Assembly: GCA_039583875.1 (NCBI GenBank)
Contig: CM077150.1
Location: 278,501 to 342,500 of the forward strand
DNA from: Platanthera guangdongensis
Taxonomy: Eukaryota; Streptophyta; Magnoliopsida; Asparagales; Orchidaceae
Direction of reading: 5' to 3'
DNA: 64,000 nt
The notes under the pieces were generated by a model. It made no database searches. It saw nothing but the letters and a program-made list of their open reading frames with translations, and had not been told where the DNA came from. A program made the translations under genes and the position numbers. This document shows, piece after piece, positions 1 to 64,000 of the stretch. How positions within the stretch are numbered: the first letter of the stretch is position 1; each line of letters opens with the position of its first letter.

Positions 1-1
1 C

Positions 2-343
2 CGGGTCTCCAACTTCAGCCTCCAGACGAATGACGACGCTCTCCGGGACAATCTAGAGTTGATTTCCGAGATCTGCGAAGAAGCCGCTCTCCGTACTGTT
101 GTCTACCAGCAAAGTGCAGCCCGCTATTACAACCGCAGGGTAAGGCCCCGACCAATCAATGTTGGAGACTTGGTCCTCCGCACTCTGGAGGCGGCTGGGA
201 AAGGAACGCAAGGCGATAAGCTATCTCCAACCTGGTAGGGACCCTTTGTCGTCACGGCCATGGTGAAACCAGGAACGTACAAGCTACGCAACGTTGAAGG
301 AAAGACTCTTCCCCGCACATGGAATGCGCAAAACCTGCGTTGA
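2..343 (+). pseudogene. Ty3/gypsy (Tat-lineage) integrase C-terminus, decayed
   Basis: Frame 2 reads the end of a plant gypsy polyprotein: the segment after the integrase core with the VYQQSAARYYNRRVRPR stretch, then VGDLVLR and the GPFVVTAMVKPGTYKL barrel-like segment, ending NAQNLR. The element begins outside the window. Two lesions are visible: an in-frame TAG at 236-238 where relatives have a Glu codon (W-stop-GPF), and TGA at 341-343 where an Arg codon is expected before FYK and a second stop. This is the C-terminus of the enzyme that would insert element cDNA. The downstream order (tandem array, antisense ORF, LTR) matches the Tat lineage (Retand/Grande-like elements), which supports the assignment. 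The copy is dead. Confidence 0.85.
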
Positions 344-529
344 TTTTACAAATGATGTCCAACTTTATGTTTTTGTCAATTATGTAATGCATTTCTTTTT
401 TTAGAATAAAGAACTCTATGGTATGTGTAAGCCGCAGACCTGAACCCGCAAAAGTTATCTTTGCTTAAGTATTACATCATGATGCTGCAAATATTGTATA
501 CTGAAACGGGAAAGCTAATGCACTCAAAC
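344..529. other. Spacer after pol, no gene seen
   Basis: AT-rich untranslated sequence between the pol end and the tandem array of the Tat element. No coding signal was seen. Confidence 0.5.
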
Positions 530-1290
530 ACCCCGTGGGGGCCTGCCCCCCTCACGAAGAAGCCGCGAGTAGCCCTCGCGCAACCTAAGCTTCGAGCCCG
601 ACTCGCGCGCACCGTGGGGGCCTGCCCCCTCACGAAGAAGACGCGAGCAGCCCTCGCGTAACCTAAGCCGCGAGCCCGACTCGCGCGCACCGTGGGGCCC
701 TGCCCCCCTCACGAAGAAGTCGCGAGCAGCCCTCGCGCAACCTAAGCCGCGAGCCAGACTCGCGCACCCCGTGGGGGCCTGCCCCCCTCACAAAGAAGCT
801 GCCAGCAGTCCTCACGCAACCTAAGCCGCGAGCCCGACTCGCGCACTCCGTGGGGGCCTGCCCCCCTCACGAAGAAGCCGCGAGCAGCCCTCGCGTAACC
901 GAAGCCGCGAGCCCGACTCGCGCACCCCGTGGGGGCCTGCGCCCCTCACGAAGAAGCCGCGAGCAGCCCTCGCGCAACCGAAGCCGCGAGCCCGACTCGC
1001 GCAACCCATGGGGGCCTGCCCCCCTCACGAAGAAGTCGCGAGCAGCCCTCGCGCAACCTAAGCCGCGAGCCCGACTCGCGCACCCCATGGGGGCCTGCCC
1101 CCCTCACGAAGAAGCCGCGAGCAACCCTCGCGCAACCTAAGCCGCGAGCCCGACTCACGCACCCCGTGGGGGCCTGCCCCCTCATGAAGAATCCGCGAGC
1201 AGCCCTCGTGCAACCTGAGCCACGAGCCTGACTCGTGCACCACGTCAAGGCCTGCCCCCTCACGAAGAAGCCGCTAGCAGCCCTCACGCA
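530..1290 (+). repeat. ~78 bp tandem repeat array (about 10 units) in the 3' untranslated region of the Tat element
   Basis: About ten head-to-tail units of 76-81 bp. Each begins near GTGGGGGCCTGCCCCCCTCA, continues with CGAAGAAGCCGCGAGCAGCC and closes with a GCGAGCCCGACTCGCGCA-like segment. Units start near 533, 611, 691, 770, 849, 927, 1008, 1086, 1165 and 1243; the last is the most diverged. The first segment is an inverted repeat (GGGGGCCTGCCCCC) and the last can fold (GCGAG..CTCGC). Short ORFs on both strands here are repeat artefacts. Tandem arrays between pol and the 3' LTR are a known habit of Tat elements such as Retand and can seed satellites. Confidence 0.92.
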
Positions 1291-1565
1291 AACTCAGTCG
1301 TGGACTAGAGCCGCACAAACAAAGCTGCAGACTAAAGACGCGCTAACAAAGCCAAACTAATGTCATACAAGACAGCAAGATGACATGAAAAGAATAATGT
1401 CAAACAAAACAACTGAAATGATCCGGCAAAGGGCAAACAACGCCTAAGGGCGATAACAACGAATGTCAAACAAAAAGCAATACGACTGTCTAAACCACAA
1501 AGTACAAATACACAGTTGCGAAAACAAAAGGCTACTACTCGTCATCCGAGACAGAACGCTCGTCT
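1291..1565. other. Spacer, no gene seen
   Basis: A-rich untranslated DNA between the tandem array and the end of the antisense ORF. Confidence 0.4.
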
Positions 1566-3707
1566 TCAGAAATGTCCGCAAAGTTGAGGCTGGATGTCAC
1601 ATCCTAGACTCTTGTTAACTAGGCAAAAGGCCTTTGAGACACCGCGCCGAAGCGCCAGCTCACGAACATCGTCCATCTGGGGCTCCACCTCCTTGGAACA
1701 AATCCCGTCGCGAACCTCCTCTACAATCAAGCTACGGTCTCGCATATAGTCCAGCGAGTCCAGGTATTCTGCAAGTCCTGCAACCTTCATCTCCGATGCA
1801 TAACTGTCAGAAGACAGCATCTCTACTTGGGTCTTCGTCGCCCGTAGCTGAGTATCGAGGCCGGAGACCTCATCCCGTGCCGCCTGTAATTGCGTATCCA
1901 AGCCCAAGGTCTCCTCCTTCGAGTGCTTCAACATCTGGGTGGTCCACTCCACCAGAGTTTTCTCCACCTCCAAAGCCTCACGTGCGTCCTCTAGCTCGGA
2001 CTTCAGCACCGACCCGGTCCGGCAAAACCGCGCAACGTCTTGATCATTCTCCTCCTTCAAGGAGGCAAGCAAGCTCGACGTCAACCGGAGCTTCTCCTGA
2101 AGGGCAAGGTACCCATCCTTCAAACTCACATAGTGGTCATTCCAGGTCACCGCAATCTGGGCTTGAGTCTCTATCTGCACAAAGAAAAGGGCGGAAGTTA
2201 GCACCGATTAATGAAGATGACAAAAAAATCTCCACAACAAGCCAAGACACTTACCGCATCACTCATTTCCCTCAAGGAGGAGGACATCCGAGGGGCCACC
2301 GCCTCCGAAGACACCTGAGGAACTGGGGACGCAAGTATCTACACCTCGGGAGTCGACTCGGGACATACATCAGAAGGGGCCGACGCCGCCACCATATCAA
2401 GGTCAACTGGAGGGGCCGCCATAGCTTTCCTCTTTCGTCTCCCTTCCTGAGAAGTCCCAACAGTCTGAGCTGTGTCCGAAGAGATACCACACCGCAGCAG
2501 CCGTTTCTCCTCCACATAGACAAAAATATTAAAGAGTCGGTTGGCTAGTTCACGAGGCTCTGAAAACCCAAACACCGAAGAGAATTCTCATTCCTTCCCC
2601 CTCACTCGACGACAACGGTCCGGTAACATGTCCCATGCCTCGGGAAGGCCCCGTGAATTCTTAACATACCCAAACAGAGTGTTCCCGTGCCGACGATCTT
2701 TTCGAGTTTCAAGCTCCAACCAACTTTTGTTGCTGCGAACCTCCACCCGTTCGCCGCCATCGGAGCGAACGTCACACCAATCTCAGAATTGGTCCAAGGA
2801 AAGCCGTCCTCCATGCTCGCGAAAGAATGCAGCTAAGCCCATAATTCAGGCAATTCCAACAAGGACAAATTGTGAAATTGGCACCCCATAGAACTTCAAA
2901 ATCTTAATCACCACCTCGCACGACGGAACACGGAAGCCAGACCTCAGAGAAATCTCGCAAATCGTCAGCCAACCACGAGGAGGATTCTGAACTCGCTCCT
3001 CGGCACGTGGGATCCTCACCTCCAAATTGGAAGGAAGCCCATATTTCTTCCTCCAAATCTCCACACCGTCTTTGGTTAAAGAGGAGCGCAAGCGCATCAA
3101 ACCGGAAGAGCGTTTCGAGACCTGCACAGCGTAAAGGTAAAAGGGGTCAAGTTTGCCCAAACTACGTGCAAAACAAATGTGCACCGCACACCGAGTCAAA
3201 GGAGAAAGCCGCCCACATATTCCTGCGTACACGAGGCTCGGTACGCACCAGGCCTGGGCGCGCGCAGCCCGGGCGCGCGCGGCCCGGTCCGCGCGGCATG
3301 CCGCGCGCGGCCTTGCCGGGTGCACCCAGGCCGCGCGCCCGGGGCAGGCCGCGCGCGTGCGCAGGCCGCCCGCCCGGGGCAGGCCGCGCGCTCGCGCGCG
3401 CAGGCCGCGCGCACGGTCGGCCACACACGCGGCCTGCCGCGGCCGCGCGCGACATGAGCACGCGCGGCATGCCGCGCGCGCGGTTGGACACGCGCGCGGC
3501 CTGCCGCGCGCGGCCTGCCACGCACGGCCGCCCGGACGCGCGGCTTGGGCGCGCGGCTTACCGGCCAGGTCGCCCGGGACGCGCGCCAGGTCGTGCGTGG
3601 ATAAGTTCGGCGTTTTTCGCCGGCTGACCCCCCTGCGGCGAGATCGCTCTGAGTACCTTAGAAGCATTGCCCTTCACCTTCTCCACCTGCTCGTCGGAAG
3701 TTGTCAT
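1566..3707 (-). pseudogene. Antisense additional ORF of the Tat element (putative gypsy-type transposon protein, spliced)
   Basis: On the minus strand, opposite to pol, an ATG at 3707 starts MTTSDEQVEKVKGNASKVL, followed by a GC-rich insert (3237-3600) that breaks the frame. The frame resumes with KKYGLPSNLEVRIPRAEERV and a conserved block ending GVPISQF, then GLAAFFREHGGRLSLDQF, which resembles the plant 'putative gypsy type transposon' domain (PF04195-like). A linker (RRKRKAMAAPPVDLDMV) leads to a canonical intron at 2254-2175 (GTAAGT donor, TTTGTGCAG acceptor, phase 0), joining EMSDA to IETQAQIAV. The C-terminal ~200 residues are a coiled coil rich in Leu, Glu and Lys. Several in-frame stops, for example after PESTPEV, make this copy non-functional. 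Tat elements are known for an antisense ORF in this position; its role is unknown. Confidence 0.72.
3237..3600. repeat. CpG-saturated degenerate repeat inside the antisense ORF
   Basis: About 360 bp built from permutations of GCGCGCGGCC, GGCCGCGCGC and GGCATGCCGCGCG, close to 85-90% G+C and very dense in CpG. It breaks the antisense frame and creates Ala/Arg/Pro-rich ORFs on both strands that are not credible proteins. Confidence 0.8.
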
Positions 3708-3770
3708 GATGGTAGGAAAGAGGGGCAGCAGGAAATCCTTCTTCCCTCGCTCGCAGCGCTCTCCGGCAAA

Positions 3771-3788
3771 AAGAATTTGGGGGGCAAT
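3771..3788 (+). promoter_or_regulatory. Polypurine tract of the Tat element
   Basis: AAAAGAATTTGGGGGGCAAT directly abuts the TG that begins the LTR. It would prime plus-strand synthesis. Confidence 0.6.
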
Positions 3789-4271
3789 TGATGGGTTACA
3801 CCATCATTTTATAGGGAAGGCTCCCCCATGATCTCCTCCCAAAATGGGAGATCATGGGGTTGACTAGTCAACCCCACCTCCCATGATGAGGAGAACATGG
3901 GGGGTGGGGCCCACTCCCTCTCTTTTCACTAAAGCCACCCCCATTGGGAGGTAACCACCGGCCGACCGCCACCACCGGCCGCCGCCACCGACTGGCCGCC
4001 GCCGGTGGAGTGGTCTCCGCCAGCCGGGCATCAGTCGCCGGACAGGCCACGACCCACAGACGACTAGGCCACCGCCGCGCCCGCTAGGCAGCCTGCAGCC
4101 GGCGAGGCTGCGGCCAGGGCACCGCGGGCTCTGGCCAGGCCGCCGCCGGCCTGGTAGCGGCTGCAAGGCAGGCCGCCGCCGGCCTGGCCGTAACCGCAGG
4201 CTTGGCCGCGGTCCAGTCCGCCCCTTGGCCGGCCACCGCCGGCGCAGGGCCGCCCCATTGCCGTGGACGGC

Positions 4272-4332
<61 letters not shown>

Positions 4333-5270
4333 TCCGATCATGGTGGGCTTTCCTCGCCGTCCGATCTGGTGGGTAACCACCCACTAACCCACTACATTGG
4401 TGGTGGGGCCTGCCATGATCCTCTCCTGGAGGCTATACAAGGAGTCTCATGGCCTCCTCATTCATCATCTTTTGGCTCCAGATTATCTTCTTACTCAGGT
4501 CAGAGCTCTGCCGGACTACTCCCTCAGGTCATCCTACAGCCACCTCCAGCCACCTTGAGCCACCGCGAGCCACCACGAGCCACCACGAACCACTAGAGCA
4601 CCACCAGCCGAAAAACGCCCAAGTCCCAGAGCGAGCAGAGGAGGAAGAAGACGATCCTTACAAGTAGGCGCGCGGCGGACCCGCAATCCAAGCTACAGAG
4701 CACCAGTGCCGCCACTCGAATTCTAGTACTCAAAGCGCTCCCGCGATGCAGCCTGTTGCCCGCGGGGAGCTGTAGTCCTCTTCTCTCACCTCAAGTTGTA
4801 ACGGGAGCGGTCTGTCCTCCCGATTCACCAAACGCATTGTAACCGCAAGCAGCTAGTGGATTTTGACCGGCACAGATCCGGTCACGTGGTTTTTACCCAA
4901 TTGAGGGGTTTTCCACGTCATCACATCTTGAGTCAATCTTTCCTTTTCTCTGACCGTGTGCGCGCTCGACCGCCCCGCAAGCTAAGGCGGTCCAATTGAA
5001 TCCGGTCCGACCGGGACATCGAGTTAGCCCGCAACAATAATAAAATTTGGCGAATGGTAACTTCAATTCGTTTTTGGCTATCCGCAACCCTAAATTTTAA
5101 AAACACTTGCATTCTTTTGTGTTTAACCGCAGCCCAAAGCTTACAACTTTAAGCTCTAGCGTATTCCGTCTTCAGTCATACCAAACCCCTCGTGTATTCC
5201 CTTTGGTTTCTCTTTCCCCTCGTTGAAGCTGCCCGACACCTCCTTCATCGGCTAAGAACGGGGTGCGACA
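3789..5270 (+). mobile_element. 3' LTR of the Tat gypsy element (~1.48 kb)
   Basis: The segment starts TGATGGGTTACACCATCA just after the polypurine tract and ends GGGGTGCGACA. The partner LTR lies outside the window, so the borders rest on TG..CA ends and the tract alone. It contains a GC-rich imperfect repeat (3960-4260), a 57-base C run and a CTATACAAGG TATA-like site near 4433. No credible protein is encoded. Confidence 0.65.
4275..4331 (+). repeat. Homopolymer of 57 cytosines
   Basis: An uninterrupted C run within the LTR, flanked by GGACGGCCTG and GTCCGATCAT. All poly-Pro and poly-Gly ORFs here are artefacts of it. Confidence 0.98.
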
Positions 5271-5633
5271 AGTCAAATATCGGGTTGTGACAATCATGTT
5301 GCAGCTAATATCTCACTCTGATTGAAAAAAACAGGTAAATTTTGATGGATATTCAAATAAAAATATCATCAAATTAACGTAAATTATTACCATCAAACAT
5401 ATACAATATATGCATGAGTCACAAGCAAAACCATACATTATATGCATGAGTCACAGGGCACGCGCACGGGCTTTGTGGAATCCCTAACTACAATCATGAT
5501 AGAACTCTACCTCTATAACAACACACATTTTTAAATATAACAAATCTATAAAATGAATTTCAGTTTTTAACATTAAGAATATATAAATTTAAAATTTTGA
5601 ATTTTTTGTAATGAAGATTCATGAGTAAAATTA

Positions 5634-5634
<1 letters not shown>
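5271..5634. other. AT-rich spacer, no gene seen
   Basis: Flanking DNA of the Tat insertion. A short direct repeat containing ATATGCATGAGTCACA occurs near 5408 and 5438. No coding potential was seen. Confidence 0.4.

Positions 5635-5726
<92 letters not shown>
5635..5726. repeat. (TA)46 microsatellite
   Basis: Perfect TA dinucleotide tract of 92 bp, directly adjoining hairpin-repeat copy A. Confidence 0.98.
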
Positions 5727-5727
<1 letters not shown>

Positions 5728-5935
5728 GAGCATCTTCGCACGGGCTACGTCCGTGCTCAATGCTCTCGGGCGGCCTGCGGCCGCATCAGGCGGGCTTCGC
5801 CCGCCTGCACACGGGCTTAGCCCGTGCTTAATGCTCCGAGCGGCCTTCGTCCGCATAAAAGCGGGCACCGCTTCCACGCAATTCGCCCACTCGACGCCGC
5901 AACCGCCACTCGTGTCCCCGCATTTAACCGGCTAG
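5727..5935 (+). repeat. GC-hairpin dispersed repeat, copy A
   Basis: Begins CGAGCATCTTCGCACGGGCT and carries a run of short hairpins: a GCACGGGC-type stem, GCGGCC/GGCCGC, GGCGGGC-TTC-GCCCGCC, and GCACGGGC-TTA-GCCCGTGC. It ends with a GCTTCCACGCAATTC segment. About 200 bp align with copy B (8524-8735) in the same orientation. The family is unassigned; a Helitron-like or other structured terminus is possible. Confidence 0.7.
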
Positions 5936-6529
5936 GCACTGCAAACGTTACTCACCTCCCCGCGGCGCATATGCAAACAATTGATATTTTTTGCCTATGA
6001 TTTCCACTAAATGAGCCGAGTTGGTGAATTACGTGGAGATTTTTTCACGTAATTCACATGCTTGGCCCCATACCCGCATTCAAGCACAGGGACCCGTACC
6101 TTGCAGTTTTTGCCTATGATTTCCACTATGATTCCCACTATGATTGCCACAATTATCTATGCTTGAATCATATTTAAGCGAAAATCGGATTTCTACTATG
6201 ATTTAGTTTTCCAATGATGAATCAAAATAGGATTGCTCCTATATGACATTTGAAATGAGTAGAGAACCAGTACATCACTTATAAATAGCAATTAAGAACT
6301 AATTCATACATCAAAATTCCCAGATTTTTTTTATTACATACAAAGGATTGAGTAAGATTCACACTGTTAAGAACCCCCGGAGCACGTGGTTGAGATCTTG
6401 GCACTTGCAGGTCGTCTCATCATGAACCAGATCTTGGCACTCCATCGCTATACACATAAGCTCTGCTATTTTGTTGAATTCTATCACTAATACGACTAAA
6501 CATTATTGAAAGCAGAGGGAGGCCTTAGG
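5936..6529. other. No gene seen
   Basis: AT-rich DNA with local repeats (TTTGCCTATGATTTCCACTA occurs near 5990 and 6108). No ORF of interest. Confidence 0.4.
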
Positions 6530-6530
6530 T

Positions 6531-6660
6531 GCCGTTTGGCATGATGGCGGTGGTCATGAACACGGTGATTAGGAACTATAGGTCATGAACTTTTATGTTC
6601 AAAATTAGCTTTTTTTACTTGATGGCGGTCATTGTTGTTGTCAATTGTCATGCCAAACAC
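6531..6660. mobile_element. Possible short MITE
   Basis: GCCGTTTGGCATGATGGCGG at the left is mirrored by the reverse complement GTTTGGCATGAC..GCCATC near 6625-6660, so the ~130 bp piece can fold on itself. No convincing target-site duplication was found. Confidence 0.3.
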
Positions 6661-7917
6661 ATCGTATGACAGTGGTGTTTTTCTCCAAATTCAGCGGAGC
6701 GAAAACATCGTTGCGGCAAACATAGGCGATGTATTATTTTAACCTAAGTCTTTAGAGAAGGAAATTGGCTTTCAAATAGTTGATATCAAAGAACTCCGGC
6801 CCTTCATCTTATGCTTGCCTGCACTCGGTTCATTAGGACCTTCTCATTTCAGAAATTTGTACAGGAAAGAAAAATTATTTCAATTTAAGGTTTAAAAAAA
6901 AGAGAACTTGGAGATTGAGGACAAAATATGAAGGGTTGATTTGTCAACTACTCACAAAGGCTGTAAATCTACCATGCTTAAGCCCATGAATGAAAAAAAA
7001 AATCCTGCAATATTTGTGGATAATATTCTGTGCGGTTTGATTTTTCGTGCATAATAATAAAAAATTTCACACGCCACCGCTGCCGTCGGAGCTGGCGACG
7101 GCCTGTCTGGCCTACCCCCGCCGGGTTCGTCGGCGACCGGCGACCCCGTCGGTGGAGACCGGTCAGGCTGCAGCCGGCTCCGTCGACAGCGGTGGCGTAT
7201 TAAATGTTTTATTACTTTTATACAAACAGCCGCAGTCGCCGGCTCCGTCGACCCCGTCACGCGCGACCGACGCGGACTTGCAACTTCTGTTGGCTTTCGC
7301 ACTTCCGCGTCTCAGATTGCTGCTCGGCTTCGCCAACTCTCTCACCTCAGCCTTCATGGCGCCAATGAAAATTACAGAAAATAGCCACACCACAATGAAA
7401 ATTAGGCTTAATAAAAAACATTTCATGCAGTTATTTGATCTCCTACAATCCAAAAAGAAATAACATTTCCTCTTTATTGTTACCGTACAGCTAAGAGAAG
7501 AGTGAAAAGATGTATTAAAAAATATGAAGAGAGAGATTCTTTCACAACACTTGCATTGCGGGCTTTTTTGGACTTTTTCTCAATATTGCCATCAGAATCA
7601 TCACCGCGTTTCCTGCAAATATATAAAATATTATAAGAAATAAGCATAATAAATCATTTGTTAAATTTTATTAATGAAAAAAGATTATCAGATTTCCAAA
7701 CCTTCTCCATCTTGAAACTTTGTCGGTAGGGCGGCGGGAATTTGTATTGGTAAACCTGCGGTGGCGGTGATTTATAATGATAAACCGGCGGGGGAGAGTA
7801 GGCAGACGGCGGCGGAGATTTACCACGGTACACTGGAGGCGGCCAAGCTCTGCTTCTCTTCCTCTCCCACTGCTCCTCATCAATTCATTAATAAAAGAAA
7901 AGTAAAAACAAACACTT
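6661..7917. other. No recognisable gene
   Basis: Mixed DNA. 7070-7340 is GC-rich and repeats CCGTCGGTGGAGACCGG-like pieces, which could be a captured fragment, but I could not assign a reading frame. Confidence 0.3.
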
Positions 7918-8280
7918 TCTCTCTCTCTCCCCCTCTCTCCAGACAATCTCTCTCCGTCTCTCTCTCTCTCTCCCCGTCTCTCTCTCTCTCTCCCCGCTCT
8001 CTCTCCCGCTCTGTTCTCTCCCCGCTCTCTCTCCCGCTCTGTTCTCTCTCCAGCCCTGTCGCTGCCCTCCCACTCTCTGTTCTCTCTCCCCCTCTCTCTC
8101 CAGATAATCTCTCTCCCTCCCACTTTCTGTTCTCTCTCCCCCTCTCTCTCCAGATAATCTCTCTCCAGATAATCTCTCTCCCTCCCACTTTCTGTTCTCT
8201 CTCCCCCTCTCTCTCCAGATAATCTTTCTCCCGCTCTGTTCTCTCCCCACTCTCTCACCCGCTCTGTTCTCTCCCCGGCC
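7918..8280 (+). repeat. CT-rich minisatellite
   Basis: CTCTCTCC simple sequence organised into higher-order units of about 55-60 bp containing CCAGATAATCTCTCTCCCTC and CCCACTTTCTGTTCTCTC. The Arg/Glu-rich and Ser/Leu-rich ORFs on both strands are artefacts. Confidence 0.9.
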
Positions 8281-8523
8281 CTGCCGCTGCCCTCCCACTC
8301 TTGTCAGTTTATATTAACTTTCAAGCGGTGATGAAGAGCGGCGCTGCTTTCAAGCGGTGGATGAAGAGCGGCAAGTGTTTTTTCCTTGGTGTAAGCGGCG
8401 TGAGTGGCGAGGGTTAGAAAACCTGCATTTAATTTCGTTTTTTTTAAGATGAGGAAACAACTGTTGCTTGCGGAGGAAGTACCGAAGTAGGCGGATGAGC
8501 TTTTTACGAAAATGACCTGCGTG

Positions 8524-8750
8524 ACGAGCATCTTCGCACGGGCTACGCCCGTGCTCGATGCTCTCGGGCGGCCTTCGGCCGCATCAGGCGGGCTTCGCCC
8601 GCCTGCATACGGGCTTTGTCTGCTTGCACCCAGGCTTCACCTATGCTTGATCCTCTGGGTGGCCTTTGGCCGCGAAGAATCAGGCCCCGCTTCCACGCAA
8701 TTCTTTGGCTCAGCGCCGTAACCGTCAATCGCTGCCACGCGATGCGTATA
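8524..8750 (+). repeat. GC-hairpin dispersed repeat, copy B
   Basis: Nearly identical to copy A over the first ~90 bp. Perfect hairpins lie at 8536-8554 (8 bp arms, TAC loop), 8568-8582 (closing on a CTTCG-type loop) and 8587-8603 (7 bp arms). It ends in GCGTATATATATATG, so this copy also abuts TA repeats, but on the opposite side from copy A. Confidence 0.7.
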
Positions 8751-9838
8751 TATATATGACTTTTTAGAGCACAGGGAGGTGGAAGGGTGCTCGACATGTG
8801 TTGTCGGTCATATGGCTTCGACCTCACTTGGCGGGCTCTGGTTGCCTTCGGCGGGCTCAGCTCAGTTGGAGATGAGGGAGTGGCGGAAAGCCATTTTCCA
8901 GCAGGTCCAGCCACCGGAATGCGTGGAGGAAGCGTCCACTCATCCAGCAACGATGGCATGGGAGACGTCCAGGCTTCGGCGAGGAGTCAAATGAGGCTGG
9001 AAGGTTATCATCACAAAGGAGAGGTCGAGAACTAATCCCAACACGAAGAAGAGCTGAAGGAATACAAATAATATCAATGAAGAGAAGTACGACCATATTG
9101 ATACCTGAATTTACTGTCATTTTCTCTGTACAATGGCAGTCTAAGAAAGCTGATATTAACCATTAGGATTCATCATGTTCCTGTATATATAGAATTAAAT
9201 TTGTGCATAGTTGGTGTACTTAAATTATAAGTTGATGGAGGAAGATGAGTAAGCATACCTTATGAACATGAAAAATAAGAAATGACACCAGAATGCAATA
9301 ATTATATCAGCCAGAAAAACAAATAACCCTAAGAAACAAAATATGAAATTGGTGATAATTTTTGATATTTAGAACATGAACCAAAACTAATTGCATGTAA
9401 TTAAAGGTCATTACAATATGTTTCAGTTGTGCATTATGTTTTTAAAACTAATTTGTATGTTCCAGTAGCAGTGAAGTTGAAAAGAGAACATCACGTATAA
9501 ATTTGGTTTTCAGAGAACCATGGAAGCAAAATCAAACATTGGGAATATAGACATGTAAATAATCATGCAACGTATGAAGCAAAATCTAGTAATAAAAGAA
9601 TGAAGCAATTGCATGAGATTTGAGTAAAAAATTTTACGGGAGCACAAACTCTATATATGCATTTAACGAATATGAATCCCAATTTCCTGCCTGATGACGC
9701 TTGCACATAAAATGTAGTGAGAATTAATGAGCAAAATAAACATTTGAAACTTCAGGTGTATTGGAATCTGACCCGTGAAAAGAAGTCCCACCAAACGGAG
9801 GCTTAGTGTTGATCCTTGTGATCAAGTTTCCCTTTAAT
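8751..9838. other. No recognisable gene; left flank of the copia insertion
   Basis: 8760-9030 is GC-balanced and has short ORFs on both strands that I do not recognise. The rest is AT-rich. This DNA was contiguous with 18533 onward before the insertion at 9844. Confidence 0.35.
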
Positions 9839-10181
9839 AAGAGTGTTGGGTATTGTATCCACGATTACCTAGATTTGAGGAAGCCCCCTGTCAAGCTAAG
9901 ATGAATTCACAATGTATTTGACGAAACATTTTAAGTTGTACTTGCAGTACCTCCACGCTAAGTGCACACCAATGTCAGGGTGCAGTAGGTCAATATACAC
10001 GGGTCTGCACGACGTAATCCCTCGTTGAGCAGATCAGTGTGTTGGCCTATGTGTACTCTCTCTATTGGAGTGCACTTACTTTCAAGTACAAGGTCGCTCA
10101 TATGCAAGAGAAGACAAGGAGCACAGAGGATCAGGGAGCAACTCCTGGGGTGGAAGACGAAATATCTTCCAAGGCAAATTC

Positions 10182-10497
10182 GACGAGAATCACCAAGTGA
10201 TTCTCGCCGATTCGGCGAGAATCACTAGTGATTCTCGCCGAATCGACGAGAATCATTAGTGATTCTCGCCGACTCCTTCTGGCCATCTCAAAATGGTGCC
10301 AAGTAAGATTCGGCGAGAATCACTTGTGATTCCCGCCGAACCAGTGGCCAAGCAGCCCATGAATACAAAGTCAAATTCGTTGAGAATCGACAAGAGATTC
10401 GACGAGAATCACAAACGATTCTCGACGAATCGTCGAGAATCACTTGGTGATTCTCGCCGATTCGTCGAGAATCGTCTGCGATTCTCGCCGATTTTTA
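10182..10497. promoter_or_regulatory. Palindrome array in U3 of the 5' LTR
   Basis: At least six inverted repeats built on GAGAATCAC/GTGATTCTC with CGCCGA flanks. The best, at 10208-10245, is a perfect 38 bp palindrome whose half is CGATTCGGCGAGAATCACT. Spacers vary from 0 to about 4 bases. It lies about 120-430 bp upstream of the TATA box, the position expected for an LTR enhancer. Confidence 0.85.
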
Positions 10498-10613
10498 CTT
10501 GGCCTTTTCTCAGAATGCTGCTGAACCGGATTCTGCTTCTGGATTAGTTTGAACCGGATTTTGGGGATTTCTTTTGTGGGTCCCACAAACGGTCATCTTT
10601 GAGAATACTACAG

Positions 10614-10620
10614 TATAAAT
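10614..10620 (+). promoter_or_regulatory. TATA box of the 5' LTR
   Basis: CAGTATAAATACATGGG. It is the only good TATA motif between the palindrome array and the GC-rich leader, and is the likely U3/R promoter. Confidence 0.6.
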
Positions 10621-11481
10621 ACATGGGTATTTTGAACAGTAAATTACGGACAAGAGAGAAAGAAAACCGAGCCTCGACGTAACCCTAAATTCGCGAAATC
10701 GCTCCGCTCCGCAGCCGCCGCTCGCGTCACGTGGTCGCCGCTGCAGATCGCTCTTCTTCCCGATCTCCGGTGACAGAAGCTTAGCAAAGCTTGAGTCTCA
10801 CGCGTCTATCCGGAGATCTCTTGTCTCTCGATTTGTTGACCGGGAAAAACTTCCCCGTCCGAATCGATCGAGACGACTGATCCTAGAGTGACCGTTGGTA
10901 GACCGAGTTTGCTTCGCTACGAAGTTTGGATCTCCAAGTTCTGCAGGCGCTCTTCATCGTAGCCGCTGATCCCGAAGCTAGCCGCCGCTTGTGTTGCCGC
11001 CGCCGGTTACGGGGAGATCCTCTCCAAGAGGGAACAAGGTTGTAGACTCTTCATCGACTTCAAGAATACGTCGTCGAACAAAGAGGAACACCGTAGTCTC
11101 CGAAAGAAGTTTGTATCTCATATACATTCCATATTTACTTTTGTTGTAAAGGAACTTTTGTTCCGTGTTGTAAGGGTTGGGTGCAACCCGTTTTGTGGGA
11201 GTGTTGACTCTCACGTGTGGAAGGGCTTCTTCCGTTAGTGAAGGGATTGGATTTCAATCCCGTTGGTGAAGTGACCGAGTCGTCCCTTGTTGGGGAGATA
11301 GGTCGAAGGGGGAAAGTGGATGTACCCAAGTCGGGGAACCACTATAAATTTGCTGTGTATTCTGTGTGCTGTGTTTGTTGTTTTCATTGTGCAGGTACAT
11401 CTGTAAATTCCGCAAAAGAACCACACGTCACCTATTCCCCCCCCATAGGTGCACATAGCCGACACTAGGTGGACTTACAAG

Positions 11482-11493
11482 TGGTATCAAAGC
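11482..11493 (+). promoter_or_regulatory. Primer binding site (tRNA-iMet type)
   Basis: TGGTATCAAAGC lies two bases after the LTR end. It matches the usual plant site TGGTATCAGAGC with one change. Confidence 0.85.
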
Positions 11494-11553
11494 GAGGTTA
11501 CTCTTTAAAAAGGCTAACACCTTGAGTAGAATCCTGCCACCAGTGTCAGAAGC

Positions 11554-13126
11554 ATGGATCTGGATTATGACGTATTGCCACTCAAACTCCCTGCATGCAC
11601 AAAGGATTATTATCCCATCTGGAGGATGAGAGTGTTATTTCACCTGGATGCCATCGATCCACGAGCATCCCTCATCCTGGAAGAGGGTCCGTTTATCCCC
11701 ATGAAGACCTCCGACTCTGGGATCCAAGTGCCCATGGGCATTGCTGAGATGTCTGAGATGGAACTATCTCTATTTCTCTTGGACGAGAGGATTCGACAAA
11801 TTATCATGGATGTCTGGTCTGGAGCCTCTCGCTCTAGATTGGAAAAATGTACAACGGCTAAATCTCTGTGGATGATGATCTCAGAGCTGATGGGGGGGGT
11901 CAGAGAAAGCTGAAATATGCTGCCAATCAGAGGATGAAGCATATGTGGGGGTCCTCACTTCTGAAGATGAATGTCAGGATCCTTCGGATTGCATCAGAGC
12001 TCCAGTATCCTTGTCAGAGACTGAAGAAGATAGTGAGGAAAGCAGCTCCGACAAGGACGAAACATTGGTCACTGATTCTAATGACAATAACCCAGATGAG
12101 CAGGTATCATCTTCATCCTGTCCCACATCTTTTGACTTTTCTGAAGACAGAAACTGCTCTCCTCCAGAAAATACTGATTCCCTGAAGAGAGCCCTTCAGG
12201 AAAGCAATCTACTTGCTGAGGAGCTAGCTCAAGAGATTGCTCGACTGAAGATCTTGTTGGTTCTCCAATTGGCGTCCAACAAGGTCAAGGACTCTAAGAT
12301 CTCAGCTCTAGAGAATAGTCTAGATAATGAGAAACGTATAGTATCTAACTTTTCCAAAGTTGATGCTATAAAGAGAAAACAAGAAACCGGGTGGATCTCC
12401 CGGATTATCCGGGGATGGAGAAATGGGGAAACGGTGTTCCGACCTCCCACTCCAAGCGGGAAGGCAACTCATCATGCCTTCAGGTATGACCACAGGAATA
12501 ATCGTGGTCACTGCAAGGGTGAAGTGTCCCCATGTGGAAACGTCCATAGTGCAAGAGGCGTCATGGCCACCCATGAGGAAATACCTAAGGCTCATTCTGA
12601 GCCCTTTGTATTCACGGCCTCTGCCACAACAAAGTGTGGATCTGCATGTCCTAGTCCACAGAAGAATTCTCTCCATTCGAGGACACGGGATAGGGAGATT
12701 AGAAGTCATGATGTCAGGCTTCATGGAGCCCCAGCAAGGAAGATGCCTGAAAGAATGGCACCACCTTCTCGGCCTCATAACGCTCACATCATGCATTCGT
12801 TTCACCCTTCCTCATGCCTCGATGGAAGAGGAATTTGTGCGACAAGAACATGCCCTATCCCTTTTAGACCTAGGACCGTGACTACATCCGTCACTAGATC
12901 AGGTCGAAAACGGCGATACAACATTCACTCTTGTTGGTGCTGCGGCAAAGTGGGACACTTTGCCATTGACTGTTGGCACAACCCCTCAGTGCCCACAGCA
13001 AGGGCTTATCCACATTCTAGGGACAGGGGTAGTCTTCCAGACAGGTTTTCCGAAGGAAGGCAGTTGCATGCTTATGCTAATAGAAACCTAGGACCCAATA
13101 TGATTTGGGTTCCTAAGGTAAAGTAA
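11554..13126 (+). pseudogene. gag: Copia gag, frameshifted and internally shortened
   Basis: The ATG at 11554 starts a copia gag N-terminus (KLPACTKDYYPIWRMRVLFH.. and the AKSLWMMISELMG of a UBN2-like domain). At a run of eight Gs (11892-11899) the frame is lost and stops after VRES. In the next frame SEKAEICCQSEDEAYVGVL continues directly into the ORF ending at 13126. That part has an acidic Ser/Glu segment, a leucine-rich coiled coil (about 12180-12340), a CCHC knuckle CWCCGKVGHFAIDC at about 12934, and the end NLGPNMIWVPKVK, as in SIRE-type gags. The second half of the UBN2 capsid region is missing, so the protein is deleted internally as well as frameshifted. The single G-run shift could be a sequencing error; the deletion could not. 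Confidence 0.85.
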
Positions 13127-13452
13127 TTCTGTCTTGCAGGGTAGTCTAGGTCCCCGTGAATACTTTGGGAACTAGACAGTATGTGGCTCAAGGCTAACTT
13201 GGAACAAGCGTCTGCAATAACAGATGTGCTACCTGTTGAGCATACTCACTTTAAGCTACTAATATGTTCTACCTGTGGGACTAAGACGATGACTCTCCAT
13301 ATCCCAGGTAATTTTGATCAGTTCAAGGACTTGTGTCATGATGCATCCTCATTCAAAGTAAATATATATATATTTCTATCCTTGTGTATACGTATACTTA
13401 TGCTTATCACGAGGCATGCAAACCATTACACATCAATAAAAGGATAACAAAG
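13127..13452. other. Gag-pol junction remnant, no pol
   Basis: The sequence just after gag (TGTCTTGCAGGGTAGTCTAG) looks like the start of a pol linker, but no protease motif follows. AT-rich DNA takes over. Confidence 0.5.
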
Positions 13453-13715
13453 ATATGTCATTGCGAATTTTGACACATCACAATTGACATCAAGAAGTGT
13501 CTGAAGAAGTCTCGCTCAAATCCGAATAGATTGTCGTTATAATAAACATGTATTTATTAATCTTGTATTAACTTGACATTCGAAGACATGTCGTTGTAAA
13601 TCTCGACAACATACAATTGACATTTAGAAGACTTTGCAAAAACCTCAGTAAAATTCAAATAGATTGACTTTAGAATATACTTGTATTTATCATTCTTTTT
13701 ATTGACTTGACATCG
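13453..13715 (+). repeat. Diverged ~130 bp tandem duplication
   Basis: 13453-13582 and 13583-13712 align, sharing ATGTCRTTG, CAATTGACAT, AAATAGATTG, TTGTATTTAT and TTGACTTGACAT. It lies where pol would be, between gag and the extra ORF. Confidence 0.6.
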
Positions 13716-13779
13716 GAAAATCTCTAAAATGGTGCAATGCTTCCCAAAGTAGTCAAGAAAACCATCAATATTTACTCCG

Positions 13780-13910
13780 AATCCCGCCGACCCATTTTAC
13801 ATCTCGCCGAATTAGACAAACAGTATTAGAAACCAAATTAGACAAATCCCGCCGAAGAAGCTCCCGACCGCTCGGCTTCCTTAAGAATCCCGACGACGTA
13901 TATAAATCCC
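13780..13910 (+). promoter_or_regulatory. Possible internal promoter for the extra ORF
   Basis: Repeated AATCCCGCCGA / ATCTCGCCGAATT motifs, the same core as the LTR palindromes, end in TATATAAAT at 13899-13907. A GC-rich leader of about 400 bp then runs to the extra ORF. This is inferred from motif layout only. Confidence 0.35.
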
Positions 13911-14324
13911 GCCGAAAGACCATCTCCGCCTGTTCGCCTTCCTCACGACTCGCGCCAGAGAACACTCGACGACCCTCGCGCAAGAGAACTCCCGACGACT
14001 TGCGCAAGTGCACTTCCGCGGATTCGCTGAAACCCGCAGCCTCCGACGATCTCGTCGACGCCAAGAGAGTTCTCATCGAATCGCTGCTGTGTGACCATCC
14101 TCTCCCCGTGAGATTCTAGCAAGGCCGAACCCCACAAGGTTCTCGCGAAGTGTCCCTGTGACCGCAAGGTTCTAGCAAGGCCGCACCCCACGGGATACTC
14201 TTCCCTCCACCGAAGATCTTCCCGAAGCTCATCAACTCTCTTGCGTGTAAGCCCTTAGGTAACCTCCTCCTCAATGGCTCCAAGGCCGAACCCCAAGTGA
14301 TGCTTTCCTTTTGAATGTTCACTA

Positions 14325-16631
14325 ATGCTTAGAGTCGGGCTTCTCTCTAGATCTTCAATGGCTCCAAGGACGACTGCAGGATTGATTTCTGGCTACGAGC
14401 TGGTTCGCACTGGATTCTCTCATGCCTCAGACGAGTTCCGAAATATCATTCTCATGTTGGAAGAGGCCGGGCTAACCTTCGTATTGGAGCATCCTTGCAA
14501 AGTTTTAGATAAAGAAGTGCTGGAGTTCTTCTCTACCGCAAGGCTCCGAGACAGAGACTCCATCATCAAGAGCAAGGTGGCTGGGACTAAAGTAAAGATG
14601 TCTGCCAGTAAGCTAACTCGCTACCTGCAGCTTTCAAGTGCGGAGCAGGAAGACTATTTGGAGGACGAGGACAAAGCCAGAACCCTCCTGTTCTGCGGTC
14701 TACCAAGAGGCACTCGATCAGTAAAGAGAAAAGAGATGAATGAAGAAGGGAAGCTCCTATCTGACGTCATAGGAAAAGTACTCATCTGCAAGCCAGGCTC
14801 CCATGATCATATCTCCGGAGATATGTTCAAAATTCTCATAGCTGTGGTCTGCCGAAAGAGGTTCAACTGGGGGGAGCTGCTGTTCCAAAAGATCAAGGAC
14901 ACTCTGGGCACTCCAAGCTTCGGCCGCATCATCAGTCTATATCTCAACCAGCTCAACGGAGACAAATTCGACATGAGCAAAGGAGTACCTCTCCATTACT
15001 TGAAAAAGATGGATGCTACTGTGTTCGATCGATGGGAGCGGCGCATCGGGCAGCCTGCTGTGGAAGAGCAAGAGGAAGTATCTCCTGCAGTCTCCCCCGG
15101 TGAAATTCCTGATACTGTGACTGCAGGAATCGAGGGGGAGACTCTACCCTCTCATATGGATATAATATCTGACATCGCCCAGGTTGCCAGGGATGCGGTG
15201 GCCGAAGTTCATGAAGAAAGTGAACCTGGGTTGGAGGATGAGGAGGTCCTGAACAGAAACAATCAAGAAGTGGAAGAAGCTGCTGTTATGGATGAAGTTT
15301 TGGATGAGGACGGAGAGGACGAGGTAAATGAGGGGCATGAAGTGCTTGAGTCTCCAGATACTGTTGAACCTCCTCCTGATAAGTCTGCACCAGTGGAGGG
15401 GGAGTTAAATAAATCTACAGAGGCCGCCCACACTCCTCCTGTAGAGACTGTGCTGGTATCCAGCTCCACCGATGCGTCTGCTGACGAGCAAGAGCAAGGC
15501 CAAGAAGTTCCTCCGGCTATTCCATTACGAGATGAGCTGGCCACTCACACCATCAATGTTATTCAAGGAATAGTCAACGAGCTTAAAGCTTCCTTTGATA
15601 CAGCTCAGAAAACACTGCTGAAGAAGATTAAGACTTCTGAAGATCTCATGCTTAAAAATATGGTAGAGATCAACCACAAACTGGATGTGATGGAGAAGAA
15701 GTTTGAAGAAAAGTATACTGCGGCAGACGAAGCTGTCACACTGTTAATGGCTGGCTTGAAAAAGAATAATGATACTCTGGCTGTTGTAAATCAAAACGCA
15801 CACGTTGTAGCCAAGAATATTCAGCAGTTTGATGGTAATATGGTCACCTTAAATGCAAATCAGCAGGCCCTGATCAATGAATTCGGCAAGACAACTAAGC
15901 ATATTGATGACTCCTTGCACTCATATGCCAATTGCATAGCTGACGAAGCCAAAAAGGGGGAGAAGGAGTATATTGCTAAGCTGGCCGAGCTCCAAGAAAG
16001 CATGGATGTAAACTTTGCGCAATCAAGCAAATACGTCTATGAGAGTTGCTGGTGGATGCTCCAACAGGCACTGGGCACGTTAGGCGTCGTCCTACCTGAC
16101 CAACCTGCCGGTGTTCAGGTTCCTGAGACTTCTAAGGCTGCTGAGGAAGTACATATTGCTGAGGCTGTAAGTACAAGTGCTGCAGAAATTTTCACTGATG
16201 AAGCTGATGCTAGGGCCATCTCCAAATCCAAGCTGAGGAGTATGTTTGACCAGGAGGCTTTAGCTAAAGCCAGAGGAAAGAGGAAAGTTCAGGAAGGGAC
16301 ATCTAAGGAGACACAGGCTGCAAAGAGAATTCGAATGAATGAGGAGGATGTACGAAATGAAAGGTGGAGTCCAGTCTCAAGGAACATCATCTTAGACACC
16401 TTCCGGCTGTACGAAAGAGGAGAGATCAATCGAAATGAAGCATATAGCCAGTACGAATGGGAAACGCACAAAGCATTTGAAGCAAAACGCAACATTTTCT
16501 TCAGAAACAACAAGGATCCAGACAAAGTTGCTCCTCCTAGGTACTACCCGAAGCCCAAGGAATACATGGAAAGGCAAAGCAAAAAGTACTTGGCTCAAAC
16601 TCTGAAGGGTGACGTAGCTAAGGACAAATAG
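14325..16631 (+). CDS. 768-aa extra ORF (putative plant transposon protein) of the copia element
   Basis: A single uninterrupted ORF. A better start may be the internal ATG at 14358 (MAPRTTAGLISGYEL). Residues ~30-230 resemble a globular N-terminal domain of plant transposon ORFs (EEAGLTFVLEHPCKVLDK, then EFFSTARLRDRDSI, KVAGTKVKMSASKLTRYLQL). Residues ~240-400 are acidic and low complexity (Glu/Val/Pro). Residues ~400-560 form a long coiled coil (LKASFDTAQKTLLKKIKTSE, DLMLKNMVEINHKLDVMEKK). A basic segment (ARGKRKVQEG, AAKRIRMNEED) near 650-680 could be a nuclear signal. No transmembrane segment or signal peptide is evident, so I do not call it envelope. It occupies the place of the env-like ORF of SIRE-type copia elements. 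Its function is unknown, but it is the only intact ORF of the element. Confidence 0.8.
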   Translation: MLRVGLLSRSSMAPRTTAGLISGYELVRTGFSHASDEFRNIILMLEEAGLTFVLEHPCKVLDKEVLEFFSTARLRDRDSIIKSKVAGTKVKMSASKLTRYLQLSSAEQEDYLEDEDKARTLLFCGLPRGTRSVKRKEMNEEGKLLSDVIGKVLICKPGSHDHISGDMFKILIAVVCRKRFNWGELLFQKIKDTLGTPSFGRIISLYLNQLNGDKFDMSKGVPLHYLKKMDATVFDRWERRIGQPAVEEQEEVSPAVSPGEIPDTVTAGIEGETLPSHMDIISDIAQVARDAVAEVHEESEPGLEDEEVLNRNNQEVEEAAVMDEVLDEDGEDEVNEGHEVLESPDTVEPPPDKSAPVEGELNKSTEAAHTPPVETVLVSSSTDASADEQEQGQEVPPAIPLRDELATHTINVIQGIVNELKASFDTAQKTLLKKIKTSEDLMLKNMVEINHKLDVMEKKFEEKYTAADEAVTLLMAGLKKNNDTLAVVNQNAHVVAKNIQQFDGNMVTLNANQQALINEFGKTTKHIDDSLHSYANCIADEAKKGEKEYIAKLAELQESMDVNFAQSSKYVYESCWWMLQQALGTLGVVLPDQPAGVQVPETSKAAEEVHIAEAVSTSAAEIFTDEADARAISKSKLRSMFDQEALAKARGKRKVQEGTSKETQAAKRIRMNEEDVRNERWSPVSRNIILDTFRLYERGEINRNEAYSQYEWETHKAFEAKRNIFFRNNKDPDKVAPPRYYPKPKEYMERQSKKYLAQTLKGDVAKDK

Positions 16632-16876
16632 TCATTATTTTATAGCTGGTCACTGTGTCTTAAGAACGTTTAATGATTATTACTGTCATATGAACAATTC
16701 TGAATTATCTGTGAATATATTTCTCTTCGTATATATATATTCTCTTGAATGTGTGAATGACTCAAGTCCTGTTCTGATTGCATATATTCCCTTGTGTTGC
16801 ATATTTAACTTTTAAATGCTATAATTATTATTTGATAGGTGTTATTCATCTTAGCTAGTAGGGTTTTGGCTTCGTC
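16632..16876. other. 3' untranslated region of the copia element
   Basis: T-rich sequence between the extra ORF and the polypurine tract. No coding signal. Confidence 0.6.
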
Positions 16877-16890
16877 AAATAGGGGGAGAT
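16877..16890 (+). promoter_or_regulatory. Polypurine tract
   Basis: CAAATAGGGGGAGAT immediately precedes the 3' LTR. It is typical of copia elements. Confidence 0.9.
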
Positions 16891-18527
16891 TGTTGGGTAT
16901 TGTATCCACGATTACCTAGATTTGAGGAAGCCCCCTGTCAAGCTAAGATGAATTCACAATGTATTTGACGAAACATTTTAAGTTATACTTGCAGTACCTC
17001 CACGCTAAGTGCACACCAATGTCAGGGTGCAGTAGGTCAATATACACGGGTCTGCACGACGTAATCCCTCGTTGAGCAGATCAGTGTGTTGGCCTATGTG
17101 TACTCTCTCTATTGGAGTGCACTTACTTTCAAGTACAGGGTCGCTCATATGCAAGAGAAGACAAGGAGCACAGAGGATCAGGGAGCAACTCCTGGGGTGG
17201 AAGACGAAATATCTTCCAAGGCAAATTCGACGAGAATCACCAAGTGATTCTCGCCGATTCGGCGAGAATCACTAGTGATTCTCGCCGAATCGACGAGAAT
17301 CATTAGTGATTCTCGCCGACTCCTTCTGGCCATCTCAAAATGGTGCCAAGTAAGATTCGGCGAGAATCACTTGTGATTCCCGCCGAACCAGTGGCCAAGC
17401 AGCCCATGAATACAAAGTCAAATTCGTTGAGAATCGACAAGAGATTCGACGAGAATCACAAACGATTCTCGACGAATCGTCGAGAATCACTTGGTGATTC
17501 TCGCCGATTCGTCGAGAATCGTCTGCGATTCTCGCCGATTTTTACTTGGCTTTTTCTCAGAATGCTGCTGAACCGGATTCTGCTTCTGGATTAGTTTGAA
17601 CCGGATTTTGGGGATTTCTTTTGTGGGTCCCACAAACGGTCATCTTTGAGAATACTACAGTATAAATACATGGGTATTTTGAACAGTAAATTACGGACAA
17701 GAGAGAAAGAAAACCGAGCCTCGACGTAACCCTAAATTCGCGAAATCGCTCCGCTCCGCAGCCGCCGCTCGTGTCACGTGGTCGCCGCTGCAGATCGCTC
17801 TTCTTCCCGATCTCCGGTGACAGAAGCTTAGCAAAGCTTGAGTCTCACGCGTCTATCCGGAGATCTCTTGTCTCTCGATTTGTTGACCGGGAAAAACTTC
17901 CCCGTCCGAATCGATCGAGACGACTGATCCTAGAGTGACCGTTGGTAGACCGAGTTTGCTTCGCTACGAAGTTTGGATCTCCAAGTTCTGCAGGCGCTCT
18001 TCATCGTAGCCGCCGATCCCGAAGCTAGCCGCCGCTTGTGTTGCCGCCGCCGGTTACGGGGAGATCCTCTCCAAGAGGGAACAAGGTTGTAGACTCTTCA
18101 TCGACTTCAAGAATACGTCGTCGAACAAAGAGGAACACCGTAGTCTCCGAAAGAAGTTTGTATCTCATATACATTCCATATTTACTTTTGTTGTAAAGGA
18201 ACTTTTGTTCCGTGTTGTAAGGGTTGGGTGCAACCCGTTTTGTGGGAGTGTTGACTCTCACGTGTGGAAGGTCTCCTTCCGTTAGTGAAGGGATTGGATT
18301 TCAATCCCGTTGGTGAAGTGACCGAGTCGTCCCTTGTTGGGGAGATAGGTCGAAGGGGGAAAGTGGATGTACCCAAGTCGGGGAACCACTATAAATTTGC
18401 TGTGTATTCTGTGTGCTGTGTTTGTTGTTTTCATTGTGCAGGTACATCTGTAAATTCCGCAAAAGAACCACACGTCACCTATTCCCCCCCCCATAGGTGC
18501 ACATAGCCGACACTAGGTGGACTTTCA
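16891..18527 (+). repeat. 3' LTR
   Basis: 1637 bp, TGTTGGGTATTG..GGACTTTCA. It has the same palindrome array at 17229-17544 (38 bp palindrome at 17255-17292) and TATA box near 17661. It is followed by the target duplication AAGAG. Confidence 0.95.
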
Positions 18528-18532
18528 AAGAG

Positions 18533-19254
18533 CAAGTTGCTGATTTGGGTATGCATCAAAAAGTGTAATCATTGTTATAGGTTGTGCTCATAGCTATCAT
18601 AACTTCCTTTAGAGACAATATTCAATCATGTATAAAAAATAAAGGAATATATTACCATGAATCAAAGTTTTGACATCCATTATCAAATAAAGGTCACTGC
18701 TCAAGTTCAGACAAATACCTATAAGAAATCAAGAATGGAATTATCTAAAATGGTAAAACGCTTCTATTTTCACTAATTTTTTTATTTTTTTGGCGAGAAC
18801 TCACTGTTCGACGAAGTTGTCAATGAGGAGTTGACATGCCAGAACCTCTGCAAAGAAGGACGTTACAGTCAAAATTCATACGTATAAGTCTCATTGAGGG
18901 GGTAAAGTAGAGAATATGTTTCTCTTTTTATTAACCAACAAATCCAAAAATGAGTGCAAAACCTCTTTATAGCAGCACAAATCGCCAAGGATTAGATATT
19001 TGGATGAAAAAGGGGTTTGAACTACGGATTTGCATGGTATTATGCCCCATTTTTATGCCTTTCTAGCTCTACACTCCTACTAACAGACATATGGATACAA
19101 AATATAATAAATCCTCCATAGAAATATAACTATTTCTATGTTCAGAACTCCTTCATCAATGAAGGACAGCAGCAGAGAACGATGCCTAAAAATATCAAAT
19201 TTTCCACTCATGAAAAAGAATATAGAAATCACCATATGTAATTTATAGTTATAC
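18533..19254. other. No gene seen
   Basis: AT-rich right flank of the copia insertion. It would hold the next intron or exons of the F-box fragment on the minus strand, but no kelch or other coding segment is visible. Confidence 0.4.
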
Positions 19255-19440
19255 CTAGGATGAGGATAACCCTCGATTGGATTCTGGCCATATTTCCACG
19301 CCCTCGAAACCAACTTCATCTTCAAGTAGTGAATCCTAGCAACCCTCGCAATGATCTGCTGGGAAATTTCATCGGGTATGTTTGGGATAAGCTTGGGATT
19401 CTCGTCGACAAAGGTTGACGAAGACATCTTCAACCTCTTC
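19255..19440 (-). pseudogene. F-box protein first coding exon (orphan exon)
   Basis: On the minus strand the acceptor TTCTGCAG (19448-19441) precedes an exon with ATG at 19427: MSSSTFVDENPKLIPNIPDE, then QQIIARVARIHYLKMKLVSR and AWK. This is an F-box helix pattern like that of F-box/kelch proteins (LIPxLPDExSxQILARVPR..KLVSRxWK), which bring substrates to SCF ubiquitin ligases. A donor-like CCTAG|GTATAAC ends the exon at 19255. No kelch repeats or further exons follow. A GC-balanced stretch at 20020-20400 with a GAAGAG|GTAACG donor looks like a 5' untranslated exon. The piece is either exon 1 of a gene disrupted by insertions or a transposed fragment. Product class is fairly sure; function of this copy is not. 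Confidence 0.6.
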
Positions 19441-20834
19441 CTGCAGAATTCGGCTTGAGAGGAATCGAAACACAATTTTTCTTGAGATTTGTTAACGGGC
19501 AAGCTCAACAAAGACCCCATCAAAACACTCTCCGATCCCTCAAACATAAAATAATAATAACCGGCGTAAATCAAAAATTGTATTGCAATCTTAATCTCTG
19601 TCATTTCTCAAGTAAATATTTTTTCACAATCACAGAGACCCACAAAACTCCGAATCTGGCAAGAAAAACACAGTATGATTGAGTCAATGTTTGTTTCTAA
19701 TTTTGGTGGTAGTCTAATATCCAGATTCCATCACAGAACTTAAAATCATTCAGGAAATTGATATTTAAAAAAGGCCAGTAGTCAAACGGTAGACATCTGT
19801 TAAAAACATTGCATTAAATAATATATATACATACATTTCCACCAAAGAAGCCCAAAATATTGCTCGATAACGAAGATTCACTTAAACAGTTATATACTTT
19901 CCACTTTGTTACTGTGCACAAAATGTCAAATCATCAAAAGCCGATCCCATAAATGGAAATTTAGAACATCTTGCCCCTAAAAACAGAGGATAAAAACCAG
20001 TAACGAAGCAAGAGATGAACAAATTAGCCCTCAAAATTCCTTTGGATCTGCAGAATGACGATTCAAGATCTTCTTCGAATTTCATTGCAAACTCGATCCG
20101 AGAAAGAAAAAAGGAAAGACATGTATAAAATCAAAGTTTTCACAAATATAGGGTGGGGATTATTACCGCGACAGAATTCGGATTGAAAGCAAGATCAAAG
20201 GGGAGAGCAAAACGAAACCCCACCTAAATGCCCAATTCGGGTTAGAGAACTCGGAGAGAGAACGGGTTAGGAAGAAGACAATCGTTACCTCTTCTTGAGT
20301 AGCACCAGGCGATCAAATACAAAATCATTCTCCAAAGCTATGGATTTAGGGTTTCCCCACAGTCGGAGCAGCAACATACCTTCCGAAGCGAAAAAGGCCC
20401 TCTATTTATTTTTCACATTTAGCTGCCCATAATATGCTAAACCAGCGACGACAGAGATCGGTCGAGGAAAAAGAAAATATGCTAAACCAGCGAGAGCTGG
20501 GCGAAGATCGGCGGGATGGCGGGCCAGCGGGCCGGGCGAACAGCAGTGTGAGCAGGGCCAGGAGTGCAACGGGATGAGATGTAAGGAGGAAGAAAAAGAG
20601 GTGTAAGGGCCACACGCCGGGTTGAGCGACGAACAGCGAAGCAGAAGCGGTGGAGGGGGCTTTTTCAGGAATTCAGCGCGACGCGAACAGTGGTGGAAGC
20701 GGCGTTCGCGGCACGCGGCAGGACGACGGGGCACGCGGCGGATTGAGGGGTTGTGACGGAGAGAGGCCAATGAACTTTATTAATAGTATAGCATAAGACA
20801 TTGCAATGAAACAAATGTTGATAAACAATGAATT
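19441..20834. other. Probable 5' untranslated region and intron of the F-box fragment, then repeat DNA
   Basis: 20020-20400 on the minus strand has leader-like sequence with a possible donor near 20290. 20400-20790 is GC-rich repeat DNA ending GTGACGGAGAGAGG..TTATTAATAGTATA; the same tail occurs at 22618-22655. Confidence 0.35.
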
Positions 20835-21515
20835 GTGAAAGTAGATACAAAGTGTTATTATGCAAAATGCTCTTGTAGGCGTTTTCAAACAAAAAGTTTG
20901 ATATGCAAACTTGTTTTACATGTGTACAATATTCAGAATGCGAAGCATATTCCAACAAAATATATTCTAAAGAGATTTACTTTGCAGGCCAAGAAGGAAA
21001 TCTATCTTTGCCAGTCCACAACCTCTTATAATTGTGTATCCAGTCTACTTTATTGAAATCAAATGATGTGGTACACTTATGACTTATGTCATCGAATTGA
21101 AAATTGTCAACTGGCGAAGGACTATCCAGTGAACGTGATGAACGATGTGGGTAAAAGTGTAGAAGATTTGGTGGACTACGATGAGAAGATTAAGAAAGGG
21201 ATCCCTGACAACAACTTCAAAGGCAAAAGCATTGTAAAGGATTCGCCATCAGTGCGACCTAAAAGAATATCAAATGATCGTTTGAAGAATTATTGGGAAT
21301 CCTCCATCAAAAAAAACTTGGAATATTATATATTTTTAATTACTTTATATGTATGTTGCATCTTTTGTATATCTGACAAAGGTAAATGCCCGGTGATAAT
21401 TGATGTATCAGAACAACTGAATGAGCACTACTTCATGGATGTTTCTTCTTGCAAAATAGATTCAAATTCAGTACCAACTCCAGCTATCAAAAGACCTGAA
21501 TGTACTGGCATGTAA
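20835..21515 (+). pseudogene. FAR1/FHY3-related (MULE-derived) fragment
   Basis: KCYYAKCSCRRFQTKSLICK followed by IPTKYILKRFTLQAKKEIY matches the SWIM zinc-finger end of FAR1-related proteins (CxC..F..GIxCRH..IPxxYILKRWTxxAK). The second Cys-x-His pair is degraded (ICKLVL). A second ORF from 21063 (DLCHRIENCQLAKDYPVNVM..) reads like the region after the SWIM finger. FAR1 proteins are transcription factors descended from Mutator-like transposases. With no upstream domains and a lost zinc ligand, this is a dead fragment. Confidence 0.5.
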
Positions 21516-21940
21516 TAAATAGCAGTAACTATAATAGATAGAATGACATATTTAGATAACTCAGTAATTATCTTGTTGACTGTAGTTCAAAGGCAATCAT
21601 ACATATCTACAACAATTATTAGCTATCTATAGCCTTCTTATGTCTATAAAAAGGCCTTATGTAATGAGAACAATAATAAGAAAATACTTCAACTTCTATC
21701 TCTATTTTCCTGTGCACTTGTGTTGTATTATTCTTAAGCATAATTACCAATACGGTAAAGTGGTTTACCAAAGTCTTGCCACTCCGAATTTTTTTCAAAT
21801 TCTGCAAAGTTGAATCATGAATACATGACATTACACTTTATCAAACAAATAAAATAAATGTAAAAGAAACACATGTACTTACGACATGGTTCGGAGATAC
21901 ATATAGGAAGTGCCTGAAAGACCTAGGTTATCCGGGATCA
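21516..21940. other. No gene seen
   Basis: AT-rich spacer without recognisable coding sequence. Confidence 0.35.
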
Positions 21941-22320
21941 CCGTGGAGATCTTATTGCTGTCATGGGTTTGTCACATCGGAGCAGATCTGTCCGCATGAC
22001 AGAATTTCTTGCAGCTAAGGCGGCCGTATCTCTTGCTACACAACTTATTGCTGGATGCCATGGTGCAGTCTTGGAGGGGGATTCAACCGATGCTTGCTCA
22101 AGAATAAACCGTATATTCTCAGGTCTCTCCAATGGAGTGTATGGCAAGCCTCTTGACCAAGTTCCCAAGACTGATTATCTCCCTCGTCAACCGCAAGGCA
22201 AATTCCGCTGCAGATCATCTCGCCAAGAATGCTTGCTCTGTTGATTTCCTTTGGGAAAGAGGAATGCCTCTACCCACACCTTTATTTCTTATTTTATCGC
22301 ATGATGCCAACTACATGTAG
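21941..22320 (+). pseudogene. RNase H-like (RVT_3 type) fragment of a LINE
   Basis: One frame gives EFLAAKAAVSLATQLIAGCH then VLEGDSTDACSRINRIFSGL. After a frameshift near 22130 the next frame gives VNRKANSAADHLAKNA and ends HDANYM at 22318. The ELxAxxxAL..ExDS..RxxNxxADxLAK pattern is that of the RNase H domain at the end of plant L1-type LINEs. No reverse transcriptase remains nearby. Confidence 0.6.
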
Positions 22321-22651
22321 TTTATTTTCCAGTAAAGCAGCACCGATGCCTCAGTGACAGAGGCCGGCGGAAGTCGGAAGGGGCAGTCGGGAGACGCGAA
22401 GGTGAAGGGCCTGCAGAGAGTAGAAATCGCGTGTCGTTGAGGAGGAAGATAAGGAGGAGTTCGGGTTGCGTGGCGCGAGGAAAAGGAGAGCGGCGCGACG
22501 ACACGCGGAGAAAAGGTGCTGTCGAGGCGACATCCGTCGCGGTAGCAGGCTGAGGCGGAAGCGGCGAGGGCAGCACGCGGCATCGTGCGGGCGAAGATAT
22601 TCGGCGGGATTCGGGCGTGACGGAGAGAGGGGAATGAGCCTTATTAATAAT

Positions 22652-22653
<2 letters not shown>
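22321..22653. other. GC-rich repeat, no gene
   Basis: GC-rich DNA ending GCGTGACGGAGAGAGG and TTATTAATAATAGATA; the tail is shared with 20755-20790. Short Arg-rich ORFs are not credible. Confidence 0.35.

Positions 22654-22731
<78 letters not shown>
22654..22731. repeat. (AT)n microsatellite, about 39 units
   Basis: Uninterrupted AT dinucleotide tract. Confidence 0.95.
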
Positions 22732-22734
<3 letters not shown>

Positions 22735-23162
22735 GATCTGGTTCTTTATTCTTGACGTTATTAGCCCGGCACTGAAGCGGTTATTCCGTTAGCTTTCAAC
22801 TCCTCGACCACTTCCAGCCTGCGGCACAGCAGGGGCAGGGTAACATGCCTCTCCGGACTCCGGAGAGAGCGAGGGCTAACCAGGGATTGGGACGTGGACC
22901 ATAAAGAGAGAGCATACCAAAAACTTATGTTGTTCCTGCGGAGCATCGGGAACAAAATTTTTGGAGGAAAAATGTGCTCTCGAAGCTCCCAGGTCTCACT
23001 CATCCTCGGCTATGCTCCAGTGGGAGAGTTGGGGGAGAAGGAAGAGGAGGAATTGGATGCATTGGTGACAGAGGATCCGATTCAGATTCGGATTCGGATT
23101 CCGATTCCTCTTCTGCGCCGCCCTCATATATATATACACTTATTTAAGGTAAAGCTCCGACG
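22732..23162 (+). promoter_or_regulatory. Upstream region of the 5'-nucleotidase gene
   Basis: 430 bp before the ATG. CATATATATATACACTT near 23124 and TTATTTAAGG at 23141 are TATA-like. A CGGATTC direct-repeat run lies at 23077-23105. An 80-codon minus-strand ORF here is unrecognised. Confidence 0.4.
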
Positions 23163-23268
23163 ATGAGGATTCTGAAGAGACCCTTGGCCGCCGCCTTTCC
23201 CTTCCCCGCCTTGTCATCTCTCGCCGCTTCCCACGTGTCGAACGTGAGAGATCTCTTCTGTCGAAGAG
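23163..23268 (+). CDS. HAD-IG 5'-nucleotidase, exon 1
   Basis: The ATG at 23163 opens a 35-codon exon ending in phase 1 at GAAGAG|GTTTGC. The peptide is basic and rich in Arg, Ala, Ser and Phe, with no acidic residue in the first 29 (MRILKRPLAAAFPFPALSS). It looks like a mitochondrial presequence. Joined to exon 2 it reads CRRGYSSPACK, which fits the R-3 cleavage pattern (R-x-Y before S). Intron 1 is only 68 bp (23269-23336, GT..TTGGTAG). Start choice: it is the first ATG after the TATA-like region and joins in frame to the conserved exon 2. Targeting is inferred from composition only. Confidence 0.82.
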
Positions 23269-23336
23269 GTTTGCAGTTCGTATTTCGTTTTTCTGGAGTT
23301 TTGGTTTTCGGGGTTTTGAATCGCTGGTTTTGGTAG

Positions 23337-23608
23337 GATACAGCAGTCCGGCTTGCAAAAAGACGACCGAGGAGTGGTTAATGGATGTCAAGAAGAAGCC
23401 GAGGATCTGGTCGTCTCCTGTAGGGGATAAGGAGATAGAGCTCGTAAATAGGATATTCTGTAACCGTTCCCTCAATATGAAAAGCATCGTGGCCGTGGGG
23501 TTCGACATGGACTATACGCTGGCGCAGTACAAACCGGAGACATTCGAGGCAATGGCCTATGAAGGGACAGTGAAGAAACTGGTCACGAAGTTGGGGTATC
23601 CCACCGAG
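23337..23608 (+). CDS. HAD-IG 5'-nucleotidase, exon 2 (catalytic DxDxT)
   Basis: 90 codons plus two bases, ending in phase 0 at CCCACCGAG|GTCTGT. The order is a lysine-rich lead (TTEEWLMDVKKKPRIW), SSPVGDKEIELVNRIFCNRS, then SIVAVGFDMDYTLAQYKPET and EGTVKKLVTKLGYPTE. FDMDYT is the HAD motif I (DxDxT), whose first Asp is the phosphate-accepting nucleophile. The whole block is the conserved start of the HAD superfamily IG 5'-nucleotidase family (PF05761), predicted to dephosphorylate nucleoside monophosphates. The frame is intact and conservation is high, in contrast to everything around it, so I read this as the functional host gene. Confidence 0.93.
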
Positions 23609-23821
23609 GTCTGTGCTCGTCTTCTTCCTTTTTCTTTCTGTTTGGTTCGCTCTTCGTTTTATATTGAAGTTTTTGCCCTCAAGAATGGACTGAAGTTTCA
23701 GTTTAAAGGATTTCATTAAGTTCATCCGTTTTTTAATAAATGTATGCGATAAAAAAAAGCGCCAAGAAGATTGGCGGCTCTGAGCTCCCAGTCTTTACTT
23801 CCTTGTCTATTTTTTTTATTC
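23609..23821. other. Intron 2, unique 5' end
   Basis: T-rich intron sequence with no repeat or gene recognised. Confidence 0.5.
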
Positions 23822-23840
23822 TAATAGGAGCATTCTTTTC

Positions 23841-23975
23841 CTATTAGAAGGAAAGATTTGGAATGAAACTGTAAGGAAAGATATGATGTACTTAGGCATT
23901 AGTGAGATTATGAAGACAAATGATTCATATAGCCGACCCCACTATAGTGGGATAAATACTTGAGTGTTGTTGTTG
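23841..23975 (+). mobile_element. 5'-truncated RTE LINE insertion with 19 bp target duplication
   Basis: 135 bp reading ETVRKDMMYLGISEIMKTN, the C-terminus of RTE ORF2 (compare KETIKKDMMYLDISKIMTK-like sequence in the LINE at 60.8 kb). It ends in the CCCACTATAGTGGGATAAA terminus and a (GTT)n tail. The 19 bp TAATAGGAGCATTCTTTTC occurs at 23822-23840 and 23976-23994, the duplication left by target-primed reverse transcription. Confidence 0.88.
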
Positions 23976-24007
23976 TAATAGGAGCATTCTTTTCGGGCTA
24001 ATGACAT

Positions 24008-24249
24008 TGACATTTCAAATATCATTTGCTATACAGTTGGTTAGTACTCATTTACCTGCACATCCAAGTAGTATAAATACCTGGCTGAGCTCTTCGGAGG
24101 TATGCATGATATGAATTCTGTATAGTTTCTTCTTCCCTGTCTCTGCATCTCTCAGGTTCTCTTTCGTAGGAAACTTCCCTCCGCTTTCTATTCAGGAGTT
24201 TCACAAGATTCTTTAGGAAGGCTTCCGGGTGAGCAAGCGGGAGCACATC
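24008..24249 (+). repeat. 5' LTR remnant of the outer gypsy element (Gypsy-A)
   Basis: TGACATTTCAAAT at the left. It aligns with 53703-53915 through TTTACCTGCACA, GATATGAATT, TAGTTTCTTC and GGTTCTCTTYCGTAG. A TATA-like AGTATAAATACC lies at 24069. The right end is set by the primer site. Confidence 0.7.
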
Positions 24250-24252
24250 AAG

Positions 24253-24264
24253 GGGTATCAGAGC
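24253..24264 (+). promoter_or_regulatory. Primer binding site of Gypsy-A
   Basis: GGGTATCAGAGC, the plant tRNA-iMet type site with one change (TGG to GGG), just after the LTR. Confidence 0.65.
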
Positions 24265-24353
24265 TCTTTGATCATCCATCAAATGTTGACAGTTGGACAA
24301 TACCAGCTCTTGGGACCTGTGACGGGAGGTGTGTAAACTACAAAAACACGAGA

Positions 24354-24790
24354 TTATGAGTCGATTCATTCAAGATAAAACAAATCAACAAAATGAAGTT
24401 TTAGAGAAGGCGCATAACATGCTTGCAACACTAGATTTAGGCCATTACTTTGGCATAGAGATGACATGGTCTGTGATTGAGTTCAAACCAAAACATCATC
24501 AACAATATTAATTGCCCACAAGATGCCCTCATATTAATTTTTCGAGGTTTTTAGAAGGAAGAATTGCCAAAATGGGCCAAATGGCTATTTTGATGTGAGC
24601 AATTTTTTGAGATTGGTGAGGCACCGAATCAATTAAAGATAAAGATTACCTCCATTCATATCGAATGCAAAGCTCTATCATGACATCAGATTTTTATGAA
24701 AGTCTAAACTAACGAGAACTTAGCCCATTGGGAAGAACAAGCGCATGCTCTTAATAATAGTTCTAGCATTTCATTATTTGAAAATTCAAT
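24354..24790 (+). pseudogene. gag: Gypsy-A gag remnant
   Basis: MSRFIQDKTNQQNEVLEKAH is a gag-like N-terminus. Further on, EQFFEIGEAPNQLKIKITSI, then HIECKAL and a degraded W-H-Q segment, match the core of a chromovirus-type gypsy gag. Stops and frame changes are frequent. Its pol 3' end is at 53.2-53.7 kb, on the far side of all the nested insertions. Confidence 0.65.
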
Positions 24791-24930
24791 GAGCTCTTAA
24801 AATGTAAAATGGAAGAAGGAAATCATCCCTCTCATGATTCTTATTACGCATGCCCTTGAATGGACGATCCACCATCTCGATATATGCTCCTAAATGATAT
24901 GGCCAACAACATGTACATTTACCTTATCTT
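24791..24930. other. Unassigned, possibly a residual LTR of the old copia (Copia-B)
   Basis: No coding sequence. The 5' side of the TR-GAG insertion, which continues at 27579 with a copia-type polypurine region on the minus strand. Confidence 0.3.
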
Positions 24931-24935
24931 CACTC

Positions 24936-27573
24936 TGTTACGGGCCTACTTCCGTAACCGTGGTAGCTCGCCGGAGTAGTGGTCGGAGGCGGAGATGATG
25001 ACGGTAGTGGGGATACCGTGGAGCCGGAACCGCGGCTGCCTATGCAGGGTTGCTCGTTGGAGGAGAGAGACACCAAGATCTCACAACAAGAGACAAGAAC
25101 TAGACTTCATTCATTGATAACCTCATACAAAACTCTAAGGGTGTATTTATAGAACCCCCGGGTGGCACACCCGTAAATACATGAAGATGCAAAAAATAAT
25201 AAAATACCCTAATATAATAAGAGTCGACTCTAATACAAACTCAATACATATAAAATGATAAATGACGAAGGATCCAAAACCGATCCGTAACATCTCATCC
25301 GTCCCCCAAAAAGAGTTTGCCCACAAACTCTATCCGATGCCCTCGTCGTCAGAGTCCTCGACATGTAGGTAGAAGAGCCGGCTGCACCTGTGGCCACGAG
25401 TGTACTGCTAGTCGCAATTAAAGCATAGTCCTTGGACACGTCGTTGCAGCATCTCAGCACGAGATAAACGGCGGATCAGTGGAGTTGGTGGTCCCGCGCT
25501 ACGGCCCCGTGGAACGATGTTTGTGGGAGGCAGGTAGGCGTCATGTGCTAGCTGGAGGCGACGATCGCAGAGCCGGGCCAGACTCATAGCAGTCACTAAG
25601 TCTGGAGGGGCCTCAAACTCAACATCTAGTCGCAGTCGCTCGCGAAGTCCAGCGGTGAAAATGTCGACCTGCATATCCGGAGCAAGTGGGTCATGCGCTA
25701 AGAGAAGCTGAAATTGTTCCAGGTACTCGTCCACGGTACCAGTTTGGCGAAGAGATGTGAGTGCGTCGAGGGAGTTACTGCGGATAGGAGGTCCGAAACG
25801 CAAGTTGCAGAGTCGCTTGAAGTCGTCCCAAATCAGATTCGGCCGGTCGGTGAGAAGTCGAGAAACCCATAAAACAGCGGCGTCAAGCATATGGAAAGAT
25901 GCTATATGGATCCGATCTGCCGGCGAAGTTTGCTGGTGGCCGAAGAATTACTCACACTTGGTGAGCCAACTCAAAGGATCGCTTTTCCCATCATAGGTTG
26001 GAAATTCCAATCTTGTATAACATGGTACAATCGCTGCGTCGGGGTGCGCGAGGACTGGCGGCGGCGGCTCGTGGACGATCAGGGGTGGCGGGGCAGTGTG
26101 GAGAAGTGGTTGTGCCTGACTGCTGCTGGCATGATCGTGTGTCGGGGCGGTAGACAGATAATCGATGCGCTTGGAGAGCACAATAATGGCCTCCTGTTAA
26201 CGATCCCCGAGAGCAGTGAGCGCAGCTTGTTGCGCCATGACGGCCTGGAGCATGGTCATAATCTGATTGAGTTGTTCAGATGAGTCACCCATAGTGTGAG
26301 TGGAGGAGCGAGAAGAAGAACGAGTGGCCGGCCGGTGGGATCGCGTCGAGTCAGAAGACTAAGAGTGGCCACAGGAGCCGCGGTGACGCCCAATATTGAC
26401 ACCGAAGGAGATGAGCCCGCTGGAAATAATAATTTGTGGCTTGGAGGGCCGAAGATGGCGGCTTTTTAATGAAAGTGGGGCTGCTTGTGTGGAGAGGTAG
26501 TGGGACCCACTGCTAATTAAAAGAAAAATTAATGTGGAATGGTCCAAACAGTGACATCTGCAACTCGGGATTAAAAATTTTGGAAAAAGAACGGGGCAGG
26601 CGAAAGAAATAAATCGGACTTTGATGGGGCTCGAGGTCAGCGGAAAGAAGGAGACGACGGTGTGCTCGAGAGATAGAAACATCCCGTGCTGTGCCGGATT
26701 GCTTTCGACAGACCACAAAGAGGCGGTGGGTGTGCGGCTTGAGGTGGTGGGCTCGCTGGTACTTGGTGCAGGACGAGATGGAGGCGTGCTGGGACTTGGT
26801 GCATGCCGGGATTGATTTTGACGGTCGACAAGGATGCAGAGGTCGTGCGGCTCGAGAGAGCAGGGCTCATCGGTACCTGGTGCAGGCCAGGAGAGGCGCG
26901 TAGCGGCGATACGGTAGGGTTTCTGGTGTCGATGAAGAGGCGCGGTGAAGGTGCGTCGCTGGAAGCAGACGCGTGCAACTGCAGGTGAAGCCGGAGGTGC
27001 TGTGCTGGAGTGGTGTTGCTGCAGGAGCTGCTGCGGCCAGCAGAGGAGGGTTTCGAGGGAGATGGAATGCGTCGAGGGAAGAAGAACAGTTGCAGCGGCA
27101 AGGAAGGCGCATGCAGTGAAGTTGAAGGAGATGATGGAGAAGAATGAGAGCTTGAGGGAGATGATTGAGAAGTGTAATGGCGTCGCGGAAGAGGATCGAG
27201 GGCTCTGATACCAAGTTGTTAAAGGCCTACTTCCGTAACCGTGGTAGCTCGCCGGAGTAGTGGTCAGAGGCGCAGATGATGGCGGTAGTGGGGATACCGT
27301 GGAGCCGGAACCGCGACTGCCTAGGCGGGGTTGCTCATTGGAGGAGAGAGCCACCAAGATCTTACAACAAGTGACAAGAACTAGACTTCATTCATTGATA
27401 ACCGCATACAAGACTCTAAGGGTCTATTTATAGAACCCCCGGGTGGCACACCCGTAAATACATGAAGATGCATAAAATAATAAAATACCCTAATATAATA
27501 AGAGTCGACTCTAATACAAACTCAATACATATAAAATGATAAATGGCGAAGGATCCGAAACCGATCCGTAACA
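24936..27573 (-). mobile_element. TR-GAG-like non-autonomous gypsy element
   Basis: Two 357 bp LTRs (24936-25292 and 27217-27573) and target duplication CACTC on both sides (24931-24935, 27574-27578). The element is on the minus strand: the primer site TTGGTATCAGAGC abuts the right LTR, and the polypurine tract TTTTTGGGGGACGGATGAGA abuts the left LTR. The interior (1.9 kb) holds a ~0.9 kb leader and a gag only; protease, RT and integrase are absent. LTRs differ at about 17 of 357 positions by eye, so the copy is older than the copia at 9.8 kb. Confidence 0.9.
25330..26292 (-). pseudogene. gag: gag of the TR-GAG element, three nonsense codons, no frameshift
   Basis: From the ATG at 26292 a single 321-codon frame runs to TAG at 25330-25332. 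It begins MGDSSEQLNQIMTMLQAVMA (coiled coil), passes RLEFPTYDGKSDPLSWLTKC, then the Retrotrans_gag core (WDDFKRLCNLRFGPP.., LTSLRQTGTVDEYLEQFQLL), and a zinc-knuckle-like CFNCD-stop-QYTRGHRC. In-frame stops are at 26197-26199 (TAA), 25948-25950 (TAA) and 25408-25410 (TAG). The frame is otherwise intact, so it was under selection until recently. The family is close to chromovirus gypsy gags. Confidence 0.88.
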
Positions 27574-27587
27574 CACTCCTCTTACAG

Positions 27588-28210
27588 TCCCCTTCAAATT
27601 GGAGCATGGTGGGAATTATAATGTTTACACTGTGGAACTTACTTCTGATCTTATTTTCTGTAAAAGGTTTGATAAATATCTCTGCTAACTTATATTCTGT
27701 TATGGTAAGCTTTGTACTAATATTCCCTTTGAAGTATTTTCTCTCACAAAATGATAATTAATTTTAATATATTTTGTACCCATGTGAAATACCTGATTAG
27801 GAGCCATGTGGATAACAACCACATTATCACATTTGAGATCATATGAGATGCGACTTTCTGCCATTGTTCCTTCAATAATTGTTTGATAAAAATTGACAAT
27901 ACCTTGTTGTGGATTTTCTGTCATAACGACAACTTACCAAATTAGCACCAATAAATATTTCCACTTTCATATATCTATTGACTATCCATATTAGACCCAT
28001 GTCTGGAGTGCCCTTAACATATCTCAAGATATGAGTCATTCATATGTAAGGTCCTTGGCTTTCCATAAATCATCACAACACTAACTGGAATTGAGATGTA
28101 TGGTCTAGTGATAGTTAAGTGATTCAACTTTCTTATAATGTCTTTATCTTACGACATCAAACTATATGGGCCTTCCTCCTTTATCTTTCATAAGTTTGAC
28201 CTTAGGATCC
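27588..28210 (-). pseudogene. Old copia (Copia-B) piece 1: end of RT and RNase H
   Basis: Minus strand, heavily decayed. Just after the Harbinger element it reads DPKVKLMKDKGG; near its end it reads IHMAPNQVFHMGTKYIKIN then YHFVRE, the copia RNase H C-terminus. The RT frame is continuous with 33624-33841 if the Harbinger element is removed (TKTLM to DPKVKL). Confidence 0.7.
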
Positions 28211-28711
28211 ATAAGGGCCCGTTTGGTGCCCAGATATTGGCTTTGGTCATAAAATCAATATCTGCAGGAGTTATTTTTATGCAGAAAATCAATTCTGTTG
28301 TTCGGCTGCATGATGATATTTAATGAGCAGAATTAGAATTGATACTTAAATGTTATTCGGCTGCGCAAAAGAATTGACTTCTGGAATTGAAAGTTTTAGA
28401 GTTTACAATTTTTTAAAATTTAACCACGCCATCAAAGTACTAATAATACTTGATCATAAACATCGCAAACGATTAAATCCAAAAACAATATCCATAAATA
28501 AAAGTACAAAAATAAAAAATGATGTAGATGAAAAGTCCATCGCCTATAAGAAAAACCAAACTAGCTGTAGAAATGTAGAGCCAAACCTTTTATATACTGT
28601 CATGTCAAAAATACAGGAGTACAAATATATAAGATAAGAGAAGGAGAAATAATCCTATACAAGAGATGTGAGACTAATAGAAGAAGGAAGAAGCGGGCCT
28701 ATAGATGGGCC

Positions 28712-30235
28712 TTATACATGGGCTTTTATATCATTTTCTCTCATATTCTCTAACACTCCCCCACAAGCTGGAGCGTACAAATCGTAGGCACCAAGCTTGG
28801 ACAGGAACTGATGGTATAATTTCCGAGGTAATGCCTTGGTAAGAGTGTCAGCCACTTGCCCAGAAGCAGGAACATGCTCAAGCTTTAGCATCTTCGATTG
28901 GACCTTTTTTCGAACGAAGTGACATACAACTTCAATATGTTTAGTCTGCTCATGGAACACATGATTCTTTGCAATATGGATTGTAGCCTGATTTTCACAA
29001 AACAAAGATGAAGGTGAGGATAATTTAACTCCCAAATCCATAAGAAGACTTTCCAGCCAGGTTAGTTCTGACACAACAGCCTCCATCGTACGGTACTCAG
29101 CCTCAACAGACGAGCGAGCAACCACAGACTGCTTCTTACTCCTCCATGTGATAAGATTCCCTCCAAAGTAAGTACAAAAACCAATTGTAGATCGTCGGTC
29201 GTCCAGCGAGCCTGCATAATCTGCATCAGAGTAAGCAATAAGAGAAAGCTCCGAAGATGGTTTATACACAAATCCTTTTCCATGAGCAATCTTCAGATAT
29301 CTGAGAATGCGTTCCACTGCCTGAAGATGGGAAACACGTGGAGTGTGCAGAGGGAGGAACGAGAGTAGCCGAAGCAGCAAGGTGAGGGGCAGACCATGCT
29401 TGCGGTAGCAGGTGGCCTCCAGATGACCATACCTGCCGCAATGAGAGCACTTGAAGAGAGTATGGACACCACGACCCCGTACTCGAGACTGGCGACCGCC
29501 ACGAGCCGGATTACTGCGAGTAGAAGGAGCAAGAGTAGCCACGGGTTGCTGAAGGAGAGCGGGAGAGAGAGGTGGTGCATTTGGAGGAGGGGTAACTTTC
29601 AGAAGCATCAGATAAACATCCGAGAGTGACGGAGTAACCACAAAAAAAATGATATGAGCGCGGTCACTATGAAGATATGGTGAAAAACGGGCCATCATCA
29701 TAGCAATCCCGACTGCTTCTTTCTGGTGTCGTTGAGTACCTAAGTCAGTGGTGGGAGGCTGATGCTGGATCTAAGGATCCACAAGAGTTTTAGCCCGAGC
29801 AACAAAGGACGTCAAGTCACCAGTAACTCCAGGGTCGAGAGACTGAAGATCGGTAAGAATGTCGAATAAGTGTTGAAGGCTGTCCTTCCCTGGGTAGAGA
29901 GAATGGAGGTCAGTCCACATAGCGTGAGCCGTATCGTGATACATGGCCATTCGATATGGCTCAGTGTCCAGAGAGTTGAGAAGCTAATATTGGACACGCC
30001 CATTGTCCCGAATCCACTAGTTAGTCTGGTCAGTGGGAGGAGAACTTGTCAGGTGATGAAGGAGACCTTTAGTTTGCAGCACACGGCGAACAAAGTGAAC
30101 CCATTCTACAAAGTTTGATTTTCCACGGAGGGAAATTGTGGTAATACGTAATTCATCACGGAGCTCCAAGGGAGCAGCATGATCTGCTCCGGGAAGAGTT
30201 GTCGAATCGGAAGCAAAAGACGAGAGGGAAGCCAT
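28712..30235 (-). pseudogene. Copia-C gag-RNase H fusion, one 508-codon frame with three stops
   Basis: ATG at 30235 (MASLSSFASDSTTLPGADH) opens a copia gag. Its knuckle CSHCGRYGHLEATCYRKHG lies near 29460. About 25 residues later the frame passes directly into the RT/RNase H end: VSHLQAVERILRYLK, YSDADYAGSLDDRRSTIGF, SSVEAEYRTMEAVVSELTWL and FHEQTKHIEVVCHFVRKK. It runs on past the normal RNase H end into the LTR. TAG stops at 30017-30019, 29984-29986 and 29771-29773 are in the same frame; there are no frameshifts. The junction removed protease, integrase and most of RT cleanly in frame. Confidence 0.85.
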
Positions 30236-31002
30236 ACAAGTAATGCCAAGAACAACAACTCTGAAAGCTAGCCACACGGTTAGAAAGCTAGGCCAATGCG
30301 GCTAGACAAGGCATGCGGAAGAGAGACCGCGACAAGAATCTCGCGCAGCAGACAAGAATAAGTCGCAAAAGAGACCAGCAGGCGAGCGGTAAGAACCAGT
30401 CCGTTGCGGATAGAAGGGAAGAAGAGAGGCCACGACAAGAAGGGAAGAAGAGAGGCCGCGACAAGAAGGGAAGAAGAGAGGCTGTGGCTAAAGCAGCGCG
30501 CGGCAAGCAGAGCACCAGGCCGCTGCGGATAGAAACAACGGATAGAGGCAGCAGATAGGGCAAGCCCACAGCGACTGAAAGACCTAATAGAGGGCCGGCG
30601 GTTTGGCGAGACCGCGGCGAGAAGGTGAGGTCGAACGGCCAACTGAAGCAGCCAAAAACAGCGGACAGAAGCAGTGACTGGAAGCAGCGGCAAGGAGCCG
30701 CGACTAGAAGCAGCAACAAAGAACAACGAGAAGCAACAAAGAACAACGAGAAGCAATGCAGCAACTGGAAGTAGCGGCAAGGAGCAGCGACTAGAAGCAT
30801 GAACAACAGGAAGAAAGCGGGTCCCACCAGGCAGAGAGAAGAGAGTTATAAAAGCAGAGGGAGGGAGAAGAGGAGAGGTGGAAGCCACAAAGAGGAGGGG
30901 CGGTTAGAGAAGAGAAGGTCGTTGAACAGCAGCGTGAAGGAGGGATAAGGCCGCGCGGATAACAACAGTTAGAAAAAAAGGTAGCCGCCCGGGATCAGAT
31001 TC
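30236..31002 (-). other. Leader of Copia-C
   Basis: Between primer site and gag ATG. On the plus strand it is purine-rich, with AAGAAGGGAAGAAGAGAGGC repeated three times near 30410-30480. Leu/Ser-rich ORFs are artefacts. Confidence 0.6.
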
Positions 31003-31625
31003 GCTCTGATACCATGCAGAAATGTAGAGCCAAACCTTGTATATACTTTGTCTTGCCAAAAATACAGGAGAGAATACAAATATATAAAAAAAGAGAAGGA
31101 GAAAAAATCTTATACAAGAGATGTGAGACTTGATTGATTAAAATTCTTTTCAAACTTATAAATTTATATTAAAAACATGCATAAAATCAAATAATAAATT
31201 TATTAAATATTTTTATATTTTTTGTAATATGAAATTAAAAATTTATGAAACAATTATACAAAATTAGTTGTAAGAATAAAACGTTAAATAAATTGAAACA
31301 ATAAGTCTAATCGATTTAAACATACATAATATGATAATATTATGTATATGCGATTTAAACATACGATGATAGTTTACTAATATAACATAAAATAAAATAA
31401 CAGACGATATATTTAGAAGTTATGTCGGTTGATATATCGGAAAAAATCAGACATGTCGGTCTATATTTTACAAAAGGACATAATATATATATTTTAGAAA
31501 AACATATCATTTTGCCCTAAAAAATGTCATGTCGGGAGATATGTCGGACATGTTAGAGGACATTTAAAATAATGTTTGTAATGCTTCACTGAAGGATGAG
31601 CTTGCAAATAATACCAATAAAATTA

Positions 31626-32404
31626 GGGCGCTGTTACGTGCACACCACTTTTGGCTATGTGTACACCAACTCTTAAAATAAAGGGAAATGTTACGTGCAC
31701 ACCACTTTTGGCTATGTGCACACCAAAATTTTAAAATAAATAATACCATTACTTTTTTTTCCAATCTCACCCATATTAAACCTCAGTGCACACCCCACTC
31801 CTATTTTCTCCCGAAAGCCGAAACTCTGCCCTCGCCCCCGCTTCAACCTCGCTTCACATGACATACAGGTAGAGTTGGATGAGATACTCCAAAAATACAA
31901 TACATCATAGGCTATTCAAAAAAATAAATTGAAAAGAAAACTACATGTGCAATTGGATCTACAACAAGCCAAACTGTAAATTCTTTGATTCCGGGTCACT
32001 TAAAGGGACAACCAAAATGAAGCTTGAACCAGAAAAATGACAGTGCATGTACTAATATTTAATTTTAAGTAGCTTGCAAATATTTTATTTATTTAAGACA
32101 ACTAATATTCATATATTTATGATAGTGCATATTTACATGGACTTAAAAATGGACCGTGCAATTTTTTAGTTATATTGGTGAAAATGATTTGAGATTTTGG
32201 TTTTTTTTTTTTTTTTGCTGCTTTGAAATATAAAAGAGAAGAAATCTTTTGTATATGAAGTAAAAAAAACTCAAACTTTATTTTGGTGTTTATTTAACAG
32301 TTTGACATGCAAATACAATTTATGGTGTTTAATTGACATTTTGGTGTGCAAATAAAATTTATGGTGTGCACATAGCCAAAAGTGGTGTGCACGTAGCAGC
32401 GCCC
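31626..32404. mobile_element. MITE with duplicated terminal repeat
   Basis: Termini GGGCGCTGTTACGTGCACAC.. and the complement of GGGCGCTGCTACGTGCACAC..; the repeats extend ~45 bp (CACTTTTGGCTATGTG). TA borders both ends. At 31690-31730 the subterminal ~40 bp is repeated a second time in tandem. The interior is AT-rich and non-coding. Superfamily undecided (TA duplication, or hAT-like TAGGG ends with a poor 8 bp match). Confidence 0.75.
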
Positions 32405-32466
32405 TAAAAATAATGCAATAATATCACTTGCACTGAGTTTGTAAATATATCAATCAATAAAATATA

Positions 32467-32590
32467 ATTTACCTTCACATAATTTGTCCATAGCTTGTTT
32501 TCGATTGCGATATCTACCATGATCTTCGACCGAAACAATCACTTCAACATGTGTTCCATCTAATGCACCAACACAGTCCACAAACCATCT
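32467..32590 (-). pseudogene. Harbinger (DDE_Tnp_4) transposase fragment
   Basis: The minus strand reads FVDCVGALDGTHVEVIVSVE then DHGRYRNRKQ. This is the hallmark C-I-G-A-I-D-G-T-H..Y-R-N-R-K segment of PIF/Harbinger transposases, including the first catalytic Asp. The rest of the catalytic domain and the Myb-like second protein are missing. A TGTGAAG|GTAAAT donor-like site follows. Confidence 0.85.
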
Positions 32591-33623
32591 CAATATGACG
32601 ATGATATGATGATATCTCTGCTACGTTTCTCCTGCAACTTATTACTATTCATTGCCCCTAAAGTCGAAATGAATGAATATGAACACCCAATAATAAAAAA
32701 CAATCTCAAATCTTAAACTTAATAATAATTAAGGAAGCAAATTGCAAAGCCACCCATGGCAGCAAGACAAACCAACAATAATTAAAAAAACTCAAGGAGG
32801 TGTCCAATGCTGGGATAATTTCTCGTTGCAACGATCTATTACTACATATCCAGTAATTGCTTATATCGAGCAAATAGCTACGTTATTTTTTGATCGTTAT
32901 TTTTGTGCAAAATAGAAGGTGATGGATTCTTATGATAGGATATGTTCACGTCCTTTGACACAGGAATTCTGCAAGGACTTGGCTATGAATTCGCCAATGA
33001 CTTGGCCCAAAATCTTTGCTAAAATGGAGAACATCTCCACAAGTTACAAACAAATCCAAGAAGGAAAATAAAAATAAAAAAAGTCGGGGAAAAAACTTCG
33101 CCCAACCAAAGGAAATCGAAGAAGAAATAGATCTGTGCGTTGTAATCACAAATCTATGCATCTGAAGCCCTACTAAGCAAATCGATGAAGAAAACAAGGA
33201 TGAAACAAAGGAAGAATATGGATACTTGATCTGAGAAGGAGCAGCGTCTACACCAACAGTCGAAGTGAGAATGACCTGCAAAGAAAAAAAGGATGATGAG
33301 GAAGACAAAAACGAAGCCAAGGAAGAGGAGGATACAAAAAAAAAAGAAGGAAGCGGAGACAGAAGTCTACCGTCGATCGATCGATCGCAGGGGGCGTCGT
33401 GCAGTCGGAGGCGGACGCGTGAAACAACGATGAAATCCAAGAAAACCAGAGCGCTGAGCTAAGTTTTCGTGGACCGGCTTTTTAGGTTTATGGGAATATC
33501 CGTGGTTTTAGAATTGAAAACCAATGTCATTCTATTTCTACCGTGCCGAACAGGAGAATTGGCTTTCTGGAAGCCAAAGCTAATTCCAGAAAGCCAATTC
33601 CCGCGCGCCAAACGGGCCATAAG

Positions 33624-33841
33624 AGTTTTTGTTGGTTTACAATCCAACATACCGACTTCTTTAAGGAGTGTACCTATATTGTAGAAGACATTTCCTGCGA
33701 GTCACTAGTCAATTATGAGTATTTCAGTTTTTAAGTCTTTAGTTTGAAATTATTTTCTTTTGTGGAACTTTAATTTTTTGATACATATGTCATTACTTCT
33801 CGTTATAACAATATCGTTCACATACACTAAAAGTAGAATAC
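33624..33841 (-). pseudogene. Copia-B piece 2: reverse transcriptase
   Basis: The minus strand reads YVNDIVITR (YVDDxxIT catalytic motif with one Asp changed to Asn) and VGMLDCKPTKTLM. It lies between the Harbinger and Reina insertions. Confidence 0.7.
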
Positions 33842-34052
33842 TGTTATGCTACTGCTAGGGATCTAAGCAAAGAGTAAACTAGAACAAAAGACGGCTAGGA
33901 TTTTTGTGGAAGAAGAAAAGAATACCTGAAATGGATAAATCATGCCTCCAAAGAGGGGGGGGGGGGAAAGGGGTATTTATGGAGCCCCCTTTTCCCAGGG
34001 CCGACCGGCCCCAATTGAGGGCGGAACCGGTGTGGTTCAGCCCTCCCTCCTC

Positions 34053-36245
34053 TTATTGATTAATTGCTGGCTGAACCGGATGGTTCAGCCCGGTCTCAGT
34101 CCGGCGCTCCTTTAGGTCTTCTGGCGTACTTGAATCCTCGGAACCGCAGATCGTCCGGGGCCATAACATTCCCCTCCCCATCAAGAGGCAGCTTGTACTC
34201 AAGCTGGAAGTCGGGAAATAACTCCCGGAACTCCAAGAAGTCCACCCACGTGTTGTTAGCCTCTGAGAGATCCTTCCACTTGACCAGAATCTCGGAACGG
34301 TACTCCGTGCCATGTTTCTTCCATCGGGACAGCAAGACATCTTCGGGACTGGGGCGCAGCTCCCCCGTCGTAGTGGCCTCGGGTGAGAGGGAAGCACTGT
34401 GGCTGCCGCTCCCAGCTTCTTCTTCAGCAGTGATACATGGAAGGTGGGGTGGATGCGAGAACCCTCAGGAAGGGCAAGCGTGTATGCGACCGGCCCCACC
34501 CGTCGATTGATGCGAAACGGCCCATAGAACCGTGGGGAGAGTTTCTGATTGGAGCGGCGAGCAACTGAAAGCTGTCTGTACGGCTGGAGACGGAGGAAGA
34601 CCTCGTCTCCAACCTGAAAGGTCCGCTCCGTGCGGTGCTTATCGGCCTGCAACTTCATCCGGTCCTGAGCAACCCGGAGATTGTCCCGCAAGAGAGCCAA
34701 GGTCTGATCCCGGTCACGTAAAGCACGATCCACGGCCGGCAGAGCGGTGCTGCCCGGCTCATACGACCGCAGAGTAGGTGGTGCGCGTCCGTAGACAACC
34801 TCGAATGGAGTAATCCGACTGGCCGTGTGATACAAAGTGTTGTAGCAGTACTCCGCCCAGTGTAACCATCGAGTCCACGTCCGGGGCTCATCCATGACGA
34901 AGCAGCGAAGATACGTCTCGACACCCCGGTTCAGCACCTCTGTCTGGCCATCTGTCTGCGGATGGTGCGCTGTGCTCATGCGCAACCTGGTGCCCTGCAA
35001 CCTGAAAAGCTCCTGCCAGAATTTGCTGAGGAAGGTCGGATCGCGATCCGATATGATGGAGCTTGGGAGACCATGGAGGCGCACTACCTCCCGGGCAAAG
35101 AGATCGGCAACGGTTTCCGCGGTGTAAGGGTGGCTGAGAGCGAGGAAATGGCCGTATTTGGACAGCTTGTCCACTATGACCAAGATCGTGGACTTGCCCT
35201 GAGACCGGGGCAGGCCCTCAATAAAATCCATCGAGACCGTCTTCCATATCTGCTGAGGAATCTCCAAGGGCGTGAGCAACCCATCCGGTGAGGACGTCTC
35301 GTACTTCTGCCGCTGGCACATGTCGCACTGCTGCACAAAACGCTGCGCGTCCCTGCGTAACCCCCTCCAAAAGACATTGGCCCGCAGCCGTTGTAATGTG
35401 CGAAACACCCCGGAATGACCTCCGGTCGGGGACGAGTGGAACTCCTGTAACATGACCTCCTTCCAAGCGGACGAAGCGGGGATGACCACCCTCCCGTGGT
35501 AATACAAATGTCCTCCAAACAGCTGGTACCCTGGAGGCGTGGGCTGGCCCCGAGACAAGGCCTCCACAATAGGCTGGAGCTCTGGATCCGCGGCTATCTC
35601 CCTCTGAATGTCATCCAAGGACTCGATCAACGGTACCGACAGGCGAAAGATGGTGCCTTCCGGCAGGCGGGATAGGGCATCGACCACTAAATTCTCCTTG
35701 CCCTGCTTGTACACGATCTCATAGTCATACCCGAGCAGCTTGGTCAACCACTTCTGCTGGAGAGGAGAAGCTAACCTCTGATCCAAGAAGTGTTTCAGGC
35801 TCTGGTGATCGGTGCGAACCTTAAAATGGTGGCCTAGCAGGTATGGACGCCACAACGTCACTGCGTGAAGAATTGCTAGCATCTCCTTCTCGTACGTGGA
35901 AAGGCCCAAGGTTCGAGGTGCCAAAGCCTTGCTGAAGTAAGCCAACGGCCGCCCCTCCTGCATCAAAACCGCCCCAATTCCCACTCCTGAAGCGTCCGTC
36001 TCCACTACAAATTCCTTGGTGAAATCCGGTAGTGCGAGCACCGGCGTGGTCGTCATAGCCTACTTGAGAGCGGAGAAGGCCCGCTCCTCCTCGTCATGCC
36101 ACGTAAAGGACTTTTTGTGGAGGAGCTGTGTAAGTGGTCGTGCCAGCTTACCATAATCCTTCACGAACCTCCTATAGTACCCAGTGAGGCCCAGGAAGCC
36201 TCGAAGTGCTCGCACGTTAGCCGGCCGCGGCCACTCCACCATGCT
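34053..36245 (-). pseudogene. Reina RNase H-integrase-chromodomain
   Basis: Continues in the next frame from MVEWPRPANVRALRGFLGLT. A TAG at 36060-36062 interrupts before [13 protein letters not shown]. Then come RNase H ([27 protein letters not shown]), the integrase zinc finger ([10 protein letters not shown]), integrase core ([33 protein letters not shown]) and [11 protein letters not shown] second one-base shift near 34385 moves the chromodomain ([29 protein letters not shown]) to another frame. The chromodomain would bind modified histone tails to guide insertion. Confidence 0.92.
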
Positions 36246-39124
36246 ATCTTCTTTGGGTCTGCCCTGACCCCTTGTGCCGAAACCAGATGCCCCAAATATT
36301 CCACCTCTGACTGCCCAAACGAGCATTTCGACAGTTTGACATAGAACTGATGCTGTCGCAGAATTGTGAGAACCTGTGCCACGTGCTCAACATGCTCCTC
36401 CCACGACCGACTGTATATCAATATATCATCGAAGAAGATGAGTACCGATCGCCGTAGGAGTGGCCGGAAGGTCTCATTCATCACGGCCTGGAAGGTCGAT
36501 GGGGCATTGGAAAGCCCAAAGGGCATCACCAAGAACTCGTAATGCCCATCGTGTGTGCGAAACGCGGTCTTGTGAATGTCCTCCGTCTTCATCCGAATCT
36601 GGTGGTAGCCGGATCGGAGGTCCAGCTTGGTAAACAAACTCGCCCCATGCAGCTCGTCCAAGAGCTCTTCTATCATCGGTATCGGAAACTTGTCCTTGAT
36701 CGTTGACTCATTCAGGTTGCGGTAATCCACGCAGAAACGCCAAGACCCGTCTTTCTTTTTCACTAGGATGATGGGTGAGGAAAAGGCGCTGGTGCTCGAC
36801 CGTATGATGCCGGTCGCCAGCATCTCTTTCACACTCTTCTCGATCTCGGCCTTCTGAATGTACGGGTACCGGTAGGGTCTGACGTTTGGGGGAGCAGCCC
36901 CTTCCTTCATCTGTATGCCGTGATCCCTGAACCTGGGCGGATGGAGGCCCCGGGGCTCCTGGAACACATCTCTGAACTGGGACAAAAGTACCTGTATCTC
37001 CTCTGGAATGTCTGGTGGGTCGTGGGCCACGGTCTCTACCCCCACTACCATGGCTATCGGGGATCCCTGCTCCTCTAACCGCTGCAAGCTCCTCACAGAA
37101 ATCTCCTTCAGTGGTGAAGACCGAATGCCCTGCAGGCAGTAATCCTTCCCCTGCTGGGTGAATTCCATCGTCAAACGGACCCAGTCGGTGGTCACCCTCT
37201 GTAACTGCCGTAACCACTGAACCCCCAACACCATGTCCGAACCCCGAATCGGAAGTAAGTACATATCCGTGTGGCACAAATAGCCCTGCACGCGGATCTC
37301 CACCCCCTTCATCACCCCCTCGTACCTCAGCTTGCTCCCATCTGCTACCATAACCTGGAAGGCCGCCTCCCTGTCAATCGTCTGTCCCACCTTTGAAGCA
37401 ACTGCCGGGTTGATGAAATTGTGGGTACTCCCACTATCCACCAGGATGGTCACTCGCTCCTTGCCCACCAAGCCTGTGAAACGAAGCGTCACCGGGGCCG
37501 TACAACCCTCCATGGCCTGCAAGGAGACCCCGAACTCTGCCAAATCCGGGTCCTCCACGTCGGTTTCCTCCAGGTGGTCCTCCTCGTCATCCTCCTCCCG
37601 CAGCATAAACACCTGGACCTTCTGGCAGGCGTGCCCCTTGGTGTACTTCTCATCGCAGTTAAAGCACAGTCCCTTCTCCCTCCTGGCCTGCATCTCTGGC
37701 CATGTCAACCTGGTCACTGTCGGCCGTATGGGAGGTGGCTGCTCGCGTCGTACCGCCGCGGAAGCCGCGGGTGGCTTGGTTGTCATCCGGTTCCGCTGCC
37801 TGTTGTAACGCTCCTCCTGTATTCGGGCGATGCTAATGGCATGACTCAGACTGCGCGGCAAGTATGCGTGGACCTCGTCCCGCAAGTGGTCCTTCAACCC
37901 TGAGATGAAGCAACTCAACAAGGTCTGCTCCCCCCATGCGACACGGTTCGCTAATCTTTCGAACTCCGTCCGATACTCCGTGACGGTCCCCCGCTGCCGT
38001 AGTTTTTGAAGGGTGGCTTCCACATCCTCGTACTCTAGAGGCCCAAAACGAGCCGAGAAGGCCTCGATGAACTCCGACCACGGGGCAAAAGTGCGTCCCC
38101 GCAAAAACCATTGCGTCCACTGATACGCGTCCTCCTCCAGATGGAAGGCTGCCAGTTGTACCCACTGAGCCTCGGGAATCTCCTGATATTTGAAAAACAG
38201 CTCCGCCTTTTGTATCCACTCCAGGACGTCCCCTCCCCGGAACTTAGGAAAATTCATCCGTGTCCGCTTGGGTTGCATGTATGGTCTCTGATAAGCCCCT
38301 CCCAAACCGCCACCGTCCGGTCCCATCACCCCGGGTTGCCCAAAATCTCCTTGGATTCCTCCCTGATTCCACCCTGGATTCCTTCCCGGTCCCATATTGG
38401 CCGGACCATATCCCCCGTTGGGAGCATTCGCTGGTGGGAGCGGAAAATTCCCCGTTGTGCCCCCGAGAGGAACCGCATTTGCTCTGGTTGGGCGAAACAC
38501 CCCAAATCCTTGATGTTGTGGCCTCCATGCTTGTCCTGGGTGCTGTCCGAGACCTCCTCCTTGCCGCAGCAGTCCGCCGTGAGCCGGCAGGGGCTGTTCG
38601 AACCCCCAAGTTGAAGCCGAGCCTCCGCCGGGCCCCCAGGGACCTCCTGCAACTTCCGCCGCCCGACTGGACCCATTCCGGGGCGGTTCCGGCATCCAGG
38701 AGGGAGCCGATCCTGCGCCGAACCCCCCGCTGCCAAATCCGCCTCCCTCCGGGTGTCCGCCTAACATCCCGCTGGATCGGGATGGAATCGGAGGCCCGCG
38801 TGCGGCCTCTGGCACGTTTCCCGCGCCGAATCCGGAGCCCGACGCGCCTATCGGCCCGCCTCCGTGACTCCCGCACCCCGTGCTCCCTCCGTTAGGGAGA
38901 TTCGTCGCTTCCGTGTCGGATCCCGCGCCGTTTACGACCTTCCCTTTCAGATTTTGCAAGAGGAGGGATTTCAACTCCTCCATCTTCTCATCGAGGCGTT
39001 CCTCCAAGTGTTGTTGCGAGTCCTTCATGCTTGCTTCGATTGCCGCCACGGAATCTGTCAACGCCGCGTAGTTCTCCTCGATGGCGGCCAAACGCGCCGT
39101 CTCTGCCTCCGTACGCGTCACCAT
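36246..39124 (-). pseudogene. Reina gag-protease-RT
   Basis: ATG at 39124. The coiled-coil N-terminus (MVTRTEAETARLAAIEENYA) is followed by a Gly/Pro-rich linker (residues ~65-280), the gag core (RMNFPKFRGGDVLEWIQKAE, FHLEEDAYQWTQWFL), knuckle-like CFNCDEKYTKGHAC (~505), protease ILVDSGSTHNFI (~580) and RT ([71 protein letters not shown]). The frame is lost by a one-base indel near 36246-36255 after VRADPKKI, so the product ends in 30 unrelated residues. All motifs up to there are intact. Confidence 0.92.
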
Positions 39125-39483
39125 GGTCGCAGGAAGGATGCTCTGATACCAAATGTTATGCTACTGCTAGGGATCTAAGCAATGAGTAAACTAGAACAAA
39201 AGACGGCTAGTGTTTTTGTGGAAGAAGAAGAGAATACCTGAAATGGATAAATCATGCCTCCAAAGAGGGGGGGGGGGAAGGGGTATTTATGGAGCCCCCT
39301 TTTCCCAGGGCCGGCCGGCCCCAATTGAGGGCGGAACCGGTGTGGTTCAGCCCTCCCTCCTCTTATTGATTAATTGCGGGCTGAACCGGATGGTTCAGCC
39401 CGGTCTCGGTCCGACGCTCCTTTAGGTCTTCTGGCGTACTTGAATCCTCGGAACCGCAGATCGTCCGGGGCCATAACAAATAC

Positions 39484-40587
39484 GTCCCTGTTCAGTATAC
39501 CTGGTCATACAAAATGCTTCTAACATCGAGGAGAGTCGCCCAGATCACGGTCTTGGAGATTACTTAAGGCCATATAACAATTTATTTAATCAACAAACTA
39601 GCCCACACTCCCCCCGAGCAACAATGAAAAATGGCTGCTTCATGCATATCTCTTCAACAAGTTCACTATCCAGAAAGATGTTAGAGATATTACTTGGTAT
39701 AAGGGCTAAACAAAGCTGCTGGCAAGAGAAATGGTCGGTTTGATGGATGTCATTTTGGTAACTGGAGAGAATGCTTCAATAAATCAATGCCATATGAGTG
39801 ACTACTGACTAAGGCCTTTCACCACTAACCGAGCAATGGATCCATTTAGATTGGTTTTGTTTCAGGCGCGTTGCCATTTCACAACACCTTAATGAACTTA
39901 CTAAATTGACTTTGAATTTCAACACAACAGAGAAAGAACTGCTATGAAGTTCAGATCATTTTCACATAAAAATATTCAAATACATCACGAGAAATCATCA
40001 ATAAATGTAACCAAATATTTAAAATTCTACAAGGAAGGAGTACAACATGGACCCCAAAATATTACTATGAACAAGTTCACGAACATCTGAAACATGTTTT
40101 TTGGCATGAGGTACTTATGAGGCGTCAATGCTTACCTAACTCGCATGACACTCAATTGTAAACATTTTACTAAACACAGGCTAAAACCATTGTAATCTAG
40201 ATAAAGACAAATACCCAAGTTTGTAACAGACCTGCATAATGGATAATGGGTGTAGATGACTTCAGGCCTTGGGTCAGAGCAGGATCAATGTTCAAGTAGT
40301 AAAGACCTTGAAATTGAATCCCCAAACCAAAAAGTGTCTTCGTTTGTTTGGTCTCCAACAATGTAATAAGAAGAGGATAGTGTCACAATGTGGTCAAGTT
40401 TCTTGATTAGTTGACCAACTGATGACAAATTCAATGAAAAAATAGAAACATGAACATAATTTAAAGAGAGTGAATGCCAAAGAGATGTGGTCAATACTCT
40501 GAACGATGGACCTTGATCCATCTGCTAAGTTAACAATAGAGATGGATTTAGAAGTAGATAGGAATGAGAATATACTTACAACCCTAG
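39484..40587 (-). pseudogene. Copia-B piece 3: protease linker, integrase, RT start
   Basis: Minus strand. 40521-40285 reads LNYVHVSIFSLNLSSVGQLI and KKLDHIVTLSSSYYIVGDQT, the pre-integrase region. Near 39960 TFIDDFSRYI is the integrase core. Near 39570 LLYGLK-stop-SPR is the RT LYGLKQSPRAW motif. The frame is broken many times. Confidence 0.7.
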
Positions 40588-41879
40588 TAATGTAAGGTAG
40601 GCTATGAGGTGGACAAACCTAGACTTCTAGGGAAGGGGTGTGGACGTGACCCTCTAATGCAACTCTAAATGTAACGCAAACCGTCGGCGACGGCGCCAAA
40701 ATAATTTGAGCAATTACAATTTCAACCCACGCAGTTAATTAAAGGAAATAAACAAACATTCAATTCAGCAATTATTTAATGACTTTCCTCCACTCGGAGG
40801 GCCAAGGCTAAGCGCGTGGCGAATAAATCCCACCTGCAGATTATAAATGCATCACAACAAATTTCTACAAGCCCAGATCTAAGCAAAGTACGACAATCAA
40901 ACAATAATAATATCAAATCAAATGTTCCAATACAACGAGAGGCTCACCAAAGTAGCAGGCTGACCGAGACACTGAAGGCTTTGGATCCGGATGCGCTGAA
41001 CGACGATCGAAGATGAAACCAGAGGCACAACAATGATGACAATGGATGTCCTCGGCGGAAAGTGGGGAGATCGGGTCGGAAACGAGTAGATCCAACCACT
41101 AGGAGGGATATCCGGGCGGGGGAGGGTCGATCCAATATTTTGGGATCGGATCCGGGTGAAGGGATGATGAACAGATGGTGGAAATAACGGATCGGGGTGT
41201 TAAAAATTTAGATCTGAACCGATCTAAATTTTAGGGTTGTTTGGGCGGTGGACCACGTAGGGGAGGGGCGGTTTGGGAAGGCAAGGGGGGAGGGGGGGGG
41301 GGGGAGGCCGCCGGGCTGTTTGGACAGCCCAAAAAGGTAGGCCGGAGGTACTGTAGCGCCAACACTAGCGATACTGTAGTAGTGGTACTGTAGCAGCGAC
41401 ACTCTATCAACGACTGTTAGGGCTCCGGAAATAGGGGTTGCATCGGGTATAGATGAGGATTTGGGGGGAGGAATTAATGGCAAGGGTTAGGGGAAGGATA
41501 TGGGGGAAGAAAACCAACCTAGGAATCGTCACCTAGGGCTCCACGACATCGACACCGAGAGGTGATCGCTGGAATCTGGGAAAATTGTTTCCAAAATTCT
41601 GCAATGCCTTGGTTCAGCCTCTTAGACCATTATTTATAATAAAACAAGATACTAGGACATCCCTATCAACAATTATGATTGGCCGGTGGAGGAGACCACT
41701 AAAATACATGAAAATAAACCAATAAAATAAACTAATATATGATTTTGACTCGCGGCGACATTCTGGACGCAGCGCGGAGTCGGATCGGCGTTCCTATCAA
41801 GCCTTCCTGCGCGAATAAACAAACGTGGGTCCCGCCTCATGACGAGCTCCTGGTGCACGATCTGATGGATCGTCATTAA

Positions 41880-43670
41880 CTCCCCCCGACTGAAAATCCT
41901 TCATCTCCGATGAATGGAGACGGTTGTAATGATGTCGAAGTCCAGGGGCGAGTCGATCGAGCTCTGCAGGTAGTATCCAAGCGTCATCTGCATCGGGATG
42001 ACCCCGCCAATGTACCAAGTAGCGACAACGCAACCCATTTGTGGTCGAAACAAACTGGTGGGATCTGATCTCTGTGATGCTCTCATCGCTCAACTCTCGA
42101 GTGGTGGATCCCGGTGCGATCGGCGGTGCCGTTAGTCAAACCATAGAAGACGAGTCCCCGGGCGGGTGAGTGTCAGCAATGGATGGACTGTAGTGGCTAT
42201 CAGACGTAGGTGGAGTATGAGAATGATTTGGCAACGAAAGTGGGGGCGGGGGCGGCTGGGTGTCTCTGCCGCTTGGATCCGCATACTCGCGAGACTCAAA
42301 GTGCATCGTCAGATCCCCGACATTAAATACTGGATGAATCCCCATGCTTGCCGGGATGTCGAGCCAGTAGACATTTATCCAAATACGACTTATAATAGAG
42401 TAGGAGCCCATTCTCCTGGCGCTTAACTTCTTGGCAGGCCCCGAGGGGAGCCTCTCAGGACGGATTTGAACCATTAACTTTTCACCTTCATTAAACACTC
42501 GTTCTCTCCTTCTCTTATCTGCTGTGCAAATGACTCATCAGACTCACTAGGGGACGACTCTAAGGGACTCGGAATGAGGTCAATGAGCTTCCTAGGGTCG
42601 TCTCCTGATACTATATGAAACGGACTCAACCCAGTAGACCTATTGACGAAACTGTTGCAGACAAACTCTGCGACTGAAAGGTTAAGATCCCAACTACCTA
42701 CATGCTCTCCTACCAGGCATCGCAATAGGTTCTCTAAGCTACAGTTGACTACCTCTGTTGCAGATATGTCGAGGAGAACCTAAGAATGGTGGTAGTCTTG
42801 TGCCATAGGGTATTCCAAAAATAGCTCATGAATCTAACATCACGGTATGATAGGATAGATTTAGGTAGGCCATGCAGTGTAAAGATGATCCTCATAAAGA
42901 TGGATGCTACGTGTGAAGCATCCGCTGTCTTGCGGCAGGCGATAAAATGCGCCATCTTTGAAAACCGATCGACCACCGCGAAGATGGAATCGTGTCGACG
43001 TAGATTGCGGGGAAGCCCGAGCACGAAGTCCATGCTCATGTCCTCCCAAGGGTGATGTGGGGCTGACAAAGGCGTGTATAGACCAGTGTTTTGCTTGTGC
43101 CCTTTGTCGTGTGACAGATACGGAAGTGGCGGACAACGCGAGCCACGTCCTTCTTGAGACCGGGCCAGTAGAGGCGGTCCTCAACAATGACAATAGACTT
43201 ATCCCGCCCAAAGTGCCTAGCAGCCCTGCCCGCATGCAATTCCCAAATTAGGTAATCGCGATAGGAAGTCTAGGGTATGCATAGGTGGGAGCCCCGATAC
43301 AGATATCCCTTAAAGATCTGATAGCTCTCAACAGGGTCAGGGGGGTCTCGGGACAAGGCGGAATAGATCTCGCCAAAATCGGGGAATGTCGGGTAATCTT
43401 GGATCACTCTCTCAATTCCGTTCACTCGTGCGGTAATCGTCTGGATCAAGGAGATACGACGACTCAGAGCGTCGACCGGCTTGTTCTTAACACCAGCTCG
43501 GTGTTTGAGAACGTAGTGAAAATCCTGTAGGTACTCGACCCACTTGGCATGCCGGTGTCCCAACTTGCATTGTGAATCCAAATAACATAACGTTTGGTGG
43601 TCTGAATAGAGCACAAACTCCCAGGGGAGGAGATATTGCCTCCAGTAGCGCAGAGATTGGACGATCGCAT
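41880..43670 (-). pseudogene. Gypsy-E RNase H end, integrase and chromodomain
   Basis: DHQTLCYLDSQCKLGHRHAK and VKNKPVDALSRR (RNase H end), [17 protein letters not shown] (zinc finger region), [14 protein letters not shown] (integrase first Asp), then 42093-41880 reading CRYLVHWRGHPDADDAWILP, a chromodomain. Frame breaks are common. The motif usually read SDRD is LSYRD here. Confidence 0.8.
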
Positions 43671-43677
43671 AAAATTC

Positions 43678-45290
43678 TCAATCATAGTTCGAGTATTTTT
43701 GCTTGGCTTCGTTCAGTTTCTCACTAAAGTAGGAAACTGGATGTCCCTCCTGACTCAATACGCCACCAATACCTACACCAGAAGCGTTACACGCGACCTC
43801 GAACGCACGACTAAAATCGGGAAGTCTCAGAACGGGGGCCGTTGTCAATCTCTCTTTGATCTCCTCAAACGCTTTAGTGGCTGCGGGGGTCCATTGAAAT
43901 TCTCCTTTCTTGAGGCAGTTCATGAATGGGTCCATAATCGTACTGAACCCCTGGACAAACCTCTTGTAGAAGGTAGCAAGCCCGTGAAAACTGCGAGCCT
44001 CGTGAATATTCGCTGGTACATGCCAGTCACGAATAGATTTGACCTTCTCAGGGTCAACGAAAACACCAGTAGGCGACACAATGAAGCCCAGAAAGTGAAC
44101 CGACTCCGAGAAGAAGGAACATTTCATTAAGTTCACATATAATTTCTCTCGACGGAGGGTGCCAAAGTGAAGCCTCAAATGATCAAGGCGGTCGGCCTGA
44201 GTATAACTATAGATCAGTCTATCGTCGAAATACACTACGAGAAACTTGCCCATGTAGGGCCGCAACACTTGCGTCATAACTCTCATAAAAGTGCTCGAGG
44301 CATTAAATAGCTCAAATGACATGACCAACCGCTCATACAGACCATCCTTGGTCTTAAAAGCCGTCTTCCATTCGTCTCACTCGCGAACTCGTATCTGATG
44401 GTACCCGCTACGAAGGTCGATCTTGGAAAAGATCTGGGCACCGAACATAGTATCCAACAAGTCATCAATTCACGAGATGGGGAAACGATACTTAACCGTG
44501 GTTTTATTAATGACACGGTTGTCGATGTATATACGCCAAGTACCGTCCTTCTTAGGGGTAAGAAGGGCGGGAGCCGCACATGGATTCAAACTCTCACGAA
44601 TAAAAGGCTTCCGAAAAAGCTCGTCGACTTGCCTCTTGAGCTCAACGTGCTCATCGGGGTGCATATGATAATGGGGTAGGTTCGGGAGGGAAGCCCCCGA
44701 GACTAGATCAATGACATGCTGAATGTCCCGTGGAGGGGGCAACTCATCTGGGATAATATTCACAAACTCATCTAGGAGGGGACACATCGCTAGTGGGTGG
44801 TCAACAGGGGTGTCCTCAGATGCCTGAGTGGCAGCCACAATGTAGATGATGTCCGACTCAATACTGTCTCACTCCACTCACCTCGGCTCAAAATATGCAG
44901 GGGTCTCGAGGCGCTCGTACTCACAAATGGCTCAATCACACCCTTGGATCTCTCCCTGGATTGGGTTGGCGTCAACGTAATCTTTCGCCCTTTGTCGTAG
45001 AAGACACGCGTGTTCGAATGACCGAAACACGTGACGTCGCGATCAAAAAACCAGTGTCGGCCGGGCAGCACATAGGCGACATCCATGGGAATGACATCAC
45101 ACCAAACTCGGTCCTGGAAGGAAGCGATGCTAATAGGCACAAGACAACATTGGGTAACCTGAATTGCAGTCTTATCTACCCAGGCGACACGATAGGGGTG
45201 GGGGTGAGACTCTGCCTTCACCTGCATACGGTCAATCCCCTTTAGGGCCATAATGTTCACACAACTTCCACTGTCGATGGCCAACTTGCA
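43678..45290 (-). pseudogene. Gypsy-E protease, reverse transcriptase and RNase H
   Basis: Protease-like AIDSGSCVNIMALKG (D-S-G) at 45284. RT N-part 44838-44470 ([36 protein letters not shown]). RT C-part from 44328 ([31 protein letters not shown]). RNase H ([20 protein letters not shown]). Split into at least three frames. Confidence 0.82.
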
Positions 45291-45509
45291 GGATCCGCCT
45301 GCACTCGGGAAGTACGTGTAAAAGATGGTGGTGCGTCACCAATCCTCATCTACACAAGGGGTGTGTAGGAGGCGCCTAATCACTCCCACCTCCAATGATC
45401 TTTCTGCGTCACTCTCCCAACCTTTCTCGTCAGTGGCCTTAATCTCTTCCATAACCTCTCTATCTTCCTCTAAACCCCGCTCCTCATCTCCAACTAGCAG
45501 TGTCCGCAC

Positions 45510-46766
45510 GAGGCACTGCGCTGCCATGTGTCCTCTGCCGGAACATCTACAACACAGAATACCCGCAGATCGCTGACCATCAGTGGTGACGGCCTTGCCC
45601 TTCATGTTTGCAGGAACACGTGAGGGTGTAACCGTGGTGGTCTGGGGGGAGCGGGTTTCCTAAAAGTTGCGGAATCAGTCTGAGAGGGGAACTGCCTCGT
45701 GCTAGATGACCGGAGGTACTGCTCGTACTCGAGAGCGAGCTGAAGTATCTGATCGACGGTCTCTAAGCGATGAGGAATCAACTATTTTCAAATTTCAGAA
45801 TGTAAGCATGCCTTAAGACGAGAGGCAGTGGCAATAGGCTCCTCCGAGACATCACTCCTAACGACTAGCTTGTCAAAACGAGTCATATACTCAGTGACAG
45901 TAAGTGTCCCCTGCCAGTTCTGTAACTGCTCAAATAACTGGTCTCGGTAGGATGCGGGGATGTATTTATCGCTCAGCCTTTTCTTCATCTCATCCCACCT
46001 GGCGATGGGGTAATAACCATCTCGCTCTAAAGCTCTCTCTACACTAATCCAGAATACCTTAGCCTGCCCAACCAGCTTCATTTTTGCGAAGCAGACACAA
46101 CACTCGTCACTCATATCATACCACTCGAAATAGTGGTCCATGTCCAGGAGCCAATCACTGAAGGCTTTCGGATCCAGACGACCATCGAACGAAGGAGCGT
46201 TGAGTCGAATACGACGAGTGATGTCAAAGTGGCGGCCACCCCTACATGGGTCGGGATAATCCTCGGGATAATCATCATGGGCGTAGTTGTATGGAGCGGG
46301 TGGGGGGCCGCGCTTTCTCCGACCTGGGGGATAATACTCTTCGCGGTGATGATCACAACGACCGTGTTGGGGTACAAGGCTGACGTGGCATATGGTACTC
46401 ATCACGCTGATGTGTAAGTCTATCACGCGCTGGATCAGGATTTCGCCTTGCCGGTAGAGCTGGGGGTCAGTGAGGAATATCACGACGGTGGCAGTCTACT
46501 AGAGGCTGACCAACTCTCGGGCGCTGGTCGAGACGTGGGGGAGCATCAGAGTCGTGCTCAAGTGAATCATCACGCTGTGTTGGAGTGTCCCTGACATTCT
46601 CTAAGTGGTCCAAACAAAGATTCACCTAGGAAATATCATGACGCACATCGTTGAACTGGGCACCTAAGGTGTCAAAACGATATAGGATAAGACGCTGAAA
46701 CTCAGCAAAAGCGACACCCTAATTCGAGCTAGCCGCTTGGTCACCGGTGATTAATGGATCTGACAT
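45510..46766 (-). pseudogene. gag: Gypsy-E gag
   Basis: ATG at 46766 (MSDPLITGDQAASSN then stop). The core from 46300 reads LNAPSFDGRLDPKAFSDWLL, HYFEWYDMSDECCVCFAKMK and WDEMKKRLSDKYIPASYRDQ. The knuckle CCRCSGRGHMAAQC lies near 45550. At least two nonsense codons at the start and a frame break near 45787 disable it. Confidence 0.82.
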
Positions 46767-48145
46767 ACTTGCCTTAAATATCCTACCACTACGGAGCATG
46801 CAAATGACCTAACCTGGCTCTGATACCAATTGATGTTCGGTAGGCTACGGGGTGGACAAACCTAGGCTTCTAGGGAAGGGGTGTGGACGTGAGTACGTGA
46901 CCCTCTAATCCAACTCTAAATGCAATGCAAACCGTCGGTGACGGCGCCAAAATAATTTGAGCAATAACAATTTCAACCAACACAGTTAATTAAAGGAAAT
47001 AAACAAACATTTAATTTAGCAATTATTTAATGGCTTTCCTCCGCTCGGAGGGCCAAGGCTAAGCGCGCGACAAATAAATCCCACCTGCAAATTATAAATG
47101 TATCGCAACAAATTTCTGCAAGACCTGATCTAAGCGAAGCACGACAATCAACTAATAATAATATCAAATCAAATGTTGCAATACAACGAGAGACTCACGA
47201 AAGTAGCAGGCTAACCGAGGCACTGAAGGCTTTTGATCCGGATGCGTAGATTGACAATCGAAGATGGAACCGAAGGTGCAACGATGATGACAGTGGCTGT
47301 ACTCGGCGGAAAGTGGGGAGATCGGGCCGGAAACGGGTAGATCCGACCACTAGGAGGGATATCCGGGCGGGGGAGGGCAGACCCGATATTTTGGGATCAG
47401 ATCCGGGTGAAGGGATGATAAACGGATGGTGGAAATAACAGATCGGGGTGTTAAAACTTTAGATCTGAACCGATCTAAAATTTTAGGATTGTTTGTGCGG
47501 TGGATCCACGTAGGGGAGGGGCGGTTTGGGAAGGCATGGGGGGGGGGGAGGCCGGCAGGCTGTTTGGACAGCCCAAAAAGGAAGGTCGGTGGTACTGTAG
47601 CGTCGGTACTGTAGTAGTGGCACTGTAGCAGTGACACTGTAGCAACGACTATTAGGGCTCCGGAAATAGGGGTTGCAGCGGATATAAGTGAGGATTTGGG
47701 GGGGGGGGTGGTGGTGGAATTGATGACAAGGGTTAGGGGAAGGATAGAGGCGGGGGGGGGGGGGGGGAAAGAAAACCAACCTAGGAATTGTCACCTAGAG
47801 CTCCACGGCGTCGGCACCGATGGGTGATCGCTGGAATCCGGGAAAATTATCTCCAAAATTCTGCAATGCATTGGTTCAAACTCTTAGACCATTATTTATA
47901 ATAAAAAAGACATTATGCCATCCCTATCAACGACTATGATTGACCGGTGGGAGAGGCCGGTAAAATACATGAAAATAAACCAATAAAAATAAACTAATAT
48001 ATGATTTTGACTCGTGGTGACATTCCGGACGCAACCGCTGAATCGGATTGGCGACCCGATCAAGCCTTCCTGTGCGAATAAACAAACGTGGGTCCCGCCT
48101 CGCGGCGAACTCCTGGTGCATGATCCGATGGATCCCATCATCTAG

Positions 48146-49190
48146 TCATATGCTAAGGAGCACTTGGGCTGATGACTAGGTTTGAGAGTAGTGGAAAACA
48201 GAGGGAGTACTTGTTTGAGTGTATAAAGCACGAGAGCAAGCAACACTTTGAGAAGTATTTTGGGATGGATAAACATGGCATACTCCTCCTTGGAGATCAA
48301 CACAGCTTGACTATTACCTCCAAAGAACTGAAGTCCATCTTATCATTGGTCATGACATTGGCTCTCCTGTTTAGGGGTTTCCATGTAACTTTCAACATCT
48401 CGCCATCACATGCCCCTCTCCTCCACAATGACACCACACTCTCCCATAGTCCCTACCATCTTTATCCATATTAACATGCCCTCTACCTCGTCCACCACGT
48501 CCTCTTCCATATATTTGTGTCAACATAGCCTAATTATCCTGAGTCAGGAGTCCTGAGTCAGCACCACTACTCATATCATCATCTACAACTCGCAGGACTC
48601 CAGAATATTCCTCTGTAGAGTTGCCACAAGTGCTTCTCCTAAAATTTGAGGGCGCACTGCATTGAATTCAAGTCATAAGTGCCATAAGAATGTTATCATT
48701 ACCAATAATTCTCTTTGCGCCGTCATAGGCCTCATTGCCTTCACATCATCAATAATCATAATAAGGCATCCGGTTCCTCATTTAGACAAAAAAACAGACA
48801 ACAGACTCAGTTACAGACTGCTCGAATGAGATTTCCACTCCACGCCCGAGTCACCTCATATATGCGACACACATTATAGTTCTTTGAATAGAGTAAGTCC
48901 AGGTCCATAGTTGTTTCACACTAGAGCAATGTAATACAAGACTTGACACATGAGTGTCTCATAAAAGACTGCTTCAGCGCAGTAGCAACTGGCTAGCGAA
49001 AATATGTCTACTAGATTGGGAGCAGCCATCGACAGGATCAAAGTAGCAGGAATACACCGACAAGATTGTCGACTGGAATTGTAGATGGAAGCGACAATGA
49101 GAATGACAGATAGTAACAACCTCGTTGTCTTAGATAGAGCACGAAGGATGCAACAACATGATCGTCGAAGGGGCCATTGAATCAAGAATG
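48146..49190 (-). pseudogene. gag: Copia-B piece 4: gag
   Basis: The minus strand reads MRPMTAQRELLVMITFLWHL then VRPQILGEALVATLQRN (48770-48640), a GRGRGGRGRG linker, a degraded knuckle (CHCGGEGHVMARC with one spacer residue lost) and KLHGNP near 48430, then ISKEEYAMF. Further upstream is LYSKNYNVCRIYEVTRA. This is a typical copia gag order with many stops. Confidence 0.65.
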
Positions 49191-51689
49191 ATAAGGGGGG
49201 AAGTGTAACACTCCATTCTAGTTTAACAACAAATCAACAATCTGACCGGGTACATCGAAAAACATTAAACTAAGAAACAATATTAAAACTAGTACATAAC
49301 AGGTGAAATTGAAAAGTAATGAAATTTTAACTTACAACAGAAGTAGAAAGTGCAACTAAGGGTTAAGATGTACCTCAATATGCTGAATTCACAGAGTCAC
49401 TAAAAAAGAATTTAGAACCAAACAACTGAATGTCATGTCTGGAACAAAGAGAAATTCGTAAACATTACACTATAAATGTCCAATACTAAACAATACAGTA
49501 CTTAAAATAAGGGTTAAGATGTTAAACCACAACTGAAGGGGAAACAAACTATATGAGTGTCTCCAACAACACACTCATCCTAGGCGCAGTTTCCCACCTG
49601 GGTCCCTTATAAAAAAAACTGCTCAAATATGGGTCAGCCCAAAGAAAGAATAAGAAAAACTCCTGCTAGTGACACTAAATGTCTTTTGAAAGAAATGTAT
49701 GCATTTTTTGAAAATAATTTGTGCTATAAAAAATGTATGCTAGTGTACTATACATGATTTTCTAAAATAAAACTAGCAAAATTAATAACTGTTCTAATTA
49801 ATAATATTTTATGCAGTTTACTCAAGTTCCGAATAATTTGATTAACCAGGAGTTTCTAAGGTTCAGTTAAACTTGAGTTCTAAAATCACTAATGGTTGTC
49901 CTTCATTAAACTCTAGGAAGAGTAATGTCTATCACGTAATTCTAGTCTAAGGATCCGAGTTCTACTAACGAACTCAAATGTTTTAGCGTCTCACGGACAC
50001 AGACTCAAATCTACTGATCTTCTAAAACGGGATAACATCTCGCAAACATTGAAACTCATAAGTTACTCTATAACCCATGAAAAAGATAGTGCGCCTCTAT
50101 CAACCATGGGAGGAGATCTCAACCGTGTCTACAACATCATCCATCTAGTGCTACTCTGCTTGCGAGCACGAGTGTGTGATAAAAGCAGTTCACCAAATTG
50201 GTTCAAACGACTAGGAACCTCATTCTCGACTTTAATGTTTCCTGCTCGTAAATCCATATAAGTGAATATATTGTTTGAATGGTCTAATTGTTTGGGACGT
50301 GTTAGAAATTAATTACATACTGCATATACTGGCTATATAATCATTGCACTACGATTCTCTAACGATAATAGTAGTTTCATACTCCCATGATGGTTTTAAT
50401 GAATTAAAATGAACATTACTATACAAGTTAACTGATATGTCTAAGCAGAAAAAATAAGAATTTCTTACAACAGTGTTGCGGCGTTCGTACACCCGGCGTG
50501 ACGATATAGCTTCCTTTAAGAAATAAACCGAAACTCTAATTGATCTCTGATTAGTAAGAGAGCTTATCTTCTCGAGAATCCTAAAAGAGTGCAAACAACA
50601 TACTCAAAACTCTCTCTAAAGATTAAGCAATATCATTTCAAAGTAACAGAAAGACTCTTACCACTACTGCAGTAGTGGAGGTTACTATTTCTGAGGTGGA
50701 GAGCGTCCTCTTCTACACAGGATGTTGGCGCACACAACCCTAACAAAATTTTCATGTAACCATAAGAGGGGTTTAACATTATTGTTGACTGAAATCGAGA
50801 GGAAAAAAGCACCAAACCTGAGCGGAAAAGGAAAGGGGCTATCGACCTTTAGTTTCGATCTCGGAGCCCTGCTAAAGGTTTCAGAAGTTTCTGTAGGAAG
50901 AGAAACACCCAAAACCACGACCCTTGTCAGAAATCTCAAAGTTAGGGTAAAGAGAAAAATATCCCATGCCATGAACAACCACTGACGGTGACATTAGGGT
51001 TACCTGCTAGCAAGGAATCTTGATTTTTGACTCGGAGATCGAAGAAGAGGTCGAACAAGGCTGAAATAATGGAGGAGCACCGCTGGAGAAGGTTCCCAAT
51101 TGCAACAGTATCGACAAATTCCGTACCTGGACGAACAAAAGCAGCGGCAACAAAAACGGCAGACTGGAACCTTCTCTGTCGACGCTGAAGAAGAGGGAAT
51201 CAGCGACAATTCTAGCGGGAGAGGCAAGCAGAGACATCGTCGGCCACTTCGAGAGGTGGAGTGGCCGATTCCTATGTGTCTACTTCCTGCCGCTGCTGCT
51301 ACGAACATGAAGAAGAAAGAGCAGTTTCTACTATTCGTCGGCTGGGAGAGAAAGAAAATAGGTTACGCAGGGGAGGGTTTCCGCACAACGGGCTTTGCGG
51401 GTTTTAACAAAACTGTGGAGAGTGCGGTTATAGAAACCACACAAGGGAAAAAAAAGAAACGCCACTATCCAAACGAGAGAAATTTTGACATTTCTATTTA
51501 TTACCAAATTGCCACTCCCCACCACACTTAGAATGCCTATATGCTATGTCGTCGCGATTACACTAGACGCGTCGACAAAATTACAACGACTAAAGTTAAT
51601 TCTTTAATTAAAGTACAAAAATTAATTACACTAAAATCATAACTCGACGAGACGCAGGCTCGATCAAAATCATTCGAGATCAGACCCTG
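49191..51689. other. Unassigned 2.5 kb, probably an unrecognised insertion
   Basis: Lies between gag piece 4 and the Copia-B leader, so it probably holds further inserted DNA. 50270-51530 resembles LTR or leader sequence but no partner copy was found. No convincing protein. Confidence 0.35.
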
Positions 51690-52100
51690 CAATTAAATTT
51701 TACCTTCACATAAATTTACGGATGTTACGGGAAGAAGAAGGCATCGCAAGAGATGGGCATGACGAGATTGACGAGAGTTGTGACAATATCTCGTCGCGCG
51801 AAGCCGTCGATGTCTTGGATGCCATGGGAGATTGGGAGAAGGGCTCTGGAGTGGGAGCGGAAGCCGTTGACCAGAAATTTCAGGGCACCAGCATTTTAGG
51901 GCGAGAAATTTTAGAGAGAAATAAATTCCTGCTTTGATACCATGTTGGAATGTTAGAGAGAATATAAATTGCAAGTTTATTCATCCACAAAGGAGCAATA
52001 TATATGACATACGAAGACTCGTAAAATCAAATTGACAATGTGAGATAAACCCATACATACCTAAAGATTATTATATGGACCTAAATATTAATATGAAATT
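51690..52100 (-). pseudogene. Copia-B piece 5: LTR end, primer site and gag start
   Basis: The minus strand reads ..CATTCCAACATGGTATCAAAGC, with ATGGTATCAAAGC at 51946-51934 as a primer site following an LTR end. The leader leads to ATG near 51822 and MASKTSTASRDEILSQLSSI, a copia-gag-like start. Assignment to Copia-B is by order and strand. Confidence 0.5.
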
Positions 52101-52419
52101 AATAACTTCAACCGGGATGGTATATTTAAAAGCAATATTTGGGAAAAAAATTCCGCTTAAATGTACAGTTATGTGCGTCAACGATTTGATCTGATGGCCA
52201 CTTAAAAGTGGTAAACAGAGGTCTTGAGAATTTCATACCGTGCATACCATTTGACCAACCAAATACCACATTCCATATAGCCTAGTTAACACAATATGAG
52301 GTTGCCTATCGACAACCACATATTTGCCGTATATTCCAGATTCTACACTGGTTGTGGCAGTTGATCGAAGCTTACATGCTCGTTAAGCAGTCGTTCGGAC
52401 TGAAGATTTTAGCATACAC
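52101..52419. other. No gene seen
   Basis: Mixed sequence between the copia LTR and the Tourist element, possibly still Gypsy-A pol decayed beyond recognition. Confidence 0.3.
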
Positions 52420-52422
52420 TAA

Positions 52423-53238
52423 GGCTTCATTTGGTAGAGCGACTGCGATTATAAAAGGAGCTATTGTAAATGCAGTTTTGTAAATGAAGCTGTTGGAACC
52501 TGATTGCTTGAAAATGAGATCTATTTGGATAGTCAGTATTTGCAGAGCTGTTCAGAATGGAAAATCATTTGGCAAAATAACGTTTACGATCAATTTTATA
52601 TAATATATATATACAGATATATATTATTATATTAATAATTTTATATATTATATTTAATAAAATATATATTTTTTAAATGTTTCAAAGTCTAAGTTTTTTT
52701 TATTAAAACCTCCGATGACCTCCCGTGCCCCGCCCTCCTGAGCCCGCAGTGACCTCCAGATGGAGGAGTAGAGCTTGGCGGAGGCAGAAGACGAGGCAGA
52801 GTTGGTCTCAACTCCTCCACCTCCGGTGGCGGTGACCTCCAGGTGGAATACTAGAGCTTGATGGAGGCGGAACCAGTCTTAACTCCTCTACCTTCGGTGG
52901 CGGTGACCTCTAGATGGAGGCTAGAGCTTGGCAGAGGCGGAGGAGACGGAGCCGGTCTCAACTCCTACACCTCCGACGGCGGTGACCTCCAGATGGAGTA
53001 GGAGGAGGTGTTGGAGCACCGTGAGATGCAGGATCCGCGAGCCCTGTTGTAATGTGCGTCTTCGTGTGGACTAAACACTACCAACTGGAGGTCGCCGCTC
53101 CGGTTTGGGGACGCCGATTATTAGGCACGCAGGTAAACGGAGAGGTTCAAATATACGACGAAAAAACAAACGAAAAAATAGGGCGGCTTTTCGTTTGTGA
53201 AAAACGGAACGGAGCCAAAAGCTAAACCAAATGAAGCC
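52423..53238. mobile_element. Tourist-like (PIF/Harbinger) MITE
   Basis: Perfect 13 bp terminal repeats GGCTTCATTTGGT..ACCAAATGAAGCC with TAA on both sides (52420-52422, 53239-53241). It has no transposase. It interrupts the Gypsy-A integrase. Confidence 0.85.
52747..53015 (+). repeat. ~80 bp minisatellite inside the Tourist element
   Basis: 3.3 units starting near 52751, 52829, 52906 and 52985. Each contains GACCTCCAGATGGAG, AGAGCTTGGCGGAGGC and TCTCAACTCCTCCACCTCCG. Units differ by small indels and substitutions. Confidence 0.85.
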
Positions 53239-53241
53239 TAA

Positions 53242-53663
53242 GAGAAAAAAGGAGTTCACGAAAGCCACATGGGTGTACATTAAATTGCAGACTTACAAGC
53301 AAGTTAGTATGCATGCTTATATATACCATAAATTTTTTCTCAAATATGATGGAACTTTTCGCATCTTCAAAAAGATCATCTCAATGGCTTATAGAGTACA
53401 GTTGCCCCATAGCAGTAGGATAAATTGCACATTTCATATTTCACAGCTGAAGTAACACATTGATAATCTTCCGGTTCAACCGATAATACCAGAAAATGTG
53501 GTTGAACTAGGTAATGCCATGCTTAAATCTAAGCTCATATGGGATAGACTCATGGTTCCTAACAATGGCAATCACCTAAGTTTTATAAAGTGGTTCAATG
53601 ACCCATATGAAGGTTCAACATGGGAGAGCGATTATGATTTGAAGAGAAGGTACCATGATTGAT
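53242..53663 (+). pseudogene. Gypsy-A integrase C-terminus and chromodomain
   Basis: WVYIKLQTYKQVSMHAYIYH, KFFLKYDGTFRIFKKI, YRVQLPHSSRINCTFHISQL, then after a stop FIKWFNDPYEGSTWESDYDL. This is the standard end of a chromovirus pol (GDWVYLKLQPY..KYYGPF..HVSQLK..KW..ATWE). Plus strand, matching the 5' gag at 24.4 kb. Confidence 0.8.
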
Positions 53664-53675
53664 CCATGGGGATGA

Positions 53676-53702
53676 AGATTGGAAATGGGGAGGGCAAGGG
53701 TA
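53676..53702 (+). promoter_or_regulatory. Polypurine tract of Gypsy-A
   Basis: GAAATGGGGAGGGCAAGGG immediately before the 3' LTR remnant. Confidence 0.6.
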
Positions 53703-53915
53703 TAGACATTTCAAATAGATATAGTAGCTAATAAAACACTATACTGAACAATTAATTAGTGAAGTGAGGATATATTAGTCTTTTACCTGCACAATTAAGT
53801 TGTATACTTACCTGACCAAACTCTCTTTTTAAACGTATGAAAGATATGAATTGTTGTTAGTTAGTTTCTTCATCCTAGTCTATGAATCTCTTGGGTTCTC
53901 TTCCGTAGAATACTC
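53703..53915 (+). repeat. 3' LTR remnant of Gypsy-A
   Basis: Starts AGACATTTCAAATAGATA and aligns with 24008-24170, with a ~65 bp insertion or deletion. The match is lost after CTCTTCCGTAG, so the end is truncated. Confidence 0.65.
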
Positions 53916-55807
53916 ATTTCTGATGCGGAGCGGAGGACGAGTTTTGGGCCTGTTCGGGACTGTTTGGCGAATTATCATATATGACGTGCCTGGATCGATG
54001 ATTTGACTAGGGTAGCTGTAATAATTTTGTTTGGCACGATGTGACTTCCGCCCCTATCGAATTCCTGGAGATTGTCCAAGATGATTTTGGCTAGGGTGCT
54101 GTTTTTTCTTTTCTCTGTTTTCTTCCTGCACTTTATGATGCTAATGCAATTATCATGGATAGATGATTTGACTCCGCGGATGCGTTCGGATCCTCGTTAC
54201 GAATCGATTTCGTATATTTCTTTATTATTTTTGCATTTATTTTGATGTATTTGGGTAACCCCACCTCCGACCAACCATAGCCGTCGATGGTGGGTATCCC
54301 TAATCTCCTCTTTATTATAAATAAAGTGCTTAGGGGCTAGTTAGATGGATTGCAGATTTTGAAGATTGTGAATGCCAGAATTCCACAATCCCCATGTTGT
54401 CGACTACGTGGAACCCTAGATGACGACTCCTAGGCGCCTATCTTCCTCCCCAAGAAAAGACCTAACCCTAGCCTCCTTTTCCCAACCTCTAACCCCTCTT
54501 CCGCCACAAAGCCTCCCATAGTAGCCGCCGGCCTCCCTACAACCCTGCTATTTTTCAGCCACCTGCAACCCTTCTTTTCCCCTCTCCAACAACAACCGCC
54601 AACCCCTCTAGACCCTCCCTCTTGCTGTCCAGCCACCGCCCCCATCACAACTCCCTCCAGCCCACTCCTCACAAGATGTCGCCCCCCCTATCCTGTCCGT
54701 CCACCCCCAAAACAGGCCGCTGTCCCTATTCCCCCTGATTCCAGCCAGCTGCCGCCCCTTTCCTCCCAATTTCCAACACACCACCGCCCCATCCAGTCCC
54801 CCCCCTCCCTTCGTGAAACCACCACAAGCTTCCCCGTGCCCAGATCTGTCCTCACCGCCCGTATCTGCCTCCCTACAACCGGATATACCCTCCCACAGCC
54901 CGGATCCGCCCCTATACTGCCAGATCTACCCAACTAGCCCATGTTTCCTTTCCAAATCGTCTCCACCGCACCGTGCTTCACTGGATCTCACACCTTGGGC
55001 AACCCCCATGTTTTGTGATTATTTACTTGTTGTATGGAACTTAAATTCATAATATTAATATATCAGGTTTTAGATTTCATGTTTGTTTGGATCTCCAAAA
55101 TAGTAGTTGTTTGTTTTAGATTATTATTGTGATTTATAGAGTTTATTCGCCGCACACCCTTGCTTTGGCCCTCCACGCAGGAAAGCCTAACCCGCTTGAT
55201 TAAATGAATTATTATGTTTTTGATATAATCACGTGCGTGCGATTAAAGTATTTATTGTTTAATTTGAACTACCTGTCAGGATTTGCATTGCATGTAGGGT
55301 TAGAGCAACATTAAATCCGTCAGCTATAGATTCGTCCTACGTCACTTTCATTTTTGGTTCAAGAATTCTACAAGATTTTTTAAAGGGGCTATGCCAACGA
55401 TCACCTGGAAGGAACATATCAACCCACATGCTGCTGTGCTTTTCTTTGTTGAATCAGTTTGCACGACTGACTATGTAAATAGTAAATTTATAAATAAATT
55501 TAAATATTATTTTGATTTTTAATATTTAAAATAAATGACAATTAAAAGAAAGATTTTAACTACTTAAACTCTTTAAGTTTTATACATAACATTACATTGT
55601 TCAAGCAACATAGCATTTAGGCAAACAAATTGAATTTCATGAATATTATGTAGATAACATTGCTATATTGATATTATTGAATCAATTATTTTTCTAAAAA
55701 ATCTGATGATAGTGGGTTTTATCTGTTATGTATTTATAGCACAACTTTCCTTAATCTACTGTGTAGTATTTCCAACTTCTATTGATCAGGTGTTTTCCAA
55801 CCTGCAG
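53916..55807. other. Intron 2, 3' part
   Basis: 54430-55000 is C-rich with short ORFs that are not credible. 55010-55807 is AT-rich intron sequence running to the polypyrimidine stretch and CTGCAG acceptor. The GTTCGGATCCTCGTTACGA region near 54190 looks LTR-like but is unassigned. Confidence 0.4.
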
Positions 55808-55885
55808 ATGCTGAATTGGAGATTTGATTGGGAGTACATGGTCAGGGGTTTGGTCCTTGATAAGAAAAGAGGGAATATATTGAAG
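55808..55885 (+). CDS. HAD-IG 5'-nucleotidase, exon 3
   Basis: A 26-codon exon between TTTTCCAACCTGCAG and GTGAATC. It reads MLNWRFDWEYMVRGLVLDKK followed by RGNILK, starting and ending in phase 0. In this family LGYPxE is followed directly by LLxWxFDWxYMVRGLVLDKK, so the exon continues exon 2 without loss of a residue. The next conserved block (MDRHKYVK..) was not found up to 64000, so intron 3 exceeds 8.1 kb and most of the enzyme is encoded beyond the window. Confidence 0.9.
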
Positions 55886-56039
55886 GTGAATCATTGTTGT
55901 TTTTCTTAAATTTTGGCTGTTGGCGGTCTATTTTTTGTTGTTGTCAAAAATTGAAGAATGATTCGTTGACTTGAATAATTAGCTTACAATGCAGTCTTTA
56001 AATACAAAGACCCAAATAATAACAACTCACAATAATTAC

Positions 56040-57480
56040 AAGTATACCCAATTATATACTTTACTCCTAATACTCTTCCTCAAGTTGAGTATGAGAATTA
56101 GTCATACACTCATACCTAACTTGATTGCATTAGAATAGAAGGACCATACACTTAACCACTTAGTAAAACATGTCTGCAAGTTGATTTTTAGATTTGACAA
56201 ATGGTATACAAAAAGAACCACTATCAAGTTTGTCCTTGATGAAATTTCTATCAATCTCTATATACTTCGAACGATTATTTTGAACGAGATTTCGGGCAAT
56301 AAAAATAGCAACTTTGTTGTCACAGAATAACCGAACGGGTTCAATAAAGTGCATTCCCAGGTCCGTCGTTAGAGCCCAAACCCACACGCTTTCACACATG
56401 GCAAGCGCCATGACCTTATACTCAACTTTTACAATTGACCGAGCAACAACAAGTTGCTTCTTACTTCTCTATGTGATAAGATTTCAAGTAACATAATTAT
56501 AGTACCCCGTGGTAGAAAGTCTATCCACTATACTCAACTTAGTCTGCAATTCTACATCAATGTAAATTTCTATTTTCATTGATCAATAGCAGTAGAGTTA
56601 CTCGTCTTACTGTGAGGGGAGAACATAATTCCTTTCTCAAATGTCGCCATCAAGTATGGATGAATTGGCACATGGTGTCTTTTTCTAGGACTATGCATGA
56701 ATTGACTCAAGATGCCAACAACATAAGGATAACAGACCTACTATGAGAGTTCTTCCTTTAATTCTAAGAAAGTATTGTAGTATACCAAAATCCTTCACCT
56801 CAAATTTTTTAACAAGTTTAGATTTTAGGGATATGATCTCCATGACATTATTCTTAGTAATGATGATGTCTCCGTGTAAACAATTAGAGAAATCAGTTTA
56901 TCCACATTCTTCTTGATGAACAGACTACAATCAAAATTACTTTGCATATATCCAAGAGAAAACATAGCTATGTTGAAGCAACCAAACCATGCTCGCGGGG
57001 ATTATGGATTATTTTAATCCATATGATTTTCGTAACTTTTATACTTTCCTTCATAGTTTTTTGGAGTGAATCCATTTGGGGTTCTCATCTAAACTTCTTC
57101 CTCTAGGTCACCATGGAGGAATATATTTTTAACATAAGTTGTTGAAAGTTCCACCCTTTGTTAACAACAGTCGAGAGTAGTACCCTGATGGTATTCATCT
57201 TTGCTACATGAGCAAAAGTATCTGAATCAATGCCAAAGGTCTGAGTGTATCCTTGTGTCACTTAGCGTGCTTGTATCTTTCAAAAATTCCATCAGCTTTA
57301 TCAGTTGATCACCAACACTTGCAGGAGTGGAATCTAAAGATGATGTAGGCAAAGGATCAGGGTAAGCATCTGCATTCGGCACTTGTTTATATCACTGACA
57401 ATAACTAATCAGCTTTATCAGTGGACGAAAAAGGAGATGGGAGAGGAATGACAATAATAAGGGGTCACTTCATCCTCTAG
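56040..57480 (-). pseudogene. Copia remnant in intron 3 (RT and RNase H)
   Basis: 56411-56160 reads MALAMCESVWVWALTTDLG, LFCDNKVAIFIARN and SKYIEIDRNFIKDKLDSG, the copia RNase H. Upstream, near 56860-56780, ISLKSKLVKKFEVKDFGILQY is the RT segment normally reading DLGxLxYFLG. Frame broken repeatedly. AGTTGAGGAAGAGTATTAGGAG near 56090-56070 is a polypurine-like end, so an LTR may lie at 55980-56075. Confidence 0.75.
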
Positions 57481-58884
57481 AGTTTCCCCCTGAAGTGAAC
57501 CTTGAAAGTATGATTATGTTTTTGATCCCACGCTGTCAGTTATGTATTAGCGGTTGTATTATTATAAGTCTTTATGTGTATGAGCCGAGTTGTATGAGTT
57601 GAGTTGCTAAAGTCGAGTCTATCGAGTGAAGTCATAATTAAGAGTTATTTACGTATCTCTTATGTTGAGGTTATTTTCGCTTGTGCCATCGTGGGTCCTA
57701 TGTATTTGGACCTTTGGGTCATGTATGAGGCATGCAAGAATTAAATCAAAATTTCCTCTAGTTCTCTCTCAAGCCTCATCTTCCTTTTTCCTCTAGTTCT
57801 TCTCCTCTTCATCCACATTCTAGGGTTAGCCCCTTCTATCTCCCCGCCTCCTCTACCTCCGACAAACCTCCAAAAATAAACACATAGCTAACTTCATCAA
57901 AAATAGGCACATAATAGATTCATTTTGGTGAAAGGTAACATCCAAAGACACATAAGTCTTGTGAGTGGTAACATTTGTATCCTTTCTAAGTAGGAGAATT
58001 GTTACGGTTGCGCATGCCGACGGAGAATACATACACAATCGAGATGCTGGGGCGAGGCCACAAACAGAGGAAAACGATGATGGGTCCAAGAGGAGAGTCC
58101 GAAGATGCGTCGACGACATGATTATTTTATTCGCATGCTGTAATGTTATTTCATGTTGTATACACTTTATTTTCGTATTGTTTTAAGTTATCCGCACCCC
58201 GCAATTATAAGGGGGTGTACTGTACTCTTTTTCTATATTCTTGGATGAATGGAAAATTAAGGGTGCTCCCTAAGGATTTCGTCTCGTTACCTCCTCCTTC
58301 CTCACCTCCACCGACCCTCCCTCTCGCCGTATTCCTCTCGAGTTTGTATCAATTTGGTCTGACCTGCCTCACCGTCCGCCATCTCGCCGCCAATGCTCAG
58401 AATATTCCTCTATGATTGTTCCGCATTCAATTCCGCGTCCAAAATCCGCTCGATTCCGTGATTGGCTGGACCGCGTCGGTTTTTTGCCGATTCCACGATT
58501 GGGGCCTGTTCCACTGATTGATTGCAACACCGTTCCGCCGGATCGCGCGTGAAAACACTGTTCCACTCCGCCCCATCCGACGCCGCGTGCTACCGCCTGT
58601 CCACTTGGTGCGTTGATCGACAAGTGTACCGGTCGCACAAGTAATATAAAATGGACGAATTTCCCCAAGTATCGATCTCACGTGGAACATAGTAAGGTGA
58701 AGTTATATTTCGAGAGAGAACTTTAGATTGAAGTCCCTGCGTACAGATGGATCGCAGAAGGCTTGATTTGGTTTGCGACACACAAAATAAAAGAAATCTA
58801 ATTTACCAATGCGGTTCGCCGACACCGCTTCACAATGTGAATGAGGATTATGCAGAGCGCTTTGTATTGCTTCGCTTGGCGGAT
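57481..58884. other. Intron 3, no gene seen
   Basis: 57500-57850 has solo-LTR-like character (GAGCCGAGTTGTATGAG..) but no partner. 58380-58680 and 58740-58860 contain short unrecognised ORFs. The next exon of the 5'-nucleotidase was searched for here and not found. Confidence 0.35.
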
Positions 58885-58996
58885 GGAAGAATAGGAACAC
58901 GGAATGGAAGAGTAGGCAAGCGACTTGGAAGAGTAGTCTCGCGGAGTGGAAGAGTAGTCTAGCATAATGGACGAGTAGGCCCGCAAAATGGAGTAG
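58885..58996 (+). repeat. 21 bp tandem repeat, five units
   Basis: GGAAGAGTAGTCTCGCGGAGT-type units at 58885, 58906, 58927, 58948 and 58969, then a partial GGAGTAG. They make the RxGRV peptide pattern of a spurious ORF. Confidence 0.85.
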
Positions 58997-60038
58997 ATGG
59001 TGATGGGTGAATGGGCGCAACCTCATACACACAAGAACATCCATGATTTAAAATACATGAAAATTAACATTAATATCACGAGTTCCAGTATGCATCATCC
59101 TAAACTTTGAGAAACAAGCTACAAATATCAAAACAAGAGGAGAGATGCATGGGATACAACCAAATCCGAAGGCTCGTTGAGATTCACGGTAGGAATCACC
59201 GGGTTGTCAATCTGCGTCCTAGCTCGGTCCGCAAGTACGTTCGGGGTAGAAGAGAGTTGAAACTTCCTCCCATTTGACCCATCTTCTTCGTCTCACGATC
59301 CGATCTTCTCTGATGCAAAGTTCTCCTTGCTTGATGATGAAGGTAGGGCTAGAATCTCGTCTTTGGAAGCTCTTGGTTTATGGAGGCGGCCTAAGGCAAA
59401 AGCCCTAAGAGATGGAGGAGGAAGAAGGAGCCATAGCTCTCCCCCTAGGGTTTGCGGCGGAAGGAATTCACAGAATGGAGCTCTGTCCTGAATAGGGCAA
59501 AACCTGCGACTTATATAATAAACAATCATAAAAATAAACACTCATGGTCGAACACACGACCGTGCGTGAATTGTGCGAAATTAATTGAGCAAGAATCACC
59601 CAACCAAGCATAGAAAGTGCCCGTGCGATTTTACTCACGCACGGGCGAAACCGCCAGTGCGAGAACAAAACGCACAGGGAGCGACAGATCGCTGAAAACC
59701 AGGCCAAGCAGAGAAGATCGTGCGATTTACTTCTCGTACGGTTGAATCCAACCGTGCATGAAGGAAACACACAGGTAATAAATTCATAAAATTTTAGGCA
59801 AAAAATACGTTCTCGTGCGATTTTACTCATGCACGAGCGAAACCGACCGTGCATAAACAAAACGCACGAGCCGGGGCAGATCACCAAAATTAGGCACTGC
59901 AGGAAACACACAGTTGCGGAGATCATGCGTCAAGAAAACGCATGACCATGCGATTCATACAAAAAATAATTCTAACGGAAATAAGGATCTGCCCACCTGC
60001 ACAACGAACCAACAAATTGAGGCGCAAGCCACCAACAC
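58997..60038. other. Intron 3, no gene seen
   Basis: 59560-59960 contains repeated CGTGCGATTTTACTCACGCA and CGAAACCGNCCGTGC motifs (at least four copies), a loose interspersed repeat of unknown origin. Confidence 0.4.
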
Positions 60039-60515
60039 GCAGAACGACCAAAATAACAAAACAAAAACACCGGGGAGCACCATGTGCTTACCCCCAACAA
60101 TAGAGTGCGCAAATGCATGCCACAACGGGCCAAAAAGATGCACTTCGAGTGAAACTGTAAACAAGTGAAATAATAGCAATAATGATCTAAAAGTGAAGTG
60201 CAAGTGCGTGAAATCGAACCCAGATGAGTCCAAAAATCCTATATAAATCAAAGTCATGACACCCACAGACTTAATGCAGAACGGCCAGAATAACAAAACA
60301 AAAACATTGGATAGCACCATGTTCTTACCCCCAGGCCCCAACAGCAGACTGCGTAAATGCACGCTACAACGGGCCAAAAAGGTACACTTCGGGTGAAACT
60401 GTAAAAAAGTGAAATAATAACAATAAGGATCTAAAAGTGAATGCAAGTGCGTGAAATAGAGTCCAGATGAGTCCGAAAACCCCTATATAAATCAGACTCA
60501 TCACACCCACAGAGT
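60039..60515. repeat. ~237 bp tandem duplication
   Basis: 60039-60275 and 60276-60515 align along their length, sharing GCAGAACG(A/G)CCA, GCACCATGT(G/T)CTTACCCCCA, CAACGGGCCAAAAAG, GTGAAACTGTAAA and CAGATGAGTCCRAAAA. About 12% apart by eye. Confidence 0.85.
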
Positions 60516-60759
60516 TAACCGTTTGTTCATTCCTAGCAAATTATCCCTCATGTGGACGAAAAAAAATAGCTGACAGAAATTGCAAAGGTGGAGTACCATG
60601 CAAAATCGTATCCTCATGCGCATAAAAATACAGTAGAAAATTTGTTTAATTATGCAAAATAGTTTATAATTTTCTATGTGCGTGTCTATATATTATTACC
60701 AATCAAAATTAGAATCACGATGAATCATCCGGTCACCCGTAAGGAGAAAGTAGAATGAT
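60516..60759. other. No gene seen
   Basis: AT-rich intron 3 sequence between the duplication and the LINE 3' end. Confidence 0.4.
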
Positions 60760-60819
60760 CGTTGAGGTGAGCATTGCCAAAGATCGTGGCTTGGGACAAC
60801 AACAACAACACTTAAGCCT

Positions 60820-62220
60820 TTATCCCACTATAGCGAGGTTGGTTATATGGATCCTTTGTCGCCATTGTGCCTTATCTTTTGTCATAATCTTACTAATGTC
60901 TAAGTACATCATGTCTTTCTTTATAGTTTCATTCGAAGTCTTTATTGGTGTACCCCTCCCCCGTCTAACATGCCTAGTGATTAGACTCTCACAACGCTTA
61001 ACAGGTGCCTCTAATGGTCTCCTTTGTACGTGTCCAAACCATCTTAGATGAGCTTCTTGCATCTTCTCTGACATTGGTGCTACTTCTGTCTTATCCCTGA
61101 TACTTTCATTCCTAATTTTATCCAATCTCGTGTATCCACACATCCACCTAAGCATTCTCATCTCCACAACTCTCATTTTTTGCTCATGTACACAATTCAC
61201 TGCCCAACACTCAGAACCATAGAGCATCGCGGGTCTAATTACACTACGGTAAAAATTGCCCTTAAGTTTTAGTGGTACTTTACGATCACATAAGATCCCT
61301 GATGCGCCTCTCCACTTCAACCAACCAGCTTGGATTCTGTGTCACATCTTTATCAATACCTCCATCTTTTTGAACTACCAATCCAAGATATTTAAAACAC
61401 TCACTACGAAAAATATCTTCATCACCCAACTTAATAACGAAGTCATCTGTCCTTCTTGTACTGCTAAATTTAAGCTCCATATACTCCGTCTTTGCCCTGC
61501 TCAACCTAAAACCCTTCTTTTTTAAAGTATCTCGCCAAGATTCAAATTTTGCGTTTACAGCCTCGCGCGTCTCATCAACCAGAACGATATCATCCACAAA
61601 CAATAAACACCATGACATTGCTTGTTGGATATGTCTGGTGAGCTCATCTAAGAGAAAGGTAAAGAGATAAGGGCTTAAAGCTGAACTTTGATGTAATCCG
61701 GCAGTAATATGGAATTCTTGTGGTAATCCTCCATATGCCCTCACCCTTGCCACTGAATTTGTATACATATCTTTGATTATGTTAATATATGATACATTTA
61801 CACCTTTCTTTTCTAAGACTCTCCATAAAATCTCTCTTGGAACTCTATCATAAGCTTTCTTAAGAGCAAAAAACAGCATATGCAAATTTTGTTTTCTTTC
61901 TTGATAGTTGTCAATGAGTCTCCTCAAGAGATGTATAACTTTCATGGTCGACCTCCCTGACATGAATCCAAATTGATTCTCTGAGATGTTAGTCTCTCGT
62001 CTTAATCTTCTTTCTATTACTCGTTCCCATTGTTTTATGGTATGACTCATCAATTTAATTTCTCTATAATTAACACAATTTTGTATATCTCTTTTATTCT
62101 TATACAAAGGTACTAAGATACTTGCTCTCAATTAGTCTGACATTCTCTTTGACTTCAGTATTTTATTGAAAAATATGTAAGACACAAAATTTCTTCATTT
62201 TCTAGACATTTTCATACTTC
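60820..62220 (-). pseudogene. RTE ORF2: reverse transcriptase and C-terminal domain
   Basis: RT from about 62130: SILVPLYKNKRDIQNCVNYR, ENQFGFMSGRST, KKAYDRVPREILWRVLEKKG, SSALSPYLFTFLLDELTRHI and the catalytic block WCLLFVDDIVLVDE (FVDD for the usual FADD). After a frameshift near 61300 the second frame reads KLKGNFYRSVIRPAMLYGSE, RMLRWMCGYTRLDKIRNESI and RWFGHVQRRPLEAPVKRCES, the typical RTE tail. It copied its own RNA at nicked DNA. Substitution of key positions (FFALKKAYD for FIDLEKAYD) and frame breaks mark it as dead. Confidence 0.88.
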
Positions 62221-62244
62221 GATGGGTATATCGTCTAACCCAAC

Positions 62245-62639
62245 TAGGGGTGCAAGTTGAGTTGAGCCGGCTCGAAAGCTCGATGAGCCGGCTCGAAAAA
62301 AGCTCGACTCGAGCTCGAGCCTCTCGAGCTCGAGCTCGATCGAGCTATTATTATTGTTCATGAGCTCGCGAGCCGGCTCGCGAGCTTTTTATTCATATAT
62401 ATATATATTTTTTAAAAATTAAAAATATATAGAAAATTTGGCTCATGAGCTAAAAAGCTCGCGAGCAGCTCGAGCTCGCGAGCTCGAAGCTCGAGCTCGA
62501 GATTGATAACAAGTATTGAGCTCGAGCTCGAGCCAGTACAAAATGAGCTCGACGAGCTCGAGCTCGAGCTCGAAATGATTAACTCGAGCTCGAGCTCGAG
62601 CTTGGAAATTTTGCCAAGCTCGACTCGTTTGCACCCCTA
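62245..62639. mobile_element. hAT MITE made of CTCGAG/GAGCTC repeats
   Basis: Ends TAGGGGTGCAA..TTGCACCCCTA are hAT-like. The 8 bp flanks AACCCAAC and GACCCAAC are a duplication with one change. The body is dense in GAGCTCGAGCTCG, GAGCCGGCTCG and GAGCTCGCGAGC palindromes around an AT-rich centre. Removing it restores RTE reading (RWLGLDDIPIEVWKC). Confidence 0.88.
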
Positions 62640-63108
62640 GACCCAACCATCTTTCTATTTTTATCTTATTTAGAACATCTTTTACTTCTGATACTTGAAT
62701 TTTACGATAAAACATTTTGTTCTTATACTTCTCTGATTTACTTAAGTTTTTCAAGTTCCATTCATTTTCCTTTGTTTCATTATAAATGCGATAAAAATAT
62801 CTTTTTCATCGCTCTTTAATATCCACATCATCCGTCAAAATAGTATCCGTCTCATCCTTTATGCATTTTACTTGAATTAAATCTCTTATCTTTCTTTCTA
62901 TACCTAGAGCAATTTTATATATGTCACGCTCTCCATCTTTGATATCTACTCGCTTATAAAATTCATCATAAACTTGACTTCCTGCTTTACTTACTCTCTG
63001 TTTAGCTCGGGACGCTCTCCATTTTATATCGAGGCTCGGGACAACCTCCAAAAAATCCATCAATATCGGTGACCATAAGCTCACTCGTTCGCACTCTCTC
63101 CATGACAC

Positions 63109-64000
63109 TTGTTTGGTTCAATGCGCGAATCAGTAGGAATTTAGGTTTAAAGATGAGGCTTGAGTTAAGGTAGGGTATAAAAAGATAAACATGATGGCTC
63201 GGCGCACCTAACCCAAATGAACTAACATAAAAGATAAGTTATCCACGCACAAGCAATACACGCGAGTGCATCACACCCCTAGACTTGGACTTGATAACAT
63301 GGGTGTGTGCACCGCCTACTCACAATACATATTTTCACAAATATATTTTCAATTCAGCTTTTTCTCATTTCACCTTTTTTTCTTTTTCATTATTTTTTCA
63401 ACAATTTCAATTTTTTCACGACTAATTTTTTTGCAGCAATTATTTCATTGGAGCACATCCACACATTCTCCAATAGGAACACCACATCAACACCCTAACA
63501 TGAAAATATGAAACAACTAAAGCACGGATTTGGGTGTGCGACGAATTGGCTTTTTGGCTTTGGTGAGATATCAGTGAAGCTGAATCAAGAGGACGGGTAG
63601 ACCCAAAGGGGCTAGTGAGGATAAGACGATAAGAATGGGTGCACAAGCTTAATCCGGCCAAAATGATGACCTACATTACACTCATACAATTGAACTAACA
63701 TATACTCATGCTTCGAGAGTAGCTTGAGGCAAGTTCTTAACCACCGAGAAAGATCATCCTTCCTCCCAACTCGAGCAAAATGAGTACAACAACCGTTTAC
63801 ACACAACCCTACGCTACTGTCAGATTCACATCAGATTTACCAATTTTGAGTAGAATAAACAATATTTATGAAAATAAAAAATGTATAAAACTAGAAGTGT
63901 AAAAAAAACTAATTCTATTCGGATTTTTACACAAGACGCGAGCACTCGACTAAGGGCATGCGAGAGTCAACATTTTACTCTGTCTCGCAATACCATGCCA
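63109..64000. other. No gene seen to the window end
   Basis: Mixed AT-rich sequence with a T-rich stretch at 63340-63440. No exon of the 5'-nucleotidase and no known element was recognised. Confidence 0.4.

Follow-up and report, generated by a model that had tools for sequence, protein, structure and literature searches.

We have analysed a 64,000-nucleotide stretch of the genome of the leafless orchid Platanthera guangdongensis (the window), and we consider it highly probable that it holds the start of an ordinary 5΄-nucleotidase gene, whose old phase-0 intron 2 is likely to have been expanded by LTR retrotransposons to its present 32 kb; normal splicing, from 23608 to 55808, is predicted. 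The parts of the gene found in the window are as follows.

23163-23268, plus strand: coding part of exon 1, from the ATG to a GAG/GT donor; start of the annotated protein.
23269-23336, plus strand: intron 1, 68 bp, GT...AG.
23337-23608, plus strand: exon 2, from the HAD motif DMDYT through LGYPTE; PF05761, 77.9 bits.
23609-55807, plus strand: intron 2, exactly 32,199 bp, phase 0, GTCTGT...CTGCAG.
55808-55885, plus strand: exon 3, MLNWRFDWEYMVRGLVLDKKRGNILK; PF05761, 29.0 bits.
55886-64000, plus strand: first 8,115 bp of intron 3, which continues past the end of the window.

Joined, exons 1 to 3 give 456 nt in frame, and their translation is identical to residues 1-152 (152/152) of the published P. 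guangdongensis protein KSP40_PGU009647, which already carries the exon 2-3 join. The junction is also contiguous in the orchid-like P0152 (2,241-bp contig; 86% identical). The Pfam profile PF05761 (cut-off 28.5 bits) matches exon 2 alone over profile positions 1-52 and exon 3 alone over positions 54-78, while the joined exons score 122 bits over positions 1-78, and thus the family order is continuous across intron 2. The solved structure chains matched by the joined exons are those of cytosolic purine 5΄-nucleotidase (best E 1.6e-18). The published protein contains DMDYT, LVTNS, KPGFF and YVGDHIYGD, which we take to be HAD motifs, and only DMDYT is coded within the window. The gene is a predicted 5΄-nucleotidase of the PF05761 family (HAD-IG, cytosolic purine 5΄-nucleotidase type). 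An earlier note on this DNA had described a conserved 5΄-nucleotidase with a giant intron, and it was right: the same join is present in the published protein, the exon frames, phases, splice sites and 32,199-bp spacing that it gave are confirmed by the 456-nt join, and the order of family blocks over the intron is borne out by the Pfam scores. It had, however, taken exons 1 and 2 (23163-23608) as one block, and the 68-bp intron 1 lies between them. Judged by eye, intron 1 is apparently read through in the orchid-like ORF P0023.

Besides intron 2, intron 3 is also large, exceeding 8.1 kb. Later residues of the protein gave no credible tblastn match in the window, either with KSP40_PGU009647 (E 2.3 or worse) or with P0152 (best E 0.23, on the opposite strand), and no Pfam match was obtained in the three plus-strand frames of 55886-63999, in a run made without a positive control. 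A tRNA scan and an Rfam search at gathering scores gave no match.

How old is the position of intron 2? Its splice context is GAG/GTCTGT at the donor and CTGCAG/ATG at the acceptor. The GTCTGT donor differs from the plant consensus. An in-frame acceptor after 55789 was considered and dropped, since 55808 is the one used by the published protein. At the donor point P0023 reads E-V-C-A, and a V (GTN) codon directly after LGYPxE, leaving the family alignment, is found in 83 of the best 120 of 255 relatives, a count that rests on protein records, that is, on read-through of the intron at the protein level. The remaining relatives among these 120 are contiguous (30), irregular (3) or without the motif (4), and all 119 further relatives, among the best 120 of 655 listed, are contiguous at the junction; P. 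zijinensis is absent from both the best 120 of 655 and the best 120 of 255. P0015 and P0019 have 29 extra codons (87 nt, hand count) ahead of LLEW, and in an Arabidopsis-like relative these 87 nt, which come from an ORF reading through the intron, read as a retained intron. From these protein records we infer that the position of intron 2 is probably old, common to many plants and formerly occupied by a short intron (about 87 nt in the Arabidopsis-like relative).

The elements recognised in intron 2 are listed below.

23852-23976, plus strand: LINE/SINE-like 3΄ tail, resembling 60943-60799 at 74.5% in an alignment of 145 columns.
24936-27573, minus strand: element A, a 2,638-bp LTR retrotransposon carrying gag alone; LTRs 24936-25292 and 27217-27573; TSD CACTC.
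28566-31130, minus strand: element D, with short LTRs at 28566-28675 and 31015-31130.
31608-32422, no strand given: MITE-like inverted repeat with 61-nt arms, 85% complementary.
33726-33841, minus strand: Copia reverse transcriptase, left part; RVT_2 162-199, 14.2 bits alone, below the cut-off.
33842-39478, minus strand: element B, near-intact Ty3, nested in Copia; LTRs 33842-34168 and 39154-39478; TSD AATAC.
39479-39838, minus strand: Copia reverse transcriptase, right part; RVT_2 82-143 at 39506-39691 and 35-73, in another frame, at 39715-39837.
40590-48140, minus strand: element C, decayed Ty3; LTRs 40590-41871 and 46833-48134 (end 48140 by eye).
52419-53242, no strand given: MITE-like element with short terminal inverted repeats of 22 nt.
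53270-54434, plus strand: element E, Ty3 remnant; integrase SH3 domain 53270-53455 (40.9 bits), LTR-like part 54170-54434.

Elements A, B, C and D, the four LTR retrotransposons that have both LTRs, amount to 18,391 bp, 57% of the intron, and all recognised elements to 21,796 of the 32,199 bp (68%), with about 32% lying outside them. A, B, C and D are antisense to the gene and the remnant E is sense, five elements being too few for a bias test. Element A (LTR K2P 0.052) has paired LTRs, a TSD and a gag domain at 25639-25905 on the minus strand (49.4 bits; coordinates converted by hand), and a search of six frames, with stops as X and E up to 0.01, found gag alone and no pol; presumably it is a TR-GAG-type non-autonomous element. 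The LTR K2P of element D is 0.077, based on 110 aligned bases. A TSD was searched for in this element and not found, and its orientation is taken from the primer site and from a weak Copia-type gag match under the cut-off (29864-30088, minus strand, 16.7 bits against 27). Element C (LTR K2P 0.109) retains detectable gag, RT, RNase H and integrase; no TSD is claimed for it, as by our own estimate a 5-bp match is at about chance level for an offset search. The LTR-like part of element E matches the element C LTR at 69%. The Ty3 proteins of the window find their best matches in P. zijinensis, up to 93%.

Element B (LTR K2P 0.025) is flanked by a perfect 5-bp target duplication; its two long ORFs run to 987 and 667 codons, and its domains, gag, protease, RT, RNase H and integrase, follow the Ty3 order. 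The two Copia matches to its right score 26.9 and 13.5 bits, each below the cut-off alone. When the Copia parts are joined over the empty site of B, RVT_2 scores 51.0 bits; moving the join by 1 or 2 bases lowers this to 32.5 and 29.0, in controls that are 120 residues long, against 143 for the true join, and that keep the whole RVT_2-matching right part. Element B therefore sits inside the Copia reverse transcriptase, which confirms the nesting. The earlier note had seen nested transposons throughout, and this holds for B inside Copia but not otherwise, A, D, B and C lying side by side. Its description of an intron made of transposons stands for the 68% in recognised elements, whereas about a third is without assignment, and its statement that every element is decayed was wrong, given the long ORFs and low LTR divergence of B and an LTR K2P of 0.005 for element U, upstream.

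It could be argued that a misassembled contig joins exons 1 and 2 to exon 3 over unrelated repeats, and repeats do abound in the assembly, whose heterozygosity is 1.89%. We nevertheless regard this as very improbable: the PacBio contig N50 is 1.57 Mb (PMC9023349), the 64 kb contain no N, and gene order and strand are right. A false join inside A, B or Copia would break TSDs or continuity, so the intact TSDs of A and B and the continuity of Copia across B count against misassembly, as regards joins inside these elements. Still more remote is a captured or duplicated exon 3, with the working exon 3 elsewhere near exon 2. Plant transposons do carry gene fragments, but exon 3 has its own in-phase acceptor and donor, and tblastn of KSP40_PGU009647, P0152 and P0153 gave a single exon 3 in the 64 kb, where another copy close to exon 2 would, by the earlier note, have told against its reading.

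Insertion of the four LTR elements of intron 2 probably took place over the past few million years. With a substitution rate of 1.65e-8, printed in the paper as per site per Ma and taken here as per year, element C is the oldest dated element, at about 3.3 My. The split between P. guangdongensis and P. zijinensis, whose two published genomes are almost collinear, has a lower bound of 8.15 Ma, and element C would be older than this only if the rate were about 2.5 times slower. LTR divergence thus suggests that A, B, C and D were all inserted after the split. The genome is reported at 4.20 Gb, with 73.24% LTR (PMC9023349).

We propose that a short ancestral intron 2 probably reached 32,199 bp by LTR retrotransposon insertions. 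Antisense insertions may be tolerated because they would bring few polyadenylation signals on the sense strand, and silencing chromatin over the elements, together with IBM2/EDM2-type read-through factors, could let the polymerase pass. In rice and Arabidopsis, TE-bearing introns in transcribed genes are reported to need IBM2 against early termination (PMC7145194); intron 2, a TE-bearing intron inside a gene, may be likened to such intronic heterochromatin, a resemblance only, drawn here from sequence alone. We infer that the gene is probably expressed in P. guangdongensis and spliced across intron 2.

Alternatively, the insertions might have ended productive expression in this leafless plant, exons 1 to 3 being recent, still-clean relics. 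We hold this improbable, although 791 of 8,423 conserved gene families are reported missing from P. guangdongensis and the conserved 40 residues with which most relatives end (plant C-terminus FACLYTSQ...PHEFD, outside the PF05761 family definition) are missing from the published model. FACLY occurs in 107 of 115 proteins of at least 450 aa, KSP40_PGU009647 being among the 8 without it, and the 3΄ end of the gene lies outside the window; this may mean a truncated gene or an error elsewhere in the model. Against decay, the model has an uninterrupted frame of 532 residues that includes its HAD motifs, and the exons have kept their reading frame since the insertion of element C. RNA-seq is named among the evidence used for the gene set (PMC9023349). 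We also put forward tentatively, and as rather doubtful, that giant introns truncate or hide gene models in P. guangdongensis, so that the reported gene loss would partly be an annotation effect, KSP40_PGU009647 being one example and most of intron 2 (18.4 kb, four LTR elements) postdating the split from the leafy, collinear sister P. zijinensis.

Long introns have already been described for orchids and for Platanthera, so the novelty here is low. The introns of orchid MSH1 are reported as TE-rich, with 85 Orchidaceae introns (26.98%) longer than 10 kb and a longest one of 101,025 bp in Vanilla planifolia (PMC10487979). Like MSH1, the present gene is a conserved one with TE-swollen introns, its 32.2 kb well inside the MSH1 range, although gene and species are different, and it shares with TE-expanded long orchid introns a conserved position with a short counterpart and TEs as the main content. 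In P. guangdongensis itself, average intron length is given as greater than in most sequenced plants (PMC9023349) and the PEPC gene PgPEPC3 as having unusually long introns (PMC9023349; PMC10888551); the main text of PMC9023349 nowhere uses the word 'nucleotidase', and to these reports from the same species we add the element-by-element history of the nucleotidase intron. Grapevine introns are described as enlarged by recent LTR retrotransposons (PMC3058033), in another lineage, whereas here a single intron is dated element by element. Intron 2 is unexceptional among orchid introns, and the locus offers a dated case of an intron likely swollen from a short ancestor to 32 kb, while its flanking exons show no visible damage.

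The window contains coding exons 1 to 3 of a 5'-nucleotidase gene on its plus strand, as the coding join places them against P0150, the published model KSP40_PGU009647 (532 aa, encoded on 278.9-Mb Platanthera guangdongensis sequence):

Exon 1: 23163-23268, plus strand
Exon 2: 23337-23608, plus strand
Exon 3: 55808-55885, plus strand

Joined, the three exons make 456 nt with the frame kept, and their translation shows 0 mismatches to residues 1-152 of P0150. The exon 2-exon 3 join across the 32,199 bp of intron 2 (23609-55807), which the earlier note had claimed, is thus already present in the public annotation, and the window is almost certainly P. guangdongensis DNA. The Pfam family PF05761 gives 77.9 bits with exon 2 alone, 29.0 with exon 3 alone and 122 with both joined, and its profile runs on across the join (positions 1-52, then 54-78). 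The junction is spanned by alignments to solved chains named cytosolic purine 5'-nucleotidase, and the motif YPxE-[MI]LNW is unbroken at this point in the orchid proteins P0151 (Apostasia) and P0153 (Phalaenopsis) and in P0152, an orchid-like relative from a 2,241-bp contig. No exon 4 was found by Pfam and protein-match search of the window downstream of exon 3, which sets a minimum of 8,115 bp for intron 3; if the remaining exons lie downstream, the gene exceeds 40 kb. Intron 3 also holds a LINE-type reverse transcriptase on the minus strand (60760-62900, limits set by eye; ORF 61286-62131, RVT_1 115.8 bits), and the 3' end of this LINE is similar to 23852-23976 in intron 2.

The position of intron 2 was compared among 239 distinct 5'-nucleotidase proteins, the matches listed being 120 of 255 in a first search and 120 of 655 in a second, with one repeated. 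Sorted by script on what comes after LGYPxE, the proteins fall into 149 that go on into the family block, 83 that go on with V followed by unrelated residues, 3 with some other irregularity and 4 in which the motif is missing. The 83 V-type proteins are all among the 120 listed in the first search, whose length limits favour short ORFs; among the matches listed in the second, all 119 new proteins are contiguous past LGYPxE. Because the V codon is GTN, the simplest reading of these protein records is that the 83 ORFs would enter intron 2 at exactly this point, and the position of the intron is apparently old. In two proteins, P0015 and P0019, the ORF spans 29 extra codons (hand count) and re-emerges at LLEW, an 87-nt stretch that reads as a putative retained intron. 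Of the two, P0015 is Arabidopsis-like, since its start is nearly identical to that of P0242 (Arabidopsis thaliana). By eye, a third protein, P0023, resembles the window both across intron 1 and over the opening codons of intron 2, and it is orchid-like since it has an NLQYPIE stretch in common with Phalaenopsis.

Recognised pieces total 21,796 bp (68%) of intron 2, and four elements with paired LTRs account for 18,391 bp (57%):

Element A: 24936-27573, antisense to the gene, LTR K2P 0.052, TSD CACTC
Element D: 28566-31130, antisense, LTR K2P 0.077 over 110 bases
Element B: 33842-39478, antisense, LTR K2P 0.025, TSD AATAC
Element C: 40590-48140, antisense, LTR K2P 0.109

In each of them gctctgatacca lies at most four bases from the right-hand LTR; read on the minus strand, this is the tggtatcagagc primer site, and a primer site at the right-hand LTR on the minus strand makes all four antisense to the gene. 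Domain matches are consistent with this orientation for A, B and C, and D has one gag match, below threshold. Gag is the sole domain present in A. Element B retains two long ORFs (987 and 667 codons) that encode gag, protease, reverse transcriptase, RNase H and integrase domains, so that the earlier description of every element as decayed does not hold. Element E, a Ty3 remnant, is on the same strand as the gene.

The nesting of transposons proposed from the first reading is borne out for B, which sits within a Copia element. The right flank of B matches positions 82-143 of the Copia reverse transcriptase profile RVT_2, together with 35-73 in a different frame; positions 162-199 are matched by the left flank. 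Singly these pieces score 26.9, 13.5 and 14.2 bits, all under the family cut-off of 31.6. When B and one TSD copy are removed, the frame is continuous and RVT_2 reaches 51.0 bits over profile positions 82-198, while control joins shifted by one or two bases give 32.5 and 29.0 bits (120 residues, against 143 for the true join). Since RVT_2 is restored across the emptied site, B jumped into a Copia element previously resident in intron 2.

At a rate of 1.65e-8, the genome paper's own LTR-dating input (printed per Ma, taken here as per year), LTR K2P gives ages of about 0.8 (B), 1.6 (A), 2.3 (D) and 3.3 (C) million years. The split from P. zijinensis is placed at about 11.63 Ma ago (8.15-14.71). 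Provided that this rate is right, the P. guangdongensis lineage would have gained about 18.4 kb of intron 2 since the two species separated.

Upstream of the gene lies a very young LTR element:

Upstream LTR element: 9844-18527, plus strand, LTRs differing at 8 of 1,636 aligned sites, TSD AAGAG

Its ORFs of 393 and 768 codons match no Pfam family at 0.001, and the 393-codon ORF has a zinc knuckle at 13.1 bits, under cut-off; these features resemble those of a non-autonomous LTR retrotransposon with unknown proteins of its own. Both of its LTRs carry palindromic tandem repeats of about 31 bp (10169-10521, 17216-17549). Elsewhere in the window, a GC-rich 79-bp unit is repeated in tandem in 9.7 copies (529-1291), and 57 C in a row (4275-4331) mark a likely sequencing-error spot.

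The C-terminal region of P0150 is located outside the window. The model terminates in SRFAHQHRIVS, and P0151, P0152 and P0153 extend about 40 residues further. FACLY is found in this region in 107 of the 115 proteins of at least 450 aa (P0150 counted); the 8 without it include P0173, whose end is nonetheless the usual one. Either the gene has been shortened or annotation has missed a far-off last exon, which perhaps lies behind another long intron. In a separate P. guangdongensis model, P0141 (KSP40_PGU015829, formate--tetrahydrofolate ligase, 824 residues), retrotransposon-like stretches are seen by eye at both ends, and 26% of a Ty3 query aligned to it, at 89%; this suggests that some gene models of this genome have TE exons fused to them.

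HAD motifs are kept in the full P0150 model. Because these motifs are retained and the exons are clean, it is most likely that the gene is expressed and that intron 2 is removed. Antisense elements would contribute few sense-strand polyadenylation signals. In rice, the production of correct mRNA across heterochromatic introns is reported to require OsIBM2 (PMC7145194), and by analogy an orchid counterpart may act at intron 2. The introns of both Platanthera species are longer than in most sequenced plants, and the LTR content of P. guangdongensis is 73.24% (PMC9023349); the word 'nucleotidase' is absent from the main text of that paper. In a PEPC study the introns of PgPEPC3, a gene of this species, stand out as unusually long (PMC10888551), and another report gives 85 introns above 10 kb in orchid MSH1, the longest of 101,025 bp (PMC10487979). 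Since long introns are reported for Platanthera, PgPEPC3 and orchid MSH1, intron 2 is a further case of a kind known from orchids.
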